Translations under genes and position numbers: made by a program
Notes under the pieces: generated by a model
The model's input: the letters and a program-made list of their open reading frames with translations, nothing else
Told to the model about the DNA's origin: nothing
The model's database searches: none
Assembly (NCBI GenBank): GCA_023144005.1
Contig: JAGLGN010000016.1
Location: forward strand, 13,022-77,021
DNA: 64,000 nucleotides
Direction of reading: 5' to 3'
DNA from: a bacterium
Lineage (GTDB): Bacteria > AUK180
Part shown: one piece after another, positions 1 to 64,000 of the stretch
Layout of the letters: each line of letters begins with the position of its first letter
How positions within the stretch are numbered: the stretch's first letter is position 1

Positions 1-2
1 AA

Positions 3-1055
<1,053 letters not shown>

Positions 1056-1059
1056 CAAA

Positions 1060-1102
1060 GGCCCAGTGGACCCAGTAGCCCAGCGGCCCAGTGTCCCAGT
1101 AA
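1060..1102. repeat. CCCAG-type tandem repeat (module C)
   Basis: The unit CCCAGT/CCCAGC recurs five times in 43 bp with 2-4 bp spacers. The same CCCAGTGGACCCAGTGG module recurs near 15157, 20332, 35663, 41356, 50402, 51583 and 53255 in either orientation. It begins 4 bp after the ligA stop. Confidence 0.85.
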
Positions 1103-1109
1103 AAATGCA

Positions 1110-1160
1110 AACAATATCCACATCCGTAACCGGAAAAACAATATTTCGTTTAACACTTTA
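1110..1160 (+). repeat. Repeat family A, left-end fragment
   Basis: This matches the left end of the long A copies near 11585, 46606 and 50466: ATCCGTAACCGG followed by CAATATTTCGTTTA. The invariant A core (ACGCCGGAGCTATCAGCC) is missing here. Other hairpin sequence follows instead, so this is a partial or rearranged copy. Confidence 0.75.
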
Positions 1161-1204
1161 ATTCTCCTGTTCCAATCATATCACGCCGCACCCCAATCAA
1201 GATA

Positions 1205-1241
1205 TGGGACATGTCGTACGCCGCAGGCGTTCGTCTGTCCC
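1205..1241. repeat. Imperfect hairpin GGGACA/TGTCCC
   Basis: GGGACA pairs with TGTCCC, and ACGCC pairs with GGCGT around the loop GCA. No T-tract follows on either side, so I do not call it a terminator. Confidence 0.5.
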
Positions 1242-1257
1242 GATGTAAAAGTTCCAA

Positions 1258-1297
1258 GCAAAGAGTTGACAGGAAGCGAAGCGTGTAAACTCTTTGC
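1258..1297. repeat. 10-bp perfect inverted repeat
   Basis: GCAAAGAGTT at 1258-1267 is the exact reverse complement of AACTCTTTGC at 1288-1297, with a 20-bp loop. It lies just before foldback element B. Confidence 0.6.
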
Positions 1298-1302
1298 CCC
1301 GC

Positions 1303-1578
1303 AGTGTTCTGATTCATAAATACGATGACAATGGAATGTTTAGATTTAAGTCAACTCCAACGAACAATGAGTGCGGTGTACCCTTAGTGGTACATAAGCA
1401 AAGAGAGAGGAAGAAATTGACCAAAGATGATATTCCCTTCGGGCTGAAGCTCTTTTTCCGTCTTCTGCGTTGCTCGTTGCTTACATACCGCAATGGGTAT
1501 GCGCCGTTCCTAGCGCCTTGAATGCGGAATAAAATTAGCATCTGCCATTGTTACCGTCTTTATGAATCAGAGCACATA
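1303..1578. mobile_element. Foldback (MITE-like) element B, full copy
   Basis: The left end GTGTTCTGATTCATAAATAC is mirrored at 1547-1578, where the sequence reads as its near reverse complement. The match extends inward for about 100 bp: GACAATGG against CCATTGTT, and the TACCCTTAGTGGTAC region against its counterpart near 1485-1505. The right arm is clearly related to sequence at 11764-11860. The element carries no convincing gene. The two overlapping open frames of 75 codons across it are opposite-strand products of the palindrome. It has the structure of a non-autonomous foldback element. I see no clear target-site duplication. Confidence 0.7.
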
Positions 1579-1612
1579 ATCACACGGAAACATTCTTAAC
1601 ATCTGCAATAAT
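1579..1612 (+). repeat. Fragment of family A right-hand tail
   Basis: AATCACACGGAAACATTCT matches the tail of the A copies near 46833 and 50712 (AATCACGCGAAAACATTCT). It sits just outside the right end of element B, as if B had inserted into an A copy. Confidence 0.5.
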
Positions 1613-1639
1613 ATATTGATTGTCCCTGAAAAAGAGAAT

Positions 1640-1690
1640 GGGAAGGTGCGTGGTTTGAAAGGAGGGGGGGGGGTATGAGTGCACCTTCCC
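1640..1690. repeat. 10-bp inverted repeat enclosing a G10 tract
   Basis: GGGAAGGTGC (1640-1649) is the exact reverse complement of GCACCTTCCC (1681-1690). The 31-bp loop holds a run of ten G at 1664-1673. Such homopolymers are prone to slippage. No gene is in frame with it. The rest of the gap to 1790 shows nothing I can name. Confidence 0.6.
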
Positions 1691-1790
1691 AAGTTTGTTA
1701 TTGTGTGTGTGAAAGAACACATTATATACAGCAACATCCGTGCCAATATCTTTTCTCCCAACACATCTAGAATAACGCCATTTTGCTTTC

Positions 1791-3278
1791 TCAGGAATGT
1801 GGACTTATATTCCACTTTGTGGAATATTTTTCCATTAACTCGTATTTCTTTACCAATTTATAGAAATATGACCTGTCGATACCGGAGATCTTGATGATGG
1901 TCTTGATATCCCATCCGTACTTCCTTATGAGGTTCTCCAGATATTCTCTGATAATTTCATCCTTCCAGTACTTAACTACCGTCTTCATCGGTTGTTCAAT
2001 ATTTATTGTTATATTTGATATCCCGCCGACATTTTCTATATCTTCGATATCCTTGGAAAAAAGGATGTCTTTCGGCCCTAATGTTTTCTCAGAAGATATG
2101 ATGATCGCTTTTTCGATGATATGCTCCAATTCTCTTATATTCCCGGGAAAGGAATATCTGAGTATTTTATGCTCTGCATGTTCGGAAAGGCCCTTTACTT
2201 CTTTACCGTGTATTCTATTGAAACGGTCGATAAAATAGTATGCGAGTGGAAGAATATCCTCCTTCCTTTCCTTCAGTGGAGGAAGATGTATGTGAAACAC
2301 ATTTAATCGGAAATACAGGTCTTTTCTAAATCTTTTTTCCTTGACTAAGCGGGGTAACTCCTGATTTGTTGCTGCGATAAGGCGAAAGTCTATCGGTATC
2401 GTTGTAGTGCTCCCCAGACGCCGAATACTTCGCTCTTCCAGGACACGAAGCAATTTGGCCTGAAGATCATAGGGCAGATCCCCTATTTCATCCAGAAATA
2501 GTGTCCCTTCGCTGGAGAGCTCGAAAAGGCCTCTTTTAGAGGTGTAAGCTCCGGAGAATGCACCCTTTTCATAGCCGAATAATTCACTCTCAAGAAGCTC
2601 ATGCGGTATAGAAGAACAGTTGATCGCCATGAAATGGCCATCGCGCCGAGGAGAAAGTTCGTGTATCGCTTGAGAGATCACATCCTTTCCTGTACCGGTC
2701 TCCCCTGTTATCAATAGACTTGTGGAAGTTTTCGCCACACTCTCCATCTCCTTGAATATTCGCTGCATCTCTTTTGAGGTACCGATAATATTTGCTGATA
2801 TAGCAGGAGTTGCCGATGACGCAGGCGTCTTGGAATCCTTCTTAACGCCGTTGTCTCTCTGCTTAATGTACTTCTCAAAAATAATATTAAATCTCACAAG
2901 GTTAACGGGTTTATTGATTATATCAAATGCACCGGCTTTGATGAGTGACAGCAAGAAATTCCTCTCCTTTGAGTCGGTGATTACAAGAGTTGGCGCATTG
3001 AAGAGAGTGGAATATTTTTCCACATATGCTTTTTCCTCCTTGCTGTTGATCTCTGCGATAAGAAGATCGTACTTCTTTTTTTTGAGATGCTTCACCGCTT
3101 CCTCATGGCCGGCTACCTGTCCGGTGTTTATGCCTTCGCCCAATAGATATTGATATACAATGCTCATCTGCGGGTTTGATGTATCGATAATAAGGACATT
3201 TATTGATCTTCTAGCCGATTCGATATATAACTCCCTTTGTTTCGGGGAAGACTTGATAGTTGAGATCATGCATTTCAA
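1791..3278 (-). CDS. Sigma54-dependent response regulator (NtrC family) with degenerate receiver
   Basis: This is an activator of sigma54 RNA polymerase, 495 residues. Residues 26-140 look like a receiver domain, but the phosphoacceptor position holds Glu (DLLIAEI, E76) and the usual acidic pair is DT instead of DD; the conserved Lys (NKP, 123) remains. The AAA+ domain is intact: Walker A GETGTGKD (192-199), GAFSGA loop (239-244; the usual T is S) and Walker B LFLDEIGD. A Fis-type helix-turn-helix ends the protein. It is last in the infC run and overlaps the preceding gene by 68 bp if the ATG at 3278 (or 3269) is used. A later non-ATG start near the end of the upstream gene is possible. The Glu suggests a fixed or phosphorylation-independent state (inference). 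Confidence 0.9.
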   Translation of the reverse strand: MKCMISTIKSSPKQRELYIESARRSINVLIIDTSNPQMSIVYQYLLGEGINTGQVAGHEEAVKHLKKKKYDLLIAEINSKEEKAYVEKYSTLFNAPTLVITDSKERNFLLSLIKAGAFDIINKPVNLVRFNIIFEKYIKQRDNGVKKDSKTPASSATPAISANIIGTSKEMQRIFKEMESVAKTSTSLLITGETGTGKDVISQAIHELSPRRDGHFMAINCSSIPHELLESELFGYEKGAFSGAYTSKRGLFELSSEGTLFLDEIGDLPYDLQAKLLRVLEERSIRRLGSTTTIPIDFRLIAATNQELPRLVKEKRFRKDLYFRLNVFHIHLPPLKERKEDILPLAYYFIDRFNRIHGKEVKGLSEHAEHKILRYSFPGNIRELEHIIEKAIIISSEKTLGPKDILFSKDIEDIENVGGISNITINIEQPMKTVVKYWKDEIIREYLENLIRKYGWDIKTIIKISGIDRSYFYKLVKKYELMEKYSTKWNISPHS

Positions 3279-4548
3279 ATACCTTTCTTGTAAAAAAGAT
3301 CCTCAGCGCTGATGAGGGATTATTGAGGCTTTCCAGGGGATGCTCCTGCATCTCAAGTATCCTTTCCCGGCATTTTTTGCCGCAGGCGCTCTCTATCTCA
3401 ATATGTTTTTCATTGATTCGAATGATAAATTCCTTATTCTCCGAGGCGAGATTCAATGTATCCTTCAAAAGCAGCTCAAATGCCTTTTTGAATAATTGTA
3501 TATCGTATTTGAAATGCGACCATTTCGAAGTGTAATCCTTCTTTACGCGGATCCCTTTTTCGATTATAACTCCTTTTTGCTCAAGCAGTATATAATCAAA
3601 TAAGGTCGGCAGGTCGTAATTAGAGCGGACAAGAGTTCCCGAATCCTTTTCCATGCGGGAAAGCCCGTCGATCAGATCGCAATTTTCCAGTATCTTCGCG
3701 ACCTCGTCCTTCAAAGGCTGAAACGCCATACTCATATCCGTCTTGCCATCCTTCAAGAGCTGTACATATCCGTCAATAACGGAAATAGAATCCTTCAAGG
3801 TGCGAGTAAAAAGATTGCCGAAGCACTCCTTCTGCGAGTACATCTCCATAAGTTTCTTATCAAGCTCGCTTATTCTCTCTTCCTCTCTACCCAGGATAAA
3901 CAAGGTGGCGACGAAATACAAAAACGGTTCGATCATCCCCCTGTCAGTGATCTGAGATTCCGGTATAAGGAATGCGGCTACGAAAGGGTCTTCGAGTATT
4001 TTAAAGCAGAGGTGATCCACACCGCCGATATTTATCTTTCCGGATCTGCTGAGCTGCTCGAGGTCAAGGATCTTATTCGGCGCTATATCGGTTTTGCCGT
4101 TGATATCAGCGGTTATGACCACATTGTCAATAAGAGCGATAAAGGAATTTATGGAGAAGCGCTTATTCAGCCGTACAATAATATTTTCAGCGGTCCTTCT
4201 CTCAAATGTATCGGAGGTTTCAACACCCGAATGTTTTTTGCCTATATTGAATCCGTAAAAGACCTTATCCATAATGGAGGAAAGAGATTGGTCCAAGTCA
4301 TAATAGGAAAGTGTAACGAATGTATATTTCTGATCTTCGGGTTTGTAAAATTGGATCGAGGTGTTACCTAATTCCGGTATTATCCTCTGCATATGGGTGA
4401 AGTGTTCCCCTGTGGCATCGAATTCCTTCAGCAGGGCCTTCAGAAATCCCTTTAACTCACTGAAATATTCATTTGTGAATGGTAGATCTCCTGAACTTAA
4501 GACCTTCTTGACATTGCCTTTTTCTGCTAAAAAAGAAAAATTTAACAC
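3211..4548 (-). CDS. Degenerate histidine-kinase-like protein
   Basis: This 445-residue protein sits where a sensor kinase would be, directly before the sigma54 regulator. Residues 110-230 look like a GAF-type sensor region (weak). Residues 243-264 (FTRTLKDSISVIDGYVQLL) align with the dimerisation/phosphoacceptor helix of histidine kinases, but the His position is Arg (about 249). The C-terminal part has no recognisable N, G1 or G2 ATP-binding box. It has no membrane segment. It may act as a protein-protein regulator of its neighbour instead of a kinase (inference). The resemblance is distant. Confidence 0.6.
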   Translation of the reverse strand: MLNFSFLAEKGNVKKVLSSGDLPFTNEYFSELKGFLKALLKEFDATGEHFTHMQRIIPELGNTSIQFYKPEDQKYTFVTLSYYDLDQSLSSIMDKVFYGFNIGKKHSGVETSDTFERRTAENIIVRLNKRFSINSFIALIDNVVITADINGKTDIAPNKILDLEQLSRSGKINIGGVDHLCFKILEDPFVAAFLIPESQITDRGMIEPFLYFVATLFILGREEERISELDKKLMEMYSQKECFGNLFTRTLKDSISVIDGYVQLLKDGKTDMSMAFQPLKDEVAKILENCDLIDGLSRMEKDSGTLVRSNYDLPTLFDYILLEQKGVIIEKGIRVKKDYTSKWSHFKYDIQLFKKAFELLLKDTLNLASENKEFIIRINEKHIEIESACGKKCRERILEMQEHPLESLNNPSSALRIFFTRKVFEMHDLNYQVFPETKGVIYRIG

Positions 4549-4568
4549 AGGACTCTAATTTACCTCTT

Positions 4569-5024
4569 TTATATAAGCCAGAGAGAAAGTATCTCCAGAT
4601 TCTTATTCGTTTGGCGAAGCCTCATTGAGAGGGTCTGGATAACGAGTTCGAGAAATTTATTGGCAAGATCAGGTTTTTCCTTTCTCAACTTGTCATAACC
4701 CTTTCTTTCCATAATGAGAAGCTTCGAGTCCTCAAAACTCCTTACAGTCGCGGATCTGGGGTAATTATCAAAGAGGGACATCTCACCAAAGAGTTCGCCC
4801 TTCTCAAGGATCTTCAATGTCTGATCCTCTCCCATCACCTCTCGCTCAACCCTGACCTTTCCGTCGACCAGCAGGAAGAGTTCCTGTCCTTCCGATTGTT
4901 CATTGACGATTATCTCATTAACTTTGAACAGTTTTTCTTCAAAATACTCTATAAACCCTTTAAGGTCGGTATCGTTCCACTGTCCGAAACCTTCAAATTT
5001 CTTAAGATCAGAATATTCCTTCAT
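4569..5024 (-). CDS. Cyclic nucleotide-binding domain protein (CRP-like, no DNA-binding domain)
   Basis: A 151-residue cNMP-binding domain. The beta-roll runs from about residue 30 to 115 and includes the phosphate-binding cassette region GELFGEMSLFDNYPRSATV, with Glu and Arg in the positions used for ribose-phosphate binding in CRP. No helix-turn-helix follows, so it is not a CRP-type transcription factor. A long helix (about 115-150) ends the protein. GAGGAGAGAGGGA precedes the ATG. It overlaps the end of the TPR gene by 17 bp and lies 20 bp before the kinase-like gene, so a role in the same signalling unit is likely (inference). Confidence 0.88.
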   Translation of the reverse strand: MKEYSDLKKFEGFGQWNDTDLKGFIEYFEEKLFKVNEIIVNEQSEGQELFLLVDGKVRVEREVMGEDQTLKILEKGELFGEMSLFDNYPRSATVRSFEDSKLLIMERKGYDKLRKEKPDLANKFLELVIQTLSMRLRQTNKNLEILSLWLI

Positions 5025-6297
5025 TCCCTCTCTCCTCTTTTAAATTAAGCCTGGAATTAATAACCTCCAGGTGCAGTTCAACTACCTGCTTGGATGATTC
5101 GTGATCAGATACCTCTACGAACCATTCAAATAGCAGTTTTGCCTTAGTCAGTATGCCGGCGTTCTCTAAGATCATACCGACATTGAACAGGGCTTCGATA
5201 TACATCGGGTCAACCGATTTTATTTTCTCCAATATTGGAAGTACTTTTTCAAATTTACCTCTGTTTATATACAAGAAAATGATCGTCAGAAGCAATGTGA
5301 TATTATCAGGGAACTTCTCAATACTTTTTAAAACGGTGCTTTCCGCCTCAGAAAATTCATATGAAAAGAAGTAAGCGTAGGAAAGTAGAGAAAGTATTTT
5401 AGGTGACTCATTTCCCCTTGTCATCTCGTCCTTGATGAATGTTATGAGTTTCTCCAAGTTTCCCCTTCTTAACATGAATTTCCCTATCTCCAATACAATG
5501 CTGGGGCTCTTTGGGTGACGCGCCAATTCCTCTTCAAGGTCGATCTCATATTCAGGAGGCAGGATCTTTCCGATACCCGCATGAAGAAAACTGTTTCCGA
5601 TATTGTAGGATTTCAGCTTCTCAACCACGATATTTGACTCCTCGATCTCACCCAGATTAAAAAGAAGGACACCATAATTGGAAAGCAGAGTAATATCATC
5701 CGGGAATTCCTTCAGACCCTCTTTGAAATACTTCTTTGCCAGAACCTGATTTCCGAGCTCATTATAAATAAGCCCCATTGAATTATAAGTAAGCGGGTCA
5801 TTCTGCATGACCAGGGATTTCTTGAACGACTGGAGAGCGGCTTTGTAATCCTTTAATTCCCATAAAAGAAAGCCGAGCTTATTATTCGACTGAGCATCCT
5901 TCGGAGTGCCGATCTCACTATTGAAGAAATCTATCGCTCTCTTGTAATCCCCTATCAATTCAAATGCGTCGATGATCTTATTGACATATGACTTATCTTT
6001 CAAATTGTAATAACAATACAGATCAAGGCCCAATACCTTTTCAATATCGCCTGTAAGCGCCCATTCCTTCTCCAGAGCCACAAGTTTATCTTTCGGGTAA
6101 TCGAACTCATAAAGTTCATTGTTCTGAAGATAATAGACCGCAAGATAGGTAAATATTACATCGGGTTCATCTCCCAAATGCCGGAACTCCTCTTCCCCGA
6201 TGAGCGCCAATGCTTGCTTATACTTACCTTTTTGCACAAGGGAGAAAAATTGACCCCCTGCGAATTTGCCTTTTTTCTTACCGCCGAATAATATCAT
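5008..6297 (-). CDS. TPR-repeat protein
   Basis: A 429-residue cytosolic protein without a signal peptide. TPR motifs are visible from about residue 125 (FNSEIGTPKDAQSNNKLGFL, YKAALQSFKKSL, NSMGLIYNELGNQVLAKKYF) and continue to about 410. No catalytic domain is seen. Its start overlaps the HEAT-repeat gene stop by one base and its end overlaps the cNMP-binding gene. It is probably a scaffold for the signalling proteins encoded downstream (inference from operon position). Confidence 0.85.
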   Translation of the reverse strand: MILFGGKKKGKFAGGQFFSLVQKGKYKQALALIGEEEFRHLGDEPDVIFTYLAVYYLQNNELYEFDYPKDKLVALEKEWALTGDIEKVLGLDLYCYYNLKDKSYVNKIIDAFELIGDYKRAIDFFNSEIGTPKDAQSNNKLGFLLWELKDYKAALQSFKKSLVMQNDPLTYNSMGLIYNELGNQVLAKKYFKEGLKEFPDDITLLSNYGVLLFNLGEIEESNIVVEKLKSYNIGNSFLHAGIGKILPPEYEIDLEEELARHPKSPSIVLEIGKFMLRRGNLEKLITFIKDEMTRGNESPKILSLLSYAYFFSYEFSEAESTVLKSIEKFPDNITLLLTIIFLYINRGKFEKVLPILEKIKSVDPMYIEALFNVGMILENAGILTKAKLLFEWFVEVSDHESSKQVVELHLEVINSRLNLKEERGNEGIF

Positions 6298-7733
6298 TAA
6301 TTACCCATTCCCAGAAATTGTATCTCCGCAAAATATGCGATATACGGGTCAGCGTCATTCATGGCCTTCTCAAGTATGGGTTTTGCGATGTCACGCGGAT
6401 ACTTGATCACTTCAATAAGGACCTTCTCTTTCAATTCCATCGCGTACTCCTCGCTTCCGAAGACACTTTCCATATAAGGGAGGAGGGAGTCGCATTGTAT
6501 CTCCGAACCTGCTTCCAGCGCGGCGAAGATAACCGAGAAAATAGGAAGAGTGACCAATTTGGGAAGGCTGTCGCAAACCTGAATGAATTTCCACTCCTTC
6601 GAATAGTTCAATGCCAGTTCCACTGCCTTCAGGTCCTTGGATCCCAGGAGTTTAATGATATTCGCCTTGTATGCGGTCTCACCGTATGAATAAAGGATAC
6701 CGTAAGCCATTACCCAGATATGATCGTTCTTATAGACCTTAACAAGTCTTTTCATTGTCTTTGAGATCGTCGCATCTTTGCCAACATCTTTGAATACCTT
6801 CAGTATCTCCGCGATGAAAATGGGATGGTCAAAGTAGAATCCGTCAAGAACATCCGCGCAAAGTGCCTCTATGCCCCTATTGTAGCCACAGAGCTTCATC
6901 AAATGGCCCGCTTCCGCCCGTACCCTGATGTCTACTTCCGAATAGGTGAAAATTGGATTGAGCACCCTCATCGCCCAAGTAGTTTTAAAACGCCCCTTGC
7001 CTATAGAACGGATCGTGCGAAGCGCCGAAAGGAGATAGTCGGAATCGTCATCCGGTTTGATATAATCAATTATGGCATCTGCAAGTGAGGGGTCTCCGAT
7101 CTCCTGAAGTGATTGTACGGCAGCTATGCGCAGCAGGTAATTATCGCTTTTCAAAAGTTCGATCAATTTACCTGATACCTGGCTGGCCTTCAGTTTTCCC
7201 AGTGCCTTGGCGCTGGCGATCATAAGATTATCATTTTTTGTGTCAAAATTCTTTGCCAGATCAACAATAACAGATTTATCGCCGATAGAACCCAGTACCT
7301 CAATAACAGAGATCTTTGTGAAATCATCGCCTGTTTTCAAGAGGCTCTTCATTGCCGGAAGAGCGGGTTTACCTATACTGATAAGCAATTCCAGCGCTCC
7401 CAACTTGATATAATCATTATCGCTATCCAAAAAGAGCGCGAGATCAGGTATGATTATTTCCCCATAGGTCTTAAGTGTTTCAAAGGCCGCAATGCGGATC
7501 TTCGCGTTCTCCGAACCGAGGAGTTCTATGATCTGCGGTATCGGCTCGGCGAAGAATTTCCCGCTATTGTTCATTTCCGTGGTACTCTTTAAGGCATTCA
7601 TCACCTTTCCGAAGTACTGCTTGGGATTGGCATTAAGATCTCTTAATATCTGCTGATTCGCGGAATCCTGATTACATGCGTTGAACATCAGCAGGAAAGC
7701 AACGAAGGTTAACATTAACGCTCTTTTTTTCAT
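6297..7733 (-). CDS. HEAT-repeat lipoprotein
   Basis: A 478-residue protein with an N-terminal signal (MKKRALMLTFVAFLLMFNAC) ending in a likely lipidated Cys20. HEAT/PBS-lyase-type repeats fill about residues 65-460, with recurring patterns such as IRIAAFETLKTYG, IKLGALELLISIGKPA and LRIAAVQSLQEIGDPS. The repeats form helical solenoids used for protein binding. No catalytic motif is present. It follows the small lipoprotein gene with no gap and precedes the TPR gene by an overlap of one base. Confidence 0.85.
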   Translation of the reverse strand: MKKRALMLTFVAFLLMFNACNQDSANQQILRDLNANPKQYFGKVMNALKSTTEMNNSGKFFAEPIPQIIELLGSENAKIRIAAFETLKTYGEIIIPDLALFLDSDNDYIKLGALELLISIGKPALPAMKSLLKTGDDFTKISVIEVLGSIGDKSVIVDLAKNFDTKNDNLMIASAKALGKLKASQVSGKLIELLKSDNYLLRIAAVQSLQEIGDPSLADAIIDYIKPDDDSDYLLSALRTIRSIGKGRFKTTWAMRVLNPIFTYSEVDIRVRAEAGHLMKLCGYNRGIEALCADVLDGFYFDHPIFIAEILKVFKDVGKDATISKTMKRLVKVYKNDHIWVMAYGILYSYGETAYKANIIKLLGSKDLKAVELALNYSKEWKFIQVCDSLPKLVTLPIFSVIFAALEAGSEIQCDSLLPYMESVFGSEEYAMELKEKVLIEVIKYPRDIAKPILEKAMNDADPYIAYFAEIQFLGMGN

Positions 7734-8138
7734 CTATTTCTCCTCTTCACCAACAATTATATTGTGAATGTACCACAGGTCTTTTATGTCTCTTATGACG
7801 ACCTTGATCTTTTCGGTCTTCCCGGTACCTTTCTCTCTTAAAAAAAGGTGCACGACATTGATATTGCCCAGTGTATCATCCAAAATAAAATCAGTTTTAA
7901 CTATCTTTACATATCCCGAAGAAAGCAGCTTCATAATACTCTTTATCTCCGCATCCGTAGGATTATAATGCTTTTCATCAAGCATCATGCGGAATTCCTT
8001 CAAATTTCTAATGGTAGAAACACTTTTCAGGGTTTCGATCGTAGAATTAGGGGTTCTGAGATCCAAGTCCACATAGCAGGACAGGAACAGAAATACCGTT
8101 AATATCAGGAGTGAAATGCGGAGTCCTTTCATCGTCAT
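7734..8138 (-). CDS. Small putative lipoprotein, unknown function
   Basis: 134 residues: a hydrophobic signal (ISLLILTVFLFLSC) with a candidate lipidation Cys near position 21, then a small alpha/beta domain that resembles the DUF4878/SnoaL-like fold only loosely (TLKSVSTIRNLKEFRMMLD ... KIKVVIRDIKDLWYIHNI). I do not recognise the family. Two Met codons lie at the start (ATGACGATG) and either may be used. It sits between ktrA (27 bp) and the HEAT lipoprotein (0 bp) in the infC run. Confidence 0.7.
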   Translation of the reverse strand: MTMKGLRISLLILTVFLFLSCYVDLDLRTPNSTIETLKSVSTIRNLKEFRMMLDEKHYNPTDAEIKSIMKLLSSGYVKIVKTDFILDDTLGNINVVHLFLREKGTGKTEKIKVVIRDIKDLWYIHNIIVGEEEK

Positions 8139-8165
8139 TTATTTTACTCTATTTCGAAAAGAAGG

Positions 8166-8828
8166 TCAAGAAATCTTTTCCTTTTCCTGGAATTTCATGA
8201 CATCTTCCATTTTACCCATCACCATCAGAATATCGTTCTCTTTGATAACGGTATCCGGAGAAGGTATAAGATTAACATCCCCATTGCTTTTAACTCCTAT
8301 AACATTGAGATTATAGACATTTCTGATTTTGAGCTCGATTATCGATTTTCCAGTAAAACTCTTCGGTGAACGGAATTCAATATAGTAAACATCACCGGAA
8401 AATTCAAAGGAATCGAGAATATTAGGCCCAACAAGAGAATTGGCGAGTCGTTTACCACCCTCAACCTCGGGAAGTACTACCCTGTCGGCGCCGATCTTCA
8501 TAAGGACCTTTTCCTGCAGGCCGGTCACAGCCTTCGCCACGATCTTCTCAATACCCATTTCCTTCAATAAAACCGTGATCATTACGGAAGATTCCAGGTC
8601 TGTGCCGATAGAAACAACGGCAACATCGTATTTGCTGACACCGATTGCCTTTAATGCGTTTTCATCGGTAGCGTCTATAGCCACACTGCTTGTGGCGAAT
8701 GATTGAGCGAATTGCGCCTTTTCCGGGTCCTTGTCTATCGCAAGGACCTCCATATGCAATTCATTTAAACGCTTACATACAGAGAGACCGAACTCCCCCA
8801 TCCCTACAATGATGTACTTCTGAGCCAT
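8166..8828 (-). CDS. ktrA: K+ uptake regulatory protein KtrA/TrkA (RCK)
   Basis: This 220-residue cytosolic subunit gates the KtrB potassium channel. The N-terminal RCK/Rossmann domain starts YIIVGMGEFGLSVCKRL (GxGxxG) with an Asp (IDKD) that binds the nucleotide ribose. The RCK_C domain covers about 135-215 and ends ENDILMVMG. The size fits single-RCK KtrA, not the double-RCK TrkA. It lies 9 bp after ktrB. Confidence 0.95.
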   Translation of the reverse strand: MAQKYIIVGMGEFGLSVCKRLNELHMEVLAIDKDPEKAQFAQSFATSSVAIDATDENALKAIGVSKYDVAVVSIGTDLESSVMITVLLKEMGIEKIVAKAVTGLQEKVLMKIGADRVVLPEVEGGKRLANSLVGPNILDSFEFSGDVYYIEFRSPKSFTGKSIIELKIRNVYNLNVIGVKSNGDVNLIPSPDTVIKENDILMVMGKMEDVMKFQEKEKIS

Positions 8829-8837
8829 TACTGCCTC

Positions 8838-10196
8838 CTAACCGACCATTACCTGTTCCTCGGGGTATTCGATCTGTACGGGCCTGTCGCTTTTCTTAAT
8901 ACTCAAGGCGATGAGCGTAGGGCCTAACCTGCCAAGGAACATCGTTATAATTATAATCATTTTTCCTATATTATTCAAATACGGGGTCACCCCTGTGGAG
9001 AGGCCGACCGTGCCGAAAGCGGATACCAGCTCAAAGAAAAGTCTTTGAGAAACATCCTGTCCGGCGGATGATGGAACTTGCATATTTGTCATAAGCAATG
9101 CCATAAACGAAATAAACAGCCAGAATATGGCTACCAGAAATATAGTGATCGTTCTATAAACAATAATTTGCGGGATCGCCTTATTGTGCGCGACAACCCT
9201 GTCTTTCTGACGGAAGAACGAACCGAGTATCAGCAGAAGGAGGAAGAAAGTGGTAACCTTGATACCTCCTGCCGTGGAACCCGGGCCTGCACCGATGAAC
9301 ATGAATAATTCATTCAACATCAATGTAGCGGGACGCGCGCCTCCGAGATCGATCACATTGAACCCCGCTGTCCTTGCGGTAGCGGAGTGGAAAAATGAAA
9401 CCAATATCTTCTCGAAAAAGCCCATCGAACTGAGTGTATTGTCCTTCTCAAGAAAGAACATCGCTATCGTTCCCCCCGCCAAAAGGACAACGGTGCCGAG
9501 AAGCATCAGTTTTGTCTGAACTGAAAATTTCTTCATTCTTATATTGAGGCCTTTGTTGAAGATATTCAACTCAAAAAGTTCGTAAAGAATAAGAAAGCCC
9601 AAACCACCGAATATAAATAAGGTGGAAGAGGTCAAGAGCACAAGAGGCGAATCCGAAAACGCGGAAAAAGAATCTACAAAAGTAGAGAATCCCGCATTAC
9701 AGAAGGAGGACACCGAGTGAAATATTGAATAAAACAGTCCTTTCCCCCATCCATACAAGGGAATAAATTTCAAGCAGAAGAAAAATGCGCCGAATGCCTC
9801 AAAGATCACTGTGTAAGTTATAACCTTCACGGAAAGGTTGACAATATCAAAGAAGTCGCCCTTGGGAGCCACGAGCTCTCTGATCACAAGCTGATGCCGT
9901 AAGGAGAGATCCCTCTTGATAAGCTGATAGAAAAAAGTTGAGATCGTCATTATACCCAAACCGCCAAGTTGAATCGAGATAAGAAGGATCAGCTGACCGA
10001 AAAAGGTAAAGTCCTGGCCGGTATTCTTCACGATGAGCCCGGTCACACAAACAGCTGAGGTCTCTGTGAACAGGGCGTCAATAAAGGATATGCCATTCTT
10101 TGTGGAGAATGGCAACATTAATAATAATGTTCCCGATAGTATGACTAAAAGAAAGATGAAAACTATCAGAACGGGAGGAGAAAATTTCTTTCTCAT
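8838..10196 (-). CDS. ktrB: K+ channel subunit KtrB/TrkH
   Basis: A 452-residue integral membrane protein with four repeats of the M1-P-M2 channel fold. Selectivity-filter loops are visible as SAVCVTGLI (first), SFCNAGFS (second), ATARTAGFNV (third) and SAFGTVGLSTG (fourth). It forms the ion path of the Ktr system with KtrA. The start lies 11 bp after rplT, and I see no promoter or terminator between them. This places potassium uptake in the ribosomal-protein transcription unit. Confidence 0.95.
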   Translation of the reverse strand: MRKKFSPPVLIVFIFLLVILSGTLLLMLPFSTKNGISFIDALFTETSAVCVTGLIVKNTGQDFTFFGQLILLISIQLGGLGIMTISTFFYQLIKRDLSLRHQLVIRELVAPKGDFFDIVNLSVKVITYTVIFEAFGAFFFCLKFIPLYGWGKGLFYSIFHSVSSFCNAGFSTFVDSFSAFSDSPLVLLTSSTLFIFGGLGFLILYELFELNIFNKGLNIRMKKFSVQTKLMLLGTVVLLAGGTIAMFFLEKDNTLSSMGFFEKILVSFFHSATARTAGFNVIDLGGARPATLMLNELFMFIGAGPGSTAGGIKVTTFFLLLLILGSFFRQKDRVVAHNKAIPQIIVYRTITIFLVAIFWLFISFMALLMTNMQVPSSAGQDVSQRLFFELVSAFGTVGLSTGVTPYLNNIGKMIIIITMFLGRLGPTLIALSIKKSDRPVQIEYPEEQVMVG

Positions 10197-10207
10197 TAAA
10201 CTCCGTA

Positions 10208-10570
10208 TTAATTCTTAGCCAAAACTTCTTTTACTCTGTCAACTACCTTTTCAAATTCAGTCGGGTCCTCAATGGCCATATTTGAAAGGATCTTTCTATT
10301 AAGGTCCATTTCCGCCATTTTTAAGCCGTGAATAAAGCGGCTGTACGAGATCTCATACTGGGTAAGAGCATTGTTTATTCTCTTGATCCAAAGTTTTCTG
10401 AAATCTCTTTTGCGCTGCTTTCTATGGATATAGGAATACCGTAGGGAATGTATAACCTGTTCCTTTGCTCTTCTGAACTCTCTTGATCTCAGTCCCCTGT
10501 AACCGGAGGCCTGATCCATTATTTTCTTTTTTCTCTTTTTCCTTGCAACTGAAAATTTTGCTCTGGTCAT
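10208..10570 (-). CDS. rplT: Ribosomal protein bL20
   Basis: 120 residues, the normal length. The basic N-terminal tail (VARKKRKKKIMDQASGYRG) and the block RKQRKRDFRKLWIKRINNA are diagnostic of L20, which binds 23S rRNA early in assembly of the large subunit. It is third in the conserved order infC-rpmI-rplT, 9 bp after rpmI. In several bacteria L20 represses this operon through its leader; I cannot see a clear L20 mimic here. Confidence 0.98.
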   Translation of the reverse strand: MTRAKFSVARKKRKKKIMDQASGYRGLRSREFRRAKEQVIHSLRYSYIHRKQRKRDFRKLWIKRINNALTQYEISYSRFIHGLKMAEMDLNRKILSNMAIEDPTEFEKVVDRVKEVLAKN

Positions 10571-10579
10571 CTTTCTCTC

Positions 10580-10786
10580 CTAACTTCTTCCGTAAGGCAG
10601 AAGCCCTTTCACTTTTTTTGCAACCGAATTTGAGAGAACCGAGGCATTTCTTAATCTTCTTTTTCTCTTCGAGCTCTTTTTTGTCAATATATGACCTTTT
10701 CCTTCATGATTTACTTTCACCTTTCCTGTGCCGGTGATCTTAAATCTCTTCTTTGCACCCTTGTGGGTTTTTAATTTTGGCATCAC
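10580..10786 (-). CDS. rpmI: Ribosomal protein bL35
   Basis: 68 residues. [20 protein letters not shown] is the classical L35 start, and a strongly basic [11 protein letters not shown] block follows. It sits between infC (6 bp) and rplT (9 bp), the usual order. Confidence 0.97.
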
Positions 10787-10792
10787 TTCCTC

Positions 10793-11326
10793 CTACTTCT
10801 TCTTTTTAGGCATCAATACTACTGAAAGGCTCCTGCCCTTCATCTGCGGCTTCTTATCAATGATCACAAGTTCCTGCAGTTCGCCGATCAACCTTTGAAG
10901 AAGCTCATAGCCCTTCTCCTGGTGGAGGATGGTCCTGCCCTTGTAAAACACCGTTGCCTTTACATAGTATCCTTTCTCAATAAATTCAATTATATGATCT
11001 CTCCGATATGAATAATCATGATCGGAGGTCTTCGGACTGAATTTTATCTCTTTTACTACGATCTTCGTCTGGCTTTTCTTTGCCTTCTGTTTCTTCTTCT
11101 CAAGATCATATTTATACTTTCCAAAATCCATTATTTTACAGATGGGACAATCTTTTCCCTGGCTCACCATGATCAGGTCCAATCCTATTTCACGGGCTTC
11201 TGCCAAGGCAGCAGCCGTATCCACAAGGCCTCTCATATTCCCATCCGCATCAATTAAACGCACTTTCCCTCTCGGGACTCTCTCATTGACCAAAAAGGTC
11301 TCTCGGTTTCTATTGGTTGATACCAA
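10793..11326 (-). CDS. infC: Translation initiation factor IF-3 (TTG start)
   Basis: About 177 residues. The N domain begins STNRNRETFLVNERVPRGKVRLIDADG, and the C domain holds KEIKFSPKTSDHDYSYR. IF-3 binds the 30S subunit and discriminates against wrong start codons. I place the start at TTG (11326) because AGGAGG lies 5 nt before it; extending to an upstream ATG would translate the Shine-Dalgarno itself. A poor start codon is typical of infC and allows IF-3 to repress its own translation. Confidence 0.93.
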   Translation of the reverse strand: MVSTNRNRETFLVNERVPRGKVRLIDADGNMRGLVDTAAALAEAREIGLDLIMVSQGKDCPICKIMDFGKYKYDLEKKKQKAKKSQTKIVVKEIKFSPKTSDHDYSYRRDHIIEFIEKGYYVKATVFYKGRTILHQEKGYELLQRLIGELQELVIIDKKPQMKGRSLSVVLMPKKKK

Positions 11327-11382
11327 ACTTACCTCCTGAAAATTCAATAAATATTTAAACATCGGTCTTCGTTTACCTTTCT

Positions 11383-11394
11383 CCCGCGAACGGG
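11383..11394 (-). promoter_or_regulatory. Leader hairpin with UUCG loop
   Basis: The infC leader RNA reads CCCG-UUCG-CGGG, a stable stem with a tetraloop, about 55 nt before the Shine-Dalgarno. The 110-nt leader also holds a CGCCTG/CAGCG stem further upstream. A regulatory role is inference. Confidence 0.45.
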
Positions 11395-11446
11395 GGCAAG
11401 GCGGAGCTACCCGCTGTCAGACAGGCGTCTCGTCTTTGTTCCGTGT

Positions 11447-11475
11447 ATTATACTGATTCGCTCGCAGAAAGTCAA
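11447..11475 (-). promoter_or_regulatory. Sigma70-type promoter of the infC operon
   Basis: On the minus strand TTGACT (11475-11470) and TATAAT (11452-11447) are 17 bp apart. The start of transcription is expected near 11440, giving a leader of about 110 nt. It is the best promoter in the window and probably drives all 11 genes to 1791. Confidence 0.85.
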
Positions 11476-11478
11476 GCG

Positions 11479-11577
11479 CATGCGCGTTGCGCGTGAAGAT
11501 AGAGGTTGGAGGCTGGAGGTTGGAGGTTAGTGGGGAAATGAATAATTAAGAAATGAACAATGAACAATTGGGGAAGG
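11479..11577. repeat. Hairpin plus heptamer tandem repeats
   Basis: CATGCGC-GTT-GCGCGTG forms a hairpin at 11479-11495 beside the infC -35 box. Then GGTTGGA, GGCTGGA, GGTTGGA, GGTTAGT run in 7-bp steps (11504-11533), followed by a TGAACAA repeat (11553-11569). Confidence 0.75.
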
Positions 11578-11584
11578 ATAGAAG

Positions 11585-11762
11585 AAACACATCCGTAACC
11601 GGGAAATCGTTATTTCGTTTACTTTATTAGAATAGTCCGTTAAAACAATAGAACGCCGGAGCTATCAGCCTACGGGACGGCAGGTTGAATATTTTAAATA
11701 ATTACATCAAACTCAGATAAATAAGTGGGTTGAAAAATTCACCACCTCCGTCCCTGGAGAAT
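11585..11762 (+). repeat. Repeat family A, copy 2
   Basis: It begins ACACATCCGTAACCGG and contains the 46-bp core (11652-11697) identical to that at 46681 and 50542. It then runs to TCACCACCTCCGTCCCTGGAG. GGGACGG at 11674 and CCGTCCC at 11748 bound an imperfect inverted repeat, so the element can fold on itself. Element B begins directly after its right part. Confidence 0.8.
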
Positions 11763-11763
11763 G

Positions 11764-11860
11764 GTGTTCTGATTCATAAATACGATACAATGGCTGAAGC
11801 TATTTTGTTTAGCATGAGAGGCGCGAGGAGCGCTGCATACCCGCAGCGGTATGTGATATC
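11764..11860 (+). mobile_element. Foldback element B, single arm
   Basis: It starts with GTGTTCTGATTCATAAATAC and follows the right arm of the 1303-1578 copy for about 95 bp (ACAATGG ... AGGCGC ... GCATACCC ... GCGGTATGT). No second arm is present, so it is a half copy. Confidence 0.65.
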
Positions 11861-11864
11861 TGGA

Positions 11865-12086
11865 GACGGTGGTTGCAAAAGTTGCACGTTCACACGCGCG
11901 ATCTTCGTATCGCTCCTTTGTCATTATATTTAACACCTATTCAAACCTCACGTCAAGATATTTCTCTATTCACCCCCTACAGCCCGTATCACATTTTTCA
12001 TAATATGTATTCGCCCCAGTATAAAATGAATTATATGATTATAAATCCGAATATTTTCATATTGTGCAACTTTTGCAACCACCGTC
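11865..12086. repeat. Perfect 23-bp inverted repeat flanking 176 bp
   Basis: The 23 bp at 11865-11887 (starting GACGGTGGTTGC) recur exactly as reverse complement at 12064-12086 (ending CAACCACCGTC). The GACGGTGGTT/AACCACCGTC ends match those at 50817-50980 and a half-site near 17433, so this is probably another foldback element. The inside holds no gene. From 12087 to 12120 a CCCCATTTCC repeat follows. Confidence 0.75.
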
Positions 12087-12137
12087 CCCATTTCCCCCGT
12101 CCCCATTTCCCCTCTTTCTAAAAAGCAAAATAATTGC

Positions 12138-12143
12138 TATAAT
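12138..12143 (+). promoter_or_regulatory. Possible -10 box before the transglutaminase gene
   Basis: TATAAT with only a weak TTTCTA 17 bp upstream. A transcript would start near 12150, just before the AAAGGAG Shine-Dalgarno at 12157-12163. Confidence 0.4.
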
Positions 12144-12168
12144 CAAAGCAAAGCAAAAAGGAGTTCAT

Positions 12169-13746
12169 GTGAGAAAGAAAGCGCAGCATAATCTTTGGTT
12201 ATTTCCCCTGCTTTGTATTACATTCCTGCTTATTGCCTCAAGCGCGAAGTTTCCGTACTCAAAAGAAGTAATAGATACATTGAAAAAGGCTGGGAAGAAT
12301 AAAGGCGAGCTGATCAAAGTGCTCGAACATTACAATGCTGATCCAGAGAAGTCAAAGGCAGCTCACTATCTGATCGAAAATATGACGGGCCATTGCTATG
12401 CACCGTTTCAGCTTCTGGATGAAAAGAAGAACAAGGTATGCTTCAATATTCTTGACTATCCCGATTATAATGCATTGAAGGAGGCATTGAACGAAATAGA
12501 AGAGGAAAAAGGAGAATTACAATTCAAGGTGGAGAAGCTGATCTATGATGCGAAGGTCATCAAAGCGGAGTTCCTTATCAAGCAGATCGACCATGCTTTC
12601 AGAGCGTGGAAAGAGAGGCCATGGGCTAAGCAGTATTCATTCGAGGTATTTTGTGATTATATCCTCCCCTACCGTGGCAGCAATGAGCCGCTTGAAAATT
12701 GGAGAGAACCTCTTTTTAATAAGTACAAGGACATCGCTAAAGACATGAAAGACCCCACCGATCCCACCGAAGCGGCAGTCATCATCAATAATGACATCCG
12801 TTCCTGGTTTAAATTCGACTCGAGGTTCTATGTGCACCCCACCGATCAGGGATACGCTGAAATGTTGAAAACCGAAATGGGAAGATGCGAGGATATGACG
12901 AATATGACGATCTACGCTCTCAGGGCAAATGGCATCGCTGTCACAAGTGATTATACGCCGCATTGGGCGAATAGCGGGAATAATCATGCATGGAACGCGA
13001 TCGTACTCCCCGGCGGAAAGGCGGTCCCTTTCATGGGCGCGGAGGCGAATCCCGGGAAATACCGTTTATCCAATAAGGTGGCAAAGGCATACCGGAAGAT
13101 GTTCAGAAAGATCAAAGACAATCTCTACTTCCTGAAGAAGAAGCAAAAGCATATCCCACCATGGCTCGGCGGCAAAAGCTATCTTGATGTTACCAAGGAT
13201 TACTCGGATGTGGGCGATGTAAGTTTTCATTTTACAGGAAAGCTGCGCAAGAAATACGATATCGCTTTTCTGACGGTTTTCAATTCCGGAAAGTGGAAGG
13301 CGATGCAATGGGGAAAAATCGTGAATAATGAAGCGGTTTTTGCGGATATGGGAAATGACGAGATACTCTATTTACCTGCCCTTTACATAAAGAAAAAGAT
13401 AATCGGCCGGGGTAATCCCTTTGTTTTACACAAAGATGGAACAAAGGCATCTATTGACCTGGACAAAAGCACCACAATTACCGTAAAATTGCTTTCCACA
13501 ACGCGCAGAAAGGAATTACTGTCAACCGATGGAATAGTAAGCTCTTCATTAAAAGACGATACCGAGTATGAACTTTTTTATTGGGAGGATGAGTGGGTAT
13601 CATTCGGGAAGAAGACCGCGGGAAAGGAAGAGGCGATGGTATTTGATGGCCTCCCAGCGCATGGGCTTTACTGGCTGGTCGAAGTGGAAGGAGATAAAGA
13701 AGAAAGGCCTTTCACCTATAAAAATGACAAGCAGATATTCTGGTAA
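12169..13746 (+). CDS. Secreted transglutaminase-like protein
   Basis: About 525 residues from the GTG at 12169, chosen because AAAGGAG lies 5 nt before it; the ATG two bases earlier runs into a stop at once. A signal peptide follows (LWLFPLLCITFLLIASSA). The transglutaminase-like core has Cys in GRCEDMTNM, His in NHAWN and an acidic residue in FMGAEANPG, the order of a papain-like triad. The C-terminal half is beta-rich (SFHFTGKLRKKYDIAFLTVFN ... YELFYWEDEWVSFG). It resembles large periplasmic transglutaminase-like proteins of Bacteroidetes-type genomes. The substrate is unknown. Confidence 0.85.
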   Translation: MRKKAQHNLWLFPLLCITFLLIASSAKFPYSKEVIDTLKKAGKNKGELIKVLEHYNADPEKSKAAHYLIENMTGHCYAPFQLLDEKKNKVCFNILDYPDYNALKEALNEIEEEKGELQFKVEKLIYDAKVIKAEFLIKQIDHAFRAWKERPWAKQYSFEVFCDYILPYRGSNEPLENWREPLFNKYKDIAKDMKDPTDPTEAAVIINNDIRSWFKFDSRFYVHPTDQGYAEMLKTEMGRCEDMTNMTIYALRANGIAVTSDYTPHWANSGNNHAWNAIVLPGGKAVPFMGAEANPGKYRLSNKVAKAYRKMFRKIKDNLYFLKKKQKHIPPWLGGKSYLDVTKDYSDVGDVSFHFTGKLRKKYDIAFLTVFNSGKWKAMQWGKIVNNEAVFADMGNDEILYLPALYIKKKIIGRGNPFVLHKDGTKASIDLDKSTTITVKLLSTTRRKELLSTDGIVSSSLKDDTEYELFYWEDEWVSFGKKTAGKEEAMVFDGLPAHGLYWLVEVEGDKEERPFTYKNDKQIFW

Positions 13747-13760
13747 ATAATGTAGTTGAT

Positions 13761-15026
13761 GTGAAGAATACAGAGAGTAACGATTTATTCGTCAAAGCAT
13801 TGATGAGCCGGGCGGAGGTTTATGAACTCGTCGGAGAGCCAAACAAGTCTTTGATTGATTATAAAGTGGCACAGGAATACTCTGAAGGGGAAGGTTTCCT
13901 TCAGATCAGATTGAAAATTGCTGACACGCTTTTGCAGGGATTGAGTGATTACGACAAATCAAATGCTATCATAAAAGAGATCCTGAACGAAATTGATGAG
14001 AGGAAATATCCAAAGATCCATGCGCTGGCATTGAAAATAATTGGCGGGATTTACCTTGATCAAAGCAAATATAATGAGGCATTGAAGTACTTCAAGAACT
14101 TTTTGCTCTCATGCGAAAAACTATCCTATAAAGCCGGGATAGGCGAGGCTTATCACAACATTGCCATGGCTTATCAGTCCACAGGGAGAATAGAAGAAGC
14201 TTTACCATGTTTTATGAAGTCCTTGGCGATCAGTAAAGAGGAAGACAATCTAAGGAGCTTAGGCGAGGATTATAATTGCATCGGGGGGATATACTGGGGG
14301 CGAGGTGATTATGATGAAGCGCTTTCATATTTTAATGAGTCCTTGAATATCGCAAATAAGATCGGGGATAAACAGGGCGCTGCGATAGCTATCGGAAATA
14401 TCGGGATAATATATCGTTCTAAAGGGGAATCCAAGAAAGCTTTGAGTAATCTCTTCATATTTGAAAAACTGTGTAAAGAGCTGGGCAATCCTAAAAGAAA
14501 CGGGGTGGCCTGTTGTAATATCGGTAATGTATATTTCGATATGGAAAAATATGATAAGGCATTGGACTATTATAAAAAATATTTGCGCATTTCACAGGAG
14601 ATCGGATATGAAAAAGGGATCTCAACCGCTTATGGGAATTTCGGCATTATTTACGGCTCAAAAGGAGAGTTTGACAAGGCTTTGAAATACTTCAAGAAGA
14701 ATCTGAAGGCCGCAAGAAAGATAGATTATCAACAAGGAATATTGGATGCAATAGGAAATATCGGCTCGGTCTATGAGGCAAAGGAAATGAACAGCAAGGC
14801 AATTGAATTTTACAAAAAAGCATTGGACCTCTCTACAGTAATTGAAGATTACCGCGGAAGCGCGATATACTTACAAAGCATCTGCGAGCTATATAAAAGC
14901 GAACAAATGCACGACAATGCCGTTACATATCTGAATAAACTAAAAAAGAACTTTACCGGATCGTCCAATAGCAGACTCCTTGCGGAAATCTCCACTCAGC
15001 TCGACAAGCTCGAAGATACAAGATAG
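13761..15026 (+). CDS. TPR protein, possibly N-terminally truncated
   Basis: 421 residues, almost wholly 40-residue TPR units of the Rapsyn/LGN/TPR_12 kind, e.g. AYHNIAMAYQSTGRIEEALPCFMKSLAISKE and NIGNVYFDMEKYDKALDYYKKYLRIS. Such arrays usually follow a kinase, ATPase or cyclase domain; here the frame opens directly in a TPR unit. The start is GTG at 13761 without a clear Shine-Dalgarno, 14 bp after the previous stop. It may be the C-terminal remnant of a larger protein (inference), or be translated by re-initiation. Confidence 0.75.
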   Translation: MKNTESNDLFVKALMSRAEVYELVGEPNKSLIDYKVAQEYSEGEGFLQIRLKIADTLLQGLSDYDKSNAIIKEILNEIDERKYPKIHALALKIIGGIYLDQSKYNEALKYFKNFLLSCEKLSYKAGIGEAYHNIAMAYQSTGRIEEALPCFMKSLAISKEEDNLRSLGEDYNCIGGIYWGRGDYDEALSYFNESLNIANKIGDKQGAAIAIGNIGIIYRSKGESKKALSNLFIFEKLCKELGNPKRNGVACCNIGNVYFDMEKYDKALDYYKKYLRISQEIGYEKGISTAYGNFGIIYGSKGEFDKALKYFKKNLKAARKIDYQQGILDAIGNIGSVYEAKEMNSKAIEFYKKALDLSTVIEDYRGSAIYLQSICELYKSEQMHDNAVTYLNKLKKNFTGSSNSRLLAEISTQLDKLEDTR

Positions 15027-15224
15027 GTGATAGGTTGATAGGATGATAGGGTTGTAGGTGGAGATAAATCGTATGAGATATGATTTTTCTGTGTTCTACC
15101 TTATAATTGTCAACTGTCAATTGTCAATTGTATTTAGCCATTATTCACTTTCTTTTGTTCCACTGGGTCCACTTGTCCCTGGGTCCACTGCGCAGCGTCA
15201 CTTCACACTTCACACTTCACACTA
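15027..15224. repeat. Repeat island: heptamers and module C
   Basis: In order: GATAGGT-type repeats (15027-15058), AATTGTC repeats (15104-15130), module C in reverse orientation (15157-15200) and ACTTCAC repeats in exact 7-bp steps (15201-15222). Confidence 0.85.
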
Positions 15225-15244
15225 ATCGACGCGTTTGCGTCGAT
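15225..15244. repeat. Perfect hairpin ATCGACGC-GTTT-GCGTCGAT
   Basis: An 8-bp perfect stem with a 4-nt loop at the end of the repeat island. No T-run follows, so it is not a typical terminator. Similar small hairpins end the islands at 18516, 53398 and 63936. Confidence 0.6.
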
Positions 15245-15248
15245 GTAT

Positions 15249-15279
15249 TTGACTTTTAATCGGGTAAAGGGCATAACAT
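15249..15279 (+). promoter_or_regulatory. Possible promoter of the MORN-type lipoprotein gene
   Basis: TTGACT (15249-15254) and TAACAT (15274-15279) are 19 bp apart, a long spacer. GAAGGAGG follows at 15288-15295. Confidence 0.4.
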
Positions 15280-15299
15280 AATCAAGTGAAGGAGGATAT

Positions 15300-16079
15300 A
15301 TGAAAATATCTCAAATCTATTTACTGATCATTGTTCTGATGCTCAGCGTTGTAGGATGCACAAAACAGATCGACAGCTCAAAACTCGAAAAACGGGACGG
15401 AATATTTTATGAAATCGGCAATTCTGAGCCATACACAGGGAAGACCGTTGATTCCTATGAGGACGGTAAATTGAAGAATGAAAAATCGTTCAAAGACGGA
15501 CTGAAGTCTGGTAAGTGGGTATGGTATTATGAGGACGGCAATATAATAGAGATAGGACATTATGTCAACGGCAAAGCGGAAGGAGAATATATTTCCTATT
15601 TTAAGGACGGTAAATTGAAGGTGAAGGGACAATTGAAAGATAATAAGAAAAACGGCCTATGGGTCTATTATTACAGCAATGGCAATGAAAAATACAGAGG
15701 AACCTTCTTGGACGGTAAGGAACATGGCGAGGTGATACAATATTTCGAAAACGGGCAGCTGCAATCTAAGAGCACCTATGAGAACGGAAGAGGATATGGT
15801 GACCACATATCTTATTATGAAAACGGAGAGATCGGAGAAAGTTACAAATCGACCGGCGAGTATATTTCTTATTACGACAATGGACAGATCAAGGCAAAAG
15901 GGAAATACAAAGATAAAAAGAAGGATGGTGAGTGGGTGGCATATTATGAGAATGGGCAGATTCAGATGAAAGGAACTTATACCGCTGATTTACCTGATGG
16001 GAAATTCGTTTCATACCTCGAAGACGGCAAACTCGAAGCGAAACAGACCTTCAAAGACGGGAAACTGCAGGAAAAATAA
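15300..16079 (+). CDS. MORN-variant repeat lipoprotein (YwqK-like)
   Basis: 259 residues. The lipobox VVGC gives lipid-anchored Cys20. About nine repeats of some 22 residues follow (YYEDGNIIEIGHYVNGKAEG, YYSNGNEKYRGTFLDGKEHG, YYENGQIQMKGTYTADLPDG), the MORN_2 variant found in YwqK-type proteins. GGAGG precedes the ATG. These repeats form beta-hairpin strips. Some relatives are labelled antitoxins, but nothing here supports a toxin-antitoxin role: no partner gene is next to it. Confidence 0.88.
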   Translation: MKISQIYLLIIVLMLSVVGCTKQIDSSKLEKRDGIFYEIGNSEPYTGKTVDSYEDGKLKNEKSFKDGLKSGKWVWYYEDGNIIEIGHYVNGKAEGEYISYFKDGKLKVKGQLKDNKKNGLWVYYYSNGNEKYRGTFLDGKEHGEVIQYFENGQLQSKSTYENGRGYGDHISYYENGEIGESYKSTGEYISYYDNGQIKAKGKYKDKKKDGEWVAYYENGQIQMKGTYTADLPDGKFVSYLEDGKLEAKQTFKDGKLQEK

Positions 16080-16346
16080 TAGGTAATAAGTTGATAGGGT
16101 GATAAGTTAATAAGTGCAGAGGGAGAATCAGAAATGGATAATTATAATACAAATAACAAAGAGATTCTTATCTCAAACGGTTTTTCGGTTATGGATGTGA
16201 TTCCTTATCCCATTCTCAAACCAACCTCTAACCTCCAGCCTCCAACCTCTCTCTGTAATTCTTCATCCTTCATTCATCATTCTTCATTTCTTAATTGTTC
16301 ACTATTCACTATTTTTAATTGTCAATTGTCAATTGTCCATTTCTGC
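16080..16346. repeat. Repeat island after the MORN lipoprotein gene
   Basis: Units seen: GTTGATAGGGTGATAAG (16080-16113), CCAACCTCTAACCTCCAGCC in 7-bp steps (16221-16255), TTCATCATTC-like repeats (16258-16300) and AATTGTC three times (16317-16341). It runs straight into the shortened 3' end of the glycosyltransferase gene. No gene seen. Confidence 0.85.
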
Positions 16347-17381
16347 TCAATGCAACTCCCTCCAGATCGCCAGATTTTCAAATTGATCGCCGCCTTGAGG
16401 GGTGATAACGGTCTTTACCCCGAAGTGATGCGCGAGGATCAGTGAATTCGTCCCGCCATGAGAGAGCAATAGGTCTATATGCGGAAGGATGCTGCTCAAG
16501 GAAATATTGTAAAGATAATTAAGCTCACCCGGGTCGTCAGGCTCCGGGCCTGTAATAAATACATTATACTTGCTCATATCTATATGTAATTTCTTTAACA
16601 TGTTCTTTGCGCGTGCCGGCTTATTGAAGATGGTGCCCAGAGATATCAGAATATTCTGCTTGCCGTTATTCGGAGGGCTGAATTCGCCGGGAAAAAGCAG
16701 ATTGGGCTCCGGCAGATACGGAATTAGTTCGACATTACGGGGAAATGATCTTATATAGGAATGAAATTCTCGGGGAGGGGTGACTATGACCTTCTCCATC
16801 TTTGGCATTTCTTGAGAAAGTACATCCGCCTTGACCCCTTTTGAAAGGGCGTAAGGAAATATGAAGGCCCAATACAACAGATTAAACCAGAACTTCCTCA
16901 ATCGATTCAAAAGAGGGTAATATAATCGGGATATCGGGGTGGGATAAAATCTGAAAGACCTCTCAGTCCCCTCTCTAAATGGATACACAATGGGATAAAC
17001 CATCCAATATCCGATCGAATGTTTTTTACAGATCATATGGGAATATGCCATGAAGAAATCCGATGCGATCGCATCATATCCCTCTTTCCGATGAAGGTCC
17101 TCAGCGAAATCCGCCGCCTTTTTATTGTAGGCGGGCAGCTGGAAGTACATCTGATAGTCACCGAGTAATCTGATATTAGGTACATTAAGATCAAATTCAA
17201 GCGGGACCTCGTGGACCTTATCTATTTCTTCCAATTGGCTGAAGATCTTTGAATATTTCTTTTCACATACTACGGAAAACGAATACCCCAATTTCGAATA
17301 ATGCCTGATGACACCGACCGCGGGCAGCATGTGGCCGACCAAGGGGGCGGTGACATATAGAACTTTCTTTTTCTCTTTCAC
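16347..17381 (-). CDS. Family 1-type glycosyltransferase, C-terminally shortened
   Basis: 344 residues. LYVTAPLVGHMLPAVGVIRHYSKLGY is the acceptor-side start of UGT/MGT-type (GT1) glycosyltransferases. The donor site is present: ILISLGTIFNK and HIDLLLSHGGTNSLILAHHFGVKTVITPQGGDQFENL. Relatives normally continue 40-60 residues after the GGDQ motif; here the frame stops 11 residues later, where AATTGTC repeats begin. The 3' end has probably been lost to the repeat island (inference). Activity is uncertain. The start is GTG directly after a promoter, with no Shine-Dalgarno. Confidence 0.82.
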   Translation of the reverse strand: MKEKKKVLYVTAPLVGHMLPAVGVIRHYSKLGYSFSVVCEKKYSKIFSQLEEIDKVHEVPLEFDLNVPNIRLLGDYQMYFQLPAYNKKAADFAEDLHRKEGYDAIASDFFMAYSHMICKKHSIGYWMVYPIVYPFREGTERSFRFYPTPISRLYYPLLNRLRKFWFNLLYWAFIFPYALSKGVKADVLSQEMPKMEKVIVTPPREFHSYIRSFPRNVELIPYLPEPNLLFPGEFSPPNNGKQNILISLGTIFNKPARAKNMLKKLHIDMSKYNVFITGPEPDDPGELNYLYNISLSSILPHIDLLLSHGGTNSLILAHHFGVKTVITPQGGDQFENLAIWRELH

Positions 17382-17386
17382 GATTT

Positions 17387-17414
17387 ATTATACATTTTCT
17401 CACGATGTTTTCAA
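17387..17414 (-). promoter_or_regulatory. Promoter of the glycosyltransferase gene, leaderless type
   Basis: On the minus strand TTGAAA (17414-17409), a 16-bp spacer and TATAAT (17392-17387). Only 5 nt separate the -10 box from the GTG at 17381, so transcription should start at or next to the start codon. Confidence 0.65.
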
Positions 17415-17426
17415 AACAGAATAATG

Positions 17427-17446
17427 GGGACGGTGGCTTCAACCAA
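17427..17446. repeat. GGGACGGTGG half-site
   Basis: GGGGACGGTGGCTTCAACC between two divergent promoters matches one arm of the hairpin elements at 11865 and 50817. No mate is visible nearby. Confidence 0.45.
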
Positions 17447-17461
17447 TGAACAATGTATTAT

Positions 17462-17490
17462 TTGACAAAATACCGAGAATCCAATAAAAT
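17462..17490 (+). promoter_or_regulatory. Promoter of the small membrane protein / glycosylase pair, leaderless type
   Basis: TTGACA (17462-17467), 17-bp spacer, TAAAAT (17485-17490). The ATG at 17498 begins 7 nt after the -10 box, with no Shine-Dalgarno. Confidence 0.7.
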
Positions 17491-17497
17491 GTTTACC

Positions 17498-17860
17498 ATG
17501 AGAAGTTTTCAAATAAAAAGAATATTCTTTCTTCTTTCACTTATGGGACTTGTGTTCATATTACCGCTTGATAAACTCTCAGATATTTCTTTTCTGAATT
17601 TCTGTCAAACTTGTCCCATCTACATGGAAGGCGCTGCATCTAATGTATCTTTAGGTGTATTTGTGCAAAATATCCTTTTAGCAATACTCTATTATACGCT
17701 GGGGACCATCCCTATTTTCGCATTCATCGTCGGAGGATCATATAAATCCCCTGTCCAACAACTCCGTTATCCTATTCGCGGCTTATGCCCTCTTCACAGG
17801 ACAAAGGCGATAGGTTTCAGATATACATTCTCAGTGAGAAAAGATCAATTACCGAAATGA
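17498..17860 (+). CDS. Small membrane protein, unknown
   Basis: About 120 residues from the ATG at 17498, chosen from the promoter position. Two hydrophobic stretches are seen (IFFLLSLMGLVFILPL and ILLAILYYTLGTIPIFAFIVGG) with a CQTCP motif between them. The C-terminal 45 residues are basic and not membrane-like. Its stop TGA overlaps the ATG of the glycosylase gene (ATGA), which suggests coupled translation and supports it as a real gene. I do not recognise the family. Confidence 0.55.
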   Translation: MRSFQIKRIFFLLSLMGLVFILPLDKLSDISFLNFCQTCPIYMEGAASNVSLGVFVQNILLAILYYTLGTIPIFAFIVGGSYKSPVQQLRYPIRGLCPLHRTKAIGFRYTFSVRKDQLPK

Positions 17861-18471
17861 AAATGAACCGCGTATTCCAGCTTTACAAAGATCTTCTTGA
17901 AAAATACGGGCAACCGCAATGGTGGCCAGCGGAATCTCCTTTTGAAGTCGCTGCCGGTGCGATACTGACACAGAATACCAATTGGAAAAATGTGGAGAAA
18001 GCCATTACTAAATTAAAGGGGCTTGGACTAATGACAGCAGAATCTATAGTTGCCGTTGACACCAAGATCCTCGAAACAGCCATCCGCTCCAGCGGCTACT
18101 TCCGTCAGAAGGCGGAGCGGCTGAAAATACTCTCACGCTTTCTCATGGACAAATATCTTGAAGACGGAGTACTCACTGAAGGCCTTTCGCCGAATCAATT
18201 ACGGGCAGGTCTTCTTGCCCTGAAGGGAGTAGGCCCTGAGACCGCGGATTGCATCCTTTTATATGCTTTTGACCTGCCGTTTTTCGTGATCGATGCCTAT
18301 ACAAGGAGATTTGTAAAAAAGCACAGCTTATGCGCACCAGATCTGAAATATGAGAAGATGAGAAAATTCTTTGAAATCAATCTTCCGAAAGATGCCCGCA
18401 TATACAATCAATATCATGCACTGATAATAATTGACGGAAAAGCGGAGCAGGCAAGAACGTATGACTCGTAA
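17857..18471 (+). CDS. EndoIII-related DNA glycosylase (MagIII-like), short C-terminus
   Basis: 204 residues of the HhH-GPD superfamily. The helix-hairpin-helix LKGVGPETADCILLY has Glu where EndoIII has its catalytic Lys, and the Asp of FVIDAYTRRF is the conserved catalytic Asp. This pattern fits the MagIII group (3-methyladenine glycosylase) better than true Nth. There is no Cys cluster at the C-terminus, so no Fe-S centre. The protein ends YHALIIIDGKAEQARTYDS, somewhat earlier than most relatives, and repeats begin soon after. It is translationally coupled to the preceding membrane protein. Confidence 0.85.
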   Translation: MKMNRVFQLYKDLLEKYGQPQWWPAESPFEVAAGAILTQNTNWKNVEKAITKLKGLGLMTAESIVAVDTKILETAIRSSGYFRQKAERLKILSRFLMDKYLEDGVLTEGLSPNQLRAGLLALKGVGPETADCILLYAFDLPFFVIDAYTRRFVKKHSLCAPDLKYEKMRKFFEINLPKDARIYNQYHALIIIDGKAEQARTYDS

Positions 18472-18505
18472 CAAAGGGAGAGGTGCACAATAGCACAAGT
18501 ATTCA

Positions 18506-18548
18506 CGTGTGAAGTGTGAAGCAGTGCTTCACATTGTTGTTGACAATG
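18506..18548. repeat. GTGTGAAG heptamers and two adjacent hairpins
   Basis: GTGTGAAGTGTGAAG repeats run into the hairpin GTGAAGC-AGT-GCTTCAC (18516-18532), followed by CATTGT-TGTTG-ACAATG (18532-18548). The second hairpin overlaps the -35 box of the EAL gene. Confidence 0.6.
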
Positions 18549-18568
18549 CAGGCGTAATTTGATAGAAT
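18540..18568 (+). promoter_or_regulatory. Promoter of the EAL gene, leaderless type
   Basis: TTGACA (18540-18545), exactly 17 bp, TAGAAT (18563-18568). The ATG at 18575 follows after 6 nt and no Shine-Dalgarno is present. The -35 box lies in the right arm of a small hairpin. Confidence 0.75.
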
Positions 18569-18574
18569 AAATGC

Positions 18575-20164
18575 ATGAAGATAACCGATATTATTTATGT
18601 GACTCCGAATGATGTCACATATCAAGAAGTTTTTTTATTTCTTGTCAGGAACGGTTTCAGTCCATTCTGGATGCCCGAAAAAAACTCTTTCGACGCTTTT
18701 TTCGAACACTACCCTGATCTGAAATTAATTATTATTGACTCAAAGGTCATTAATGACGACTTCTCCATCATTCAGAGATTGAAATTCTCACCGAAAACAG
18801 CGGATTGCGGCATCATTTTCATTTCAGACGATGAAAAAACATGCAATCAGGCCAAGTTCCTCGGTGCGGATTATGTTCTGGTTAAACCTTTTAACCCCGA
18901 GAAGCTGCTTTTCGCGATAAAAGAAGTGATGTCCAAGCATGACTTTTTCTCCATAGAGCCGAATGAATCACTTTCCGTTATTCATAATGTCAATCCTTCA
19001 TTGATGATCAATTTCAAGAAGATCATTAATCTCACGAAGGTCTATAAGAACATCAGAATATACGTTCATGAGTTCAACGATCTCCCGAAAGAGAAAGAGA
19101 AGATGGTCGTGGAACAGATACGCGCTGAGATGAATAAGGTGATCAGCGCCCAAGTGCCTTTCAAGAACAGATTCCTTCTCATCCCATATACACAAAACGA
19201 TATTGTCCTGATGGTCTTTTATCCCGACTCCTTTTCCAAGAACCTCTTCCTTGAGTTGACAAATGACATGGAGAAGTCCATCCTGCCGATCGTAAATGAA
19301 CATAGGGGCAGCTACACCTACGGCTTTTCCGATTCCTCCTTCTCCACTGATATGGAACACTTTGAGATCACTGTTTACTCTCTGCTGAAGAGGGCATACG
19401 AGGTGATCTGGGATACCAAAAAGGACAAATTTTCGAAGTACATTAATGAATTTGGACGGATTATTTCCGATGAATCCATTTGGACTGAATACCAACCTAT
19501 TATTGACCTCTCGGATATGAGCATATACGGGTACGAGGCCTTGTCAAGGGGGCCCGTAAATACCATCTGGCAGGCGCCTGAATTCCTCTTTGAGATGGCC
19601 TTTAAATTCGATAAGATCGCTCAACTGGAAAGCGTGTGCGCGCAAAGCAGCTTGAAGCGGTTTGATGTCATGGATCAGAGTTCCAAGCTCTTTGTTAATA
19701 TTCACCCGTTGGCATTGGAAGAATTACTTCCCTCTTTCGAAGATTATTTGAGTAAATATCCGAATATCGAACTGGTTGTCGAGATCACTGAACGCAAGCT
19801 GATACAGGATTTCAAGAAATTCAAAAGACTTTTCAATAATATGAGGGAAAGGGGCATCAAGATAGCTCTTGATGATGTGGGTTCCGGCTATTCATCTCTA
19901 CAGTACCTAGTGGAGCTTGAGATCGACTATATGAAGATCGACCGCAGCTTGATAACGGCATTGCATAAGAATTTCATCAAGGAATCCGTAGTGAACGCCC
20001 TTGCGGAGATCGCAAAAGATCTTGGAGCCAAGGTGATAGCAGAAGGCATCGAAATGACTACTGATCTGGAAGCGATAAAGAAACTGGATATTCAATTGGG
20101 TCAGGGTTTTCTCTTTGCTCATCCCACGATACACCCGCCCAAGAAGATCGAATTTCATGGGTAA
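18575..20164 (+). CDS. c-di-GMP phosphodiesterase: receiver-like + degenerate GGDEF + EAL
   Basis: 529 residues, cytosolic. Residues 1-120 are receiver-like, with Asp55 (LIIIDSK) and Lys104 (VKPFN) kept but no N-terminal acidic pair. Residues 150-295 look like a GGDEF domain that has lost its signature (NDIVLMVFY in its place). The EAL domain (about 305-525) keeps its catalytic set: YEALSRG, FVNIHP, EITE, LDDVGSGYSSL, MKIDRS, AEGIE and GQGFLFAHP. It should therefore hydrolyse c-di-GMP to pGpG. It is a single gene behind its own promoter. Confidence 0.92.
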   Translation: MKITDIIYVTPNDVTYQEVFLFLVRNGFSPFWMPEKNSFDAFFEHYPDLKLIIIDSKVINDDFSIIQRLKFSPKTADCGIIFISDDEKTCNQAKFLGADYVLVKPFNPEKLLFAIKEVMSKHDFFSIEPNESLSVIHNVNPSLMINFKKIINLTKVYKNIRIYVHEFNDLPKEKEKMVVEQIRAEMNKVISAQVPFKNRFLLIPYTQNDIVLMVFYPDSFSKNLFLELTNDMEKSILPIVNEHRGSYTYGFSDSSFSTDMEHFEITVYSLLKRAYEVIWDTKKDKFSKYINEFGRIISDESIWTEYQPIIDLSDMSIYGYEALSRGPVNTIWQAPEFLFEMAFKFDKIAQLESVCAQSSLKRFDVMDQSSKLFVNIHPLALEELLPSFEDYLSKYPNIELVVEITERKLIQDFKKFKRLFNNMRERGIKIALDDVGSGYSSLQYLVELEIDYMKIDRSLITALHKNFIKESVVNALAEIAKDLGAKVIAEGIEMTTDLEAIKKLDIQLGQGFLFAHPTIHPPKKIEFHG

Positions 20165-20390
20165 AAGTGATCTACTAATAGAGGATGGAGGATAGAGGAT
20201 AGAGGTTAGTGCAGAATAAAGGAACCACATCCTTCATTCTCATGAAGTTTATCCCTATTATATCGGGGATCGGTAATCCATCTTTTTCTACCTACAACCC
20301 TATCACCTTATCATCCTATCATCCCTTTCCATGTTCCACTGGGTCCACTTGTCCCTGGGTCCACTGCGAAGCGTCATTGTTAAGGTATTT
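20165..20390. repeat. Repeat island before the NamZ-like gene
   Basis: Contains GATGGAGGATAGAGGATAGAGG (20182 onward), CTATCACCTTATCATCCTATC repeats (20300-20325), module C in reverse orientation (20332-20375) and the end of a B element in reverse orientation (20377-20405). The last supplies the ATG of the next gene. Confidence 0.8.
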
Positions 20391-21500
20391 ATGAATCAGA
20401 ACACTAGTACCGGTCTGGATCTTTTTCTTGGATCAACCGAATATCGAAACAGAAATATTGGAATACTGACAAATCAAAGCGGCGTGGGCTCTTGCGGCAC
20501 GCCGAATATTGAATTACTGCTTGCTGCCGGCTTCCGCATCAAGACCATCTTTGTTCCCGAACACGGCTTAAGAGGAAGTAAGGGCGGCGGAGAGAGGATC
20601 GAGGATCATATGGACCCTCATTATAATATTCCGGTAGTCAGCCTGTACAATGAAAAACTCAGAATCGATTCCGATAAATTCAAGGACATTGATATGCTCC
20701 TCTATGACATCCAGGATGTAGGAGCAAGGTTTTATACCTATATTGCCACATTAAAAGCAATTCTGGGATCGATCTCCGAGTCAGGGCAAGATATCAAAAT
20801 CGCGATCCTTGATAGGCCGGCGTTCCTGGGAGACAGCATTCAGGGAACACTTCCTGATGAGATCTCTTTTTTATCGCCCGAATTCATCCCAATCAGATAC
20901 GGCCTTACCGTCGGAGAATTCGCATTATACACCGCCCGGATCAACAATTATGACACGGAAATTGAGATTTTCCACATCCCTGATTATCATAGGGGAATGC
21001 AATTCCCCGATACCGGTGTGCCGTTCATCTCTCCGTCATCTGCCATCAGAAATTACGAGACCGCGCTGATCTACTCGGGAACCTGTCTTTTGGAAGGCAC
21101 AGACCTGTCCGAGGGCAGAGGCACCGATACTCCGTTTTTGGCATGGGGAAGCCCCGATATGCCCGATATAAAAGTTGATTTTTCAGGATTCGAAATAAAA
21201 GCATACGAGTTTATACCGGAATTCAGCAAATTCAGCGGCAAGAAGATCAAGGGTTTCCGCGCAGCGTTGACAGACCGCGATTCGGCTGAGCCCTTTCGCG
21301 ATATGGTACTGTTCTTAATGGCATTTCACAAGCAGCGCCCCATTGATTTCCGTCTGCCTCATTTTGACCATCTCACGGGAGGCAGTTTCATCAGGGAAAT
21401 GATCTGTGAGGGTAACAAAGCCGGGTTTTTATCCCGCTTGAAAGAGGATCAGGAAAAATTCAGAGAAAGTTCGGAAGATTTCCGCTTATATTCTTTTTGA
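20391..21500 (+). CDS. namZ: NamZ-like exo-beta-N-acetylmuramidase (DUF1343)
   Basis: 369 residues from the ATG at 20391. Family motifs: IGILTNQSGVG, FVPEHGLRG and LLYDIQDVGARFYTYIATLK, then TGVPFISPSSAI and LLEGTDLSEGRGTDTPF. NamZ enzymes remove terminal N-acetylmuramic acid from cell-wall sugars and serve muropeptide recycling. No signal peptide is visible, so it appears cytosolic. The first residues, MNQNT, are encoded by the end of a B element, and no Shine-Dalgarno is seen. The 3' end overlaps the convergent phosphoesterase gene by 15 bp. Confidence 0.9.
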   Translation: MNQNTSTGLDLFLGSTEYRNRNIGILTNQSGVGSCGTPNIELLLAAGFRIKTIFVPEHGLRGSKGGGERIEDHMDPHYNIPVVSLYNEKLRIDSDKFKDIDMLLYDIQDVGARFYTYIATLKAILGSISESGQDIKIAILDRPAFLGDSIQGTLPDEISFLSPEFIPIRYGLTVGEFALYTARINNYDTEIEIFHIPDYHRGMQFPDTGVPFISPSSAIRNYETALIYSGTCLLEGTDLSEGRGTDTPFLAWGSPDMPDIKVDFSGFEIKAYEFIPEFSKFSGKKIKGFRAALTDRDSAEPFRDMVLFLMAFHKQRPIDFRLPHFDHLTGGSFIREMICEGNKAGFLSRLKEDQEKFRESSEDFRLYSF

Positions 21501-22265
21501 CCTGAGAATTATCAACTCCGGAGGTGACATGAACCGAAGCGGAAAGAGTGTTGTCCCCAAACCCCATGTATGCAATATCTGGACACCTTTATAAGTTGAG
21601 ATCCCTCTTTTTGTGATTTTACCCCGGCGGATATTGTTAAATATAGAACCGATCAGAGGAATACGGATCTGACCGCCGTGTGTGTGGCCGTAGAGAAGCA
21701 GGAAAGGAGAATATTCCCCTATATCATCCAATATCTCCGGAGAGTGTGAGAGGAATATACATTTCTCCTCTTTGTCTATTCCCTTGAACGCCGCATCAAT
21801 ATCATCACGGAACTTATGAGGGTCATCTACTCCGGCTATCGTCCATCCTGGAAACAATTCGCGATGCTCATTTATCAGGACCTTCATGGAGTGCCTCTCA
21901 AAGATCTCAAGGATCTCCTTCATTCTTTCCGGGGTTGACCCGGGGCCATGATCATTATTTCCCAGTACAAAAAAGCATCTTTTATCGTCAAAGCATTTGA
22001 AAAAGGGGTAGTCGGCGACATTCTCAAAGGTATCGCCAAGGCAAAAAAGCGTTTTTATCGGACTGGCGGATATCAGGGCGCCGAGCCTACGATGGAATCT
22101 CTCCTCTCTTTTCATATGAAGGTCGGATATGACAATGATATCCTCCGGGAGGCCTTCGATCTCGTACTCAACGATCCTTAGCCTTGTCCTCTCGAAAAAG
22201 TATGAATATATTATTACAGAGATGGGGATCAGAGAAAGGAGAATTCCAAGAAGCGTATCATTCAT
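21486..22265 (-). CDS. Membrane-anchored metallophosphoesterase (YaeI/YkuE-like)
   Basis: About 259 residues from the ATG at 22265, which overlaps the cysS stop (ATGAATGA). An N-terminal membrane helix (LLGILLSLIPISVIIYSYFF) is followed by the calcineurin-type metal motifs: ISDLHMKRE, LGDTFE, LGNNDHG, LSHSP and YGHTHGGQ. Related enzymes (YaeI, YkuE) act on UDP-2,3-diacylglucosamine-like or lipid-linked substrates. As the last gene after the lpx cluster it could serve the LpxH/LpxG step of lipid A synthesis (inference, untested). Confidence 0.85.
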   Translation of the reverse strand: MNDTLLGILLSLIPISVIIYSYFFERTRLRIVEYEIEGLPEDIIVISDLHMKREERFHRRLGALISASPIKTLFCLGDTFENVADYPFFKCFDDKRCFFVLGNNDHGPGSTPERMKEILEIFERHSMKVLINEHRELFPGWTIAGVDDPHKFRDDIDAAFKGIDKEEKCIFLSHSPEILDDIGEYSPFLLLYGHTHGGQIRIPLIGSIFNNIRRGKITKRGISTYKGVQILHTWGLGTTLFPLRFMSPPELIILRSKRI

Positions 22266-23649
22266 CCATTTTCCTGAGGATGAATCCTTTGGGAGTATCC
22301 TCAACAATATATCCCATTTCTGTGATTTCTCCCCTCAATTCATCCGCGCGGGAATAATCCTTGTCCTGACGCGCTTGATAACGCTCTTGGGCAAGTGTAT
22401 TTACATCGGCGGGGATCTTGTTTTCGGTCATTTCCAATTGAGAGATGTCAAGTATGGTATTGAATCTTGTAAATGCCTTAATTACAGCTTCTTTGGTCGC
22501 GGCATTGACCTTAAGAGGATCGGCAGAATTGATATTGTTTATTATAATGAATAGATGCGACAGGGCATTACCTATTCCCAGATCGTCCATGAGTGCATCG
22601 AAGAAAGCCTTCTCATGCTCCCTGACCATATCGACCAGGTCCACGGACCCTTCTCCGCCCGCCATAAGGTGCTGCACGAATACCTTGATATTAGAGATCG
22701 TGCTTTCCGCTGCTTTCAATCCTGTGATCGTGAAGTTCAGCTGCGCCCGGTAATGACTCGAAATAAGCATATATCTGACCGAATCGTAGTCAAAGCCCCT
22801 ATCTTCCAATTCTCTTAATGTATAAAAATTGCCCAATGATTTGGACATCTTTTTGCCTTCCACGATAAGGTATTCGGAATGTATCCAGTAATTCACCGTT
22901 TTCACGCCGCAAAAGGCCTCGCTTTGAGCTTTTTCATTCTCATGATGCGGGAAGATCAGGTCAACTCCACCGGTGTGAATATCAAATTGTTCCCCGAGAT
23001 GCTTTCGGCTGATGGCGGAACATTCGATATGCCATCCGGGACGGCCTTCTCCAAAGGGCATCTTATAAGAGGGCTCATTATCCTTTTTCCCCTTCCAGAG
23101 CGCGAAATCGCCCGGACTCTCCTTCTCATATGTATCCACATCCACTCGAGCTCCGATCTTAACCTTGCTCAAGTCCAATTTTGAAAGTTTTCCGTACTCC
23201 GGATATGATGCTAAACTGAAATATACAGATCCGCTACTTTCATAGGCATATCCCTTTTCAATGAGAAATTGTATCATTTCACTCATGAAGTCGATCTCGT
23301 CGGTAGCGCGCGGGGCAAGATCGGGACGGCTGCATTTTAATTTTTCCAGATCCTCAAAGAAGATCTTTTCATATTTCAATGAAATTTCGTGGAAGTCAAC
23401 CCCCTTTTCATTCGCTCTCTTTATGGTCTTGTCATCAATATCGGTAATATTCATGACCTGATATAGAGAATATCCCGCTTCTTTCAGAATACGCTTAAGC
23501 AGATCGACAAAAACAAAGTATCTTAAGTTGCCGATATGAGCATAATCATATACCGTGGGGCCGCAGGAATACATCTTAACTTCATTGCCGTTGATGGGTG
23601 TAAAGTTCTCGATCTTTCGACTTAAGGTGTTGAAGATCTTGATCGTCAT
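22258..23649 (-). CDS. cysS: Cysteinyl-tRNA synthetase
   Basis: 463 residues, normal length. Class I signatures are present: YDYAHIGNLR (HIGH) near 35 and KKMSKSLGNF (KMSKS) near 267. Zinc ligands are Cys in MYSCGPTVYD, Cys in WHIECSAIS and His/Glu in FPHHENE. It charges tRNA-Cys. It overlaps the Gfo/Idh gene by 4 bp (ATGA). Confidence 0.98.
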   Translation of the reverse strand: MTIKIFNTLSRKIENFTPINGNEVKMYSCGPTVYDYAHIGNLRYFVFVDLLKRILKEAGYSLYQVMNITDIDDKTIKRANEKGVDFHEISLKYEKIFFEDLEKLKCSRPDLAPRATDEIDFMSEMIQFLIEKGYAYESSGSVYFSLASYPEYGKLSKLDLSKVKIGARVDVDTYEKESPGDFALWKGKKDNEPSYKMPFGEGRPGWHIECSAISRKHLGEQFDIHTGGVDLIFPHHENEKAQSEAFCGVKTVNYWIHSEYLIVEGKKMSKSLGNFYTLRELEDRGFDYDSVRYMLISSHYRAQLNFTITGLKAAESTISNIKVFVQHLMAGGEGSVDLVDMVREHEKAFFDALMDDLGIGNALSHLFIIINNINSADPLKVNAATKEAVIKAFTRFNTILDISQLEMTENKIPADVNTLAQERYQARQDKDYSRADELRGEITEMGYIVEDTPKGFILRKMDE

Positions 23650-24572
23650 GCTTCCTTGATCTTTTCTTCTATCTTTTCCGCGATCTCAAGGGCTTTTATC
23701 CCGTCGTCAAGCGTAACCCTCGGCGGCCGCCCTTCATCGACTGCATTGAAGAATTCCTTCTGCTCGAGCATAAGGGTCTCTTTCCTTTTAAAACGCTTCA
23801 AAAGGGGTTTAAGGGCTAACTTACCGCCTTCCAGAGAGCCAGTAACGGACTTGACCTTTAATTTCAGCAGATCAAGTGAAAAATACCCCTGTTTCTGAAA
23901 GATCCTCATCTTGCGTTCTTTCTTCAAACTCAGACGGGAAACCGAAAGGATGGCATAGCATCCGTTCTGGAATTTCAATCTGGTTATCGCCATATCATCT
24001 TTCTCGCCAAGCGCTGAAAGCCCAACGGTCTCAATATCGATCAGAGGACTTTTCACAAAAGCGTTTATCAGGTCGATATCATGTATCATCAAGTCCAAAA
24101 TGGCGCCCACATCCGTGATCCTTCCTGAGACGGAAAACGGTGCAAGACGCTCCGCCTGAATAAAACGCGGTGTATCGATCTTGTCTTCGACCCAGGTTAT
24201 CACCGGATTGAATCTTTCAACATGTCCGATCTGAACAATACTTCCGCTCTTATCGGCCATTTGCTTCAATTTCTTAGCATCACTGAGTACCGATGCCACG
24301 GGTTTTTCAATAAAAGTGTGAATCCCCTTTGAAATAAAATATGACGCTATCTCATAATGCGTGGCCGTTGGAGTAACTATGAGCACACAATCGAGCTCGG
24401 GAAGCTCTTGATATGTACTAAAAAACGGAATATCATGGTCTTTCTTCAACTCTTTGACCCTTTCAGAAGATGATTCCGCAACTCCGACAAGATCTATGTC
24501 AGGGTTCTTCACAAGATACTTTAGATGTATGGAGCCAAGAACTCCCGCCCCTACCAGTCCCACCCTTTTCAT
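23646..24572 (-). CDS. Gfo/Idh/MocA-family oxidoreductase next to lpxA (GnnA candidate)
   Basis: 308 residues. The NAD(P)-binding Rossmann start VGLVGAGVLGSIHLKYL and the EKPVAS motif (about 92) are typical. IMHDIDLINAF matches the HD motif of the substrate domain. It overlaps lpxA by one base. In Acidithiobacillus and Leptospira a dehydrogenase of this family, GnnA, oxidises UDP-GlcNAc at C3 for amide-linked lipid A; its gene is linked to lpxA. The GnnB aminotransferase is not in this window, so the role is only a candidate. Confidence 0.85.
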   Translation of the reverse strand: MKRVGLVGAGVLGSIHLKYLVKNPDIDLVGVAESSSERVKELKKDHDIPFFSTYQELPELDCVLIVTPTATHYEIASYFISKGIHTFIEKPVASVLSDAKKLKQMADKSGSIVQIGHVERFNPVITWVEDKIDTPRFIQAERLAPFSVSGRITDVGAILDLMIHDIDLINAFVKSPLIDIETVGLSALGEKDDMAITRLKFQNGCYAILSVSRLSLKKERKMRIFQKQGYFSLDLLKLKVKSVTGSLEGGKLALKPLLKRFKRKETLMLEQKEFFNAVDEGRPPRVTLDDGIKALEIAEKIEEKIKEA

Positions 24573-25351
24573 TATAAGAGTATTCCCCGGTCTGAGGATC
24601 GGATGAAATCAACAAATTTCTTAACTGTCCTTTCATTGCTGTCAAAATCAGCTTCGATCTTCTCCAGAGCCTGAGCGGTATTAAGTTTTGAGTGATAAAC
24701 TATCCTGTAAAGCTCTTTCACGATAGCTATCTCTTCTTCTGAGAAGCCGTTTCTGCGCAGACCGATGATATTGAACGCCTTGATCTTGGTTGGCTGAGAT
24801 ACAACGATGGCATACGGAGGTATGTCCTTTCTTATAAGGCATCCCGCTCCGACCATGGCGAACGACCCTACCCTTGTGAATTGATGAAGCCCGGTCAGGC
24901 CTCCGATTATCGCATTATCATGTATATCAACATGGCCGGCTAAGTTAACCGCATTTGCCATGATAACATTATTGCCGATACTGCAATTGTGAGCGACATG
25001 AACATATGCCATAATATAACACCCGTCACCGACGGTGGTTATACTTCCTTCACCTGTTGAAGTATTAAAGTCGCAATACTCTCTGATAACGGTATTTGCT
25101 CCGATCTTGAGATATGTCCTCTCACCTCCGAATTTTAGGTCTTGAGGTTCTGAACCCAAGGTAGCAAAAGGAAATACTCTCGTATTCTCTCCAATCTCTG
25201 TATCATGAACTATATTTGCATGGTGCATCACTTCCACGCCTTTGTGAATGTGGACATTATCTCCCACATAAGAGTAGGCGCCGATACTTACACCATCTTC
25301 CAATTTTACATCTTCTGAAACGATAGCCGTTGGATGGATTTTAACGGACAT
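24572..25351 (-). CDS. lpxA: UDP-GlcNAc acyltransferase LpxA
   Basis: 259 residues, the usual size. The left-handed beta-helix hexapeptide repeats run from residue 4 to about 180; the catalytic His is in AYVHVAHNCSIG and GGLTGLHQFTRVG is typical. The C-terminal helices begin LRRNGFSEEEI. LpxA starts lipid A synthesis by 3-O- (or 3-N-) acylation of the UDP-sugar. It starts directly after the fabZ stop. Confidence 0.97.
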   Translation of the reverse strand: MSVKIHPTAIVSEDVKLEDGVSIGAYSYVGDNVHIHKGVEVMHHANIVHDTEIGENTRVFPFATLGSEPQDLKFGGERTYLKIGANTVIREYCDFNTSTGEGSITTVGDGCYIMAYVHVAHNCSIGNNVIMANAVNLAGHVDIHDNAIIGGLTGLHQFTRVGSFAMVGAGCLIRKDIPPYAIVVSQPTKIKAFNIIGLRRNGFSEEEIAIVKELYRIVYHSKLNTAQALEKIEADFDSNERTVKKFVDFIRSSDRGILL

Positions 25352-25810
25352 TTAAACCTCTCTTTTCGCTCCTATGGCGGTCATAATAGCTTCTGCAACT
25401 ACCTGCTCTCCAACATAGGCCTTACCATTGAATTTTGCTCTGGGGCGGGTCGGATCCTCTACTTGATGAACCGTTTCAACCTTATATACCAGCTTATCCC
25501 CGGGAGTAACCGGTTTTCTGAATTTAACCTTATCTATGGTCATGAAATACATAACGATATCTTCCGGAAGGTCCATATTTTCAAAAAGCATGATCGCGCC
25601 TGTTTGAGCCAGGCCCTCTACGATCAGGACACCGGGCATAACCGGATGACCCGGAAAATGACCTTGAAAGAACCACTCATTATAGGTTACATTCTTATAC
25701 GCGACAATGTTTTTCTCGCCGATCTCCAATACACGGTCGAGCATAACAAAAGGAAATGCATGGGGAAGACGCTTTAAGATCCCTTCAATATCAATCACTC
25801 GTTCTCCCAT
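25352..25810 (-). CDS. fabZ: 3-hydroxyacyl-ACP dehydratase FabZ
   Basis: 152 residues, hot-dog fold. LPHAFPFVMLDRVLEI and GHFPGHPVMPGVLIVEGLAQ contain the catalytic His and Glu. It competes with LpxA/LpxD for 3-hydroxyacyl-ACP and is classically linked to them. The start overlaps the lpxD stop by 16 bp. Confidence 0.97.
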   Translation of the reverse strand: MGERVIDIEGILKRLPHAFPFVMLDRVLEIGEKNIVAYKNVTYNEWFFQGHFPGHPVMPGVLIVEGLAQTGAIMLFENMDLPEDIVMYFMTIDKVKFRKPVTPGDKLVYKVETVHQVEDPTRPRAKFNGKAYVGEQVVAEAIMTAIGAKREV

Positions 25811-26814
25811 TTTTTCTTGACCTCCCTGATAAAATCATATATCTCCGGCAATCGTTTGGAAATTGCCTGTATCTTCAACTCCTCCATATGCGGTTTTGCG
25901 GGAATACCCGAATACATCACATTTGAAGGAACTGATTTTGAAACTCCGCATTTGGCGCCGATAATTGAATTCTCACCGATCTCGATATGGCCGACTATAC
26001 CGGCTTGCGCCGCTATTATCGCATTGTCCCCGATCTTCGTTGACCCCGCGATACCCGATTGCGCTATGATCAGGCAATTCTTTCCGACATGAACATTATG
26101 CGCGATCTGGACAAGGTTATCTATCTTGGTATTATCACCTATCACGGTATCCTCAACGGTTCCCCTGTCGATCGTTGTATTCGCGCCTATATAAACATTT
26201 TTCCCCACGACCACACTGCCGACCTGAGGAATTCTTCCAATGGACCCGTCCTTCAATTTCGGGAATCCGAACCCTGAGGTTCCGATCTTTGCTCCGGAAT
26301 CGATCACAGTATCTTCACCGATCTTCACGCCGCGGCCTATATAAACGCCGGACATGATCACAGCGCCGGGTCCGATATGGGCATTCTCATCTATGACAAC
26401 TCCACCGTAAAGGACAGCGCCCTTGTCAATTCTGGAATTGGCGCCCACGGAAGCAAGCGGCATAATTACCACATCTTTACAGATCATCGCGTTTTCATGA
26501 ACGAAAGCTCTTTCCGAGATCTGCGGATCGGGCAAGGACGGTTCAAAAACCTGAAGCACGCCGCCAAAATAGATCTGCGGCTCTTCGGCTTCGATGACGG
26601 TGTTCTTGACCGTATCGCAATGCGGAATATCGCTCTTTTCAAGTATGATCGTCATTCCCGAAAGATCTTTCAGGTATTTGGTGTACTTCTTATTGGCTAA
26701 AAAGGTAATATGGCCGGATCTCGGCATATCAATGGTGCAGGGAAAGGTTATTTCCCTTTCCCCTTCACCATGAATGATACCGCCTAATCTCTTAACGATA
26801 TCAAATGCATTCAT
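25795..26814 (-). CDS. lpxD: UDP-3-O-acylglucosamine N-acyltransferase LpxD
   Basis: 339 residues. The N-terminal uridine-binding domain (about 1-100) is followed by a hexapeptide beta-helix (100-300) with the catalytic His in LVQIAHNVHVG and the conserved GTSGFGF. It adds the second acyl chain in lipid A synthesis. It lies 5 bp after the skp gene. Confidence 0.97.
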   Translation of the reverse strand: MNAFDIVKRLGGIIHGEGEREITFPCTIDMPRSGHITFLANKKYTKYLKDLSGMTIILEKSDIPHCDTVKNTVIEAEEPQIYFGGVLQVFEPSLPDPQISERAFVHENAMICKDVVIMPLASVGANSRIDKGAVLYGGVVIDENAHIGPGAVIMSGVYIGRGVKIGEDTVIDSGAKIGTSGFGFPKLKDGSIGRIPQVGSVVVGKNVYIGANTTIDRGTVEDTVIGDNTKIDNLVQIAHNVHVGKNCLIIAQSGIAGSTKIGDNAIIAAQAGIVGHIEIGENSIIGAKCGVSKSVPSNVMYSGIPAKPHMEELKIQAISKRLPEIYDFIREVKKKWENE

Positions 26815-26819
26815 TGATG

Positions 26820-27335
26820 CTATTTTGATTTTTTCTTTGCGGGTTTTCTGCCGTTCATCTCACGAATAACATCAGATGTTATATCATTGCCTGAACCGGC
26901 GTAGATCACTGCCTCTTTGAGAACTACCATATCGTAACCCAGCTTGTCGGCTACTTTCTGTACGGCAACGGCGAGTTGAGCCTGAAAGGTCTCATAGATC
27001 ATCTGCTGCTTCTGATTAAGTTCCTGCTGCGCAGCCTGAAAATCCTTGACCAATGCTTCATATTTCGTCTTCAACTCATTGGTTTTCTGCTCTCTTTTGG
27101 TCTTATCCATTAACTCAGACTGATCCTGCAGAGCTGACAATTCTCCTTCTATCTGAGATTTCTTGGTATCAATCTCTACCTGTTTACTCTGAAAATAATT
27201 GGAGAGTTTTTCAAACTCGGCCTTGAACTGATCAACATTCTGAAATACTTCCATTGCATCCACATATGCGATCTCTGACGCAAATGCCATAAGCCCTGTC
27301 AACATAACGATGAAAAGTGTTAATGTCTTCTTCAT
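26820..27335 (-). CDS. skp: Periplasmic chaperone Skp/OmpH
   Basis: 171 residues: a signal peptide (LTLFIVMLTGLMAFA), IAYVDAMEVFQ at the mature start, then long alpha-helical arms rich in Gln, Lys and Glu (about 40-125). Skp holds unfolded outer-membrane proteins on their way to BamA, whose gene lies 27 bp upstream. The basic KKKSK tail is unusual but harmless. Confidence 0.93.
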   Translation of the reverse strand: MKKTLTLFIVMLTGLMAFASEIAYVDAMEVFQNVDQFKAEFEKLSNYFQSKQVEIDTKKSQIEGELSALQDQSELMDKTKREQKTNELKTKYEALVKDFQAAQQELNQKQQMIYETFQAQLAVAVQKVADKLGYDMVVLKEAVIYAGSGNDITSDVIREMNGRKPAKKKSK

Positions 27336-27362
27336 ATATCCTCCTAGGGATGTTCTACACTG

Positions 27363-29966
27363 TTAAAACACATTGCCAATTGTAAAGTGGAGTTTTGTAT
27401 TGGAAAAGTTCTTGCCAACCTCCGAATCGGTGGGATGGGAAAATCCGTATGCATAATCCAATCTCAGTACTCCTAACATGGGTACTTCAAATCTTATGCC
27501 AAAACCTATGGAATGTGCTAATTTAAAATTATTCAGGCTGAAAGGTTCGGAGTATATTTCGTCTAATTCCCCGTCCCCATCAATATCTCTGTAAATATCC
27601 GTCCAGATATAACCGGCATCATAAAAAAATGCTCCCCAGAACTGTTTTCCGTATATCGGGAATTTGTACTCCGCGTTAAAATTGAACAATTTAGTTCCGC
27701 CGATGGGATAATAAGAGACACCGTAATCTTTATAATATGATGAATTTATGAGTTTGGTCTGATCATCTCCCGTATCTTTATCTATGATGACGCCTGTATA
27801 GGGATCGATCCAATCACCCGTATCGGGGTTAACTATGACCCATTTCTCGGTATCACCCCAGATGGAATAGAGCCATGTCCAATGTTCTCTCGCGAATGCA
27901 AGCTCTGTGTATCCGATGGAACGGTCCTCGTAACCGCGGACAGAATAATCCCCACCCATGAAAAATCGCTCATAGACAGGAGGAATTTTCTGATCGGAGA
28001 AGCTCTGTATGAAACCGAATTGTGCCCTTAGTCCCAGAACGAATTTCCAGAAAAGAGGCTTATAGACCTCGGCTTGTGTGACTATCTTCAGATAATGGGC
28101 ATTACCGCCGAATCCGAACCAGTCATCGGCGCCGGTCTTTATGAAATCACCTGCGAGTGTGGAAGAAATACTGAATTTCGAGCCCCTTGTCGGATTGAAG
28201 AAATAATCCCTCTGATCACGGGAGAAACTCAGGGAAATGGCGTTCGTTACGTTCCAGCCGAGATTTGTGGTGACATCAGCGGGAGCGGACTGCATATTTT
28301 CTTCCTCTACATCTAATCTGATATCATCATGTCTGAGCTGAAGGTTCACTTGATAATATCTCCAGAAATTCTTTCCGAATCTCAGAGAGAAGCCATTCTT
28401 CAATTCGGTATAAAAGAGCTCATAACGATCAAATGTCTGATGATAAATATCAAGTCCGAACGCGATCTGGCCCTTTATTACCCAGGGATTCAAGAACCAT
28501 GGGTCTGTAAAATTAAGATTAAAGTCATCCCTGTACTGCGAATGCTCGTATTTGAAATTTAATTTGTACCCGTATCCAAGCAGATTGGATTCTCCGATCT
28601 CGACAAAACCGATCAGTTTTTCCTCATTTGAATATCCACCGCCAAGCTGTGCCTTTCCTGTAGGTTTTTCTTTCGCGTACCAGATCAGGTCATAGCTGTT
28701 CGTGCCGGCGACTTGTGTATATATCGGGTAAATATTGTCAAAATAATTCAGATTGTATAATTTCTGCTGAGTTTCCTGAAGCTCTTTTACTGAAAACGGA
28801 GAATCTTCCTCCACATACATCTCTCTCAAAAGTACCCAGGGTTTGGTCTTCATCGCCTGAGCGCCGATCGGTTTAATGGAGATCGTACTGATAAATGCCT
28901 GCTCGCCCTGTTTGACCTTGAGAATAACATTGACCTTACTTCCTTCAAGATCAAAAACCTTTTTTGAATCGACCAGCACACCAAGATACCCGAGGTCGGT
29001 GTATAATATCCGAAGGTCGGAGATCATTGCGCCGAATATCTCATCGGAGTAAGGGGCGTTGGAATACTTCTTGGCCCTTGCTCTCAATCTCTCAACCGGT
29101 ATAACCGGCTCTTCACCTTCTCCGAAGCTGATATCGACCTCGCCTATATTAAAGGGTTTACCCTCGTCAATAGCCACATGAAGACGAATACTTCCCTCAA
29201 CTGTCTCCACCTCTTCCAATTCTATTCTGGCGGAGATGAAACCGTTTTTCTTATAGAATTCCCTAAGTCCGTTCAGGCCGTCCTCGATCTTCTGCTGATC
29301 GTAATATCCCCTTGACATAAGAGATCGCTTCTTGATCTTAAGAGCAGAGGCGATCTTTTTTTGAGTAAAAGCCTCAACACCTTTTATTTCGATCTCTGAG
29401 ATGAAGAATTTCTCCCCTTCCAATATCTCATAGGTAACGGATTTTGAAAAGTCACCGGCATCGGTAACATCCTTGCTTATCTTCACATTGAAATAACCCT
29501 TTTTCATATAATACTTTTTGAGCTTCTTCAGGGCTTCAAGAAATAAATATTCATCGTAATACGGGGGAAATTCTTTGCTTTCACCGGTCAATTCGCATTT
29601 ATCCAATAAGCGTTTGCCCGAAAATTCTTCATTTCCCGTAAAATGGATCTCCTTCAAATGGGATTTGTCGGTAAATCTGAATTCGACGATTATGCCGATC
29701 TCTCCTTTAGAAAGGTCAACGGCTATATTATCATAATACCCGAAACCCCAGATCTCGGTGATATCCTCATTGAGGGACTTTATAGAGAATGTTGTCCCCT
29801 TTTCGATCCTCAGGATCAGGCGCAGATCATCATCCTTACTGTCCAGGTCCTTGTCGTGAACGAATTTGACATCTTCGATATACTTCCCTTCATAGTCGTT
29901 ATAGTTCACACCAAAGGTGGGGATCACAAGCCCAATGATAAGAAATAACAATGCTAAATGTTTCAT
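27363..29966 (-). CDS. bamA: Outer-membrane assembly factor BamA
   Basis: 867 residues. A signal peptide (ALLFLIIGLVIPTFG) precedes five POTRA-type repeats (about 25-430), e.g. VKFVHDKDLDSKDDDLRL, FFISEIEIKGVEAFTQKKI and AFISTISIKPIGAQ. The 16-strand barrel ends with Phe, and the lid-loop VRGY motif is present (GDYSVRGYEDRS). An unusual insert of about 60 residues rich in Asp and Thr (DTGDWIDPYTGVIIDKDTGD) lies in an extracellular loop. BamA folds outer-membrane proteins. The gene overlaps glgA by 4 bp. Confidence 0.96.
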   Translation of the reverse strand: MKHLALLFLIIGLVIPTFGVNYNDYEGKYIEDVKFVHDKDLDSKDDDLRLILRIEKGTTFSIKSLNEDITEIWGFGYYDNIAVDLSKGEIGIIVEFRFTDKSHLKEIHFTGNEEFSGKRLLDKCELTGESKEFPPYYDEYLFLEALKKLKKYYMKKGYFNVKISKDVTDAGDFSKSVTYEILEGEKFFISEIEIKGVEAFTQKKIASALKIKKRSLMSRGYYDQQKIEDGLNGLREFYKKNGFISARIELEEVETVEGSIRLHVAIDEGKPFNIGEVDISFGEGEEPVIPVERLRARAKKYSNAPYSDEIFGAMISDLRILYTDLGYLGVLVDSKKVFDLEGSKVNVILKVKQGEQAFISTISIKPIGAQAMKTKPWVLLREMYVEEDSPFSVKELQETQQKLYNLNYFDNIYPIYTQVAGTNSYDLIWYAKEKPTGKAQLGGGYSNEEKLIGFVEIGESNLLGYGYKLNFKYEHSQYRDDFNLNFTDPWFLNPWVIKGQIAFGLDIYHQTFDRYELFYTELKNGFSLRFGKNFWRYYQVNLQLRHDDIRLDVEEENMQSAPADVTTNLGWNVTNAISLSFSRDQRDYFFNPTRGSKFSISSTLAGDFIKTGADDWFGFGGNAHYLKIVTQAEVYKPLFWKFVLGLRAQFGFIQSFSDQKIPPVYERFFMGGDYSVRGYEDRSIGYTELAFAREHWTWLYSIWGDTEKWVIVNPDTGDWIDPYTGVIIDKDTGDDQTKLINSSYYKDYGVSYYPIGGTKLFNFNAEYKFPIYGKQFWGAFFYDAGYIWTDIYRDIDGDGELDEIYSEPFSLNNFKLAHSIGFGIRFEVPMLGVLRLDYAYGFSHPTDSEVGKNFSNTKLHFTIGNVF

Positions 29967-31444
29967 TTATTCAATCCTTCTTTATATATTTTCAAATATT
30001 TTTTTGCTGAGGCCACCCAGGAATGATCGGAATTAAAGGCGTTTTTCCTTGCCTTGATAAAATCCTTTCCCCTGAATAACTCCACAGCGCTTTTAATAGT
30101 TTTCAGTAATTGTTCCGAAGAAACGGACTCAAAAATCAAGCCGTTCCCGCTTTTGCGGTCCTTTCTTATATCAAATACAGTATCCTTCAGGCCGCCCGTC
30201 GCTCTTGCTATGGGCAAAGCACCGTATCTCATAGCGATCATCTGCCCGAGGCCGCAGGGCTCGAATACAGACGGCATGAGGAAGTAATCGGAGGCGGCAT
30301 ATAAGCGATGCGCCAAAGGGTTGTTGAATTCTTTGGAGAACTTAAAATGACCCTTGTATTTCGAGGCGAGGCGCTCCATCGCTTTTTCATATTTGACATC
30401 GCCGCTGCCCAGAATAAAGAGGCTAATATCCATCTTAAGAAGATCCTCCATCACCTCTAAAAGCAGCTCTACGCCCTTTTGATGTGTTAATCTGGAGACC
30501 ATTACAAATAATGGAGCGGCCGGAGATGTAAAATCCATTTCCTTCACAAAGTGCGCCTTGAAGCGTTCCTTTCCCTTCGAATCACCCGATTTGAATCTGT
30601 ATTCCCCAAGATAATCGTCTGTTGCGGGATCCCATTCCTTATGATCAATGCCGTTCAGAATGCCGGAGAGTTTATCCGACCATTCCAGAAGCAGATCGGC
30701 AAAACCGCATCCGTACTCCTCTTTCTGTATCTCTTCACAGTAATTGGGAGAGACGGTATTAACGGCATCCGAATAAATAACAGCTCCCTTTAAGAGATTG
30801 ACCTCTCCCCAGGATTCAAGTTTATCCAGATGGATATAAGAATCATCTAAACCGCAATTCGTGAATTCTTCCATGGGGAAACTACCCTGAAATGCGAGAT
30901 TATGTATCGTATGTAAGAGAAAAGGCCTTTTGCTTTTCTCTGAAGAATAAAGGTCAGATGTCAGGTACACAGGGATCAAAGCCGTTTGCCAATCATGTGT
31001 ATGTACGATCTCAAAGTCCCCCGTATCGGTAATATAGCGTGAAACCGCTCTTGAAAACAATGCGAATCTTTTAAAATTATCCGAGTATCCCGTGATCTCA
31101 GGAATACCATTCACAGAGGTCGAGGTGATATAGAGATTATCCCTGTTGAAAAGCGAATCGTTCTCGACAAAGATAATTTTAACATTCTCATATTCGAAAT
31201 ATAACAGGCCGAGTTCATGATCCACACCGTCCCAATCGAAATGATAGGAAGTAAGAGTTTGTAGCGGAAGGGAGATATTTCTCTCACTCAAGGCCTTCTC
31301 AACGATATCTCTGTAATAAGGCATTGCGATGTATACATCCATTCCCTGATCGGACAATGCCAGCGGTAAGGTGCCTGAAACATCGGCAAGTCCGCCCGTC
31401 TTCGCGAATGGAGTAACTTCAGAGGCTACTGAGATCAATTTCAC
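29963..31444 (-). CDS. glgA: Glycogen/starch synthase GlgA
   Basis: 493 residues, GT5. KTGGLADVSGTLP (Lys near 15) binds ADP-glucose; VHTHDWQTALIPVYL and the C-terminal FEPCGLGQMIAMRYG with the catalytic Glu are present. It extends glycogen from ADP-glucose. It overlaps galT by 4 bp. No branching enzyme or GlgC is in the window. Confidence 0.95.
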   Translation of the reverse strand: MKLISVASEVTPFAKTGGLADVSGTLPLALSDQGMDVYIAMPYYRDIVEKALSERNISLPLQTLTSYHFDWDGVDHELGLLYFEYENVKIIFVENDSLFNRDNLYITSTSVNGIPEITGYSDNFKRFALFSRAVSRYITDTGDFEIVHTHDWQTALIPVYLTSDLYSSEKSKRPFLLHTIHNLAFQGSFPMEEFTNCGLDDSYIHLDKLESWGEVNLLKGAVIYSDAVNTVSPNYCEEIQKEEYGCGFADLLLEWSDKLSGILNGIDHKEWDPATDDYLGEYRFKSGDSKGKERFKAHFVKEMDFTSPAAPLFVMVSRLTHQKGVELLLEVMEDLLKMDISLFILGSGDVKYEKAMERLASKYKGHFKFSKEFNNPLAHRLYAASDYFLMPSVFEPCGLGQMIAMRYGALPIARATGGLKDTVFDIRKDRKSGNGLIFESVSSEQLLKTIKSAVELFRGKDFIKARKNAFNSDHSWVASAKKYLKIYKEGLNK

Positions 31445-32448
31445 CTATTGAGCCTCCTTTTTAATACTTCGGCGGCTTCTTCAGGCGGGACCGGATTGAT
31501 ATAAAAACCGGTGCCCCACTCGAATCCGGCTATGCGCTTCATCTTGGGAATGATCTCGAAATGCCAATGATAATAATTGTCACAATTGCCGTTGATCGGG
31601 GAACTGTGAAGAATGACATTATAAGGGGGATTGCCCAGAACATCGTCAAGCGCGCGCAGCGTAGAAAGTAATATCTCTGCTTGAGACCTCAGCATCTCAT
31701 CGTCCGAATTCTCCCATGTGCTAAAATGCTTTTTTGGTAAAACCCACATCTCAAATGGGAATCGTGCCGCGAAAGGTGATATAACGCACATATTGTCGTT
31801 CTCTATTACTACTCTTTCCTTGAAAAAGCGATTGTCAAGCTCAAGCATATCGCAGAAAACGCACCGTTTTTTATAGGAATAGTAGAATTCAGCTCCATCC
31901 AGCTCTTCCTGCACTCTTTTCGGGATTATCGGAGTCGCGATTATCTGTGAATGAGAATGTTCGATCGACGCGCCGGCTGAATGACCCTCATTCTTAAAAA
32001 GAAGAACATGGCGAAAGCGCTCATCCTTCTTCAATTCATTGAATCTGGATCTGAAAACCTTCAATACTTCGGTGAATTGCTCAACGGTAAGAGAGGTAAC
32101 GGATGCGAGATGGTCAGGCGTCTCAATAATTACTTCATGAGCGCCAATTCCGGACATCTTATCAAAAAGGCCCACACCTTCTCTTTTTATTTCACCTTCT
32201 GAAGATAAAGCGGGGTACTTATTCGGTATGACACGGATCTGCCATTTGCCGTCCTTCTCCACTGAAAGTATTTCAGGAGGAGTGGAGGCTTCATTTCCGG
32301 GACAAAATGGACATGAAGGGTTCTCTTTTCTTTCTATGCTTTCCTTCTTCTCCGCCACATAACCTTTGTCATGCCCGACAATAACCCATCTTCCGATGAC
32401 CGGGTCCTTTCTTATTTCTGAATTAAGGTCATTTCCATTATTCCGCAT
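31441..32448 (-). CDS. galT: Galactose-1-phosphate uridylyltransferase
   Basis: About 335 residues from the ATG at 32448, chosen for GAGG 8 nt upstream; it overlaps the pcm stop by 11 bp. RKDPVIGRWVIV at the N-terminus, zinc-binding CPFC and the HIT-type active site HSHSQ (the nucleophile is the second His) identify it. Similar GalT proteins sit with GlgA in several thermophile and candidate-phylum genomes, where they may transfer onto glucose-1-phosphate. Confidence 0.94.
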   Translation of the reverse strand: MRNNGNDLNSEIRKDPVIGRWVIVGHDKGYVAEKKESIERKENPSCPFCPGNEASTPPEILSVEKDGKWQIRVIPNKYPALSSEGEIKREGVGLFDKMSGIGAHEVIIETPDHLASVTSLTVEQFTEVLKVFRSRFNELKKDERFRHVLLFKNEGHSAGASIEHSHSQIIATPIIPKRVQEELDGAEFYYSYKKRCVFCDMLELDNRFFKERVVIENDNMCVISPFAARFPFEMWVLPKKHFSTWENSDDEMLRSQAEILLSTLRALDDVLGNPPYNVILHSSPINGNCDNYYHWHFEIIPKMKRIAGFEWGTGFYINPVPPEEAAEVLKRRLNR

Positions 32449-33055
32449 TCGTAATCCCTCTAATACGCACAAAGTGCTCGTAATTTAACATAATATTTGT
32501 TATTTTATCATTTTCCCTTCTGATATGCAACAAAAACTGGTTTTTTCCCTTTAATATCGGGGCAATAATATCACCGGGGTCATTTACCGCCGAAATGATG
32601 TTCTCAGGGACGCTGTATGTCGCGAAGGAAAATATGCAGGCGTCGAAAGAAGGTATGTCATCTCTCTTCAGTAAATTGCCGCAGTGACACTCAATATTTT
32701 TATACTTCTTCAGGCGTTGCGAGGACCATTCACAAAGTTCCTTATCCACTTCCCAGGTGATCACTTTCCCGAACAATTCAGATAATATGGCGGATTGATA
32801 CCCGCTTCCTGTGCCGAGTTCCAGGATCACTTTATCCTTGGAGGGTTTGATAATTGTCAAGAACCTCCCGATCGTAGACGGCTTTGTGGAGGTCTGACCG
32901 TTCATCACGGGCAAGGCCCTGTTGACAAAGGCGACCTTTGAATATTCCTCAGGAAGAAATAGCCGGCGGTCAATTTTTCTGAACGCCTGCAGTATTTCTT
33001 TATTGTATATGGAAAATTCCTCGATAAGGGTGTTTATGAGATTATCTACCCTCAT
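32438..33055 (-). CDS. pcm: Protein-L-isoaspartate O-methyltransferase, divergent
   Basis: 205 residues. NGQTSTKPSTIGRF matches the GQTISQP substrate loop, and ILELGTGSGYQSAIL is SAM motif I. The C-terminal part is more divergent and shorter than E. coli Pcm. It repairs damaged aspartyl residues. It overlaps surE by 14 bp; pcm-surE pairing is common. Confidence 0.9.
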   Translation of the reverse strand: MRVDNLINTLIEEFSIYNKEILQAFRKIDRRLFLPEEYSKVAFVNRALPVMNGQTSTKPSTIGRFLTIIKPSKDKVILELGTGSGYQSAILSELFGKVITWEVDKELCEWSSQRLKKYKNIECHCGNLLKRDDIPSFDACIFSFATYSVPENIISAVNDPGDIIAPILKGKNQFLLHIRRENDKITNIMLNYEHFVRIRGITNAE

Positions 33056-33758
33056 CCGAATCGGCCTCGGTCCAATCGGTGGAGAGTAAGGTTACGGAAA
33101 TATATCCTTCGTTAAGGGCATAATAATCAGTGCCTTCACGAAGGTCCGGAATATTTTCCGCGGGTTTCAATATCGCTCGGGCTGTATCGTCTTCCCATTT
33201 GCTGATCTCAAAATGGTCCATATATGTCCTGGAACCCAATCTTGTTTCTTTGACCCCTTTTATGGGCTTGGTCGGGTCATAATTCACATTGAGAAAAGTT
33301 CCGGGCTTTGATCTAAGCGCTCTTTCTATCAATTCTTTCATAAATGGGGATATGGCCATATAATCACCGTGTACTCTCGAAGACAGGGAGACCGCCATTG
33401 AATAATATCCCGCAAAAGCCGCCTCGACCGCAGCAGCGACCGTTCCCGAGTAATGCACATCCTCCCCCATATTGCCCCCCTTGTTAATACCGGAGATCAC
33501 CAGGTCGGGCTTATCGATAAGTCCCGCGTTCATCGCCACGACAATACTGTCGGCGGGAGTTCCGGTTAAAGAGTAAATATCGTCGCCATGTCTTTTCACA
33601 AGTATCTCTTTTCCAAGAGAGATAGAATGCGATATGGCGGAATTGTCTTCATGCGGAGCGATCAGAGCTACTTCATGGCCCAATTCCAAGAGTATCTTGC
33701 GAAGGCATTGAATGCCGGGTGCTAAATATCCGTCATCGTTTGTGATCAGTATCCGCAT
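33042..33758 (-). CDS. surE: 5'/3'-nucleotidase SurE
   Basis: About 238 residues. RILITNDDGYLAPGIQ holds the metal-binding Asp pair; APHEDNSAIS and VISGINKGGNMGEDVHYSGTVAAA are family motifs. The ATG at 33758 overlaps the previous stop as TGATG; the TTG before it is less likely. It is a metal-dependent nucleotidase of stress survival. Confidence 0.96.
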   Translation of the reverse strand: MRILITNDDGYLAPGIQCLRKILLELGHEVALIAPHEDNSAISHSISLGKEILVKRHGDDIYSLTGTPADSIVVAMNAGLIDKPDLVISGINKGGNMGEDVHYSGTVAAAVEAAFAGYYSMAVSLSSRVHGDYMAISPFMKELIERALRSKPGTFLNVNYDPTKPIKGVKETRLGSRTYMDHFEISKWEDDTARAILKPAENIPDLREGTDYYALNEGYISVTLLSTDWTEADSDEGR

Positions 33759-34918
33759 CAAAAGAACTCCGTAACGAAGGAGGTTTTCCTTCCAATAAGA
33801 TTCTGAAGATATCGTTTTTCGGATAAAGTGAGTTCATTGAATTTCAGAGAAAATCCCAGCGCTTCACTCGAGAAGAGCATGGAGCAGAATGTCCCGATGG
33901 GAATACGGGCATGGGAATCGCTAACTTTCTTAACCTTATTCTTTTTTCCATCTGATTCGACCAGAAACAGGCCGTTATTAGCGGGAATGAGATCATCCTT
34001 GATCCCTAATCTGTAAGTTCCCCTTTTTACCTTCAATCTTTTCAGAAGTTCCTTCAGTCCCAATATCCTGATCATCTGTCTCGTGGAGGATTTTCTTGTG
34101 AAGTAAAAGGTATCCATCGCCCATTCCAATCTCATATCCTCCGCCAGATGCATCTTGATCTTCTTCGCCTGATCTCTGAAAGAACCCGCATATGCGAGAA
34201 ATGTGTTCAATGCGGTCCTGTCGTGAAGAAAGATATCAAAGAAGACCAGCTTCTTGCTGTCCTTGGTAAGATGGAAAGAGAATATCCCCTTCGGATCTTT
34301 TGCGCTGCCGATGAAAATGCGCTTTATTTTTACCGCATAGTCATACTCGATCATCCATTTATCCATATTCTTTTCATCTTTGACGGATTTTCTGTACATG
34401 CCGTTGTATTCGTAGAAATATCTCTTATTGAAGTGGGCGACATAGGATTTAAGGGTATCCTCGGTCACATATTCCAGAGGGTATTTTTCACCCTTTATTT
34501 TAGGAAAATGCTTTGGCTTCATTTCATATTCCAGGGCGTCGCAGGCGACTTCATAACCGAACATACGGTAATACTCTATTTTGAAAGCGTAAAGCGAGCT
34601 TAATACAATACCTTTCTTTGCCTGCGCCTTAAGCAGTCCGTTAAGGATCTGCCTCACATACCCTCTATTGCGGTATTCAGGAAGGGACGCGACATAGGAG
34701 ACCGCGCAGGTAGAAAAGGTATCCCCGCCGAAGTGAAGAGGTCGCTGCAGATGAAAGACAGTACTCGCGATCACATCTCCCTCCATAGCGGCAAGGGCGG
34801 TAAAATCCTTGATCTCTTTATTGAAGAACTTCTGTACATTCTTTCCCATTCCAAAGGAAAGGGATTCAAGCTCCCATGTTTTCTCTTTATCTTTTCCTAT
34901 TAATTCAACTTCTTTCAT
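33758..34918 (-). CDS. Eis-like GNAT acetyltransferase
   Basis: 386 residues. The N-terminal GNAT domain has VSYVASLPEYRNRGYVRQIL (acetyl-CoA loop) and YRMFGYEVACDALEYEM. A second GNAT-like domain and an SCP2-like C-terminal domain (about 280-386, LGIKDDLIPANNGLFLVE) give the Eis architecture. The substrate is unknown. It starts directly after the HD gene stop. Confidence 0.88.
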   Translation of the reverse strand: MKEVELIGKDKEKTWELESLSFGMGKNVQKFFNKEIKDFTALAAMEGDVIASTVFHLQRPLHFGGDTFSTCAVSYVASLPEYRNRGYVRQILNGLLKAQAKKGIVLSSLYAFKIEYYRMFGYEVACDALEYEMKPKHFPKIKGEKYPLEYVTEDTLKSYVAHFNKRYFYEYNGMYRKSVKDEKNMDKWMIEYDYAVKIKRIFIGSAKDPKGIFSFHLTKDSKKLVFFDIFLHDRTALNTFLAYAGSFRDQAKKIKMHLAEDMRLEWAMDTFYFTRKSSTRQMIRILGLKELLKRLKVKRGTYRLGIKDDLIPANNGLFLVESDGKKNKVKKVSDSHARIPIGTFCSMLFSSEALGFSLKFNELTLSEKRYLQNLIGRKTSFVTEFF

Positions 34919-35467
34919 CTATAACCCCATTTTATCAGAAATTCCCTTCATCGCATTAAGGACTATTGTAATAAATTCATCTTCTTCTATGCCCATCTCA
35001 ACAGAATCATGTATGGGCTGCCTGTTCGCGTTCGCGGCGAATCTCTTCTCCTTCATACGCTTTTTTACGAAGGCAAGGTCGATCGGTGCCAAAATCTTCT
35101 CCGGCCGTATCAAGGCACAGGCGACGATCAGCCCGGTCAGCGGGTCAACGGAATAAATGGCCTTTTTCAGCTGCGTATCCCTGGGAACCCTCCCCACATG
35201 CGCTTCAACGGCATCACAGATCTCGGAGCTGTAGCCTTCGTCGCTGAGCATCTGCTTGCCGACCGTACCGTGCATTTCGGTATCATCCGCCGTGCGCTCA
35301 TAATCAATATCATGTATCAGGCCTACCGTTTCCCAGAGCTCCTCGTTCTCGCCGAAATGCTTCGCAAGAGCCTTCATCGCTGCGGCGCATGCATACATGT
35401 GCTTTTTTAGATTATTATTCTTGACATGCTTATTCAGCATATCAATGGATTCTTTAAGATCTTTCAT
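34919..35467 (-). CDS. HD-domain hydrolase
   Basis: 182 residues. His in KKHMYACAAAMKALA, the HD pair in VGLIHDIDYE, MHGTVG and the Asp in SVDPLTGLI make up the HD metal site. Such small cytosolic HD proteins are nucleotide phosphohydrolases of unknown substrate. CGAGG lies before the ATG. It is the first gene of the 14-gene minus-strand run. Confidence 0.88.
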   Translation of the reverse strand: MKDLKESIDMLNKHVKNNNLKKHMYACAAAMKALAKHFGENEELWETVGLIHDIDYERTADDTEMHGTVGKQMLSDEGYSSEICDAVEAHVGRVPRDTQLKKAIYSVDPLTGLIVACALIRPEKILAPIDLAFVKKRMKEKRFAANANRQPIHDSVEMGIEEDEFITIVLNAMKGISDKMGL

Positions 35468-35903
35468 TATTGCCTCGTTTTAAGTGTACTGTCTCATAAA
35501 GCGGTATACAATCAATTAGTGCTCTAAAAAAAGATTGTTCAAAAGTTAAGCTTCGCAGTGCACAAGGTACAAGGCACAAGGTACAAGGGACAAGCTTCGC
35601 AGAGCACAATGGAGAAGCAGAGGTTGGAGGCTGGAGGTTATGCTTCGCAGAGCACAAGTGGCACGCTTCGCAGTGGACCCAAGTACAAGTGGACCCAGTG
35701 GAACATGGGATAGGAATAAGAAAAATCATTTGAGATAGGAATTCTCTGTGTTCTATTCTGTAATTGTCCATTGTCAATTGTCCATTGTCAATTTCTCTTA
35801 TTACCCTCTTCAATTCTTCATTTCCCCACTTTACACTTCACACACCACACTTCACACTTGCTTTTGCACTTGTTCATTGTACTTATCCACTTTACACTTC
35901 ACA
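35468..35903. repeat. Repeat island between two minus-strand operons
   Basis: Contains a B-like end in the upstream region of the HD gene (TGTCTCATAAAGCGGTATAC, 35491), exact 7-bp ACAAGGT/ACAAGGC repeats (35560-35593), GCTTCGCAGAGCACA units (35593 and 35642), module C (35663-35705), a block shared with 55489 (AATCATTTGAGATAGGAATT), TTGTCCATTGTCAATTGTCC (35763-35792) and CACACCACACTTCACACTT (35838-35860). No gene: open frames here are repeat artefacts. Confidence 0.85.
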
Positions 35904-36809
35904 TTAAACATGATGCAGGTCTTTCAGTATCCTGATACGCTCCCCTATAGGAGGATGAGTGTCCATCAGTCCTGACTTTTCCTTCACTTTTTTCAATGGG
36001 TTCACAATATAAAGGTGTTGTGTCCCGCGATTAGCTGCTTCCAGCGGTTCCTTGTCGCTTGAGATCTTCTCCAATGCCCTCGCCAATCCGATGGGATTAC
36101 GCGTCATCTTCGCCGCGCTGGCATCCGCAAGGAATTCCCTTTGACGGGAAACAGAGAACTGTATGATCCTCGCGAGCACGGGGGCTAAGATGGCGAAGAC
36201 CAATGCTATGATCATAAGCGGCCCGGCGGACTTGCCTCCGGAAGACGAGCTGGATGACGATCTTCTTCTGTTCCCGTAAAAGAGACTGCGCAGAAAAAAG
36301 TCGGCTATCAATACGATAGTCCCCACCATTACAGCGATCATAGTGCCGAAAAGTATATCATAATTCTGTATGTGGGATAATTCGTGAGCCATGACGCCTT
36401 GAAGCTCTTCTCTGTCAAGCTTATCGAGCAGGCCGCTTGTAATAGCCACGGATGCGTGCTCCGGATTCCTTCCGGTAGCGAATGCATTGGGCGCCGTATC
36501 ATCGATCATATAGATCTTCGGCATCGGAAGGCCGGAGGCGATGCTCATTTCCTCCACAACATTCCACAAACGCTGATGATCCTTCTTCTCAATACGCTTT
36601 GCCCTTGAAAAAGCCATTATGATGGAATCACCGGAATAGAATGCACAAAGTCCGGATATTGTTGCCAGGACCCCCGCTATTACCACTCCATAGACACCGG
36701 CTTCAAAGAAATACTCTCCGATAAGAAATCCGAGAACTATTAGAACAGCGATCAGGGCTAAAAATAGAAAAACGGAATTCCGTTTATTTTTTTCGATTAA
36801 ATTATACAT
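35904..36809 (-). CDS. htpX: Membrane metalloprotease HtpX
   Basis: 301 residues. Two N-terminal membrane helices, zinc motif VMAHELSHIQNYD (HExxH) and downstream Glu in QREFLADASAAKM. A third hydrophobic pair lies around 145-200, with a Ser-rich loop between (RRSSSSSSSGGKSAG). HtpX degrades misfolded inner-membrane proteins. It lies 9 bp after lemA; the lemA-htpX pairing is common. Confidence 0.96.
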   Translation of the reverse strand: MYNLIEKNKRNSVFLFLALIAVLIVLGFLIGEYFFEAGVYGVVIAGVLATISGLCAFYSGDSIIMAFSRAKRIEKKDHQRLWNVVEEMSIASGLPMPKIYMIDDTAPNAFATGRNPEHASVAITSGLLDKLDREELQGVMAHELSHIQNYDILFGTMIAVMVGTIVLIADFFLRSLFYGNRRRSSSSSSSGGKSAGPLMIIALVFAILAPVLARIIQFSVSRQREFLADASAAKMTRNPIGLARALEKISSDKEPLEAANRGTQHLYIVNPLKKVKEKSGLMDTHPPIGERIRILKDLHHV

Positions 36810-36818
36810 CTTCTGGAA

Positions 36819-37379
36819 TTAAAACTTTACTTCCGGTGCCTTTCTCTCAGCTTCGGTCTCCACTTCAAAGAACTCGGACTTCACGAAGTTGAACATACCC
36901 GCAATAATATTATTGGGAAATACCTCGAGCTTGGTATTATAGACCATCACCTGATCATTATAATGCTGTCTTGCGAAAGAGATCTTGTTCTCTGTGGATG
37001 TAAGCTCTTCCTGCAGGGAAAGCATATTCTGATTTGCTTTGAGATCAGGATAATTCTCGGATACGGCGAAAAGAGATTTCAATGTCTGAGAGAGCATATT
37101 CTCCATCTTGGCGACTTGCTCCACATTATCCCCTTTGATATCGACCGCCATCTGACGCGCCTTTATCACCGCCTCGAGCGTCTCCCTCTCATGTTTCATA
37201 TACCCTTTGCAGATCTCAACGAGATTGGGGATAAGGTCATGCCGCCGTTTCAATTGAACATTGATCTGCGACCATGCATTCTTCACACGATTCCTGATGG
37301 TGACCATTCGATTGTAGATTCCGATCACCCATGAAATTACTACCACAACAATTACTAATAAAACGATAAATCCGCCCAT
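36819..37379 (-). CDS. lemA: LemA-family membrane protein
   Basis: 186 residues: one N-terminal membrane helix (FIVLLVIVVVVISWVIGIYN), then the helical domain with VKNAWSQINVQLKRRHDLIPNLVE, the LemA signature. The periplasmic helical domain has no known catalytic function. It lies between the TPR gene (16 bp) and htpX. Confidence 0.95.
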   Translation of the reverse strand: MGGFIVLLVIVVVVISWVIGIYNRMVTIRNRVKNAWSQINVQLKRRHDLIPNLVEICKGYMKHERETLEAVIKARQMAVDIKGDNVEQVAKMENMLSQTLKSLFAVSENYPDLKANQNMLSLQEELTSTENKISFARQHYNDQVMVYNTKLEVFPNNIIAGMFNFVKSEFFEVETEAERKAPEVKF

Positions 37380-37395
37380 AATATCTCCTAAGGGT

Positions 37396-38772
37396 CTATT
37401 TAGATCTTTCTAATGCTTCTGCGGCAAGATTCGGCTTATCCAGATTCTGATATGTCTGGGAAAGATTATACCAGGCATCCTTATTCTTGGGATTGATCTT
37501 GACAACCTTCTCAAAAGCGGCGGCCGCATTGGAATATTGGCCAAGCTCGAAATAATCGCCGGCGAGATATTCCCAAAGGGACTCGTCGTTCGGAGCATAA
37601 CTCAGAGCTTTCAGATAGGCCTTTATAGCTTCTTCATAATTCTTTGACTCATCATAGATGATGCCAAGATAAAGGAAGCTGGCAGTATATGAAGGCTTCA
37701 ATTCAGATGCCTTCTGAAATCCTCTTACAGCGGCGGTTTTATTGCCTAATTTATATTCGCAAAAACCCAGGGCGTACCATGAGCCGTAAAAATTATTCTT
37801 TGCTGAAATGGACTTCTTAAATTGACCAATGGCTTCTTTGAACTTATCCTGTTTCAAGAGCTGATACCCCAGACGGTAAGCTGCGGAATAATCCACTGAA
37901 TCCATGGATTTCGCTATTTCCAGATACTTATTGGCATTAGAAGAATCACCTTTTTTCTTATACAGCTCTGAAAGCTCGAATGCCGCCTTCTGATTCTTGC
38001 TGTCCTTCTTATAGAGCAGCTCGTAATAATAGATCGCCTTCACGGTGTTTCCTGTCTTTTTATATCCGAAACCCAGCCACCCGATATCATCGGTGGAAAG
38101 GGAGGATTCCTTCACCTTCGCCAGAGTGCTTACGCCATTGGCCCAATCCCTCGTCTTGAAGTATGTGTAGGCGAGAAGAACGAGCATCTTATGCTCCTTT
38201 TTTATGGCAAGGGCTTTCTTATAATAGACCTGGGCATTTTTCAATTGATCCAGCTTGGTGGCGTATATCGTCGCAATGCTCTTATATGCCTTCAACGCGA
38301 GTTTCTTATCAGCCGCAGCCGCTGCCTTATAAACCTTGACTGCCGCTTCATAGCTGCCCTGCTTTTTCAGGATATCACCCTCAATAAGCTTCGCGCTCGT
38401 ATTATTCGGCTCGAAATCATAGACCTTTCTTATCGTCGAGGCGGCCTCTTTATACCTCGCCAGTCTCACATATATGTCTGACAGTGTAAGATAGATGGCA
38501 ACATCCTTGGGGTCGTTCTCAATAAGCATCTTACAGTACTTAATGGCTTCCGGCCATTCCTGTTTTGTGCTGTACAGCTTAACCAATGCCCACATACCGT
38601 CAACAAAATCAGGTTTTGATTTCAATGCATGTATAAGATGGGGTTCGGCACTTATATAGTCACCCAACTCCATATACTTCACACCCTGATTGTAGTATTT
38701 GAAATAATTCGCCCATGCAGGCAAGCTCAGGATAACGATCAAAATGGTCAAAACGATCTTTTTAGCTTTCAT
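37396..38772 (-). CDS. Periplasmic TPR protein
   Basis: About 458 residues from the ATG at 38772 (AGGAG 6 nt upstream). Signal peptide (IVLTILIVILSLPAWA). About 12 TPR units cover the rest (YYNQGVKYMELGDYISAEPHL, WYALGFCEYKLGNKTAAVRGF, YNLSQTYQNLDKPNLAAEALE). First gene of a TPR-lemA-htpX unit, so it may assist membrane protein quality control (inference). Confidence 0.88.
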   Translation of the reverse strand: MKAKKIVLTILIVILSLPAWANYFKYYNQGVKYMELGDYISAEPHLIHALKSKPDFVDGMWALVKLYSTKQEWPEAIKYCKMLIENDPKDVAIYLTLSDIYVRLARYKEAASTIRKVYDFEPNNTSAKLIEGDILKKQGSYEAAVKVYKAAAAADKKLALKAYKSIATIYATKLDQLKNAQVYYKKALAIKKEHKMLVLLAYTYFKTRDWANGVSTLAKVKESSLSTDDIGWLGFGYKKTGNTVKAIYYYELLYKKDSKNQKAAFELSELYKKKGDSSNANKYLEIAKSMDSVDYSAAYRLGYQLLKQDKFKEAIGQFKKSISAKNNFYGSWYALGFCEYKLGNKTAAVRGFQKASELKPSYTASFLYLGIIYDESKNYEEAIKAYLKALSYAPNDESLWEYLAGDYFELGQYSNAAAAFEKVVKINPKNKDAWYNLSQTYQNLDKPNLAAEALERSK

Positions 38773-38796
38773 GAACAACTCCTATTCTGTTAAAAT

Positions 38797-38824
38797 ATAC
38801 TATCATAATTTTCATATTTTTCAA
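38797..38824 (-). promoter_or_regulatory. Possible promoter of TPR-lemA-htpX
   Basis: Minus strand TTGAAA (38824-38819), 16 bp, TAGTAT (38802-38797). It gives a short leader with AGGAG. Confidence 0.5.
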
Positions 38825-38858
38825 CCTCACAAACATTTTAGCAAGTATTGTTCCACTT

Positions 38859-40487
38859 TTAAATATGCTCAATATACTTTACTTTAAGATACATTTGCCC
38901 TCTAAATTCTTCCCAGAAAGGGCTGGCGATTATATCAATTGTACCGTTTTTTCCAAAATCCGTCTTGTTATTCCAGTCCTGAAGCTGAAAAGGGATGTCC
39001 CGCTGATAGCAATCGTAGAATCTATACTTCTCCTTGACCAACTTATTTTCCCTGATATCAACTCCTCTGATCAAAAAACGGGGTGAGGGATTTCCAATTC
39101 CGAATGGCTTAAGCTTCTGCAGTTTCAAATGAAGATCATATGTGAATTTTGTGAGATCAAGTTCCATATCCGCGACGATCTGCTTTGTGAAACCGTCGGG
39201 ATACAACTTCTGGAAATTCTTATCTATTTCCGCCTTGACAGCCTCGAGGTCAGATTTATTGATCCTGAGGCCGCAAGCCATTGTATGGCCTCCGAAACTC
39301 AGGAATTTCTCACTTGAAGCGGAAAGAAGCGCGTGCAGGTCGACACCCGGAACGCTTCGCCCCGAACCATGCAGCATGCCATCAGCGTCTTCTTCAAATA
39401 TTATCGACGGCTTGTGAGTAAGTTCGACCATGCGGGAGGCGATGATCCCGTTTATCCCGCGGTTGAATTGATCGGAAGAAAGGATCAGAACAGATGAATC
39501 CACATCCTTAGACATCTCTTTCGCCCTGTCTATGAGTTCTTCCTGCAGCTTTCTCCTCTGACTGTTTATTTCATTGAGCAAGTGCGCGGCTTCAACGGGT
39601 GAATCACTGAACATCAGATCGACCGCAAGGGAGGCATCCTCCATCCTTCCCGCCGCGTTCAGCCGGGGGGCCAGCATAAATCCCAAGTGATATGCCTCAA
39701 AGGGGGGATTCGAGCCGATATTGTCCATAAGTTCTTTGATGCCCTTGATGTACGCATTGTTCAAAACGTCCAATCCCAAGGTGGTGATTATCCTGTTATC
39801 CATGGTCAGCGGGACCACATCCGCGACTGTGCCGAGAGCGCCGAAGAAAAACAGTTCCTTCAATAGCGGTGTTATTTCTCCAAGTAATTGACGGGCGATA
39901 TACAGGGCCACCCCTGCGCCGGCAAGTTCTCTGATCTGAGGAATATCATTGAGTTTGGGATTAACTATTAATGTATCCGGAAGTTCGGGCTCAGGTGTAT
40001 GATGATCCGTAATAACTATGTCCATCCCCTGTTCGAATGCGTATTTCACCTCATCGGTCGATGTTATCCCGCAATCCACGGAAATGACCTTCCTGATCCC
40101 CATTTCGATAAAACGGTCAATGCCCTCTTTGGAGATCCCGTATCCTTCGTCAAAACGATTCGGGATCATGATCGTGGCCTTACCGCCGATACCTGCAATC
40201 GCCTTCTTCAAGATGACGGAGGCAGTAATGCCGTCAACATCATAGTCGCCGTATATACCGATCTCTTCGTCAGCTTCTACATTCCGCCTTAAGAAATTAG
40301 CGGTTTCCTTAACATTGGGAATATCTTCTGTACGCATAAGGTATTTTAATTTGGGATTGAGAAATTTCTCCACCGCTTCGGGAGAATCGACACCTCTGGA
40401 AGCCAGAAGCGCCAAGATCACAGGGTCTTCTTCTGAGCCTAATAATGAAGGAGGGATACCGTTTGCCTTGAGAATAACTTCTTTCAT
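38859..40487 (-). CDS. recJ: Single-stranded-DNA exonuclease RecJ
   Basis: 542 residues. DHH phosphoesterase motifs: IYGDYDVDGITAS, VDCGIT, ITDHHTPEPELP; DHHA1 region with GRMEDASLA and FGGHTMACGLRI; then the RecJ OB domain. A 5'-3' exonuclease for recombination and mismatch repair. It overlaps the Nif3 gene by one base. Confidence 0.97.
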   Translation of the reverse strand: MKEVILKANGIPPSLLGSEEDPVILALLASRGVDSPEAVEKFLNPKLKYLMRTEDIPNVKETANFLRRNVEADEEIGIYGDYDVDGITASVILKKAIAGIGGKATIMIPNRFDEGYGISKEGIDRFIEMGIRKVISVDCGITSTDEVKYAFEQGMDIVITDHHTPEPELPDTLIVNPKLNDIPQIRELAGAGVALYIARQLLGEITPLLKELFFFGALGTVADVVPLTMDNRIITTLGLDVLNNAYIKGIKELMDNIGSNPPFEAYHLGFMLAPRLNAAGRMEDASLAVDLMFSDSPVEAAHLLNEINSQRRKLQEELIDRAKEMSKDVDSSVLILSSDQFNRGINGIIASRMVELTHKPSIIFEEDADGMLHGSGRSVPGVDLHALLSASSEKFLSFGGHTMACGLRINKSDLEAVKAEIDKNFQKLYPDGFTKQIVADMELDLTKFTYDLHLKLQKLKPFGIGNPSPRFLIRGVDIRENKLVKEKYRFYDCYQRDIPFQLQDWNNKTDFGKNGTIDIIASPFWEEFRGQMYLKVKYIEHI

Positions 40488-41236
40488 CAGAAGCCGGTGG
40501 GGATATCGATGAACTCGCTCTTGAGGCCGAATTCCTTTTCGAGCAGATCGCCCAATTTCAATATGCCGAATTTTTCCGTATTATAATGGCCGCCAAAGAC
40601 AACATTCAGGCGGGCCTCTTTCACGAAATGGTACATGGAATGTGAGGCCTCACCTGTAATATAAAGGTCGAGCCCTTCCTTGATCGCGTCCGGTATCAAA
40701 GAAGCAGCGCCGCCGGAGACGACACCTATATTTCTGATCTCCTCTTTTCCGAATTGAAGAAGCTGATAATCTCCGAAAAGTCCGCCGAGAACATCCTTGA
40801 ATTCCTTCATCTTCAAGGGTTCGGCAAGCATGCCTTTGAAGCCGATCTTCGTGCCCTTGTAATCCCCGAAAGGCAGGATATCGGTCAGCCCCAGTTCAGC
40901 GGCTATACGCGCATTATGTCCGATCACCGCGTGAAGGTCCAGCGGGAGATGGGCGGCATACAGTGAGAGCTCATTGTCAAAGAGCTTCTTAAAGCGTTCG
41001 TAATGTATCCCCGTAATGGCAAAAGATGAACCCCAGAACAGGCCGTGATGCACCACAAGTAATTTATTGCCGCGGCCGGCCTTTTCAAATAATTCCAAAG
41101 ACGCGTCCACAGCGAGAACGACAGAATCTATCTCAGCATCCATGTCTCCAAATTGCAGCCCGTTGAGGGACATATCGTCAACTGCATCAATATCCAGGTA
41201 ATTATCGAGAAATTCAACGATCTTATTTAATTTCAA
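40487..41236 (-). CDS. Nif3-like dinuclear metal protein (YbgI/GTP cyclohydrolase I type 2), TTG start
   Basis: 249 residues. NGLQFGD, VVHHGLFWG and YAAHLPLDLH carry the metal-binding His and Asp residues, and GEASHSMYHFVKE ... GHYNTEKFG the C-terminal ones. The biochemical role is unsettled. The start codon is TTG at 41236 with AGGAG 7 nt upstream; no ATG fits. Confidence 0.93.
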   Translation of the reverse strand: MKLNKIVEFLDNYLDIDAVDDMSLNGLQFGDMDAEIDSVVLAVDASLELFEKAGRGNKLLVVHHGLFWGSSFAITGIHYERFKKLFDNELSLYAAHLPLDLHAVIGHNARIAAELGLTDILPFGDYKGTKIGFKGMLAEPLKMKEFKDVLGGLFGDYQLLQFGKEEIRNIGVVSGGAASLIPDAIKEGLDLYITGEASHSMYHFVKEARLNVVFGGHYNTEKFGILKLGDLLEKEFGLKSEFIDIPTGF

Positions 41237-41458
41237 ACCCGACTCCTATTTATATCTTCTCAGTACCGAAGCGTTCAAAGGTTGCAAGTTCAAAAGTTCA
41301 AAGTTGAAAAATTCAGTGAACAATTCAAAAATGAACAATGAACAATGAGTAGTAAGTGCCCCAGTGGACCCAGTGACCCAGTGGAACAAGAGAAAGAGAG
41401 CTTCTTTTCTCAACAAACCTCTAGCCTCCAACCTCTAACCTCTGCGCAGCGCCATCTT
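41237..41458. repeat. Repeat island after the O-antigen ligase gene
   Basis: CAAAGGTTGCAAGTTCAAAAGTTCAAAG repeats (41276-41304), TGAACAA repeats (41318-41347), module C (41356-41390) and CCTCTAGCCTCCAACCTCTAACC (41418-41442) in 7-bp steps. No gene seen. Confidence 0.85.
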
Positions 41459-43522
41459 TCATTTGCCGGCCTCATTTATTTCCTTCAATTTCCTTACGAT
41501 CATTTCATTATCTATGTCCGGGATATCTGTCCTGGAAAAATACTCGATCCCCCGTTCTATATCATAGGTCGCGTAAAATGCCGATAATCTTGTTATCGCA
41601 AGTTCTTTGGCCTTGATATTCTGAATATCCGGAATTAAGCCCTCATATGTTTTTATAATAGCATAGGGCTCATTTGTCTCCATATAGGCGAATTCAAGTA
41701 TGCGGAATAACTCAGCTCTGTCCGGTTTTATTTTGAGGTCGAGTTCAATTTCAGTACCCAGCTCGGAAAGAAGCTTTTTCTTCTTTTCCACTTGTCCTGT
41801 GCGATTATATATATCGATCATCATCTTATAGACCTCAAGATCGACCGGATCCTGATGCAGATACAGCTCAAATTCATATAAGGCCTTCTTGTATTCTCTA
41901 AGATAATAATAAGTCCTCCCCTTAAGAAAGTGGACTTGAACATAATGCTCAGAAAGCTTCTGCAGATGCTCATATGCCTTGATAGCTTCCCGTAAATGCT
42001 CTTCATCTTGTGTGGAAATATAGAGGTCCTGCAGCAATGTTCCCGTAAAATACCGTGCAATGATATTATTAGGGTCATATCTCAAGGCCTCTTTATAGAG
42101 CTCCTGCGCTTTTATAAAAGAGCCTTTTGCCCTGTTGACATGTTTGTGGCTTCTCAAGGCAAGACCATCCTTTGACCGGGCGATCGCCTTATTCAGTATC
42201 AGGCTTGAATGATAGCGTCTCATCGATAAAAAGAGCAGAAAGCCGCCGAGCAACGCGAGCACGATAAGAAAAAGAGGCCTGACCCTGAAGCTCCATTTCC
42301 GCTTATATATTCTAGCGGCATAAGCGGAGCCCAGTGCCAGCAGAAGATATATCACGATTATGGATGAGAGCCATTTGGAATTTACAGAAAAGAGATTATC
42401 CAGCATCAGTCCCATCAAGCCGAGATTGACCCCGAGAAGTGAAATAGCGGTCTTCTCCCGCCCGGACTTCATAGCGGTAAATGCGGCGCGGAAAAAGAAG
42501 AAGAAAAAGCCGATGAACATGAATAAATAAAGTGCAAAACCGAATATCCCCAGATCGACCGCGCTTTCAATGGGATCCGAATGGGCATGTATCGTTTCGG
42601 CATTGTGCTTGCCTTCAAAAAGGAATATCTGCTTGCTTTTATATTCAGGATAATAGGCACGGAAATTACCCGGCCCCACTCCCATCGGATTATCTTTGAT
42701 TATCTGCAGAGAAGAATTCCATGTATATACACGAAACATCGGAGTCCCTTTTCCTATGTCCGTCATTGAGCGTATACGCCCCCAGTAATCCGAAGGGACA
42801 ATGAAGAGAATAGCTATCGCAAGCATCGCCAATGGAATAAACCTTGTCCAAAGCCTTTTCTTCCATATTAGAATTATTATCAGGAATGCTATCAGAACAG
42901 GAATAAGCCCTACGAAAGCCGCCCTTGTTCTAGTCAGAAATATAGCATAGCTCTCCACGCCGATGAATAAAAGGTGTAACGCCCTCATCCGTATGCCTTC
43001 AGCAAGAAAATACTTGGTCAAGGAGATCAGTATGAAGGGGATCAGCAGCGCGGCGAAGAAATTGGAATTTCCATAAAAAGACGGCGGACGGATCCCGGTG
43101 GGAACGGGATAAAGCCGTAAAAGATCCACTTCATAATAGAGTAAAATACCGTAAACGGCACTCAATACACCTATCACTTCGAAAGCAGACAATAATCTCT
43201 CCGGTTTGATCATCCTCAGAGAAAAATACATCATCGTGGCGGAAAGCGATATCTGAACATAATGAAAGGCAAATGAATGGTATCTGAGAAACGGCAGCAT
43301 TACAATAGAGAAGAGAGGCAGCGCCAGGATCACAAGGTCCAATAGCGCGATTTTGATGCTCTTTTTCTTTTCAAAATAAAATAGGAAGACGAAGGAAAAA
43401 AAAGACAGAAATATGAAGAACGGCTCTTTTATCTCGGTAATATTATAGGAAGATTTGTTCATGACAAGAAGCGAGATCAACAGCAATAATAGAACAAATC
43501 CCTCTCGAATTTTCCTATTCAC
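41459..43522 (-). CDS. O-antigen ligase-like (Wzy_C) membrane protein with TPR tail
   Basis: 687 residues from a GTG that overlaps the previous stop (GTGAATAG). About 11-12 membrane helices fill residues 10-440. The large loop carries GVGPGNFRAYYPEY and ETIHAHSDPIESAVDLGIFGF, the Wzy_C/WaaL signature. Three or four TPR units follow (about 465-620). Such proteins ligate or polymerise surface glycans, or act on glycosylated proteins. No O-antigen cluster is adjacent. Confidence 0.88.
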   Translation of the reverse strand: MNRKIREGFVLLLLLISLLVMNKSSYNITEIKEPFFIFLSFFSFVFLFYFEKKKSIKIALLDLVILALPLFSIVMLPFLRYHSFAFHYVQISLSATMMYFSLRMIKPERLLSAFEVIGVLSAVYGILLYYEVDLLRLYPVPTGIRPPSFYGNSNFFAALLIPFILISLTKYFLAEGIRMRALHLLFIGVESYAIFLTRTRAAFVGLIPVLIAFLIIILIWKKRLWTRFIPLAMLAIAILFIVPSDYWGRIRSMTDIGKGTPMFRVYTWNSSLQIIKDNPMGVGPGNFRAYYPEYKSKQIFLFEGKHNAETIHAHSDPIESAVDLGIFGFALYLFMFIGFFFFFFRAAFTAMKSGREKTAISLLGVNLGLMGLMLDNLFSVNSKWLSSIIVIYLLLALGSAYAARIYKRKWSFRVRPLFLIVLALLGGFLLFLSMRRYHSSLILNKAIARSKDGLALRSHKHVNRAKGSFIKAQELYKEALRYDPNNIIARYFTGTLLQDLYISTQDEEHLREAIKAYEHLQKLSEHYVQVHFLKGRTYYYLREYKKALYEFELYLHQDPVDLEVYKMMIDIYNRTGQVEKKKKLLSELGTEIELDLKIKPDRAELFRILEFAYMETNEPYAIIKTYEGLIPDIQNIKAKELAITRLSAFYATYDIERGIEYFSRTDIPDIDNEMIVRKLKEINEAGK

Positions 43523-44333
43523 TTATCTTCTTATATTTCTCGATCCATTGTAAGATCTCATCATCGTCGTAATTGTACCCGGTATATTTCACTGTATAGA
43601 GAAAATCAATAATGTCCAGAATGGTCTCTCTCCTGTCAAGATTAACTTCTTTTGTCTCCAGGGCGGAAGAGATGTCATCCTTCAAGGCATTCTGCGAGAT
43701 ACTATATTTCGCCAGGAGAAATCCCCTGAGCAATTCTTCAAGTTTAGAAAATTTTTCGGTCTTCGCGAGGGAATGGAAAGGATCTTCTTTGATCTCACTT
43801 TCCTCTTGCACATCCGTGGATGATCTCCCCTTTTTTTTCTGTTTTATCCCGACAATAACTACTATGACCACCACAAACGCGATAAGAAAGAAAAGCAGGA
43901 GCAAAGGCAAAGGGCTGTTCGTATTCTTTAACACAACAATTTTCACGGGGTCTGTTTTAAGTTCGATATTCAGATCCGCCTCGGGATTATAATACGGCAG
44001 GGACACTGAAGGAAAGATATACTCCCCGGCTGCAAGGGCCTTGTATTTCACTTTGTAGGATAATATCTGCTGGGCCTTGTCCTTGACCACATTGATCCTG
44101 GTAGTGGATGAGGACAATACCCTGGAAGCCCACTCCGGCGCAGGCATCTTGGGAGACGCTATTCTGATCTCGGTCGAACCTACCTTCTGTATCTCTAAAT
44201 TGAAGGTGAACATTTCTCCCACTTTGACCTCATTCTTATCCAATGATGAATTGATGGAAACCTGGAACGAAGCCCCCTGCAGAAGGACTAAAAGAATGAG
44301 TATTGCGGGAATCGTATAAAGCCTAATTTTCAT
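43515..44333 (-). CDS. BatD-like membrane protein
   Basis: 272 residues: signal peptide (LYTIPAILILLVLLQGASF), an Ig-like domain (VSINSSLDKNEVKVGEMFTFNLEIQ) of the BatD kind, one membrane helix (PLPLLLLFFLIAFVVVIVVIVG, about 145-166) and a cytosolic helical domain. Only one Ig domain is present and no BatA/BatB gene is adjacent, so the assignment is by fold. Confidence 0.7.
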   Translation of the reverse strand: MKIRLYTIPAILILLVLLQGASFQVSINSSLDKNEVKVGEMFTFNLEIQKVGSTEIRIASPKMPAPEWASRVLSSSTTRINVVKDKAQQILSYKVKYKALAAGEYIFPSVSLPYYNPEADLNIELKTDPVKIVVLKNTNSPLPLLLLFFLIAFVVVIVVIVGIKQKKKGRSSTDVQEESEIKEDPFHSLAKTEKFSKLEELLRGFLLAKYSISQNALKDDISSALETKEVNLDRRETILDIIDFLYTVKYTGYNYDDDEILQWIEKYKKISE

Positions 44334-44366
44334 ATATGGATATTATATACAAAAGAGGGAATTATT

Positions 44367-45398
44367 TCAATCTTTTCTAAGCATTTCCTTGATCTCTTCC
44401 AATTCTTTCTCAAGGCGCTCAAGCTTCTCCTCAAGAATATCGGATGTATTTACCTCGATCTTTTTTATTTTTTCAAGCTTCCGCTTGATCATGTATTTAT
44501 TCAGCTCTGTCTTAGAACCCAATTCAGCCTTGATCTTCATTCTATCGCCGTCTCTTATGACCTCGATCATTACGGTTTCTCCAGAGGATCTTGAGCCGAT
44601 GGAATTGATCACATCTTCAACACGCAGCATCTCTTCTTTATCAACCTTGACAATGATATCACCTTTTTTAAACCCGGCCTTTTCAGCGGGAGAATCCTCA
44701 TAAACGGAGGCAATGCTTATCAGGTCATTGTGAATGCGCAAAGTTATACCGAGCCAAGCCCTGGTCTTAACAGGCCTGTCCGCCAGTTTTTGCAATTCTT
44801 CCAGATCTAGGAATTTTCCGGAAAAGGCATCCTCTACCTCAACTTCATTGATGCGGTCGCAATTCATAAAAATGGTTTTGATAAATGAGGTCACATGATA
44901 ATTGTACAGCAACCCGAGAAGCTCACCGTCATTATTGAAAATGACGCGTAATCTCTTCGCCTGTATATCTTTTTCAAAATCCCTTGGAGCGGTATTGAAA
45001 GAGGAATACAGCAGGGCGCCGTCTGAAAGGACCTGCAGGCTGAAGTACCATTGCACTTCCGTGTAATCCGTCTTAGCGCCCTTCAATGCGGATTTCTTCA
45101 TTGAGGGATTCTTATAGAAGTAAAGCCCGTTATCGACCTTGATCAGGTCAGAGGCATCAATCTTCACTGTATTATTATTCAGATCGACAATTCTATCACC
45201 GGGATTCAAGGAGTAATTCGAGATCATGATCCCATTGCTTAAATTCAAGGCGCAAAAGGTCTTCCCCGTACTATTGGTAACCTTTAAGATGCGGGAATTA
45301 TATCTGGAACCGATTTTTCTGATCAGCTGATCAGAACTCTGGGCAAATGCGAAAAGGACAAATAGAACGCTCACAATAATGAAAATACTTCTCTTCAT
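44367..45398 (-). CDS. Exported PDZ-domain protein with coiled-coil tail
   Basis: 343 residues with a signal peptide (IFIIVSVLFVLFAFA). A PDZ domain of the HtrA type lies at about 213-293 (WLGITLRIHNDLISIASVYEDSPAEKAGFKKGDIIVKVD). The first 200 residues lack the Ser protease motif (no GNSGGP), so it is not an active HtrA as seen. A Glu/Lys-rich coiled coil ends it (about 310-343). Confidence 0.8.
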   Translation of the reverse strand: MKRSIFIIVSVLFVLFAFAQSSDQLIRKIGSRYNSRILKVTNSTGKTFCALNLSNGIMISNYSLNPGDRIVDLNNNTVKIDASDLIKVDNGLYFYKNPSMKKSALKGAKTDYTEVQWYFSLQVLSDGALLYSSFNTAPRDFEKDIQAKRLRVIFNNDGELLGLLYNYHVTSFIKTIFMNCDRINEVEVEDAFSGKFLDLEELQKLADRPVKTRAWLGITLRIHNDLISIASVYEDSPAEKAGFKKGDIIVKVDKEEMLRVEDVINSIGSRSSGETVMIEVIRDGDRMKIKAELGSKTELNKYMIKRKLEKIKKIEVNTSDILEEKLERLEKELEEIKEMLRKD

Positions 45399-45399
45399 T

Positions 45400-46509
45400 T
45401 TACTTCCTCCTGAAATGCATACCCGGGCTGGACATGCCGCGGGAAATATCGGTATAAACTACGGTATCACCCTTAGACAGACCTTCCGTAACTTCAATAA
45501 AACTGCCGTCATTCTTACCGAGAGTGACTTCCTTCTTCTCGCCGGCTTTTAACTTCACAAAGGTTTTCGGGCCTTCCCATAAAACCGCCTTCAAGGGGAT
45601 CGTCAGTACATCGCGTGCTTCCAGAACTATGATCTCGGCATTAGCGGAAACACCCGGTTTGATCAGGTCTTTCGGGTTTTTCGCGATATCTATTTTGACG
45701 GTAAATTGATTGAAGATATTCTTTCTCACCGCATTGAGGGAAATGTAACTCACCACACCCTTTGTCCTTACCGCGGGGAAGGCATCAAAGGTGATCCTGG
45801 TGGGCATGCCCTTCTTTATCAAGGGATAATCTATTTCATCCACATCCAGAACGATCTGAAGATTACTGAGATCGCCGATATATCCCAATACCGTACCGGA
45901 TGAGTAATTCTCCATGGCGGATCTGATGAATTCTCCGTCCTGAACAGCCTTACCGTAGAATGTGCCGGCAGCGGGGGCGTTCACCGAAAGGACCAGACTG
46001 CCGTCGATCTTCTTCTCCTGAACATCCGCCAGATAATCCTTCTCGATCTTGGAATTCTCATAAGCCATCTTTGCGCTGATGTAATTCTTTTCCACTTCGT
46101 CATATTCGCTTTGAGATACAAATCCTTTCGCGAGCATGTCCTTATTGGATTCATACCTTACCTTGATATTATTGAAATCCTTTTGAGCGATCACATAATT
46201 CCGCCGTATTGAATTTATCTTCTGGATCTCATTGATATCGGGATAAATGTACATAAGGGCCTGGCCCTCTTTCACTATATCCCCTTCCTCAACAAGAAAC
46301 TCGGCGACCTTTCCGCTGATCTTAGCCATCAGTGGAACAACGGTCCGTGGCTGGCATTCACCGGTTTCCGTGATCTTCTTTTCAATGGTGCCCTGCTTGA
46401 CACTGTATTCAACTTCTTTCTTTGCCATGCCGCCTGGAGCGGGTTTTTTTTTGGCACAGCCCGCCAGAAGGGTGAAAATTACAAGTGAATATAATATGAT
46501 CTTTTTCAT
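45400..46509 (-). CDS. Membrane fusion protein (HlyD/MacA family), lipoprotein
   Basis: 369 residues. Lipobox LLAGC (Cys18), biotinyl-lipoyl-like half (VPLMAKISGKVAEFLVEEGDIVKEGQALMYI), coiled-coil hairpin (about 100-165), beta-barrel domain (FDAFPAVRTKGVVSYISLNAVRKN) and membrane-proximal part (IEVTEGLSKGDTVVYTD). It would link an inner-membrane ABC or RND pump to an outer channel, but no pump gene is adjacent. GAGGAG precedes the ATG. Confidence 0.9.
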   Translation of the reverse strand: MKKIILYSLVIFTLLAGCAKKKPAPGGMAKKEVEYSVKQGTIEKKITETGECQPRTVVPLMAKISGKVAEFLVEEGDIVKEGQALMYIYPDINEIQKINSIRRNYVIAQKDFNNIKVRYESNKDMLAKGFVSQSEYDEVEKNYISAKMAYENSKIEKDYLADVQEKKIDGSLVLSVNAPAAGTFYGKAVQDGEFIRSAMENYSSGTVLGYIGDLSNLQIVLDVDEIDYPLIKKGMPTRITFDAFPAVRTKGVVSYISLNAVRKNIFNQFTVKIDIAKNPKDLIKPGVSANAEIIVLEARDVLTIPLKAVLWEGPKTFVKLKAGEKKEVTLGKNDGSFIEVTEGLSKGDTVVYTDISRGMSSPGMHFRRK

Positions 46510-46605
46510 TCTTACTCCTCAAGAACAAATACGATTATTTTGAAAAAATATTTCAGTGGAAGCGAGAATCCATTCATTTGAGGTTCGGGGTACGAAGTAA
46601 AAACG
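46510..46605. other. Upstream region of the MFP gene
   Basis: AT-rich sequence with AAATATTTTTTCAAAATAAT. A promoter is likely on the minus strand, but no clear -35/-10 pair stands out. Confidence 0.3.
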
Positions 46606-46905
46606 AAAACAATATCCACACCCGTAACCGGAAAATCAATATTTCGCTTACCCCATTAATTTATCCGTAACAAAATATATAACGCCGGAGCTATCAGCCT
46701 ACGGGACGGCAGGTTGAATATTTTAACTTCATACATCCAATTTAGACAAATACGTTGGTTGAAATATTCACCACCTCCGTCCCTGGAGGATTAGGGTGGG
46801 TGGAGGGAGAATGGGTGTAGAATCATATGGAAATATTCTCCACACATCTTCGAATGCTATCCCTCTCTCTTTTCTCCTTCCCAAATCAGCCTCTAACCTC
46901 TATCT
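46606..46905 (+). repeat. Repeat family A, copy 3
   Basis: Starts AACAATATCCACACCCGTAA, contains the invariant core (46681-46726), the right part TTCACCACCTCCGTCCCTGG and the tail GGAAATATTCTCCACACATC, which continues nearly identically to copy 4 through CCCTCTCTCTTTTCTCCTTC. No B end is present at the position where copies at 11585 and 50466 carry one, so it serves as the empty-site version. Confidence 0.85.
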
Positions 46906-46971
46906 GTAATTGTTCATTGTACTTACCCACTTTACACTTCACACATCACACTTCAGACTTGCTGAGCAAGC
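46906..46971. repeat. Heptamer repeats
   Basis: AATTGTTCATTGTAC and CTTCACACATCACACTTCAG repeats, ending in a small CTTGC-TGA-GCAAG hairpin beside the NFACT gene stop. Confidence 0.7.
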
Positions 46972-47859
46972 TCAGTCTTCAAATATATATCTGAATTTCT
47001 TCAGGTCATCGCGCCGGCGGGCGTTGACCGTTTTTTCATTTGAAAAAAGGAATTGGCCGGGCTTTCCGCGCCTCACCTTCCTCAAGTACTTCTTTTGAGT
47101 GTATATGACCTCCTCCGAGTCGGAGGCCGCGGCCTTCGAATTGGAGAGCGCCAGGGCGGAGCCGAAAAGTATAAGGTCGAAGTCGGGAGGTTCCTTGCTT
47201 CCCAGAATGAGGACGACATGACTGCCCGGGTAATCCTTGATATGGAACCACCAGTCATTGCCATTGCCTACATGCTTCACCAATTCATCATTTTCCAGAT
47301 CGCTTCGACCAACAAAGAAGAGATACCCTTTGAATAAATACGCTTTCCCTACCTGCTTGCGTACCCTTTTCACCTGTTTCTTAGCGGCAACGGGCGGAAG
47401 AAGTTTTTTATATACCTCCTTCAATTCAGCGATATCGGTCATACTCTCAACTTCATTGATCTGCTTATTTATTTTCGAGGCCTCTTTCATTCCCTCTTCA
47501 TATCGTTTACCGGCGATTTCGCTTCCCCTTTTCATCTTCGAGGCCTTCTTAAAAAAGAGCGACATATTCTGTTTGACGGTCAGGAGAGGATCCAAAGTTA
47601 ATGCTATTTCCTTATCATTCTCCCAATCCTTCACATTTACGGTAGATGCCTTAAGCGGAAGCCGGTGAAGCTGAGCTTTGATCATCTCGCCCATTTTTGA
47701 CAATTCACTATGACGCTTGAATGCCGAAAGGTCCTTGGAAATATTTTTAATGCGCTTGTTCACCTTTTTGAGCTTTTTTCCAAGGATTACAGTGATTTTT
47801 TCTTTGAGAAGTTCAACTCCCCTGTCAGGGTCGTTTTGTCTTTGGCCGAAATTGCTCAT
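46972..47859 (-). CDS. NFACT-R domain protein lacking the NFACT-N domain (RqcH/FbpA-like fragment)
   Basis: 295 residues. The C-terminal domain DWWFHIKDYPGSHVVLILGS ... YTQKKYLRKVRRGKPGQFLFSNEKTV is the RNA-binding NFACT-R (DUF814) domain. Residues 20-160 are a helical coiled-coil middle part, including IALTLDPLLTVKQNMSLFFKKASKM, which matches the segment before NFACT-R. The N-terminal NFACT-N domain (about 250 residues), needed for tRNA binding by RqcH in ribosome quality control, is absent. The start overlaps the FHA stop (ATGA), so the short form looks genuine. Confidence 0.85.
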   Translation of the reverse strand: MSNFGQRQNDPDRGVELLKEKITVILGKKLKKVNKRIKNISKDLSAFKRHSELSKMGEMIKAQLHRLPLKASTVNVKDWENDKEIALTLDPLLTVKQNMSLFFKKASKMKRGSEIAGKRYEEGMKEASKINKQINEVESMTDIAELKEVYKKLLPPVAAKKQVKRVRKQVGKAYLFKGYLFFVGRSDLENDELVKHVGNGNDWWFHIKDYPGSHVVLILGSKEPPDFDLILFGSALALSNSKAAASDSEEVIYTQKKYLRKVRRGKPGQFLFSNEKTVNARRRDDLKKFRYIFED

Positions 47860-48212
47860 TTGGGATCATTATCAAATAGATGAAAGGAGAATCCCTGATC
47901 TCCGATCCTGAAGGAATCTCCCGAATGAAGTATTTTCTTCTTTATACGCAGATCGTTTATAAAGGTCCCGTTGGAGGAATCCATGTCCTCAAGGATGAAA
48001 CTAGAGTAATTGTCATGGATCGCGCAATGTATTCGGGAAATAGAGTCATCATCCAAAACCAGGTCACAACCGGGTGCGCGGCCTATAACGAATCGTTTTC
48101 TGCCGAGAATGATCTTGCGATTGCTTTTCAATTCAAATATATATCCTTTAGGAGTATAGCCCGAAACGGCACCGTCGGTAATATTTGTCTGCTCATTCCA
48201 CTCATCATTCAT
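47856..48212 (-). CDS. FHA-domain protein
   Basis: 118 residues. FHA signatures: FVIGRAPGCDLVL, ISRIHCAI and DSSNGTFIND. FHA domains bind phosphothreonine peptides. No kinase is in the window. Between the HTH gene (2 bp) and the NFACT gene (4-bp overlap). Confidence 0.92.
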   Translation of the reverse strand: MNDEWNEQTNITDGAVSGYTPKGYIFELKSNRKIILGRKRFVIGRAPGCDLVLDDDSISRIHCAIHDNYSSFILEDMDSSNGTFINDLRIKKKILHSGDSFRIGDQGFSFHLFDNDPK

Positions 48213-48214
48213 TT

Positions 48215-48661
48215 TTATTCTTGCCTCCCCTTGATCACATAGAACGGGATATTGCCCTTTCGGTGATCGACCCTAATAATATTTTTCTTCTTCAAATTGT
48301 TCAAAAGCGTTGATACATATGTCTTTGAATATTTAAGATGTTCTGATACCTCCAGAGTTGAACGGGGAGATCTTAAGAACTTAAGTACCTTGTGATCCCG
48401 GGATTTTCCTCTCTTATTCTTCGTTTTCGAACGGGAGGAATGCTTGTTTAGAATGCCGGAATCCTTGATCATCTCATTTAATCCGCCAAGGCCGCCGATT
48501 ACCGCCACGATCCGCTTTTCAACATCTTCCAGACGCTGCAGCTTCTTCTCGATCTTCTCAAGACGGCCCTCCACCTGATTGATCCGCCCGATAATCTTTG
48601 TTTCAGAACTCTTGATAATATCCAGAAATTCTTCGTATTTCAGATTACCGAACAAAGGCAT
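48215..48661 (-). CDS. Coiled-coil winged-helix protein
   Basis: 148 residues. Residues 8-50 are a coiled coil (INQVEGRLEKIEKKLQRLEDVEKR), a basic linker follows (SSRSKTKNKRGKSRDHK), and residues 90-148 form a winged helix (LKFLRSPRSTLEVSEHLKYSKTYVSTLLNNLKKKNIIRVD). Likely a DNA-binding regulator of the MarR/ArsR-like type. Three bp after the SLH gene. Confidence 0.75.
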   Translation of the reverse strand: MPLFGNLKYEEFLDIIKSSETKIIGRINQVEGRLEKIEKKLQRLEDVEKRIVAVIGGLGGLNEMIKDSGILNKHSSRSKTKNKRGKSRDHKVLKFLRSPRSTLEVSEHLKYSKTYVSTLLNNLKKKNIIRVDHRKGNIPFYVIKGRQE

Positions 48662-48664
48662 TTA

Positions 48665-49180
48665 TCAACCAAGGGCAAATATCAGCGCGACAATGGAGAT
48701 AACGAATGAACCCACCGACAGATAAAAGAGTGATGAATTATTCTTGGAAGATGATGAATCCACCTTCTTTTCCAATTCCTTTACCCGGACATGTGTCTTC
48801 TGTATGGAGTTCTCGTTCATATTGACCTTCACCTGAAGATTGTTCATCGCGTTCTTGAGCTCTTTCACCAGATTGGACTGGAGCTTAAAATTTTCGTCGC
48901 TGAGATCGATATCCACGCTGCTGCTGTCTTCGGGCTGAATGTCCATGATCTTATTCAGCAATCTGTCCATGGCGACTGAGAATTCGTATCTACTGAGGGA
49001 TTTGGAACCCTGAAAGGTCAGCTGGCCGTTCTTGACTATGCCTTTGAAGAGGCCGAACTTAGTCATTCGAACGACGGAACCGTACGCCCAATGATCCTTG
49101 CTGAGATCTGTATAATTGGTTTCGGCAGCGGTACACACGGCAAAAAGCAGGATCACGATCATCAAAAATGCACTTTTCAT
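48665..49180 (-). CDS. SLH-domain protein with coiled coil and C-terminal membrane anchor
   Basis: About 171 residues from the ATG at 49180 (AAGGAG upstream). Signal peptide (AFLMIVILLFAVCTAAE), one S-layer homology-type domain (YTDLSKDHWAYGSVVRMTKFGLFKG ... SLSRYEFSVAMDRLL), a coiled coil (about 100-140) and a C-terminal helix (LFYLSVGSFVISIVALIFALG). The arrangement SLH, coiled coil, membrane end resembles small envelope-linking proteins. Confidence 0.82.
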   Translation of the reverse strand: MKSAFLMIVILLFAVCTAAETNYTDLSKDHWAYGSVVRMTKFGLFKGIVKNGQLTFQGSKSLSRYEFSVAMDRLLNKIMDIQPEDSSSVDIDLSDENFKLQSNLVKELKNAMNNLQVKVNMNENSIQKTHVRVKELEKKVDSSSSKNNSSLFYLSVGSFVISIVALIFALG

Positions 49181-49184
49181 ATAA

Positions 49185-50339
49185 TTACTCCTTAAATTTG
49201 CTATAAACCTGCTGGATCTCCTCGTATCCCTTAAAGAAAGCATCTACAACATAGGGACAGAATTGCTGCCCTCTCTCTTCCCTGATCAATGCAACTACCT
49301 TTTCAAGGGGCCAGGCTTCTTTGTAAACCCTCTTGACACTAAGGGCGTCAAAGACATCCGCAAGTGCTGAGATCCTCCCTTCAATGGGGATCTCCTCTCC
49401 CTTAATACCCTCGGGATAACCCTTGCCGTCCCATCTCTCATGATGTGTCATGGCAATGGACCTTCCCATCGAAATAAGGTCATTATCGGGATTTTTCAAT
49501 ATGTCCGCACCGATTATGGTGTGTTTTTCCATTATACTTCTTTCATCAACGGTCAGCCGGCCCGGCTTCAGCAATATCCGGTCAGGAGTACCTAATTTGC
49601 CGATATCGTGCATCGGGGACGCATACAATAGAACTTCCAGAAACTCATCATCGTATCCCAGCTGCTCGGCGATAATACGGGAATAATTACTCATCCTCTC
49701 CAGATGGTACGCGGTATCGGGATCCCTGTATTCCGCGGCGTTGACCAGGCGGTAAATGGTTGAAAGGTGAGCATCCTTTACATTCTGCGAAAGCATGGCG
49801 TTCTTCAGTGAAATAGCGGCAAAGGAAGCAAGGGTAGAGAGCGCTTTTACCGCATTGTCATGAAAAGAGACTGTTTCACCGTTCTCATCCTTCGCATTGA
49901 TCAGCTGCAATACGCCGATCACATGGCCGTCCCGGTCGGTAAGGGGAAGGACCAGCATGGATTTTGAGCGGTATTCAAATCTGTTATCAAAAGATTTGAA
50001 AAAACTGTAAGGGGTATCTTTGGGAAGATGGTAAACATCTTTGATCTTCAATATCTCGCCGGTGAGGCAGACATAGCCGGCGATGTTCTCACGCGTCAAT
50101 GCCAGCGGGAAGGGCTTGAAGAGACGGTTGCCGTCGATCTTGAATCTCTTCTCAAGGGTCTCATTCTGGCTGGATATGAACTCCAATTGATGCGCTTTCT
50201 TGATATACAGACTGCCTGCATCCGCGTTCGCGACTTCTCTGGATGTTTTGAGGATCTTATCGAATAATTTCTCAAGATTCCGCTCGGAAGAAAGAAGAAG
50301 TCCAACTTCAATGATTTTACTGAGATCACTCTTATTCAT
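49185..50339 (-). CDS. GAF-HD-GYP c-di-GMP phosphodiesterase
   Basis: 384 residues. GAF domain (about 18-175), then HD-GYP (about 195-380): HLERMSNYSRIIAEQL, MHDIGKLGTPDRILLKPG, MEKHTIIGADIL, THHERWDGKGYPEGIKGEEIP and ISALADVFDALS. All HD-GYP metal ligands are visible, so it should degrade c-di-GMP. No Shine-Dalgarno precedes the ATG, which lies 6 nt after a -10 box. First of a five-gene unit ending with NFACT. Confidence 0.95.
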   Translation of the reverse strand: MNKSDLSKIIEVGLLLSSERNLEKLFDKILKTSREVANADAGSLYIKKAHQLEFISSQNETLEKRFKIDGNRLFKPFPLALTRENIAGYVCLTGEILKIKDVYHLPKDTPYSFFKSFDNRFEYRSKSMLVLPLTDRDGHVIGVLQLINAKDENGETVSFHDNAVKALSTLASFAAISLKNAMLSQNVKDAHLSTIYRLVNAAEYRDPDTAYHLERMSNYSRIIAEQLGYDDEFLEVLLYASPMHDIGKLGTPDRILLKPGRLTVDERSIMEKHTIIGADILKNPDNDLISMGRSIAMTHHERWDGKGYPEGIKGEEIPIEGRISALADVFDALSVKRVYKEAWPLEKVVALIREERGQQFCPYVVDAFFKGYEEIQQVYSKFKE

Positions 50340-50345
50340 AACTAA

Positions 50346-50374
50346 AGTATATAATAATACACACTAAAAATCAA
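50346..50374 (-). promoter_or_regulatory. Promoter of the HD-GYP unit, leaderless type
   Basis: Minus strand TTGATT (50374-50369), 17 bp, TATACT (50351-50346), then 6 nt to the ATG at 50339. The spacing puts the start of transcription at or next to the ATG. Confidence 0.75.
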
Positions 50375-50401
50375 TAATTGCGGCGCAGGAAACAAAGGCC
50401 G

Positions 50402-50443
50402 CGCTTCGCAGTGGACCCAGGTACAAGTGGACCCAGTGGAACA
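50402..50443. repeat. Module C repeat
   Basis: CGCTTCGCAGTGGACCCAGG followed by ACAAGTGGACCCAGTGGAAC; nearly identical to 35663-35705. Confidence 0.85.
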
Positions 50444-50465
50444 GGAGGGAAGAGACAAGTGGTTA

Positions 50466-50797
50466 AGGAAAAAGAAACACACCCGTAACCGGAAAAACAA
50501 TATTTCGTTTACCCCGTTAAAATTATCCGTTAATAACATAGAACGCCGGAGCTATCAGCCTACGGGACGGCAGGTTGAATATTTTAACTAAATACATCCA
50601 ATTCAGATAAATAAGTGGGTTGAAAAATTCACCACCTCCGTCCCTGGAGAAATAGTGATCTGATTCATAAATCAGATCACTTGGGAGGGTGGCGGGAGGA
50701 TGGGTATAGAATCACGCGAAAACATTCTCCACACATCTTCAAATGCTATCCCTCTTTCTCTTTTCTCCTTCCCAAACCAACCTCTACTCTACCTATT
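50466..50797 (+). repeat. Repeat family A, copy 4, with inserted palindrome
   Basis: The best-preserved copy: ACACCCGTAACCGG, core at 50542-50587, right part near 50620-50650, then the tail AATCACGCGAAAACATTCTC. Between CTGGAG and the tail sits the perfect palindrome GTGATCTGATT-CATA-AATCAGATCAC (about 50656-50681), made from the B end sequence. Confidence 0.85.
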
Positions 50798-50816
50798 TCT
50801 TATACCGTTTGGTATA

Positions 50817-50980
50817 ATTAGGGACGGTCTTTGAATTTGTACACTATTGACATGTGGAAATATGAATCAAGTTGAATATTGTATTTCCTGCAATGCAGGC
50901 ATATTTGTTTTCCGCAGTTTCTAATTCAGTGAATTATCGCACTCAAATGCTAGTGTCCAAATTCAACCACCGTCCCTAAT
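50817..50980. mobile_element. Foldback/REP-like element D (GGGACGG ends)
   Basis: The 30-bp arm 50817-50846 (ATTAGGGACGGTCTTTGAAT...) is the near reverse complement of 50951-50980 (...AACCACCGTCCCTAAT), 27 of 30 matching by eye. The 100-bp inside holds CCTGC-AAT-GCAGG and no gene. Similar GGGACGG termini accompany REP-associated tyrosine transposases in other bacteria; no such gene is here. It ends two bp before the stop codon of the next gene, inside an AATCTTTAAAGATT palindrome. Confidence 0.7.
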
Positions 50981-50982
50981 CT

Positions 50983-51438
50983 TTAAAGATTCTTCTTTTT
51001 ACAGATCAAGATGCCGCTGCCGATAGCACCGACGAGAAAGACAATGGGACAGACGAAGAGCGCGATAATAAAAAAGACCGGTTCATCGGGTATATTGTTG
51101 CGCGTCCAGAAATCATCCCCGAATAATTTAATCAGGACCCCATAGACCACATTGTGAAGCACAACGCTCACAAGGAAGCCCGAGGAAGCATAACCCACAA
51201 AGAGGAGAAAGAGCTTGAGCAGTCCCTTTATCTTCTGCTTGTAAGTTACTATCAAAAGAAATACGCCCAGCAAACAAAAGACCGCGGAAAGAATGAGAAA
51301 TGGAATGAGAAGTCCCCGCTTCACATGCATAGGGACAAAAACAAAGTATCCCAAAATGATGGCAAATAGCAGCATTTGATAATAGTAGATCTTCTCGAGA
51401 AGCTTACGGCCAGCAGTTTTTACAATTTTGTCATTCAT
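50983..51438 (-). CDS. Four-helix membrane protein, unknown
   Basis: 151 residues with four hydrophobic helices (MLLFAIILGYFVFVPMHV, LLIPFLILSAVFCLLGVFLL, LLKLFLLFVGYASSGFLVSV, VFFIIALFVCPIVFLVGAIG). No family recognised. It has its own promoter and is a single gene. Its 3' end touches element D. Confidence 0.7.
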   Translation of the reverse strand: MNDKIVKTAGRKLLEKIYYYQMLLFAIILGYFVFVPMHVKRGLLIPFLILSAVFCLLGVFLLIVTYKQKIKGLLKLFLLFVGYASSGFLVSVVLHNVVYGVLIKLFGDDFWTRNNIPDEPVFFIIALFVCPIVFLVGAIGSGILICKKKNL

Positions 51439-51459
51439 TATATTCCCCCATCACGCAAT

Positions 51460-51488
51460 AGTATAACGCGGGAGCGTAAAAATTGCAA
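51460..51488 (-). promoter_or_regulatory. Promoter of the four-helix membrane protein
   Basis: Minus strand TTGCAA (51488-51483), 17 bp, TATACT (51465-51460). The leader is about 15 nt and holds a GGGGGA purine tract. Confidence 0.6.
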
Positions 51489-51783
51489 ATAGCCGGTGCA
51501 CGCAAGTGACGCTTCGCAGAGCACAAGACGCTAAGCGGAGGTTGGAGGCTAGGGGTTAGAGGTTAGTTTGAGAAATGAAGAATGACGCTTCGCAGTGGCC
51601 CAGTGGACCCAGTGTCCCAGTAGAACAAAGAGAGATAATACAATCAGAGAAATCGTAGGGACAGGGCTTGACCTGTCCGCTGTCATCTTGAGTGAAACGA
51701 AAGATCCATCTTTCTCTTCTCTCCACTTGTGCCTTGTCCCTTGCGCCTTGTCCCTTATGCTCGCGTCACACGGGCACCTACAT
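51489..51783. repeat. Repeat island
   Basis: GCTTCGCAGAGCACAAG (51511), GAGGTTGGAGGCTAGGGGTTAG in 7-bp steps (51537-51567), module C (51583-51627) and CTTGTGCCTTGTCCCTTGCG repeats (51727-51757). The middle (51655-51700) is unique sequence without a gene. Confidence 0.8.
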
Positions 51784-51812
51784 TTGACTTTTCTCCCCTA
51801 ATAGGATAAACT
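51784..51812 (+). promoter_or_regulatory. Promoter of nfeD-SPFH
   Basis: TTGACT (51784-51789), 17 bp, TAAACT (51807-51812). The short leader carries AAAGGAG before the ATG at 51833. Confidence 0.75.
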
Positions 51813-51832
51813 TTTTCATAAAGGAGTAGATT

Positions 51833-52291
51833 ATGCCTACAGGAATGTGGTGGTTCTGGCTCGTTCTGGGCCTTGCCTTTTTGGTTATTGAGATGGCTAC
51901 GGCGGGTTTTTTCGTAGTCTGGTTCGGCCTTGCGGCCCTGCTTGCCATGGGTGCAAATCTTTTGCATTGGCCACCTGTGTGGCAATGGGTGATCTTTCTG
52001 GTGTTTTCTACCATTGGCGCAGTACTTTCCAGGCGTTTTGCCAGAATGTTCACCAGAAAAGAACCGGATCGGCTTGCCAGCGAAGAAGTATTGGATCATG
52101 TCGGCAAGGTAATTGACGAACTCAAAGACAATGAAGAGGCGGTACTTGGTAAATTTCAGGGCGAGACCTGGAGATGCTTCCCCGCCGATAAGTCATTGGT
52201 ATTAAAGATTGGAGATAAATTAAAAGCTATTGAGATTGAGGGAACTCATCTTATCGTTGAAAGGATAGATTCCGAAAATACTTCGGAATGA
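51833..52291 (+). CDS. NfeD-family membrane protein (YbbK type)
   Basis: 152 residues. Three membrane helices (FWLVLGLAFLVIEMATAGF, FVVWFGLAALLAMGANLL, WVIFLVFSTIGAVLSRRF) and a C-terminal OB-fold (about 85-145, GKVIDELKDNEEAVLGKFQGETWRC). It partners with the SPFH protein encoded 14 bp downstream and is thought to act in membrane domain quality control. Confidence 0.93.
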   Translation: MPTGMWWFWLVLGLAFLVIEMATAGFFVVWFGLAALLAMGANLLHWPPVWQWVIFLVFSTIGAVLSRRFARMFTRKEPDRLASEEVLDHVGKVIDELKDNEEAVLGKFQGETWRCFPADKSLVLKIGDKLKAIEIEGTHLIVERIDSENTSE

Positions 52292-52305
52292 TGCGGAGGG
52301 AATAG

Positions 52306-53214
52306 ATGTTATATTTTGTTGCATTTATCATTTTTGTGGTTCTGATAATCGTTTTCTCGAATATCATTAAAGTTGTGCGCCCATATCAGAAGGGTGTTTT
52401 GGAGAGAGTCGGAAGATACCAGAAGACTCTTGAAAGCGGCATTCATATAATAATGCCATTTTTAGACAAGATCATCAAGGTGGATATCCGTGAAAAGGTA
52501 GTGGATGTTCCGCCGCAGAATGTTATTACTAAGGATAATGTTGTGGTAACGGTTGATGCCGTGATCTACCATCAGATAACAGACCCTCACAAGTCAGTAT
52601 ATAATATTCAGAATTTCAATTTAGCCATTGCTAAATTGGCGCAGACCAACTTGAGAAACCTCATAGGTACATTGGCGCTTGACTCTACATTGACCTCCAG
52701 AGAGAAGATCAACGGCGAACTCAGGCTGATCCTTGATGAGGCCACCGATTCCTGGGGCGTGAAGGTAAAGAGAGTTGAGCTGCAGAGGATCGAGCCGCCG
52801 GTTGATGTTACCGAAGCCATGCACAGACAGATGAAGGCGGAAAGAGACAGAAGAGCCACCATTCTTGAGGCCGAAGGCGAAAGAGTAGCACAGATCGAAA
52901 GAGCGACAGGTGAAAAGCAGGCTAATATTCTCAGGGCGGAAGGTGAGGCGCAGGCGATCATGAAGGTTGCCGAAGCAAACAAATTCGAGAAGATCGCATT
53001 GGCTGAAGGTGAAGCAGAGGCAACTATTAATGTTTACAATGCCATACACGAAGGCAAGCCCACAAATGATCTTATCGCGATCAAGTATCTGGAAGCATTG
53101 CAGAAAGTCGCCGATGGCAAGTCCACAAAGCTCATCGTGCCGTTCGAGTCATCCGGAATACTTGGCAGTTTAGCGCAGATCAAAGAACTTTTTGATACCA
53201 AGGAGGCTGAATAA
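52306..53214 (+). CDS. SPFH/Band 7 protein (stomatin/QmcA-like)
   Basis: 302 residues: N-terminal membrane helix (FVAFIIFVVLIIVFSNII), Band 7 domain (VVRPYQKGVLERVGRYQKTLESGIH ... KVKRVELQRIEPPVDV), and an Ala/Glu-rich coiled coil (RATILEAEGERVAQIERATGEKQANILRAEGEAQA). It forms large membrane rings with NfeD. GGAGGGAAT precedes the ATG. Confidence 0.96.
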   Translation: MLYFVAFIIFVVLIIVFSNIIKVVRPYQKGVLERVGRYQKTLESGIHIIMPFLDKIIKVDIREKVVDVPPQNVITKDNVVVTVDAVIYHQITDPHKSVYNIQNFNLAIAKLAQTNLRNLIGTLALDSTLTSREKINGELRLILDEATDSWGVKVKRVELQRIEPPVDVTEAMHRQMKAERDRRATILEAEGERVAQIERATGEKQANILRAEGEAQAIMKVAEANKFEKIALAEGEAEATINVYNAIHEGKPTNDLIAIKYLEALQKVADGKSTKLIVPFESSGILGSLAQIKELFDTKEAE

Positions 53215-53397
53215 CTCCATAGAAGATTATTCAAAAGTTCAAAGGTTCAAGGTTATGCTTCGCAGTGGACCCAGTGAACCAGTGGACCCAGTGGAACAAC
53301 AGACAAAAGAAAATGAAGGATGAAGAATGAAAGAGAGACGGGTGTGGATATTGTTTTATTCTCTTCACTTTACACTTCAGACTTCACACTTCACACA
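53215..53397. repeat. Repeat island
   Basis: CAAAAGTTCAAAGGTTCAAGG (53231-53251), module C (53255-53300), AATGAAGGATGAAGAATGAAA (53311-53331) and CACTTTACACTTCAGACTTC in 7-bp steps (53367-53397). Confidence 0.85.
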
Positions 53398-53416
53398 TCG
53401 TTCGCTGCGCGAACGA
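53398..53416. repeat. Hairpin TCGTTCG-CTGCG-CGAACGA
   Basis: A perfect 7-bp stem with a 5-nt loop at the end of the repeat island, directly before a B-like end (CATTGTATTTATGAGACAGA, 53421). No T-run. Confidence 0.6.
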
Positions 53417-53418
53417 CT

Positions 53419-53446
53419 GTCATTGTATTTATGAGACAGAACGCTA
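53419..53446 (-). mobile_element. Element B end fragment
   Basis: Reads as the B terminus in reverse (TCATTGTATTTATGAGACAG). It lies 6 bp before the DUF72 gene start, as at 20380 before the NamZ-like gene. Confidence 0.5.
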
Positions 53447-53451
53447 GTTAG

Positions 53452-54276
53452 ATGAAAATATACATTGGTACCTCCGGGTATTATTATAATTCCTGGAAAA
53501 AGGTATTCTTTCCTGAGAACACTCGTGATTTTTTGGTGTATTACGCAAAATTTTTTAATACGGTCGAGATAAACGCCACCTTCTACCGGATGTTCAATCA
53601 GGATTTTTACCGGAAACTGCTCGAGAGGGTACCCGAGGATTTCCGCATATTTATTAAGGTCAATCAGACCATAACGCATCTGAGGGTGGATAATGCTTCC
53701 ACCGAGATGCGCAATTTCCGCAAGTCGCTGTCTCCCCTGCTAAAGAGCAGTGAGCATTACGGAGGTATACTCCTGCAATTCCCATACTCCTTCAAATACT
53801 CCAAGGAAAATATGAAGTATCTGGAAAGAGCGATCAACTTTCTCCCGGTAAGAAAGGCGATCGAGTTCAGGAATCACTCTTGGAGCTTGCCTTTTGTAAC
53901 TAATTATCTTACGGAGAAAGGCGTAGCGCAGGTCAATGTCGATGTTCCCCTCTTAGATGAATTGTTCCCTCCCCTTTCAAAAGTCACCTCCAAGATAGGC
54001 TATTTCCGTATGCACGGAAGAAGTATCGACCGATGGTGGAATTATAAAGAACCGCACGAAAGATACGATTATATGTACTCTCAGGAAGAGTTGAAGGAGA
54101 TCTCACAAAGGATCAATACCGCCATAGATGAGAACCCGGGAATGGAAGAGATGTATATATTTTTTAACAATCATTACAATGCGAAGGCGGTAAGAAACGC
54201 GATACAGATGGCGGGAATACTAGGCATCGAGATAAAAAAGCCCTTGTGGCAGGATTCTCTTTTCTCTCAGGGATGA
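53452..54276 (+). CDS. DUF72 protein (YecE-like)
   Basis: 274 residues, TIM-barrel-like. MKIYIGTSGYYYNSWKKVFFP, FNTVEINATFYR, FRIFIKVNQTITH, GILLQFPYSFKY, AIEFRNHSW, YFRMHGR and YIFFNNHYNAKAVRNA are family motifs. Function is unknown; members have been linked to repair or Fe-S metabolism without proof. No clear Shine-Dalgarno. It overlaps the CDF gene as ATGA. Confidence 0.93.
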   Translation: MKIYIGTSGYYYNSWKKVFFPENTRDFLVYYAKFFNTVEINATFYRMFNQDFYRKLLERVPEDFRIFIKVNQTITHLRVDNASTEMRNFRKSLSPLLKSSEHYGGILLQFPYSFKYSKENMKYLERAINFLPVRKAIEFRNHSWSLPFVTNYLTEKGVAQVNVDVPLLDELFPPLSKVTSKIGYFRMHGRSIDRWWNYKEPHERYDYMYSQEELKEISQRINTAIDENPGMEEMYIFFNNHYNAKAVRNAIQMAGILGIEIKKPLWQDSLFSQG

Positions 54277-55382
54277 TCATGGATAGAAAAGGCGCCGCCT
54301 ACAAAGAAGGCATTGTCAGCATCATTATAAACACCATCCTTTTTGGAGTTAAGCTCAGCGTGGGCTTGCTTTCCGGCTCTCTGGCATTGATATCCGACGC
54401 CATTCATACGATGAGCGATAATGTATCTTCCATTTTCCTGATGATAGCCTTCAAAATATCCGGAAAAGAACCCGATGAGGATCATCCATACGGCCACGAA
54501 CGCTTTGAGATAATGGGGACCATCGTGATCGGTGTACTGCTGCTTTTCACTGGCATCGAGATATTCAGAAGCGGGATCATATCAATACTCTCTCCTAAAC
54601 AGATATCATTCACACTTCTACAGATCATATTGATCATTATCTCCATCGTCATGAAGGAGGGATTGGCGCAATACGCGATGTACCTCGGCAAGAAATTCAA
54701 CGCTCCCGCAATAAAGGCGGACGGCTGGCATCACCGCTCGGACGCTATCTCTTCAGCGCCGGTCCTCTTGATAATCTTTTTTCCCGGCATTGACGGCTGG
54801 GTTTCCATCCTCATATCCCTTGTTCTCATCTGGGAATCAATAGATATCATCAGAAAGCAGCTGGACGACTTTCTGGGCAAACCTCCCTCAAGAGAACTCA
54901 TTAATGACATCAAGAACAGCGTGATAAAACTGGAAGGCGTACATAATGTCCATGATATTCAGCTTCACCGCTACGGCAATACTAATGTACTCTCCCTGCA
55001 TCTTGAGGTTGAGGAGAAGATGAACTTATTTCGCGCCCATACCATCGCGGAGCAGCATGAAGAAATGCTTAGCAGGAAATTTCACTTATCCGCTGTCACC
55101 ATACATATCGATCCCGTAAATTACAATGATCCCGAAGTAAAGGCCTTAAAGGAATTCATTGAAAAAATGGTCGAGAGCGGGGATAAATTCGAGGATGCCC
55201 ATGACATTCGTATCATCGGTGAGGAAACCTGGAAGAATGCCGTTTTTGATCTCATTCCCTCAAGAAATCTCAAGGAAAAACAAATAGACGAGGCCGCTGA
55301 AGAAATGAGGAAAAATTTACAGGCCGCATTCCCTCATATCAAGGCCTTTGTTATCAATATCGATCCAAAGTTCAATTACTGA
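54273..55382 (+). CDS. Cation diffusion facilitator transporter
   Basis: About 369 residues. Six membrane helices with the metal-site motifs SDAIHTMSDNVSS (helix 2) and ADGWHHRSDAISS (helix 5), plus the HPYGHERFE loop. The cytosolic dimer domain (VHNVHDIQLHRYGNTNVLSLHLEVE) is followed by a second similar C-terminal domain (HDIRIIGEETWKNAVFDLI), longer than in E. coli FieF. It exports Zn2+, Fe2+ or Mn2+. The ATG at 54273 overlaps the DUF72 stop; ATG at 54279 is also possible. Confidence 0.93.
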   Translation: MIMDRKGAAYKEGIVSIIINTILFGVKLSVGLLSGSLALISDAIHTMSDNVSSIFLMIAFKISGKEPDEDHPYGHERFEIMGTIVIGVLLLFTGIEIFRSGIISILSPKQISFTLLQIILIIISIVMKEGLAQYAMYLGKKFNAPAIKADGWHHRSDAISSAPVLLIIFFPGIDGWVSILISLVLIWESIDIIRKQLDDFLGKPPSRELINDIKNSVIKLEGVHNVHDIQLHRYGNTNVLSLHLEVEEKMNLFRAHTIAEQHEEMLSRKFHLSAVTIHIDPVNYNDPEVKALKEFIEKMVESGDKFEDAHDIRIIGEETWKNAVFDLIPSRNLKEKQIDEAAEEMRKNLQAAFPHIKAFVINIDPKFNY

Positions 55383-55655
55383 TATAACCAGATAGAGGCT
55401 AGAGGATAGAGGCTTATAGAGAAATGGACAATTGACAATGGACAATGAACAATTGGGGAAGGATAGAAGAAACACATCCGTAACCGGAAAATCATTTGAG
55501 ATAGGAATTCTCTGTGTCCTATTCTGTAATTGCCCATTTTTCACTATTCACTTCTCTATAGCCCTGGTACTTCTGCTTCGCTTGTGCTCGTGTGCACTTG
55601 TGCTCTGCACTTAACCTCTTCTCTAATTGTATTTTCCCACTTTACACTTCACACT
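55383..55655. repeat. Repeat island with A and 35.7-kb-type fragments
   Basis: GAGGCTAGAGGATAGAGGC (55393), ACAATTGACAATGGACAATG repeats (55427-55454), a family A left-end fragment (ACATCCGTAACCGG, 55471), then about 40 bp (55489-55528) nearly identical to 35727-35766, GTGCTCGTGTGCACTTGTGC (55583) and CTTCACACTTCACAC (55644). It lies between convergent genes. No gene seen. Confidence 0.85.
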
Positions 55656-56588
55656 TCACACGCTCTTGAGGTACTCGTATGTCTTAAGAAGTCCCTCTTC
55701 CAGGGTGATTTCAGGTTTGAAGTCAAATTGATCCGTCGCCTTTTTGATGGATGCCAGTGAATGAAGAACATCCCCCGGACGGGGAGCGTCGTATATCACC
55801 TCGACCTTCTTTCCGGCTATTGTGAATATCTCTTTTATGAGGTCATTCAGGCTGATGCGCCTCTCACATGCGATATTGAAAAAGCCCTCCTTCACAGAGG
55901 ATTCCATCACCATTATATTCGCCTTGACTACATCGTCAATGTAGGTAAAATCCCTTGTTTGTTCGCCATCGCCGTAAATATGTATGGCCTCGTCTTTCAA
56001 GAGCCGTTTGATAAATTTCACGATGACAGCCGAGTACGGACTGTTCGGATCCTGGCGTGGCCCGAACACGTTGAAATACCTCAATGCGGCGGTAGGGATA
56101 TTATAAAAATGTCCGTACTGCAACGCTATTCTTTCGGTAAAATACTTTGATAAGGCATATGGCGAAAGCGGTAATACGGGCATGCTCTCTACCTTGGGAA
56201 GTGTTTCCGAATCTCCGTAAACAGAGGAAGAGGACGCGACCACTATCCTTTTGATCTTGCCGTAAACCCGCGCCGCCTCAAGCATATTCAATGTAGAGTT
56301 GATATTATTTCCCACATTAACATGGGGATCGTCCACAGATTTCTTTACAGAGGGTATAGCTGCCTGATGCAGTATGGCATCGATCGAGTAATTATGAAGA
56401 AATTTTCTGATAACGGAAACCGAAGAAAGATCATCCTCGATGACCTCGCCCTTGAAGCCATTGAGATTCTCGAGTTTCCCTGTGGAGAAATTATCAAGAG
56501 CCCAGACCGAATATCCCTTTTCAAGCAAAGTGAACGCTATGTGAGAGCCGATAAATCCGGCGCCGCCCGTTACTAATATATTTTTCAT
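55656..56588 (-). CDS. NAD-dependent sugar-nucleotide epimerase/dehydratase (GalE/WbpP-like)
   Basis: 310 residues, extended SDR. ILVTGGAGFIGSHIAF (NAD site), SSSSVYGDSETLPK, YALSKYFTER (catalytic Tyr-Lys), RYFNVFGPRQDPNSPYSAV and GDGEQTRDFTYIDDVVKA. This fits UDP-glucose/UDP-GlcNAc 4-epimerases of the WbpP/Gne group. It supplies sugar nucleotides for surface glycans. Overlaps ribD by 4 bp. Confidence 0.93.
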   Translation of the reverse strand: MKNILVTGGAGFIGSHIAFTLLEKGYSVWALDNFSTGKLENLNGFKGEVIEDDLSSVSVIRKFLHNYSIDAILHQAAIPSVKKSVDDPHVNVGNNINSTLNMLEAARVYGKIKRIVVASSSSVYGDSETLPKVESMPVLPLSPYALSKYFTERIALQYGHFYNIPTAALRYFNVFGPRQDPNSPYSAVIVKFIKRLLKDEAIHIYGDGEQTRDFTYIDDVVKANIMVMESSVKEGFFNIACERRISLNDLIKEIFTIAGKKVEVIYDAPRPGDVLHSLASIKKATDQFDFKPEITLEEGLLKTYEYLKSV

Positions 56589-57661
56589 CTTTTCATCTCC
56601 AAGAAAACATTTCCATTGAGGAATTTTCCCGATTTTCTTTCAAATTTCAATGCCTGCGATACCTTTTTCGGAGATTTTCCTGAGTATAAGGGTATGCCGT
56701 CCGACCCGATAATAATGGGAGCCACGAAAAAGTAATAATCATCGACAAGTTTAGTATCAAGAAAGGCGGTAAAAACCTTGCTGCCGCCCTCTACGAGGAC
56801 AGATGATATCGCCCGTTTGCCCAATTCCTTCAACACCGCTCTGATATTATAGGCATCTCTTAAGCTGATAACTTCCTTGACCTGATCTGCGAATATCTCA
56901 TTCCCCGCGTTCATATTCTGAACGATGATGATCTTATCGCCGCTTTCTTTAAAAAGGTTTAATTTACTCAAGTTCCTGAGTTTTCTTCTGCCTGCCAGTA
57001 TGATCTTCAAGGGGTCTCTCTTCTTGGCGGTGCTTCTGACGGTGAGATGCGGATTGTCCTTGTTAAGTGTATTGTAGCCGATCATGATCGCGTCAACAGC
57101 ATTTCTGAGTTCGTGAACCTTCTTTCTGGCGCCTTCATTGGATATCCATTTGGAATCGCCGTTATTGACCGCGATCTTGCCGTCAAGGGATATAGCGGCC
57201 TTGAGTATGACATACGGCAATCCGGTACTGATATACTTGACGAAGAATTTATTGAGCTCTCTTGCTTTGTCTTCCAGTATCCCTGTTATTACCTCGATCC
57301 CGGCATCCTGCATCATCTTAATGCCTCTACCGCAAACCTGAGGGTTCGGATCTTCCATGCCGATGACCACGCGCTTCACTTTCGCTTTGATGATAGCTTC
57401 CGCACAAGGCGGCGTACTGCCCCAATGCGAACAGGGTTCGAGCGTAACATACATGGTTGAGCCCCTCGCGTCCGTGCCAGCTTCCCGAAGAGCGTATACC
57501 TCTGCATGGGGTTTGCCCGCTTTTCGATGATAGCCCTTTCCGATGATGCGGTTCTTTTTCACTATTATAGAGCCGACCATGGGATTGGGAGACACCGTAT
57601 ATTTGCCCTTCTTCGCCAAATTAAGCGCGACTGTCATATAATCTTCGTCTATTATTCTCAT
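56585..57661 (-). CDS. ribD: Bifunctional riboflavin deaminase/reductase RibD
   Basis: 358 residues. Deaminase domain (1-145): HAEVYALREAG and EPCSHWGSTPPCAEAI carry the zinc ligands. Reductase domain (150-358): LPYVILKAAISLDGKIAV, KWISNEGARKKVHELRNAVDAIMIGYNT and SSVLVEGGSKV. It carries out steps 2 and 3 of riboflavin synthesis. No other rib gene is adjacent. Confidence 0.97.
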   Translation of the reverse strand: MRIIDEDYMTVALNLAKKGKYTVSPNPMVGSIIVKKNRIIGKGYHRKAGKPHAEVYALREAGTDARGSTMYVTLEPCSHWGSTPPCAEAIIKAKVKRVVIGMEDPNPQVCGRGIKMMQDAGIEVITGILEDKARELNKFFVKYISTGLPYVILKAAISLDGKIAVNNGDSKWISNEGARKKVHELRNAVDAIMIGYNTLNKDNPHLTVRSTAKKRDPLKIILAGRRKLRNLSKLNLFKESGDKIIIVQNMNAGNEIFADQVKEVISLRDAYNIRAVLKELGKRAISSVLVEGGSKVFTAFLDTKLVDDYYFFVAPIIIGSDGIPLYSGKSPKKVSQALKFERKSGKFLNGNVFLEMKR

Positions 57662-58234
57662 CTAATTAAAATCCTTCAGGTAATAAATGATCTCGCCCTC
57701 TTGTATTGAAACGGGCCCGATGCCGTCTGCCAGATGGAAATATTTGGAATAGTCATAACTTATCTCGGGAAAGGTCCGATATACCTCCCATTCCAAATGC
57801 ACGGTTTCTTCCCATTGCTTAATTTCCACGCCGACCTCTTGAACAATGAAGAAATTGTAATTAATGCCCCCCGTATATTCCCAGGTGAATCCCTCGATCA
57901 TCGGGTATCTTATGAATGGATTGAATATACCGAGATTATAAAAGTCGATCCCTCTGGAATCGGGGCTCATATAATATGTGGTCGTATTTGCCGCTGTGTT
58001 CTGAATCACGGTAAATACATCTCTTGAGGATGTGGTAAATTGATCTGTCACCGTCCAGGTAAATGTCTCGCCCGCTGCGCTTTCAAATGACCAGGATGAG
58101 GAGGCATGTAAAGGGAAATAGTTCTTGTCATTGCGTAACTCTTCAAGAGACGGGACCAGCGGATTAAGGCCGCATCCGGTGAGCGCGATAAGAGCGAGTA
58201 TCAGAAGGCATCCGTATATATATTTTCTTCTCAT
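57662..58234 (-). CDS. Lipoprotein, unknown
   Basis: 190 residues. Lipobox ALTGC (Cys21), then a beta-rich domain with Trp and aromatic residues (FPLHASSSWSFESAAGETFTWTV). No recognised family. It lies directly before ribD. Confidence 0.75.
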   Translation of the reverse strand: MRRKYIYGCLLILALIALTGCGLNPLVPSLEELRNDKNYFPLHASSSWSFESAAGETFTWTVTDQFTTSSRDVFTVIQNTAANTTTYYMSPDSRGIDFYNLGIFNPFIRYPMIEGFTWEYTGGINYNFFIVQEVGVEIKQWEETVHLEWEVYRTFPEISYDYSKYFHLADGIGPVSIQEGEIIYYLKDFN

Positions 58235-58242
58235 ACTACCAC

Positions 58243-58755
58243 CTATATATCAACGATTATGCCGAATTTCAGAGAGAGTAGATAGATGCCGTCGGTAACA
58301 AATAATCCCAGGTCACAGGACAGATTTAATTTTTCAGTGTAATAGTAGCGTATAAATCCTCCCAGATGGATACCGAAAAAAGTCTTGCCCATTTCTCCCG
58401 AGTCTGATTTGAGCACCTCGGAGATCACACTTAAGCGGGCGTAAGTACCCAAGCAATAGTAAAATCCCTTGAAAGGAGAATATGTCAGGCCCGGAGAAAA
58501 TGAGGTCAGGGTGAAGGTGATATCCTCAAAATTGGACGCGGTGAGAGAAGCGTGGCTGATGCCGATGTCGAATTCCAGAAGATCGTTCTGCCAAAAAGGT
58601 ATCCTGCCCTGAAGTTCATATCCCGCATCCAGATAGGTCTGCTGGCCGAAAAGCGGAAAGACAGGGCCGCCGGAGAGAGAAATATCCAGTCCAAGCACGA
58701 TAACGGGAATGAAAATAAGGATCAGAAGCGCCAACTTACTTTTCAATACTTTCAA
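58243..58755 (-). CDS. Small outer-membrane beta-barrel-like protein
   Basis: 170 residues with a signal peptide (LALLILIFIPVIVLGLD) and alternating aromatic beta strands (FYYCLGTYARLSVISEVL, GIHLGGFIRYYYTEKLNLSCDLG). Likely an 8-strand barrel or a related envelope protein. It overlaps the TsaC-RpiB stop by 20 bp. Confidence 0.65.
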   Translation of the reverse strand: MKVLKSKLALLILIFIPVIVLGLDISLSGGPVFPLFGQQTYLDAGYELQGRIPFWQNDLLEFDIGISHASLTASNFEDITFTLTSFSPGLTYSPFKGFYYCLGTYARLSVISEVLKSDSGEMGKTFFGIHLGGFIRYYYTEKLNLSCDLGLFVTDGIYLLSLKFGIIVDI

Positions 58756-59701
58756 CCCTCTTACCGTGGCGGCCGCCTTCGAAATCGGTATTGAAAAAGG
58801 TATCTATCATCTTGCCAAGTTCTTTCGGATCAAGAAATCTTCCACCGACAACAAGTATATTCGCGTCATTATGCCGACGCGCAAGCTCCACATACTCCGG
58901 ACTATGGCACAATGCCGCCCTAATCCCTTTAAAGCGATTTGCGGCGATAGACATCCCGATACCAGTACCGCAGATCAAAATCCCCTTAGAACCGCTTTCC
59001 AGCACATTAATCGCGACCTTTTGCGCGATATCAGGGTAATCTACAGAGTTTGTGTCAAAAGCGCCCATATCAAGGAATTCTTTTTTCTTCATCTGAAGGA
59101 TCTCTTTTACCTTTTCCTTCATTTCAAAACCCGCGTGATCAGAGCCGATAATTACATCCGCAGCCATATTTTCCAAACCTCCTGCACCGAATCTTAGTAT
59201 ATCATATCCCAAGCCGGTTTTCCTAATCACTGTCGAGGGAATACCGATTTTCTCAGAGATTTCACCGAAGACATGAATATCGGCAAAAGCGGGTAAGCGC
59301 AGCAGGGAGAGGGAAAATTCTCCTCCGCTCTCGTTCAGGCTTGTGGCAGCCAGAGGGCCGCATTCGTCAATGATCTCATTGATCTCTTTGACAGTAGAGC
59401 ATCTTACCCCCACCGTACCGTTGGAAAAGGCCGCTGTTTTCATTTCGGTCGGCACTATGACCGTGTACGGGCCGGGAAGAAGTTTATGAAGAATTGCCAT
59501 CTCTCCAGGAACGACACCAAGTTCAATGGCCTGTTTCGGATCTGACACCCATACCTGAAGCGGTTTTTCCGCGCCGCTTCCTTTAAGTGTCCGGATTCTG
59601 TTGACCGCTTCATCATTAAACGCCAAGGTAAAAAGACCGGGTACCGTATCTGTCGGCAGAATAATGATACCGCCGGCTTTTAATATTCCGCAAGGGGTCA
59701 T
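58736..59701 (-). CDS. TsaC(Sua5/YwlC)-RpiB fusion protein
   Basis: 321 residues in one frame. Residues 1-176 are TsaC: IILPTDTVPGLF, IRTLKGSGAEKPLQVWV, KLLPGPYTVIV and TSLNESGG (the SxNxSG site), for threonylcarbamoyl-AMP synthesis in tRNA t6A37. Residues 181-321 are RpiB: IIGSDHAGFEMKEKV (D188, H189), DYPDIA, ILICGTGIGMSIAANR (catalytic Cys244) and RHNDANILVVGGR, the ribose-5-phosphate isomerase. Fewer than ten residues link the domains. In Firmicutes the two genes are neighbours, which suggests how the fusion arose. Both active sites look intact. Confidence 0.93.
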   Translation of the reverse strand: MTPCGILKAGGIIILPTDTVPGLFTLAFNDEAVNRIRTLKGSGAEKPLQVWVSDPKQAIELGVVPGEMAILHKLLPGPYTVIVPTEMKTAAFSNGTVGVRCSTVKEINEIIDECGPLAATSLNESGGEFSLSLLRLPAFADIHVFGEISEKIGIPSTVIRKTGLGYDILRFGAGGLENMAADVIIGSDHAGFEMKEKVKEILQMKKKEFLDMGAFDTNSVDYPDIAQKVAINVLESGSKGILICGTGIGMSIAANRFKGIRAALCHSPEYVELARRHNDANILVVGGRFLDPKELGKMIDTFFNTDFEGGRHGKRVESIEK

Positions 59702-60471
59702 AGCTCTATAACCTTTGAGGGCTGATCCTGGAAAGTCATGATCAATTCAACAGAGTTTTTACACAAAAATCCTTCCGTATACACCTTCATTACTTTTTCA
59801 GGTGAATTATTCTCTTCGCTCAAGTGAAAAGGAACGACATACCGTATTCCGGCTCCCGCCTCAATAAGCTCAGCGAAGAATTCAAAGCCCTGTTCATTGG
59901 ATAAATGACCTTTCTCGCCCAGTATCCGGCGTTTCAAATTCCATGGGTATTTCGAACCGAAAAGCAGGTCGATATCGTGATTGGCTTCGATCACCAGCAC
60001 ATCAACTTTTTTGATCTTCTTAAGTATCATTTCAGGAATATCTCCGGTATCGTAAATGAAAAGGGCTGCAGCGTCCGCATCCTTGATATAAAAGCCGATA
60101 TTGCCGGCGGAGTCGTGTTTAAGGTCCACAGAGCGTATACTTGCGGTACCGCATTTTAATACCTTACCTCTTCCCATGACATTACCCTTTGAGGCATTGC
60201 TTATCTTCGAATAAAGGTATTTCCGAGTACCGAAAGAGGTGTAAAATTCGATAGGGTGGTTTTTTAAAAATGTTTCAAGGCCCTTGATATGATCTCCGTG
60301 CTCATGTGAGATCAGTATGAATTCAATATCTTCAGGGGATTCGCCGATGGCGGATAAACGACTGCATACCTGTTTGTAGGAAAAGCCGATATCGATAAGA
60401 AATTTTGAATTGCCGGCCTCACAGAAAATCGAGTTACCTTTGGAGCCGGATCCCAATACGGTAATTTTCAT
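59698..60471 (-). CDS. MBL-fold hydrolase (YycJ/WalJ-like)
   Basis: 257 residues. VLGSGSKGNSIFCEAG, LISHEHGDHIKGLE (HxHxDH), IYDTGDIP, VIEANHDIDLL and GHLSNEQ are the YycJ motifs; YycJ-type enzymes are single-strand-preferring DNA exonucleases. It overlaps its neighbours by 4 bp on both sides. Confidence 0.92.
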   Translation of the reverse strand: MKITVLGSGSKGNSIFCEAGNSKFLIDIGFSYKQVCSRLSAIGESPEDIEFILISHEHGDHIKGLETFLKNHPIEFYTSFGTRKYLYSKISNASKGNVMGRGKVLKCGTASIRSVDLKHDSAGNIGFYIKDADAAALFIYDTGDIPEMILKKIKKVDVLVIEANHDIDLLFGSKYPWNLKRRILGEKGHLSNEQGFEFFAELIEAGAGIRYVVPFHLSEENNSPEKVMKVYTEGFLCKNSVELIMTFQDQPSKVIEL

Positions 60472-62498
60472 TCATTCATTCGGTTTTCTAATTCTTCGCG
60501 GAGGACTTGAATTACATTTTCGATATTCTTCTCTTCACCGGGGGAATAGCCCAATACTTTCTCATATGTATCAAGCGCTTCCTTGAATACTCCGCGCTGA
60601 ATGTGAATATACCCAAGCATCTTCAGGGCTTCAATATCGTCCGGCGATTCCTCAAGATGAGTTTTGATCTCATTAAAAGATTCCTCAAGATGGCCGAGCT
60701 CAATAAAATTCTGCGCCAATTTAAAATGTGTTGCCGTTATCTTCGGGTCGAGAAGCTTGGCCTTTTCGTAAAATTCAACCGCTTCATCAAAACGCTCGGG
60801 GAATTTGCCCGCGACATCGCCCAGATAAAAGTAGATCTCAGCGGATTCGCCGACGAATTTCAAGGCCTGTGTCAGCATCGTTTCAGCTTTTGCGGGCTGA
60901 TTGAGGCCCAAAAAGATCTTCGCGATCGCGATATACGCGTCGGAACGCTTGGCATTCTTGGAAATAGCGGTCGTCAAGAACCCCAGAGCTTCCTTCATCC
61001 TCTTTTCTTTGATTCCGAGTTCGCCAAGGTTTACCAGAATATCATAATCATCGCCATTGGTCTTCTGAGCCACTTCCAGAACGGCGGCGGCATGCGTCAC
61101 ATCACCCTTTTCCGTGAGAAGTTTTGAAAGCATAATGTAGTACTTCACCTTTTCCGGAGCAAGGGTAAGCAGGCTTTTCAAATAGCCTATGCTCTCATCG
61201 ATCTTTCTTACCCTCAGGCTCAATTGCGCCAGAGCGAAGAGTATCTCTTCACTTTCTTTATATTTATTTGCTTTCTCATATGCCCAAATGGCGAAATGTA
61301 TGAAGCCGAGCTCATTGTAGATGAAACCGAGATTCGCCATGATATCACCGTCAAATCCGGCGTTCGCAATATATCTCTTGTAGAGTTTGATGGAATCGGA
61401 ATAAGAGCCGGCTTCGAAGTCCATGACAGCAAGAAGACGAACCATATCAATGTTCTTGGGAAAGAGGTTAACGCCTGTCTGTAAATACTTTTTTGCCTCG
61501 GAGAATTTCGCCTGGGAATAATAGATCTGGCCCAATCTCAGATAACTCTCGAGGGATTTCGGATTCATCGCTATGGCATTCTTAAAAGAATCGATGGCCT
61601 TGTCGGTTTCGCCGTCAAGAAAGTAGATCTCGCCATAATTTTTATGCACGAATGCGTCGTTTTTATTGATCTCAAGTATCTTTTTGAGTGTTTCCTTTGC
61701 CTTTTCCAGATCTCCCATCTTGATATATGTATTGGATACCGCGTCCAATACATTCGTGTCATCGGGATAAATCTTCAAGGCCTTCTCGTAGCACTCCAAA
61801 GCCCTTGAGAAATTCTCCATTAATCTGTATGCGGTACCGAGATTGAAATGGAACATCGGAGTGAGTTCGTCCAGCTGTATAGCCATATCAAAATAACCGA
61901 TGGCCTCATCATAACGGCCCAATTTCTCTAAAATAAAACCGTTATTATTCAAGAGAAAGGCATCTTCGGTAATATCCATTATCAGCTTCTCGGAAAACTC
62001 GAGCGCCTTCTCATAATCACCGAGATCCTCAAAGAGATACATCAATTCACGCATTACATCCACGGAATCTGGATTCTGCTCATAGATATTCTCTAAACAC
62101 TCTTTCGCCTTATCGAATTTCTCGTCTTCGCTATAGATCTTGACAAGGAGCGAGACAGCATCCCAATTCTCTTTATCAAGCAATATTATTTTTTTCAGTT
62201 CAAGTATCGCTCTCGCATATACCTTCTTTTCATAGAGTAATTTCGCGGAGCTTAAAAAATCCTCTTTTACCTTCGGATTCATTTCGATGGCTGTCAGATA
62301 ATTCTTTCTTGCCTCATCTTCCTTGCCCTCTTCAAAATAAAGATTGCCGAGATAAAGATAGGGCTCATACCGTTCTTCGTCCGCCTGTGCCGCTTTCTGG
62401 AAAAATTTTGCTGCTTTGGCATAGCCCTTTTTATCAAGCTCGATCATGCCTTCACTTATAAATTTTTCGAAATTTTTTGACGAACCCTTCTTAGCCAT
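60468..62498 (-). CDS. Large cytosolic TPR protein
   Basis: About 676 residues from the ATG at 62498, which overlaps the GT stop. Some 18 TPR units from residue 10 to the end (AAKFFQKAAQADEERYEPYLYLGNLYFEEGKEDEARKNY). No signal peptide and no catalytic domain. Possibly a scaffold for glycan export (inference from the upstream GT). Confidence 0.88.
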   Translation of the reverse strand: MAKKGSSKNFEKFISEGMIELDKKGYAKAAKFFQKAAQADEERYEPYLYLGNLYFEEGKEDEARKNYLTAIEMNPKVKEDFLSSAKLLYEKKVYARAILELKKIILLDKENWDAVSLLVKIYSEDEKFDKAKECLENIYEQNPDSVDVMRELMYLFEDLGDYEKALEFSEKLIMDITEDAFLLNNNGFILEKLGRYDEAIGYFDMAIQLDELTPMFHFNLGTAYRLMENFSRALECYEKALKIYPDDTNVLDAVSNTYIKMGDLEKAKETLKKILEINKNDAFVHKNYGEIYFLDGETDKAIDSFKNAIAMNPKSLESYLRLGQIYYSQAKFSEAKKYLQTGVNLFPKNIDMVRLLAVMDFEAGSYSDSIKLYKRYIANAGFDGDIMANLGFIYNELGFIHFAIWAYEKANKYKESEEILFALAQLSLRVRKIDESIGYLKSLLTLAPEKVKYYIMLSKLLTEKGDVTHAAAVLEVAQKTNGDDYDILVNLGELGIKEKRMKEALGFLTTAISKNAKRSDAYIAIAKIFLGLNQPAKAETMLTQALKFVGESAEIYFYLGDVAGKFPERFDEAVEFYEKAKLLDPKITATHFKLAQNFIELGHLEESFNEIKTHLEESPDDIEALKMLGYIHIQRGVFKEALDTYEKVLGYSPGEEKNIENVIQVLREELENRMNE

Positions 62499-63660
62499 CA
62501 ATAAGCATCCTCTTGTAGATATCCTCAATGTCCCCGACCATCTTGTCAATGGTAAATTCCCTGAGGATCAGTTTTTTGCCGGAAAGAGCCATTTTTTTTG
62601 CCCCTTCAGTGTTATTTATAACATAATTCAAAGATTTTTTCAAATTTATCATGTCGCCGGGGGGTATTAAAAATCCTGTGATATTTGGAATAACAACCTC
62701 GGATGCGCCGTCCACATCAAAGGCGATAACCGGCTTTTCCAGCAGAAATGCCTGAGGGACGACACGGGGAAGCCCCTCCCTTAATGAGGGGTGTATAATT
62801 CCGTCACAACTGTCAAGGTATATAGGTATTTCTTCAGGGGGGATAAGGCCGGTGAAAATGATGTTCTCTGAAATCCCCTCTTCCCGCGCTATACGCTCAA
62901 ATCGCTCCCGCAGGATACCGTCGCCGATAAACATGAACTTCACTCCCGGGTGCTTTCTGATGATCTCCGGAGCGACCTGCAATATATACTTGTGCCCCTT
63001 CAGATGAAATAACCTTGCCACGGTGGCAAAGATCATATCGTCATCGCCGCAGCCGAATTTCCTTCGGATCTCCGCGCCTTTGCCGAAGGCGTTCAGGAAA
63101 TCCTCTATATTCAGGCCGCTTCTTACAATATGCGAGTCTCTTTTTCTCCCAATACCGCGAATGAGGCAGCTCTGCATATTATTGCCTGACACATACAGGA
63201 TCTTATGGGTGATAAGGGAGGTAAGGAATTCTGCAAGTACATAGAAATATCTTATATAGAACGGCTGAAAGAAATGATAAGGAAGGCCGTGTACGGTATG
63301 AATGATATTGGGAACACGGGCAAAATACGCCGCCCATCTTCCGATAATGCCGGCCTTTGATGAATGAGTATGTACAATTGAGTATCTGCCGGTGCGAAAA
63401 AAAGAATACAATCGGAAAAACGCGAGGACATCCTTTTTGGGAGACAGATTACGGATCAGGCTGGGTTCTATCGTCAAAGGGATATTCCGCTCTCTTATCC
63501 TGCCCACTATCTCGCCTTCAGGGCCGGTGGTAGGGCCGGATAGAAGATGTGCGTCCCAGCCGCGTGATAAAAGCCCTTCCATTGTGAACATCGTATTTTC
63601 CTGGGCGCCGCCCACAATAAGACGTGTAATGATATGGAGAACTTTTTTATTGGATCGCAT
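62491..63660 (-). CDS. GT4-family glycosyltransferase
   Basis: 389 residues. N-terminal HIITRLIVGGAQENTMFTME, acceptor-side YSIVHTHSSKAGIIGRWAA, and donor-side GLIPPEEIPIYLDSCDGIIHPSLREGLPRVVPQAFLLEKPVIAFDVDGASEVV with the ExxxxxxE Glu pair. It resembles enzymes for capsule or lipopolysaccharide sugars. First gene of an eight-gene unit. ATG directly after a promoter without a Shine-Dalgarno. Confidence 0.94.
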   Translation of the reverse strand: MRSNKKVLHIITRLIVGGAQENTMFTMEGLLSRGWDAHLLSGPTTGPEGEIVGRIRERNIPLTIEPSLIRNLSPKKDVLAFFRLYSFFRTGRYSIVHTHSSKAGIIGRWAAYFARVPNIIHTVHGLPYHFFQPFYIRYFYVLAEFLTSLITHKILYVSGNNMQSCLIRGIGRKRDSHIVRSGLNIEDFLNAFGKGAEIRRKFGCGDDDMIFATVARLFHLKGHKYILQVAPEIIRKHPGVKFMFIGDGILRERFERIAREEGISENIIFTGLIPPEEIPIYLDSCDGIIHPSLREGLPRVVPQAFLLEKPVIAFDVDGASEVVIPNITGFLIPPGDMINLKKSLNYVINNTEGAKKMALSGKKLILREFTIDKMVGDIEDIYKRMLIDG

Positions 63661-63665
63661 GGAGT

Positions 63666-63694
63666 ATTTTAATCTTTCCCGGGGGAAAAATCAA
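63666..63694 (-). promoter_or_regulatory. Promoter of the GT4 unit, leaderless type
   Basis: Minus strand TTGATT (63694-63689), 17 bp, TAAAAT (63671-63666), then 5 nt to the ATG at 63660. Confidence 0.75.
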
Positions 63695-63701
63695 ATAGAA
63701 G

Positions 63702-63726
63702 TATGTGTTCTGATCCATAAATCATT
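63702..63726 (+). mobile_element. Element B end fragment
   Basis: GTGTTCTGATCCATAAATCATT, one base away from the common B end over its first 17 bases. No second arm found before 64000. Confidence 0.55.
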
Positions 63727-63864
63727 CACAAGTGTGAAGTGTGATGTGTGAAGTGTAAAGTGGATAAGTACAATGAACAATGAATAATGAACAATGAATA
63801 AGAACAATGAACAATGAACAATTATAAGAAAGAAAATAAAACGTTTTTTCTCAACCTTGAACTT
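63727..63864. repeat. Heptamer repeat island
   Basis: GTGTGAAGTGTGATGTGTGAAG (63732-63753), then TGAACAA repeats in 7-bp or near-7-bp steps (63772-63822) and TTGAACTTTTGAACTTTTC (63855-63874). No gene. Confidence 0.85.
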
Positions 63865-63935
63865 TTGAACTTTTCTTCTCCTTCTATTCGTTTTTTCTAC
63901 TCTCTTTTCTCTGCTTCGTCTCTCACACACCTCGA

Positions 63936-63952
63936 GCACGGCGCAGCCGTGC
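63936..63952. repeat. Hairpin GCACGGC-GCA-GCCGTGC
   Basis: A perfect 7-bp stem with a 3-nt loop near the window end. The rest to 64000 shows nothing I can name. Confidence 0.6.
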
Positions 63953-64000
63953 GCCCAACCGAGAGTTCCGGAAGAAGTGAGCGATCGTTAGAGCTTTTAG

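Follow-up and report, generated by a model that had tools for sequence, protein, structure and literature searches.

Do promoters that press directly against the start codons of their genes mark out a small co-regulated group, or are they local examples of a gene-start layout that is ordinary in this bacterium and its family? The question is raised by the window, a 64,000-nt stretch (positions 13022-77021 of contig C8) of an assembly of 38 contigs totalling 2.67 Mb, referred to here as G000. A sequence-only reading of the window had reported five near-consensus promoters close to start codons, and the sites read as claimed, with -10-to-start gaps of 5, 7, 6, 6 and 5 nt in order of position, four spacers of 17 nt and one of 16 nt. 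The first promoter, TTGAAA-16-TATAAT-5-GTG (17387-17414, minus strand), precedes a GTG-initiated glycosyltransferase-like gene (16347-17381, minus strand; weakly GT1/EryCIII-like at its C-terminus), and the second, TTGACA-17-TAAAAT-7-ATG (17462-17490, plus strand), precedes the open reading frame at 17498. The remaining three stand before an EAL-domain c-di-GMP phosphodiesterase gene (18575-20164, plus strand; TTGACA-17-TAGAAT-6-ATG at 18540-18568), a GAF-HD-GYP c-di-GMP phosphodiesterase gene (49185-50339, minus strand; TTGATT-17-TATACT-6-ATG at 50346-50374) and a GT4 glycosyltransferase gene (62491-63660, minus strand; TTGATT-17-TAAAAT-5-ATG at 63666-63694). The two glycosyltransferase genes and the two phosphodiesterase genes are all predicted to be leaderless. 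Reading and scoring the sequence revealed no Shine-Dalgarno (SD) match at any of the five starts, in agreement with the earlier reading, and two of the SD-bearing controls that it had named also proved to be such: nfeD (51833-52291, plus strand) has TTGACT-17-TAAACT lying 20 nt from its ATG and the SD AAAGGAG (match 6), and the transglutaminase gene at 12169 has a gap of 25 nt and an SD match of 6. By chance, about 0.17 promoters of the abutting kind would be expected among the roughly 20 first genes of the window, and five were observed (p about 1e-6); set against the genome-wide rate of leaderless-type genes, five is unremarkable (p about 0.08). The earlier reading spoke of both c-di-GMP hydrolases; the window does contain two, but the genome has ten (eight HD-GYP and two EAL proteins).

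The open reading frame at 17498 (17498-17860, plus strand), which had been described as a membrane protein, probably represents the remnant of a gene. Its residues 1-76 match the N-terminus of a permease of about 325 amino acids that is intact in the related genomes G002 and G003, and its last 44 residues match a different reading frame about 1.75 kb away in G002. Furthermore, the congener G001 has a tryptophan codon in place of the stop, and there the changes in the C-terminal part are mostly non-synonymous. Comparison of these sequences suggests a deletion that joined the start of the permease to the tail of another gene. The stop codon of the relic overlaps the start of an endonuclease III-like (HhH-GPD) gene (17857-18471, plus strand) in an ATGA arrangement, and the conserved promoter at 17462-17490 probably now serves this overlapping gene by co-transcription.

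Elsewhere in the window, period-7 tandem repeats occur at 15199-15223, 16258-16301, 20178-20209, 35562-35594, 35762-35793, 63730-63762 and 63770-63822, with the varying units CACTTCA, ATTCTTC, ATAGAGG, ACAAGGT, AATTGTC, AAGTGTG and ACAATGA. In 1.44 Mb of the genome all 44 such arrays were intergenic, with 23 period-14 arrays besides, and only three were present in 0.40 Mb of the related genome G004. A constant period with a changing unit resembles the heptanucleotide repeats of cyanobacteria. An Rfam scan of the window found no RNA family, and a search of a plasmid collection gave no match.

The spacing between -10 element and start codon was surveyed in 1.44 Mb (54%) of the G000 genome, taken in stretches, in which a simple coding-potential caller, blind to upstream signals, defined genes and starts and yielded 404 first genes. 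The genome-wide count gave a sharp peak at gaps of 5-7 nt, with 45 cases observed against 3.4 expected from positions 61-119 (p about 3e-34), followed by a sparse interval at 9-14 nt and a second, broad hump at about 15-27 nt. The peak was absent upstream of operon-inner genes (6 of 460, vs 33 of 320 first genes). First genes with a gap of 4-8 nt were classed as leaderless-type (52 genes) and those of the long-gap class as led (110 genes). An SD match of at least 4 was found at 25% of leaderless-type starts, a level close to the background of 26%, and at 83% of led starts; a search of the G000 assembly for a 16S gene, from which the anti-SD could have been read, found none. The two classes share their -35 and -10 consensus, which is of sigma-70 type, and their 17-nt spacer, so one housekeeping-type sigma factor suffices for both, and we rejected a special sigma factor for the leaderless genes on the same equality of motifs. 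About a third of the recognisable first-gene promoters, as judged from these spacings, look leaderless. Exported proteins make up 15% of the leaderless-type and 32% of the led class, a weak effect (p 0.035). The idea that leaderless genes are accessory genes was discarded after a comparison of low power, in which genes with a reciprocal best hit in the G004 sample were as scarce in the leaderless-type class (3 of 52) as in the led class (6 of 110). In five divergent pairs both genes are leaderless-type (G000 C1:69999/70114, C12:5851/5956, C13:112223/113029, C20:29031/29114 and C35:67554/67829), and in three of these pairs both promoters lie within one intergenic region of 82-114 bp.

The window promoters were then compared with those of the congener G001, of three other genera of the same family (G002-G004) and of two members of a sister family (G005 and G006). 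The leaderless layout of the HD-GYP gene is present in G001, G002, G003 and G004, that of the EAL gene in G001, G003 and G004, that of the GT4 gene in G001, G002 and G004 (in the last with a GTG start), and that of the GT1-like gene in G001. In the other genera, the HD-GYP, EAL and GT4 orthologues follow the pattern TTGnnn-17-TAnnnT-5..7-start, and the G004 sample (0.40 Mb) has the same peak, at 5-6 nt. There are exceptions: the GT4 gene of G003 lies inside an operon, the GT1 relative in G004 carries an SD, and a nitroreductase gene that is leaderless in G000 is SD-led in G004. In both members of the sister family, G005 and G006, the leader of the HD-GYP gene is longer and carries an AGGAG-type SD; in G005 some 19 nt separate the GT4 promoter from its start codon, and the G005 sample holds 1 leaderless-type to 16 led genes (52 to 110 in G000, p 0.025). 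For the window genes, the leaderless layout is thus mostly kept in the three other genera of the family, and the sister-family orthologues look led. At the five sites, positions -42 to -1 are 86-93% identical between G000 and G001 (36 of 42 nt at the GT1-like gene and 39 of 42 nt at the 17498 promoter), falling to 22-52% for positions -150 to -43; beyond roughly 60 nt from the start codon the upstream DNA can no longer be aligned, the EAL gene reaching about -60. Because conservation covers -42 to -1 and not the DNA upstream, the evident constraint is a core promoter held against the start codon. Taken together, the bimodal spacing, the loss of the SD in the short-gap class only and the conservation across genera strongly support leaderless transcription.

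The reading that we favour, and to which we give a probability of roughly 0.85 as a whole, is that a housekeeping sigma-70-type polymerase would transcribe the genes starting at 17381, 18575, 50339 and 63660 as well as the relic at 17498, with transcription starting at the initial nucleotide of the start codon or at most 1 nt from it. The resulting mRNAs would be leaderless and would be translated without SD pairing, as is known for leaderless mRNAs. Gene starts in the family would follow two standard layouts, of which this is one; it is seen in four of the four genera sampled, and its use is biased in function. This bias, towards glycosyltransferases and c-di-GMP enzymes, would most likely stem from low, growth-independent expression of these enzymes and not from a dedicated regulator.

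The sequence-only reading had suspected that the five genes form a functional class under common regulation. For the functional part, the Glyco_trans_1_4, Glycos_transf_2, GGDEF, HD-GYP and EAL families were located genome-wide and their promoter-proximal starts were then classed. The suspicion holds in part, in that both groups are over-represented, although in a class far larger than five: glycosyltransferases divide into 10 leaderless and 2 led genes and c-di-GMP genes into 7 and 1, against 42 and 108 among the remaining sampled genes (p 2e-4 and 1e-3, which are approximate because genome-wide and sample counts differ in denominator). The two groups together, with the window genes removed, stand at 14:3 (p 2e-5), and within the 1.44-Mb sample alone the figures are 6:1 for glycosyltransferases (p 0.0035) and 4:1 for c-di-GMP genes (p 0.027); the excess of c-di-GMP genes involves small numbers and loses significance at the strictest promoter threshold. 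Pfam annotation of the leaderless set returned glycosyltransferases, polysaccharide flippases and HD-GYP and EAL proteins, and among the led genes the glycosyltransferase and HD-GYP families fall outside the 25 commonest Pfam families, with at most 2 members each among 106 genes. The leaderless class is nonetheless mixed, including also glyQ, the DNA polymerase III alpha subunit, folD and MgtE. A general enrichment of signalling was not supported, adenylate cyclase domains being found in 3 of 52 leaderless and 3 of 106 led genes. The strongest leaderless promoter among the classified c-di-GMP and glycosyltransferase genes belongs to a GGDEF gene (G000 C26:43429-43893), where a 12/12 consensus TTGACA-17-TATAAT ends 5 nt before the ATG; a GGDEF gene is leaderless-type in the G004 sample too.

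The alternative that survives best traces the functional bias to gene arrangement, of which it would be a by-product: glycosyltransferase and signalling genes would often be transcribed singly and follow a neighbour on the opposite strand, a position in which the simplest solution is a bare promoter beside the ATG. It is a live rival because leaderless genes do follow an opposite-strand neighbour more often than led genes (37 of 52 vs 40 of 110, p 4e-5). However, the intergenic distances of the two classes do not differ (medians of 252 and 229 nt for leaderless and led genes, respectively), and the glycosyltransferase excess was measured against first genes rather than all genes. We regard this account as having a real chance of being correct, albeit a minority one.

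The bias could also reflect a regulon. In that case the leaderless layout would let one common regulator, or one growth condition, govern glycosyltransferases and c-di-GMP enzymes jointly, for instance by preferential translation when growth is slow. The over-representation of both groups fits such an idea, as does the behaviour of leaderless mRNAs in Mycobacterium tuberculosis, which are poor in functions of active growth and become more abundant during starvation (PMC3898074), and crude coding scores are slightly lower in leaderless genes (p 0.05). However, the suspected co-regulation went no further than the bias itself: no element common to the five sites is visible besides ordinary core promoters, their alignable DNA stops within about 60 nt upstream, and some 80% of the leaderless class has other functions. 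A perfect palindrome, GTGAAGCAGTGCTTCAC (GTGAAGCA-N-TGCTTCAC; 18516-18532), directly upstream of the EAL -35 element, is a possible operator of the EAL gene, but among the loci compared it occurs only at the EAL genes of G000 and G001, with its centre base changed in the latter. A regulon is unlikely, and less probable than a by-product of gene arrangement. More doubtful still is the notion that leaderlessness is itself a regulatory mark, by which glycosyltransferases for surface polysaccharide and c-di-GMP turnover enzymes would be favoured jointly when initiation factors or the state of the ribosome change; if true, decisions about surface and biofilm life would be tied to how the translation machinery stands in slow growth and stress.

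The two remaining alternatives concern the layout itself. Misplaced starts, with the true start codons lying downstream behind an SD and the promoters driving ordinary short leaders, deserve consideration in that start prediction ignored upstream signals and can err, but this explanation is very improbable: orthologues from other genera align from residues 1-7, an in-frame downstream start with an SD is found in 12% of leaderless, 17% of led and 12% of inner genes, and the gap is both sharp and conserved. Finally, although consensus scans of AT-rich upstream DNA are prone to false matches near starts (18 vs 11.7 in shuffled sequence for 16000-21000), chance can be dismissed in the face of the 45 vs 3.4 excess, its restriction to first genes, its conservation across genera and the scarcity of leaderless-type genes in the AT-richer sister family.

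Leaderless genes as such are already known from many phyla (Zheng et al. 2011, PMC3160421); what is new here is the lineage, which is apparently absent from that survey, and the functional bias. The TA-led genes of the same survey are alike in having a TATAAT-like signal some 10 bp ahead of the start codon and no SD, in coexisting with SD-led genes, and in that orthologues of close relatives mostly keep their class. In contrast, signalling and cellular-process categories were relatively low among leaderless genes in the survey, whereas c-di-GMP genes and glycosyltransferases are enriched here. Similarly, a -10 element adjacent to the reading frame serves as a leaderless promoter in Deinococcus-Thermus, beside a second, RBS-carrying class (Zhong et al. 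2025, PMC12340547); the present case differs in its full -35/-10 pair with a plain 17-nt spacer, in making up roughly one in three of the recognisable promoters and in being drawn from sequence alone. In M. tuberculosis, leaderless genes make up about a quarter of those with a primary transcription start site and are likewise non-random in function (Cortes et al. 2013, PMC3898074), but there the leaderless mode was established by mapping transcription starts and was linked to starvation, while our starts are predicted, in an unrelated lineage and with other functions enriched.

The analysis brings in a further lineage, one where roughly one in three recognisable promoters looks leaderless. In such genomes, gene-start prediction fails where an SD is assumed. 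Furthermore, as the sister family is apparently mostly led, the gain or loss of the leaderless mode is open to study over a short evolutionary distance, and the link with glycosyltransferases and c-di-GMP enzymes offers a testable case of leaderlessness sorted by function.
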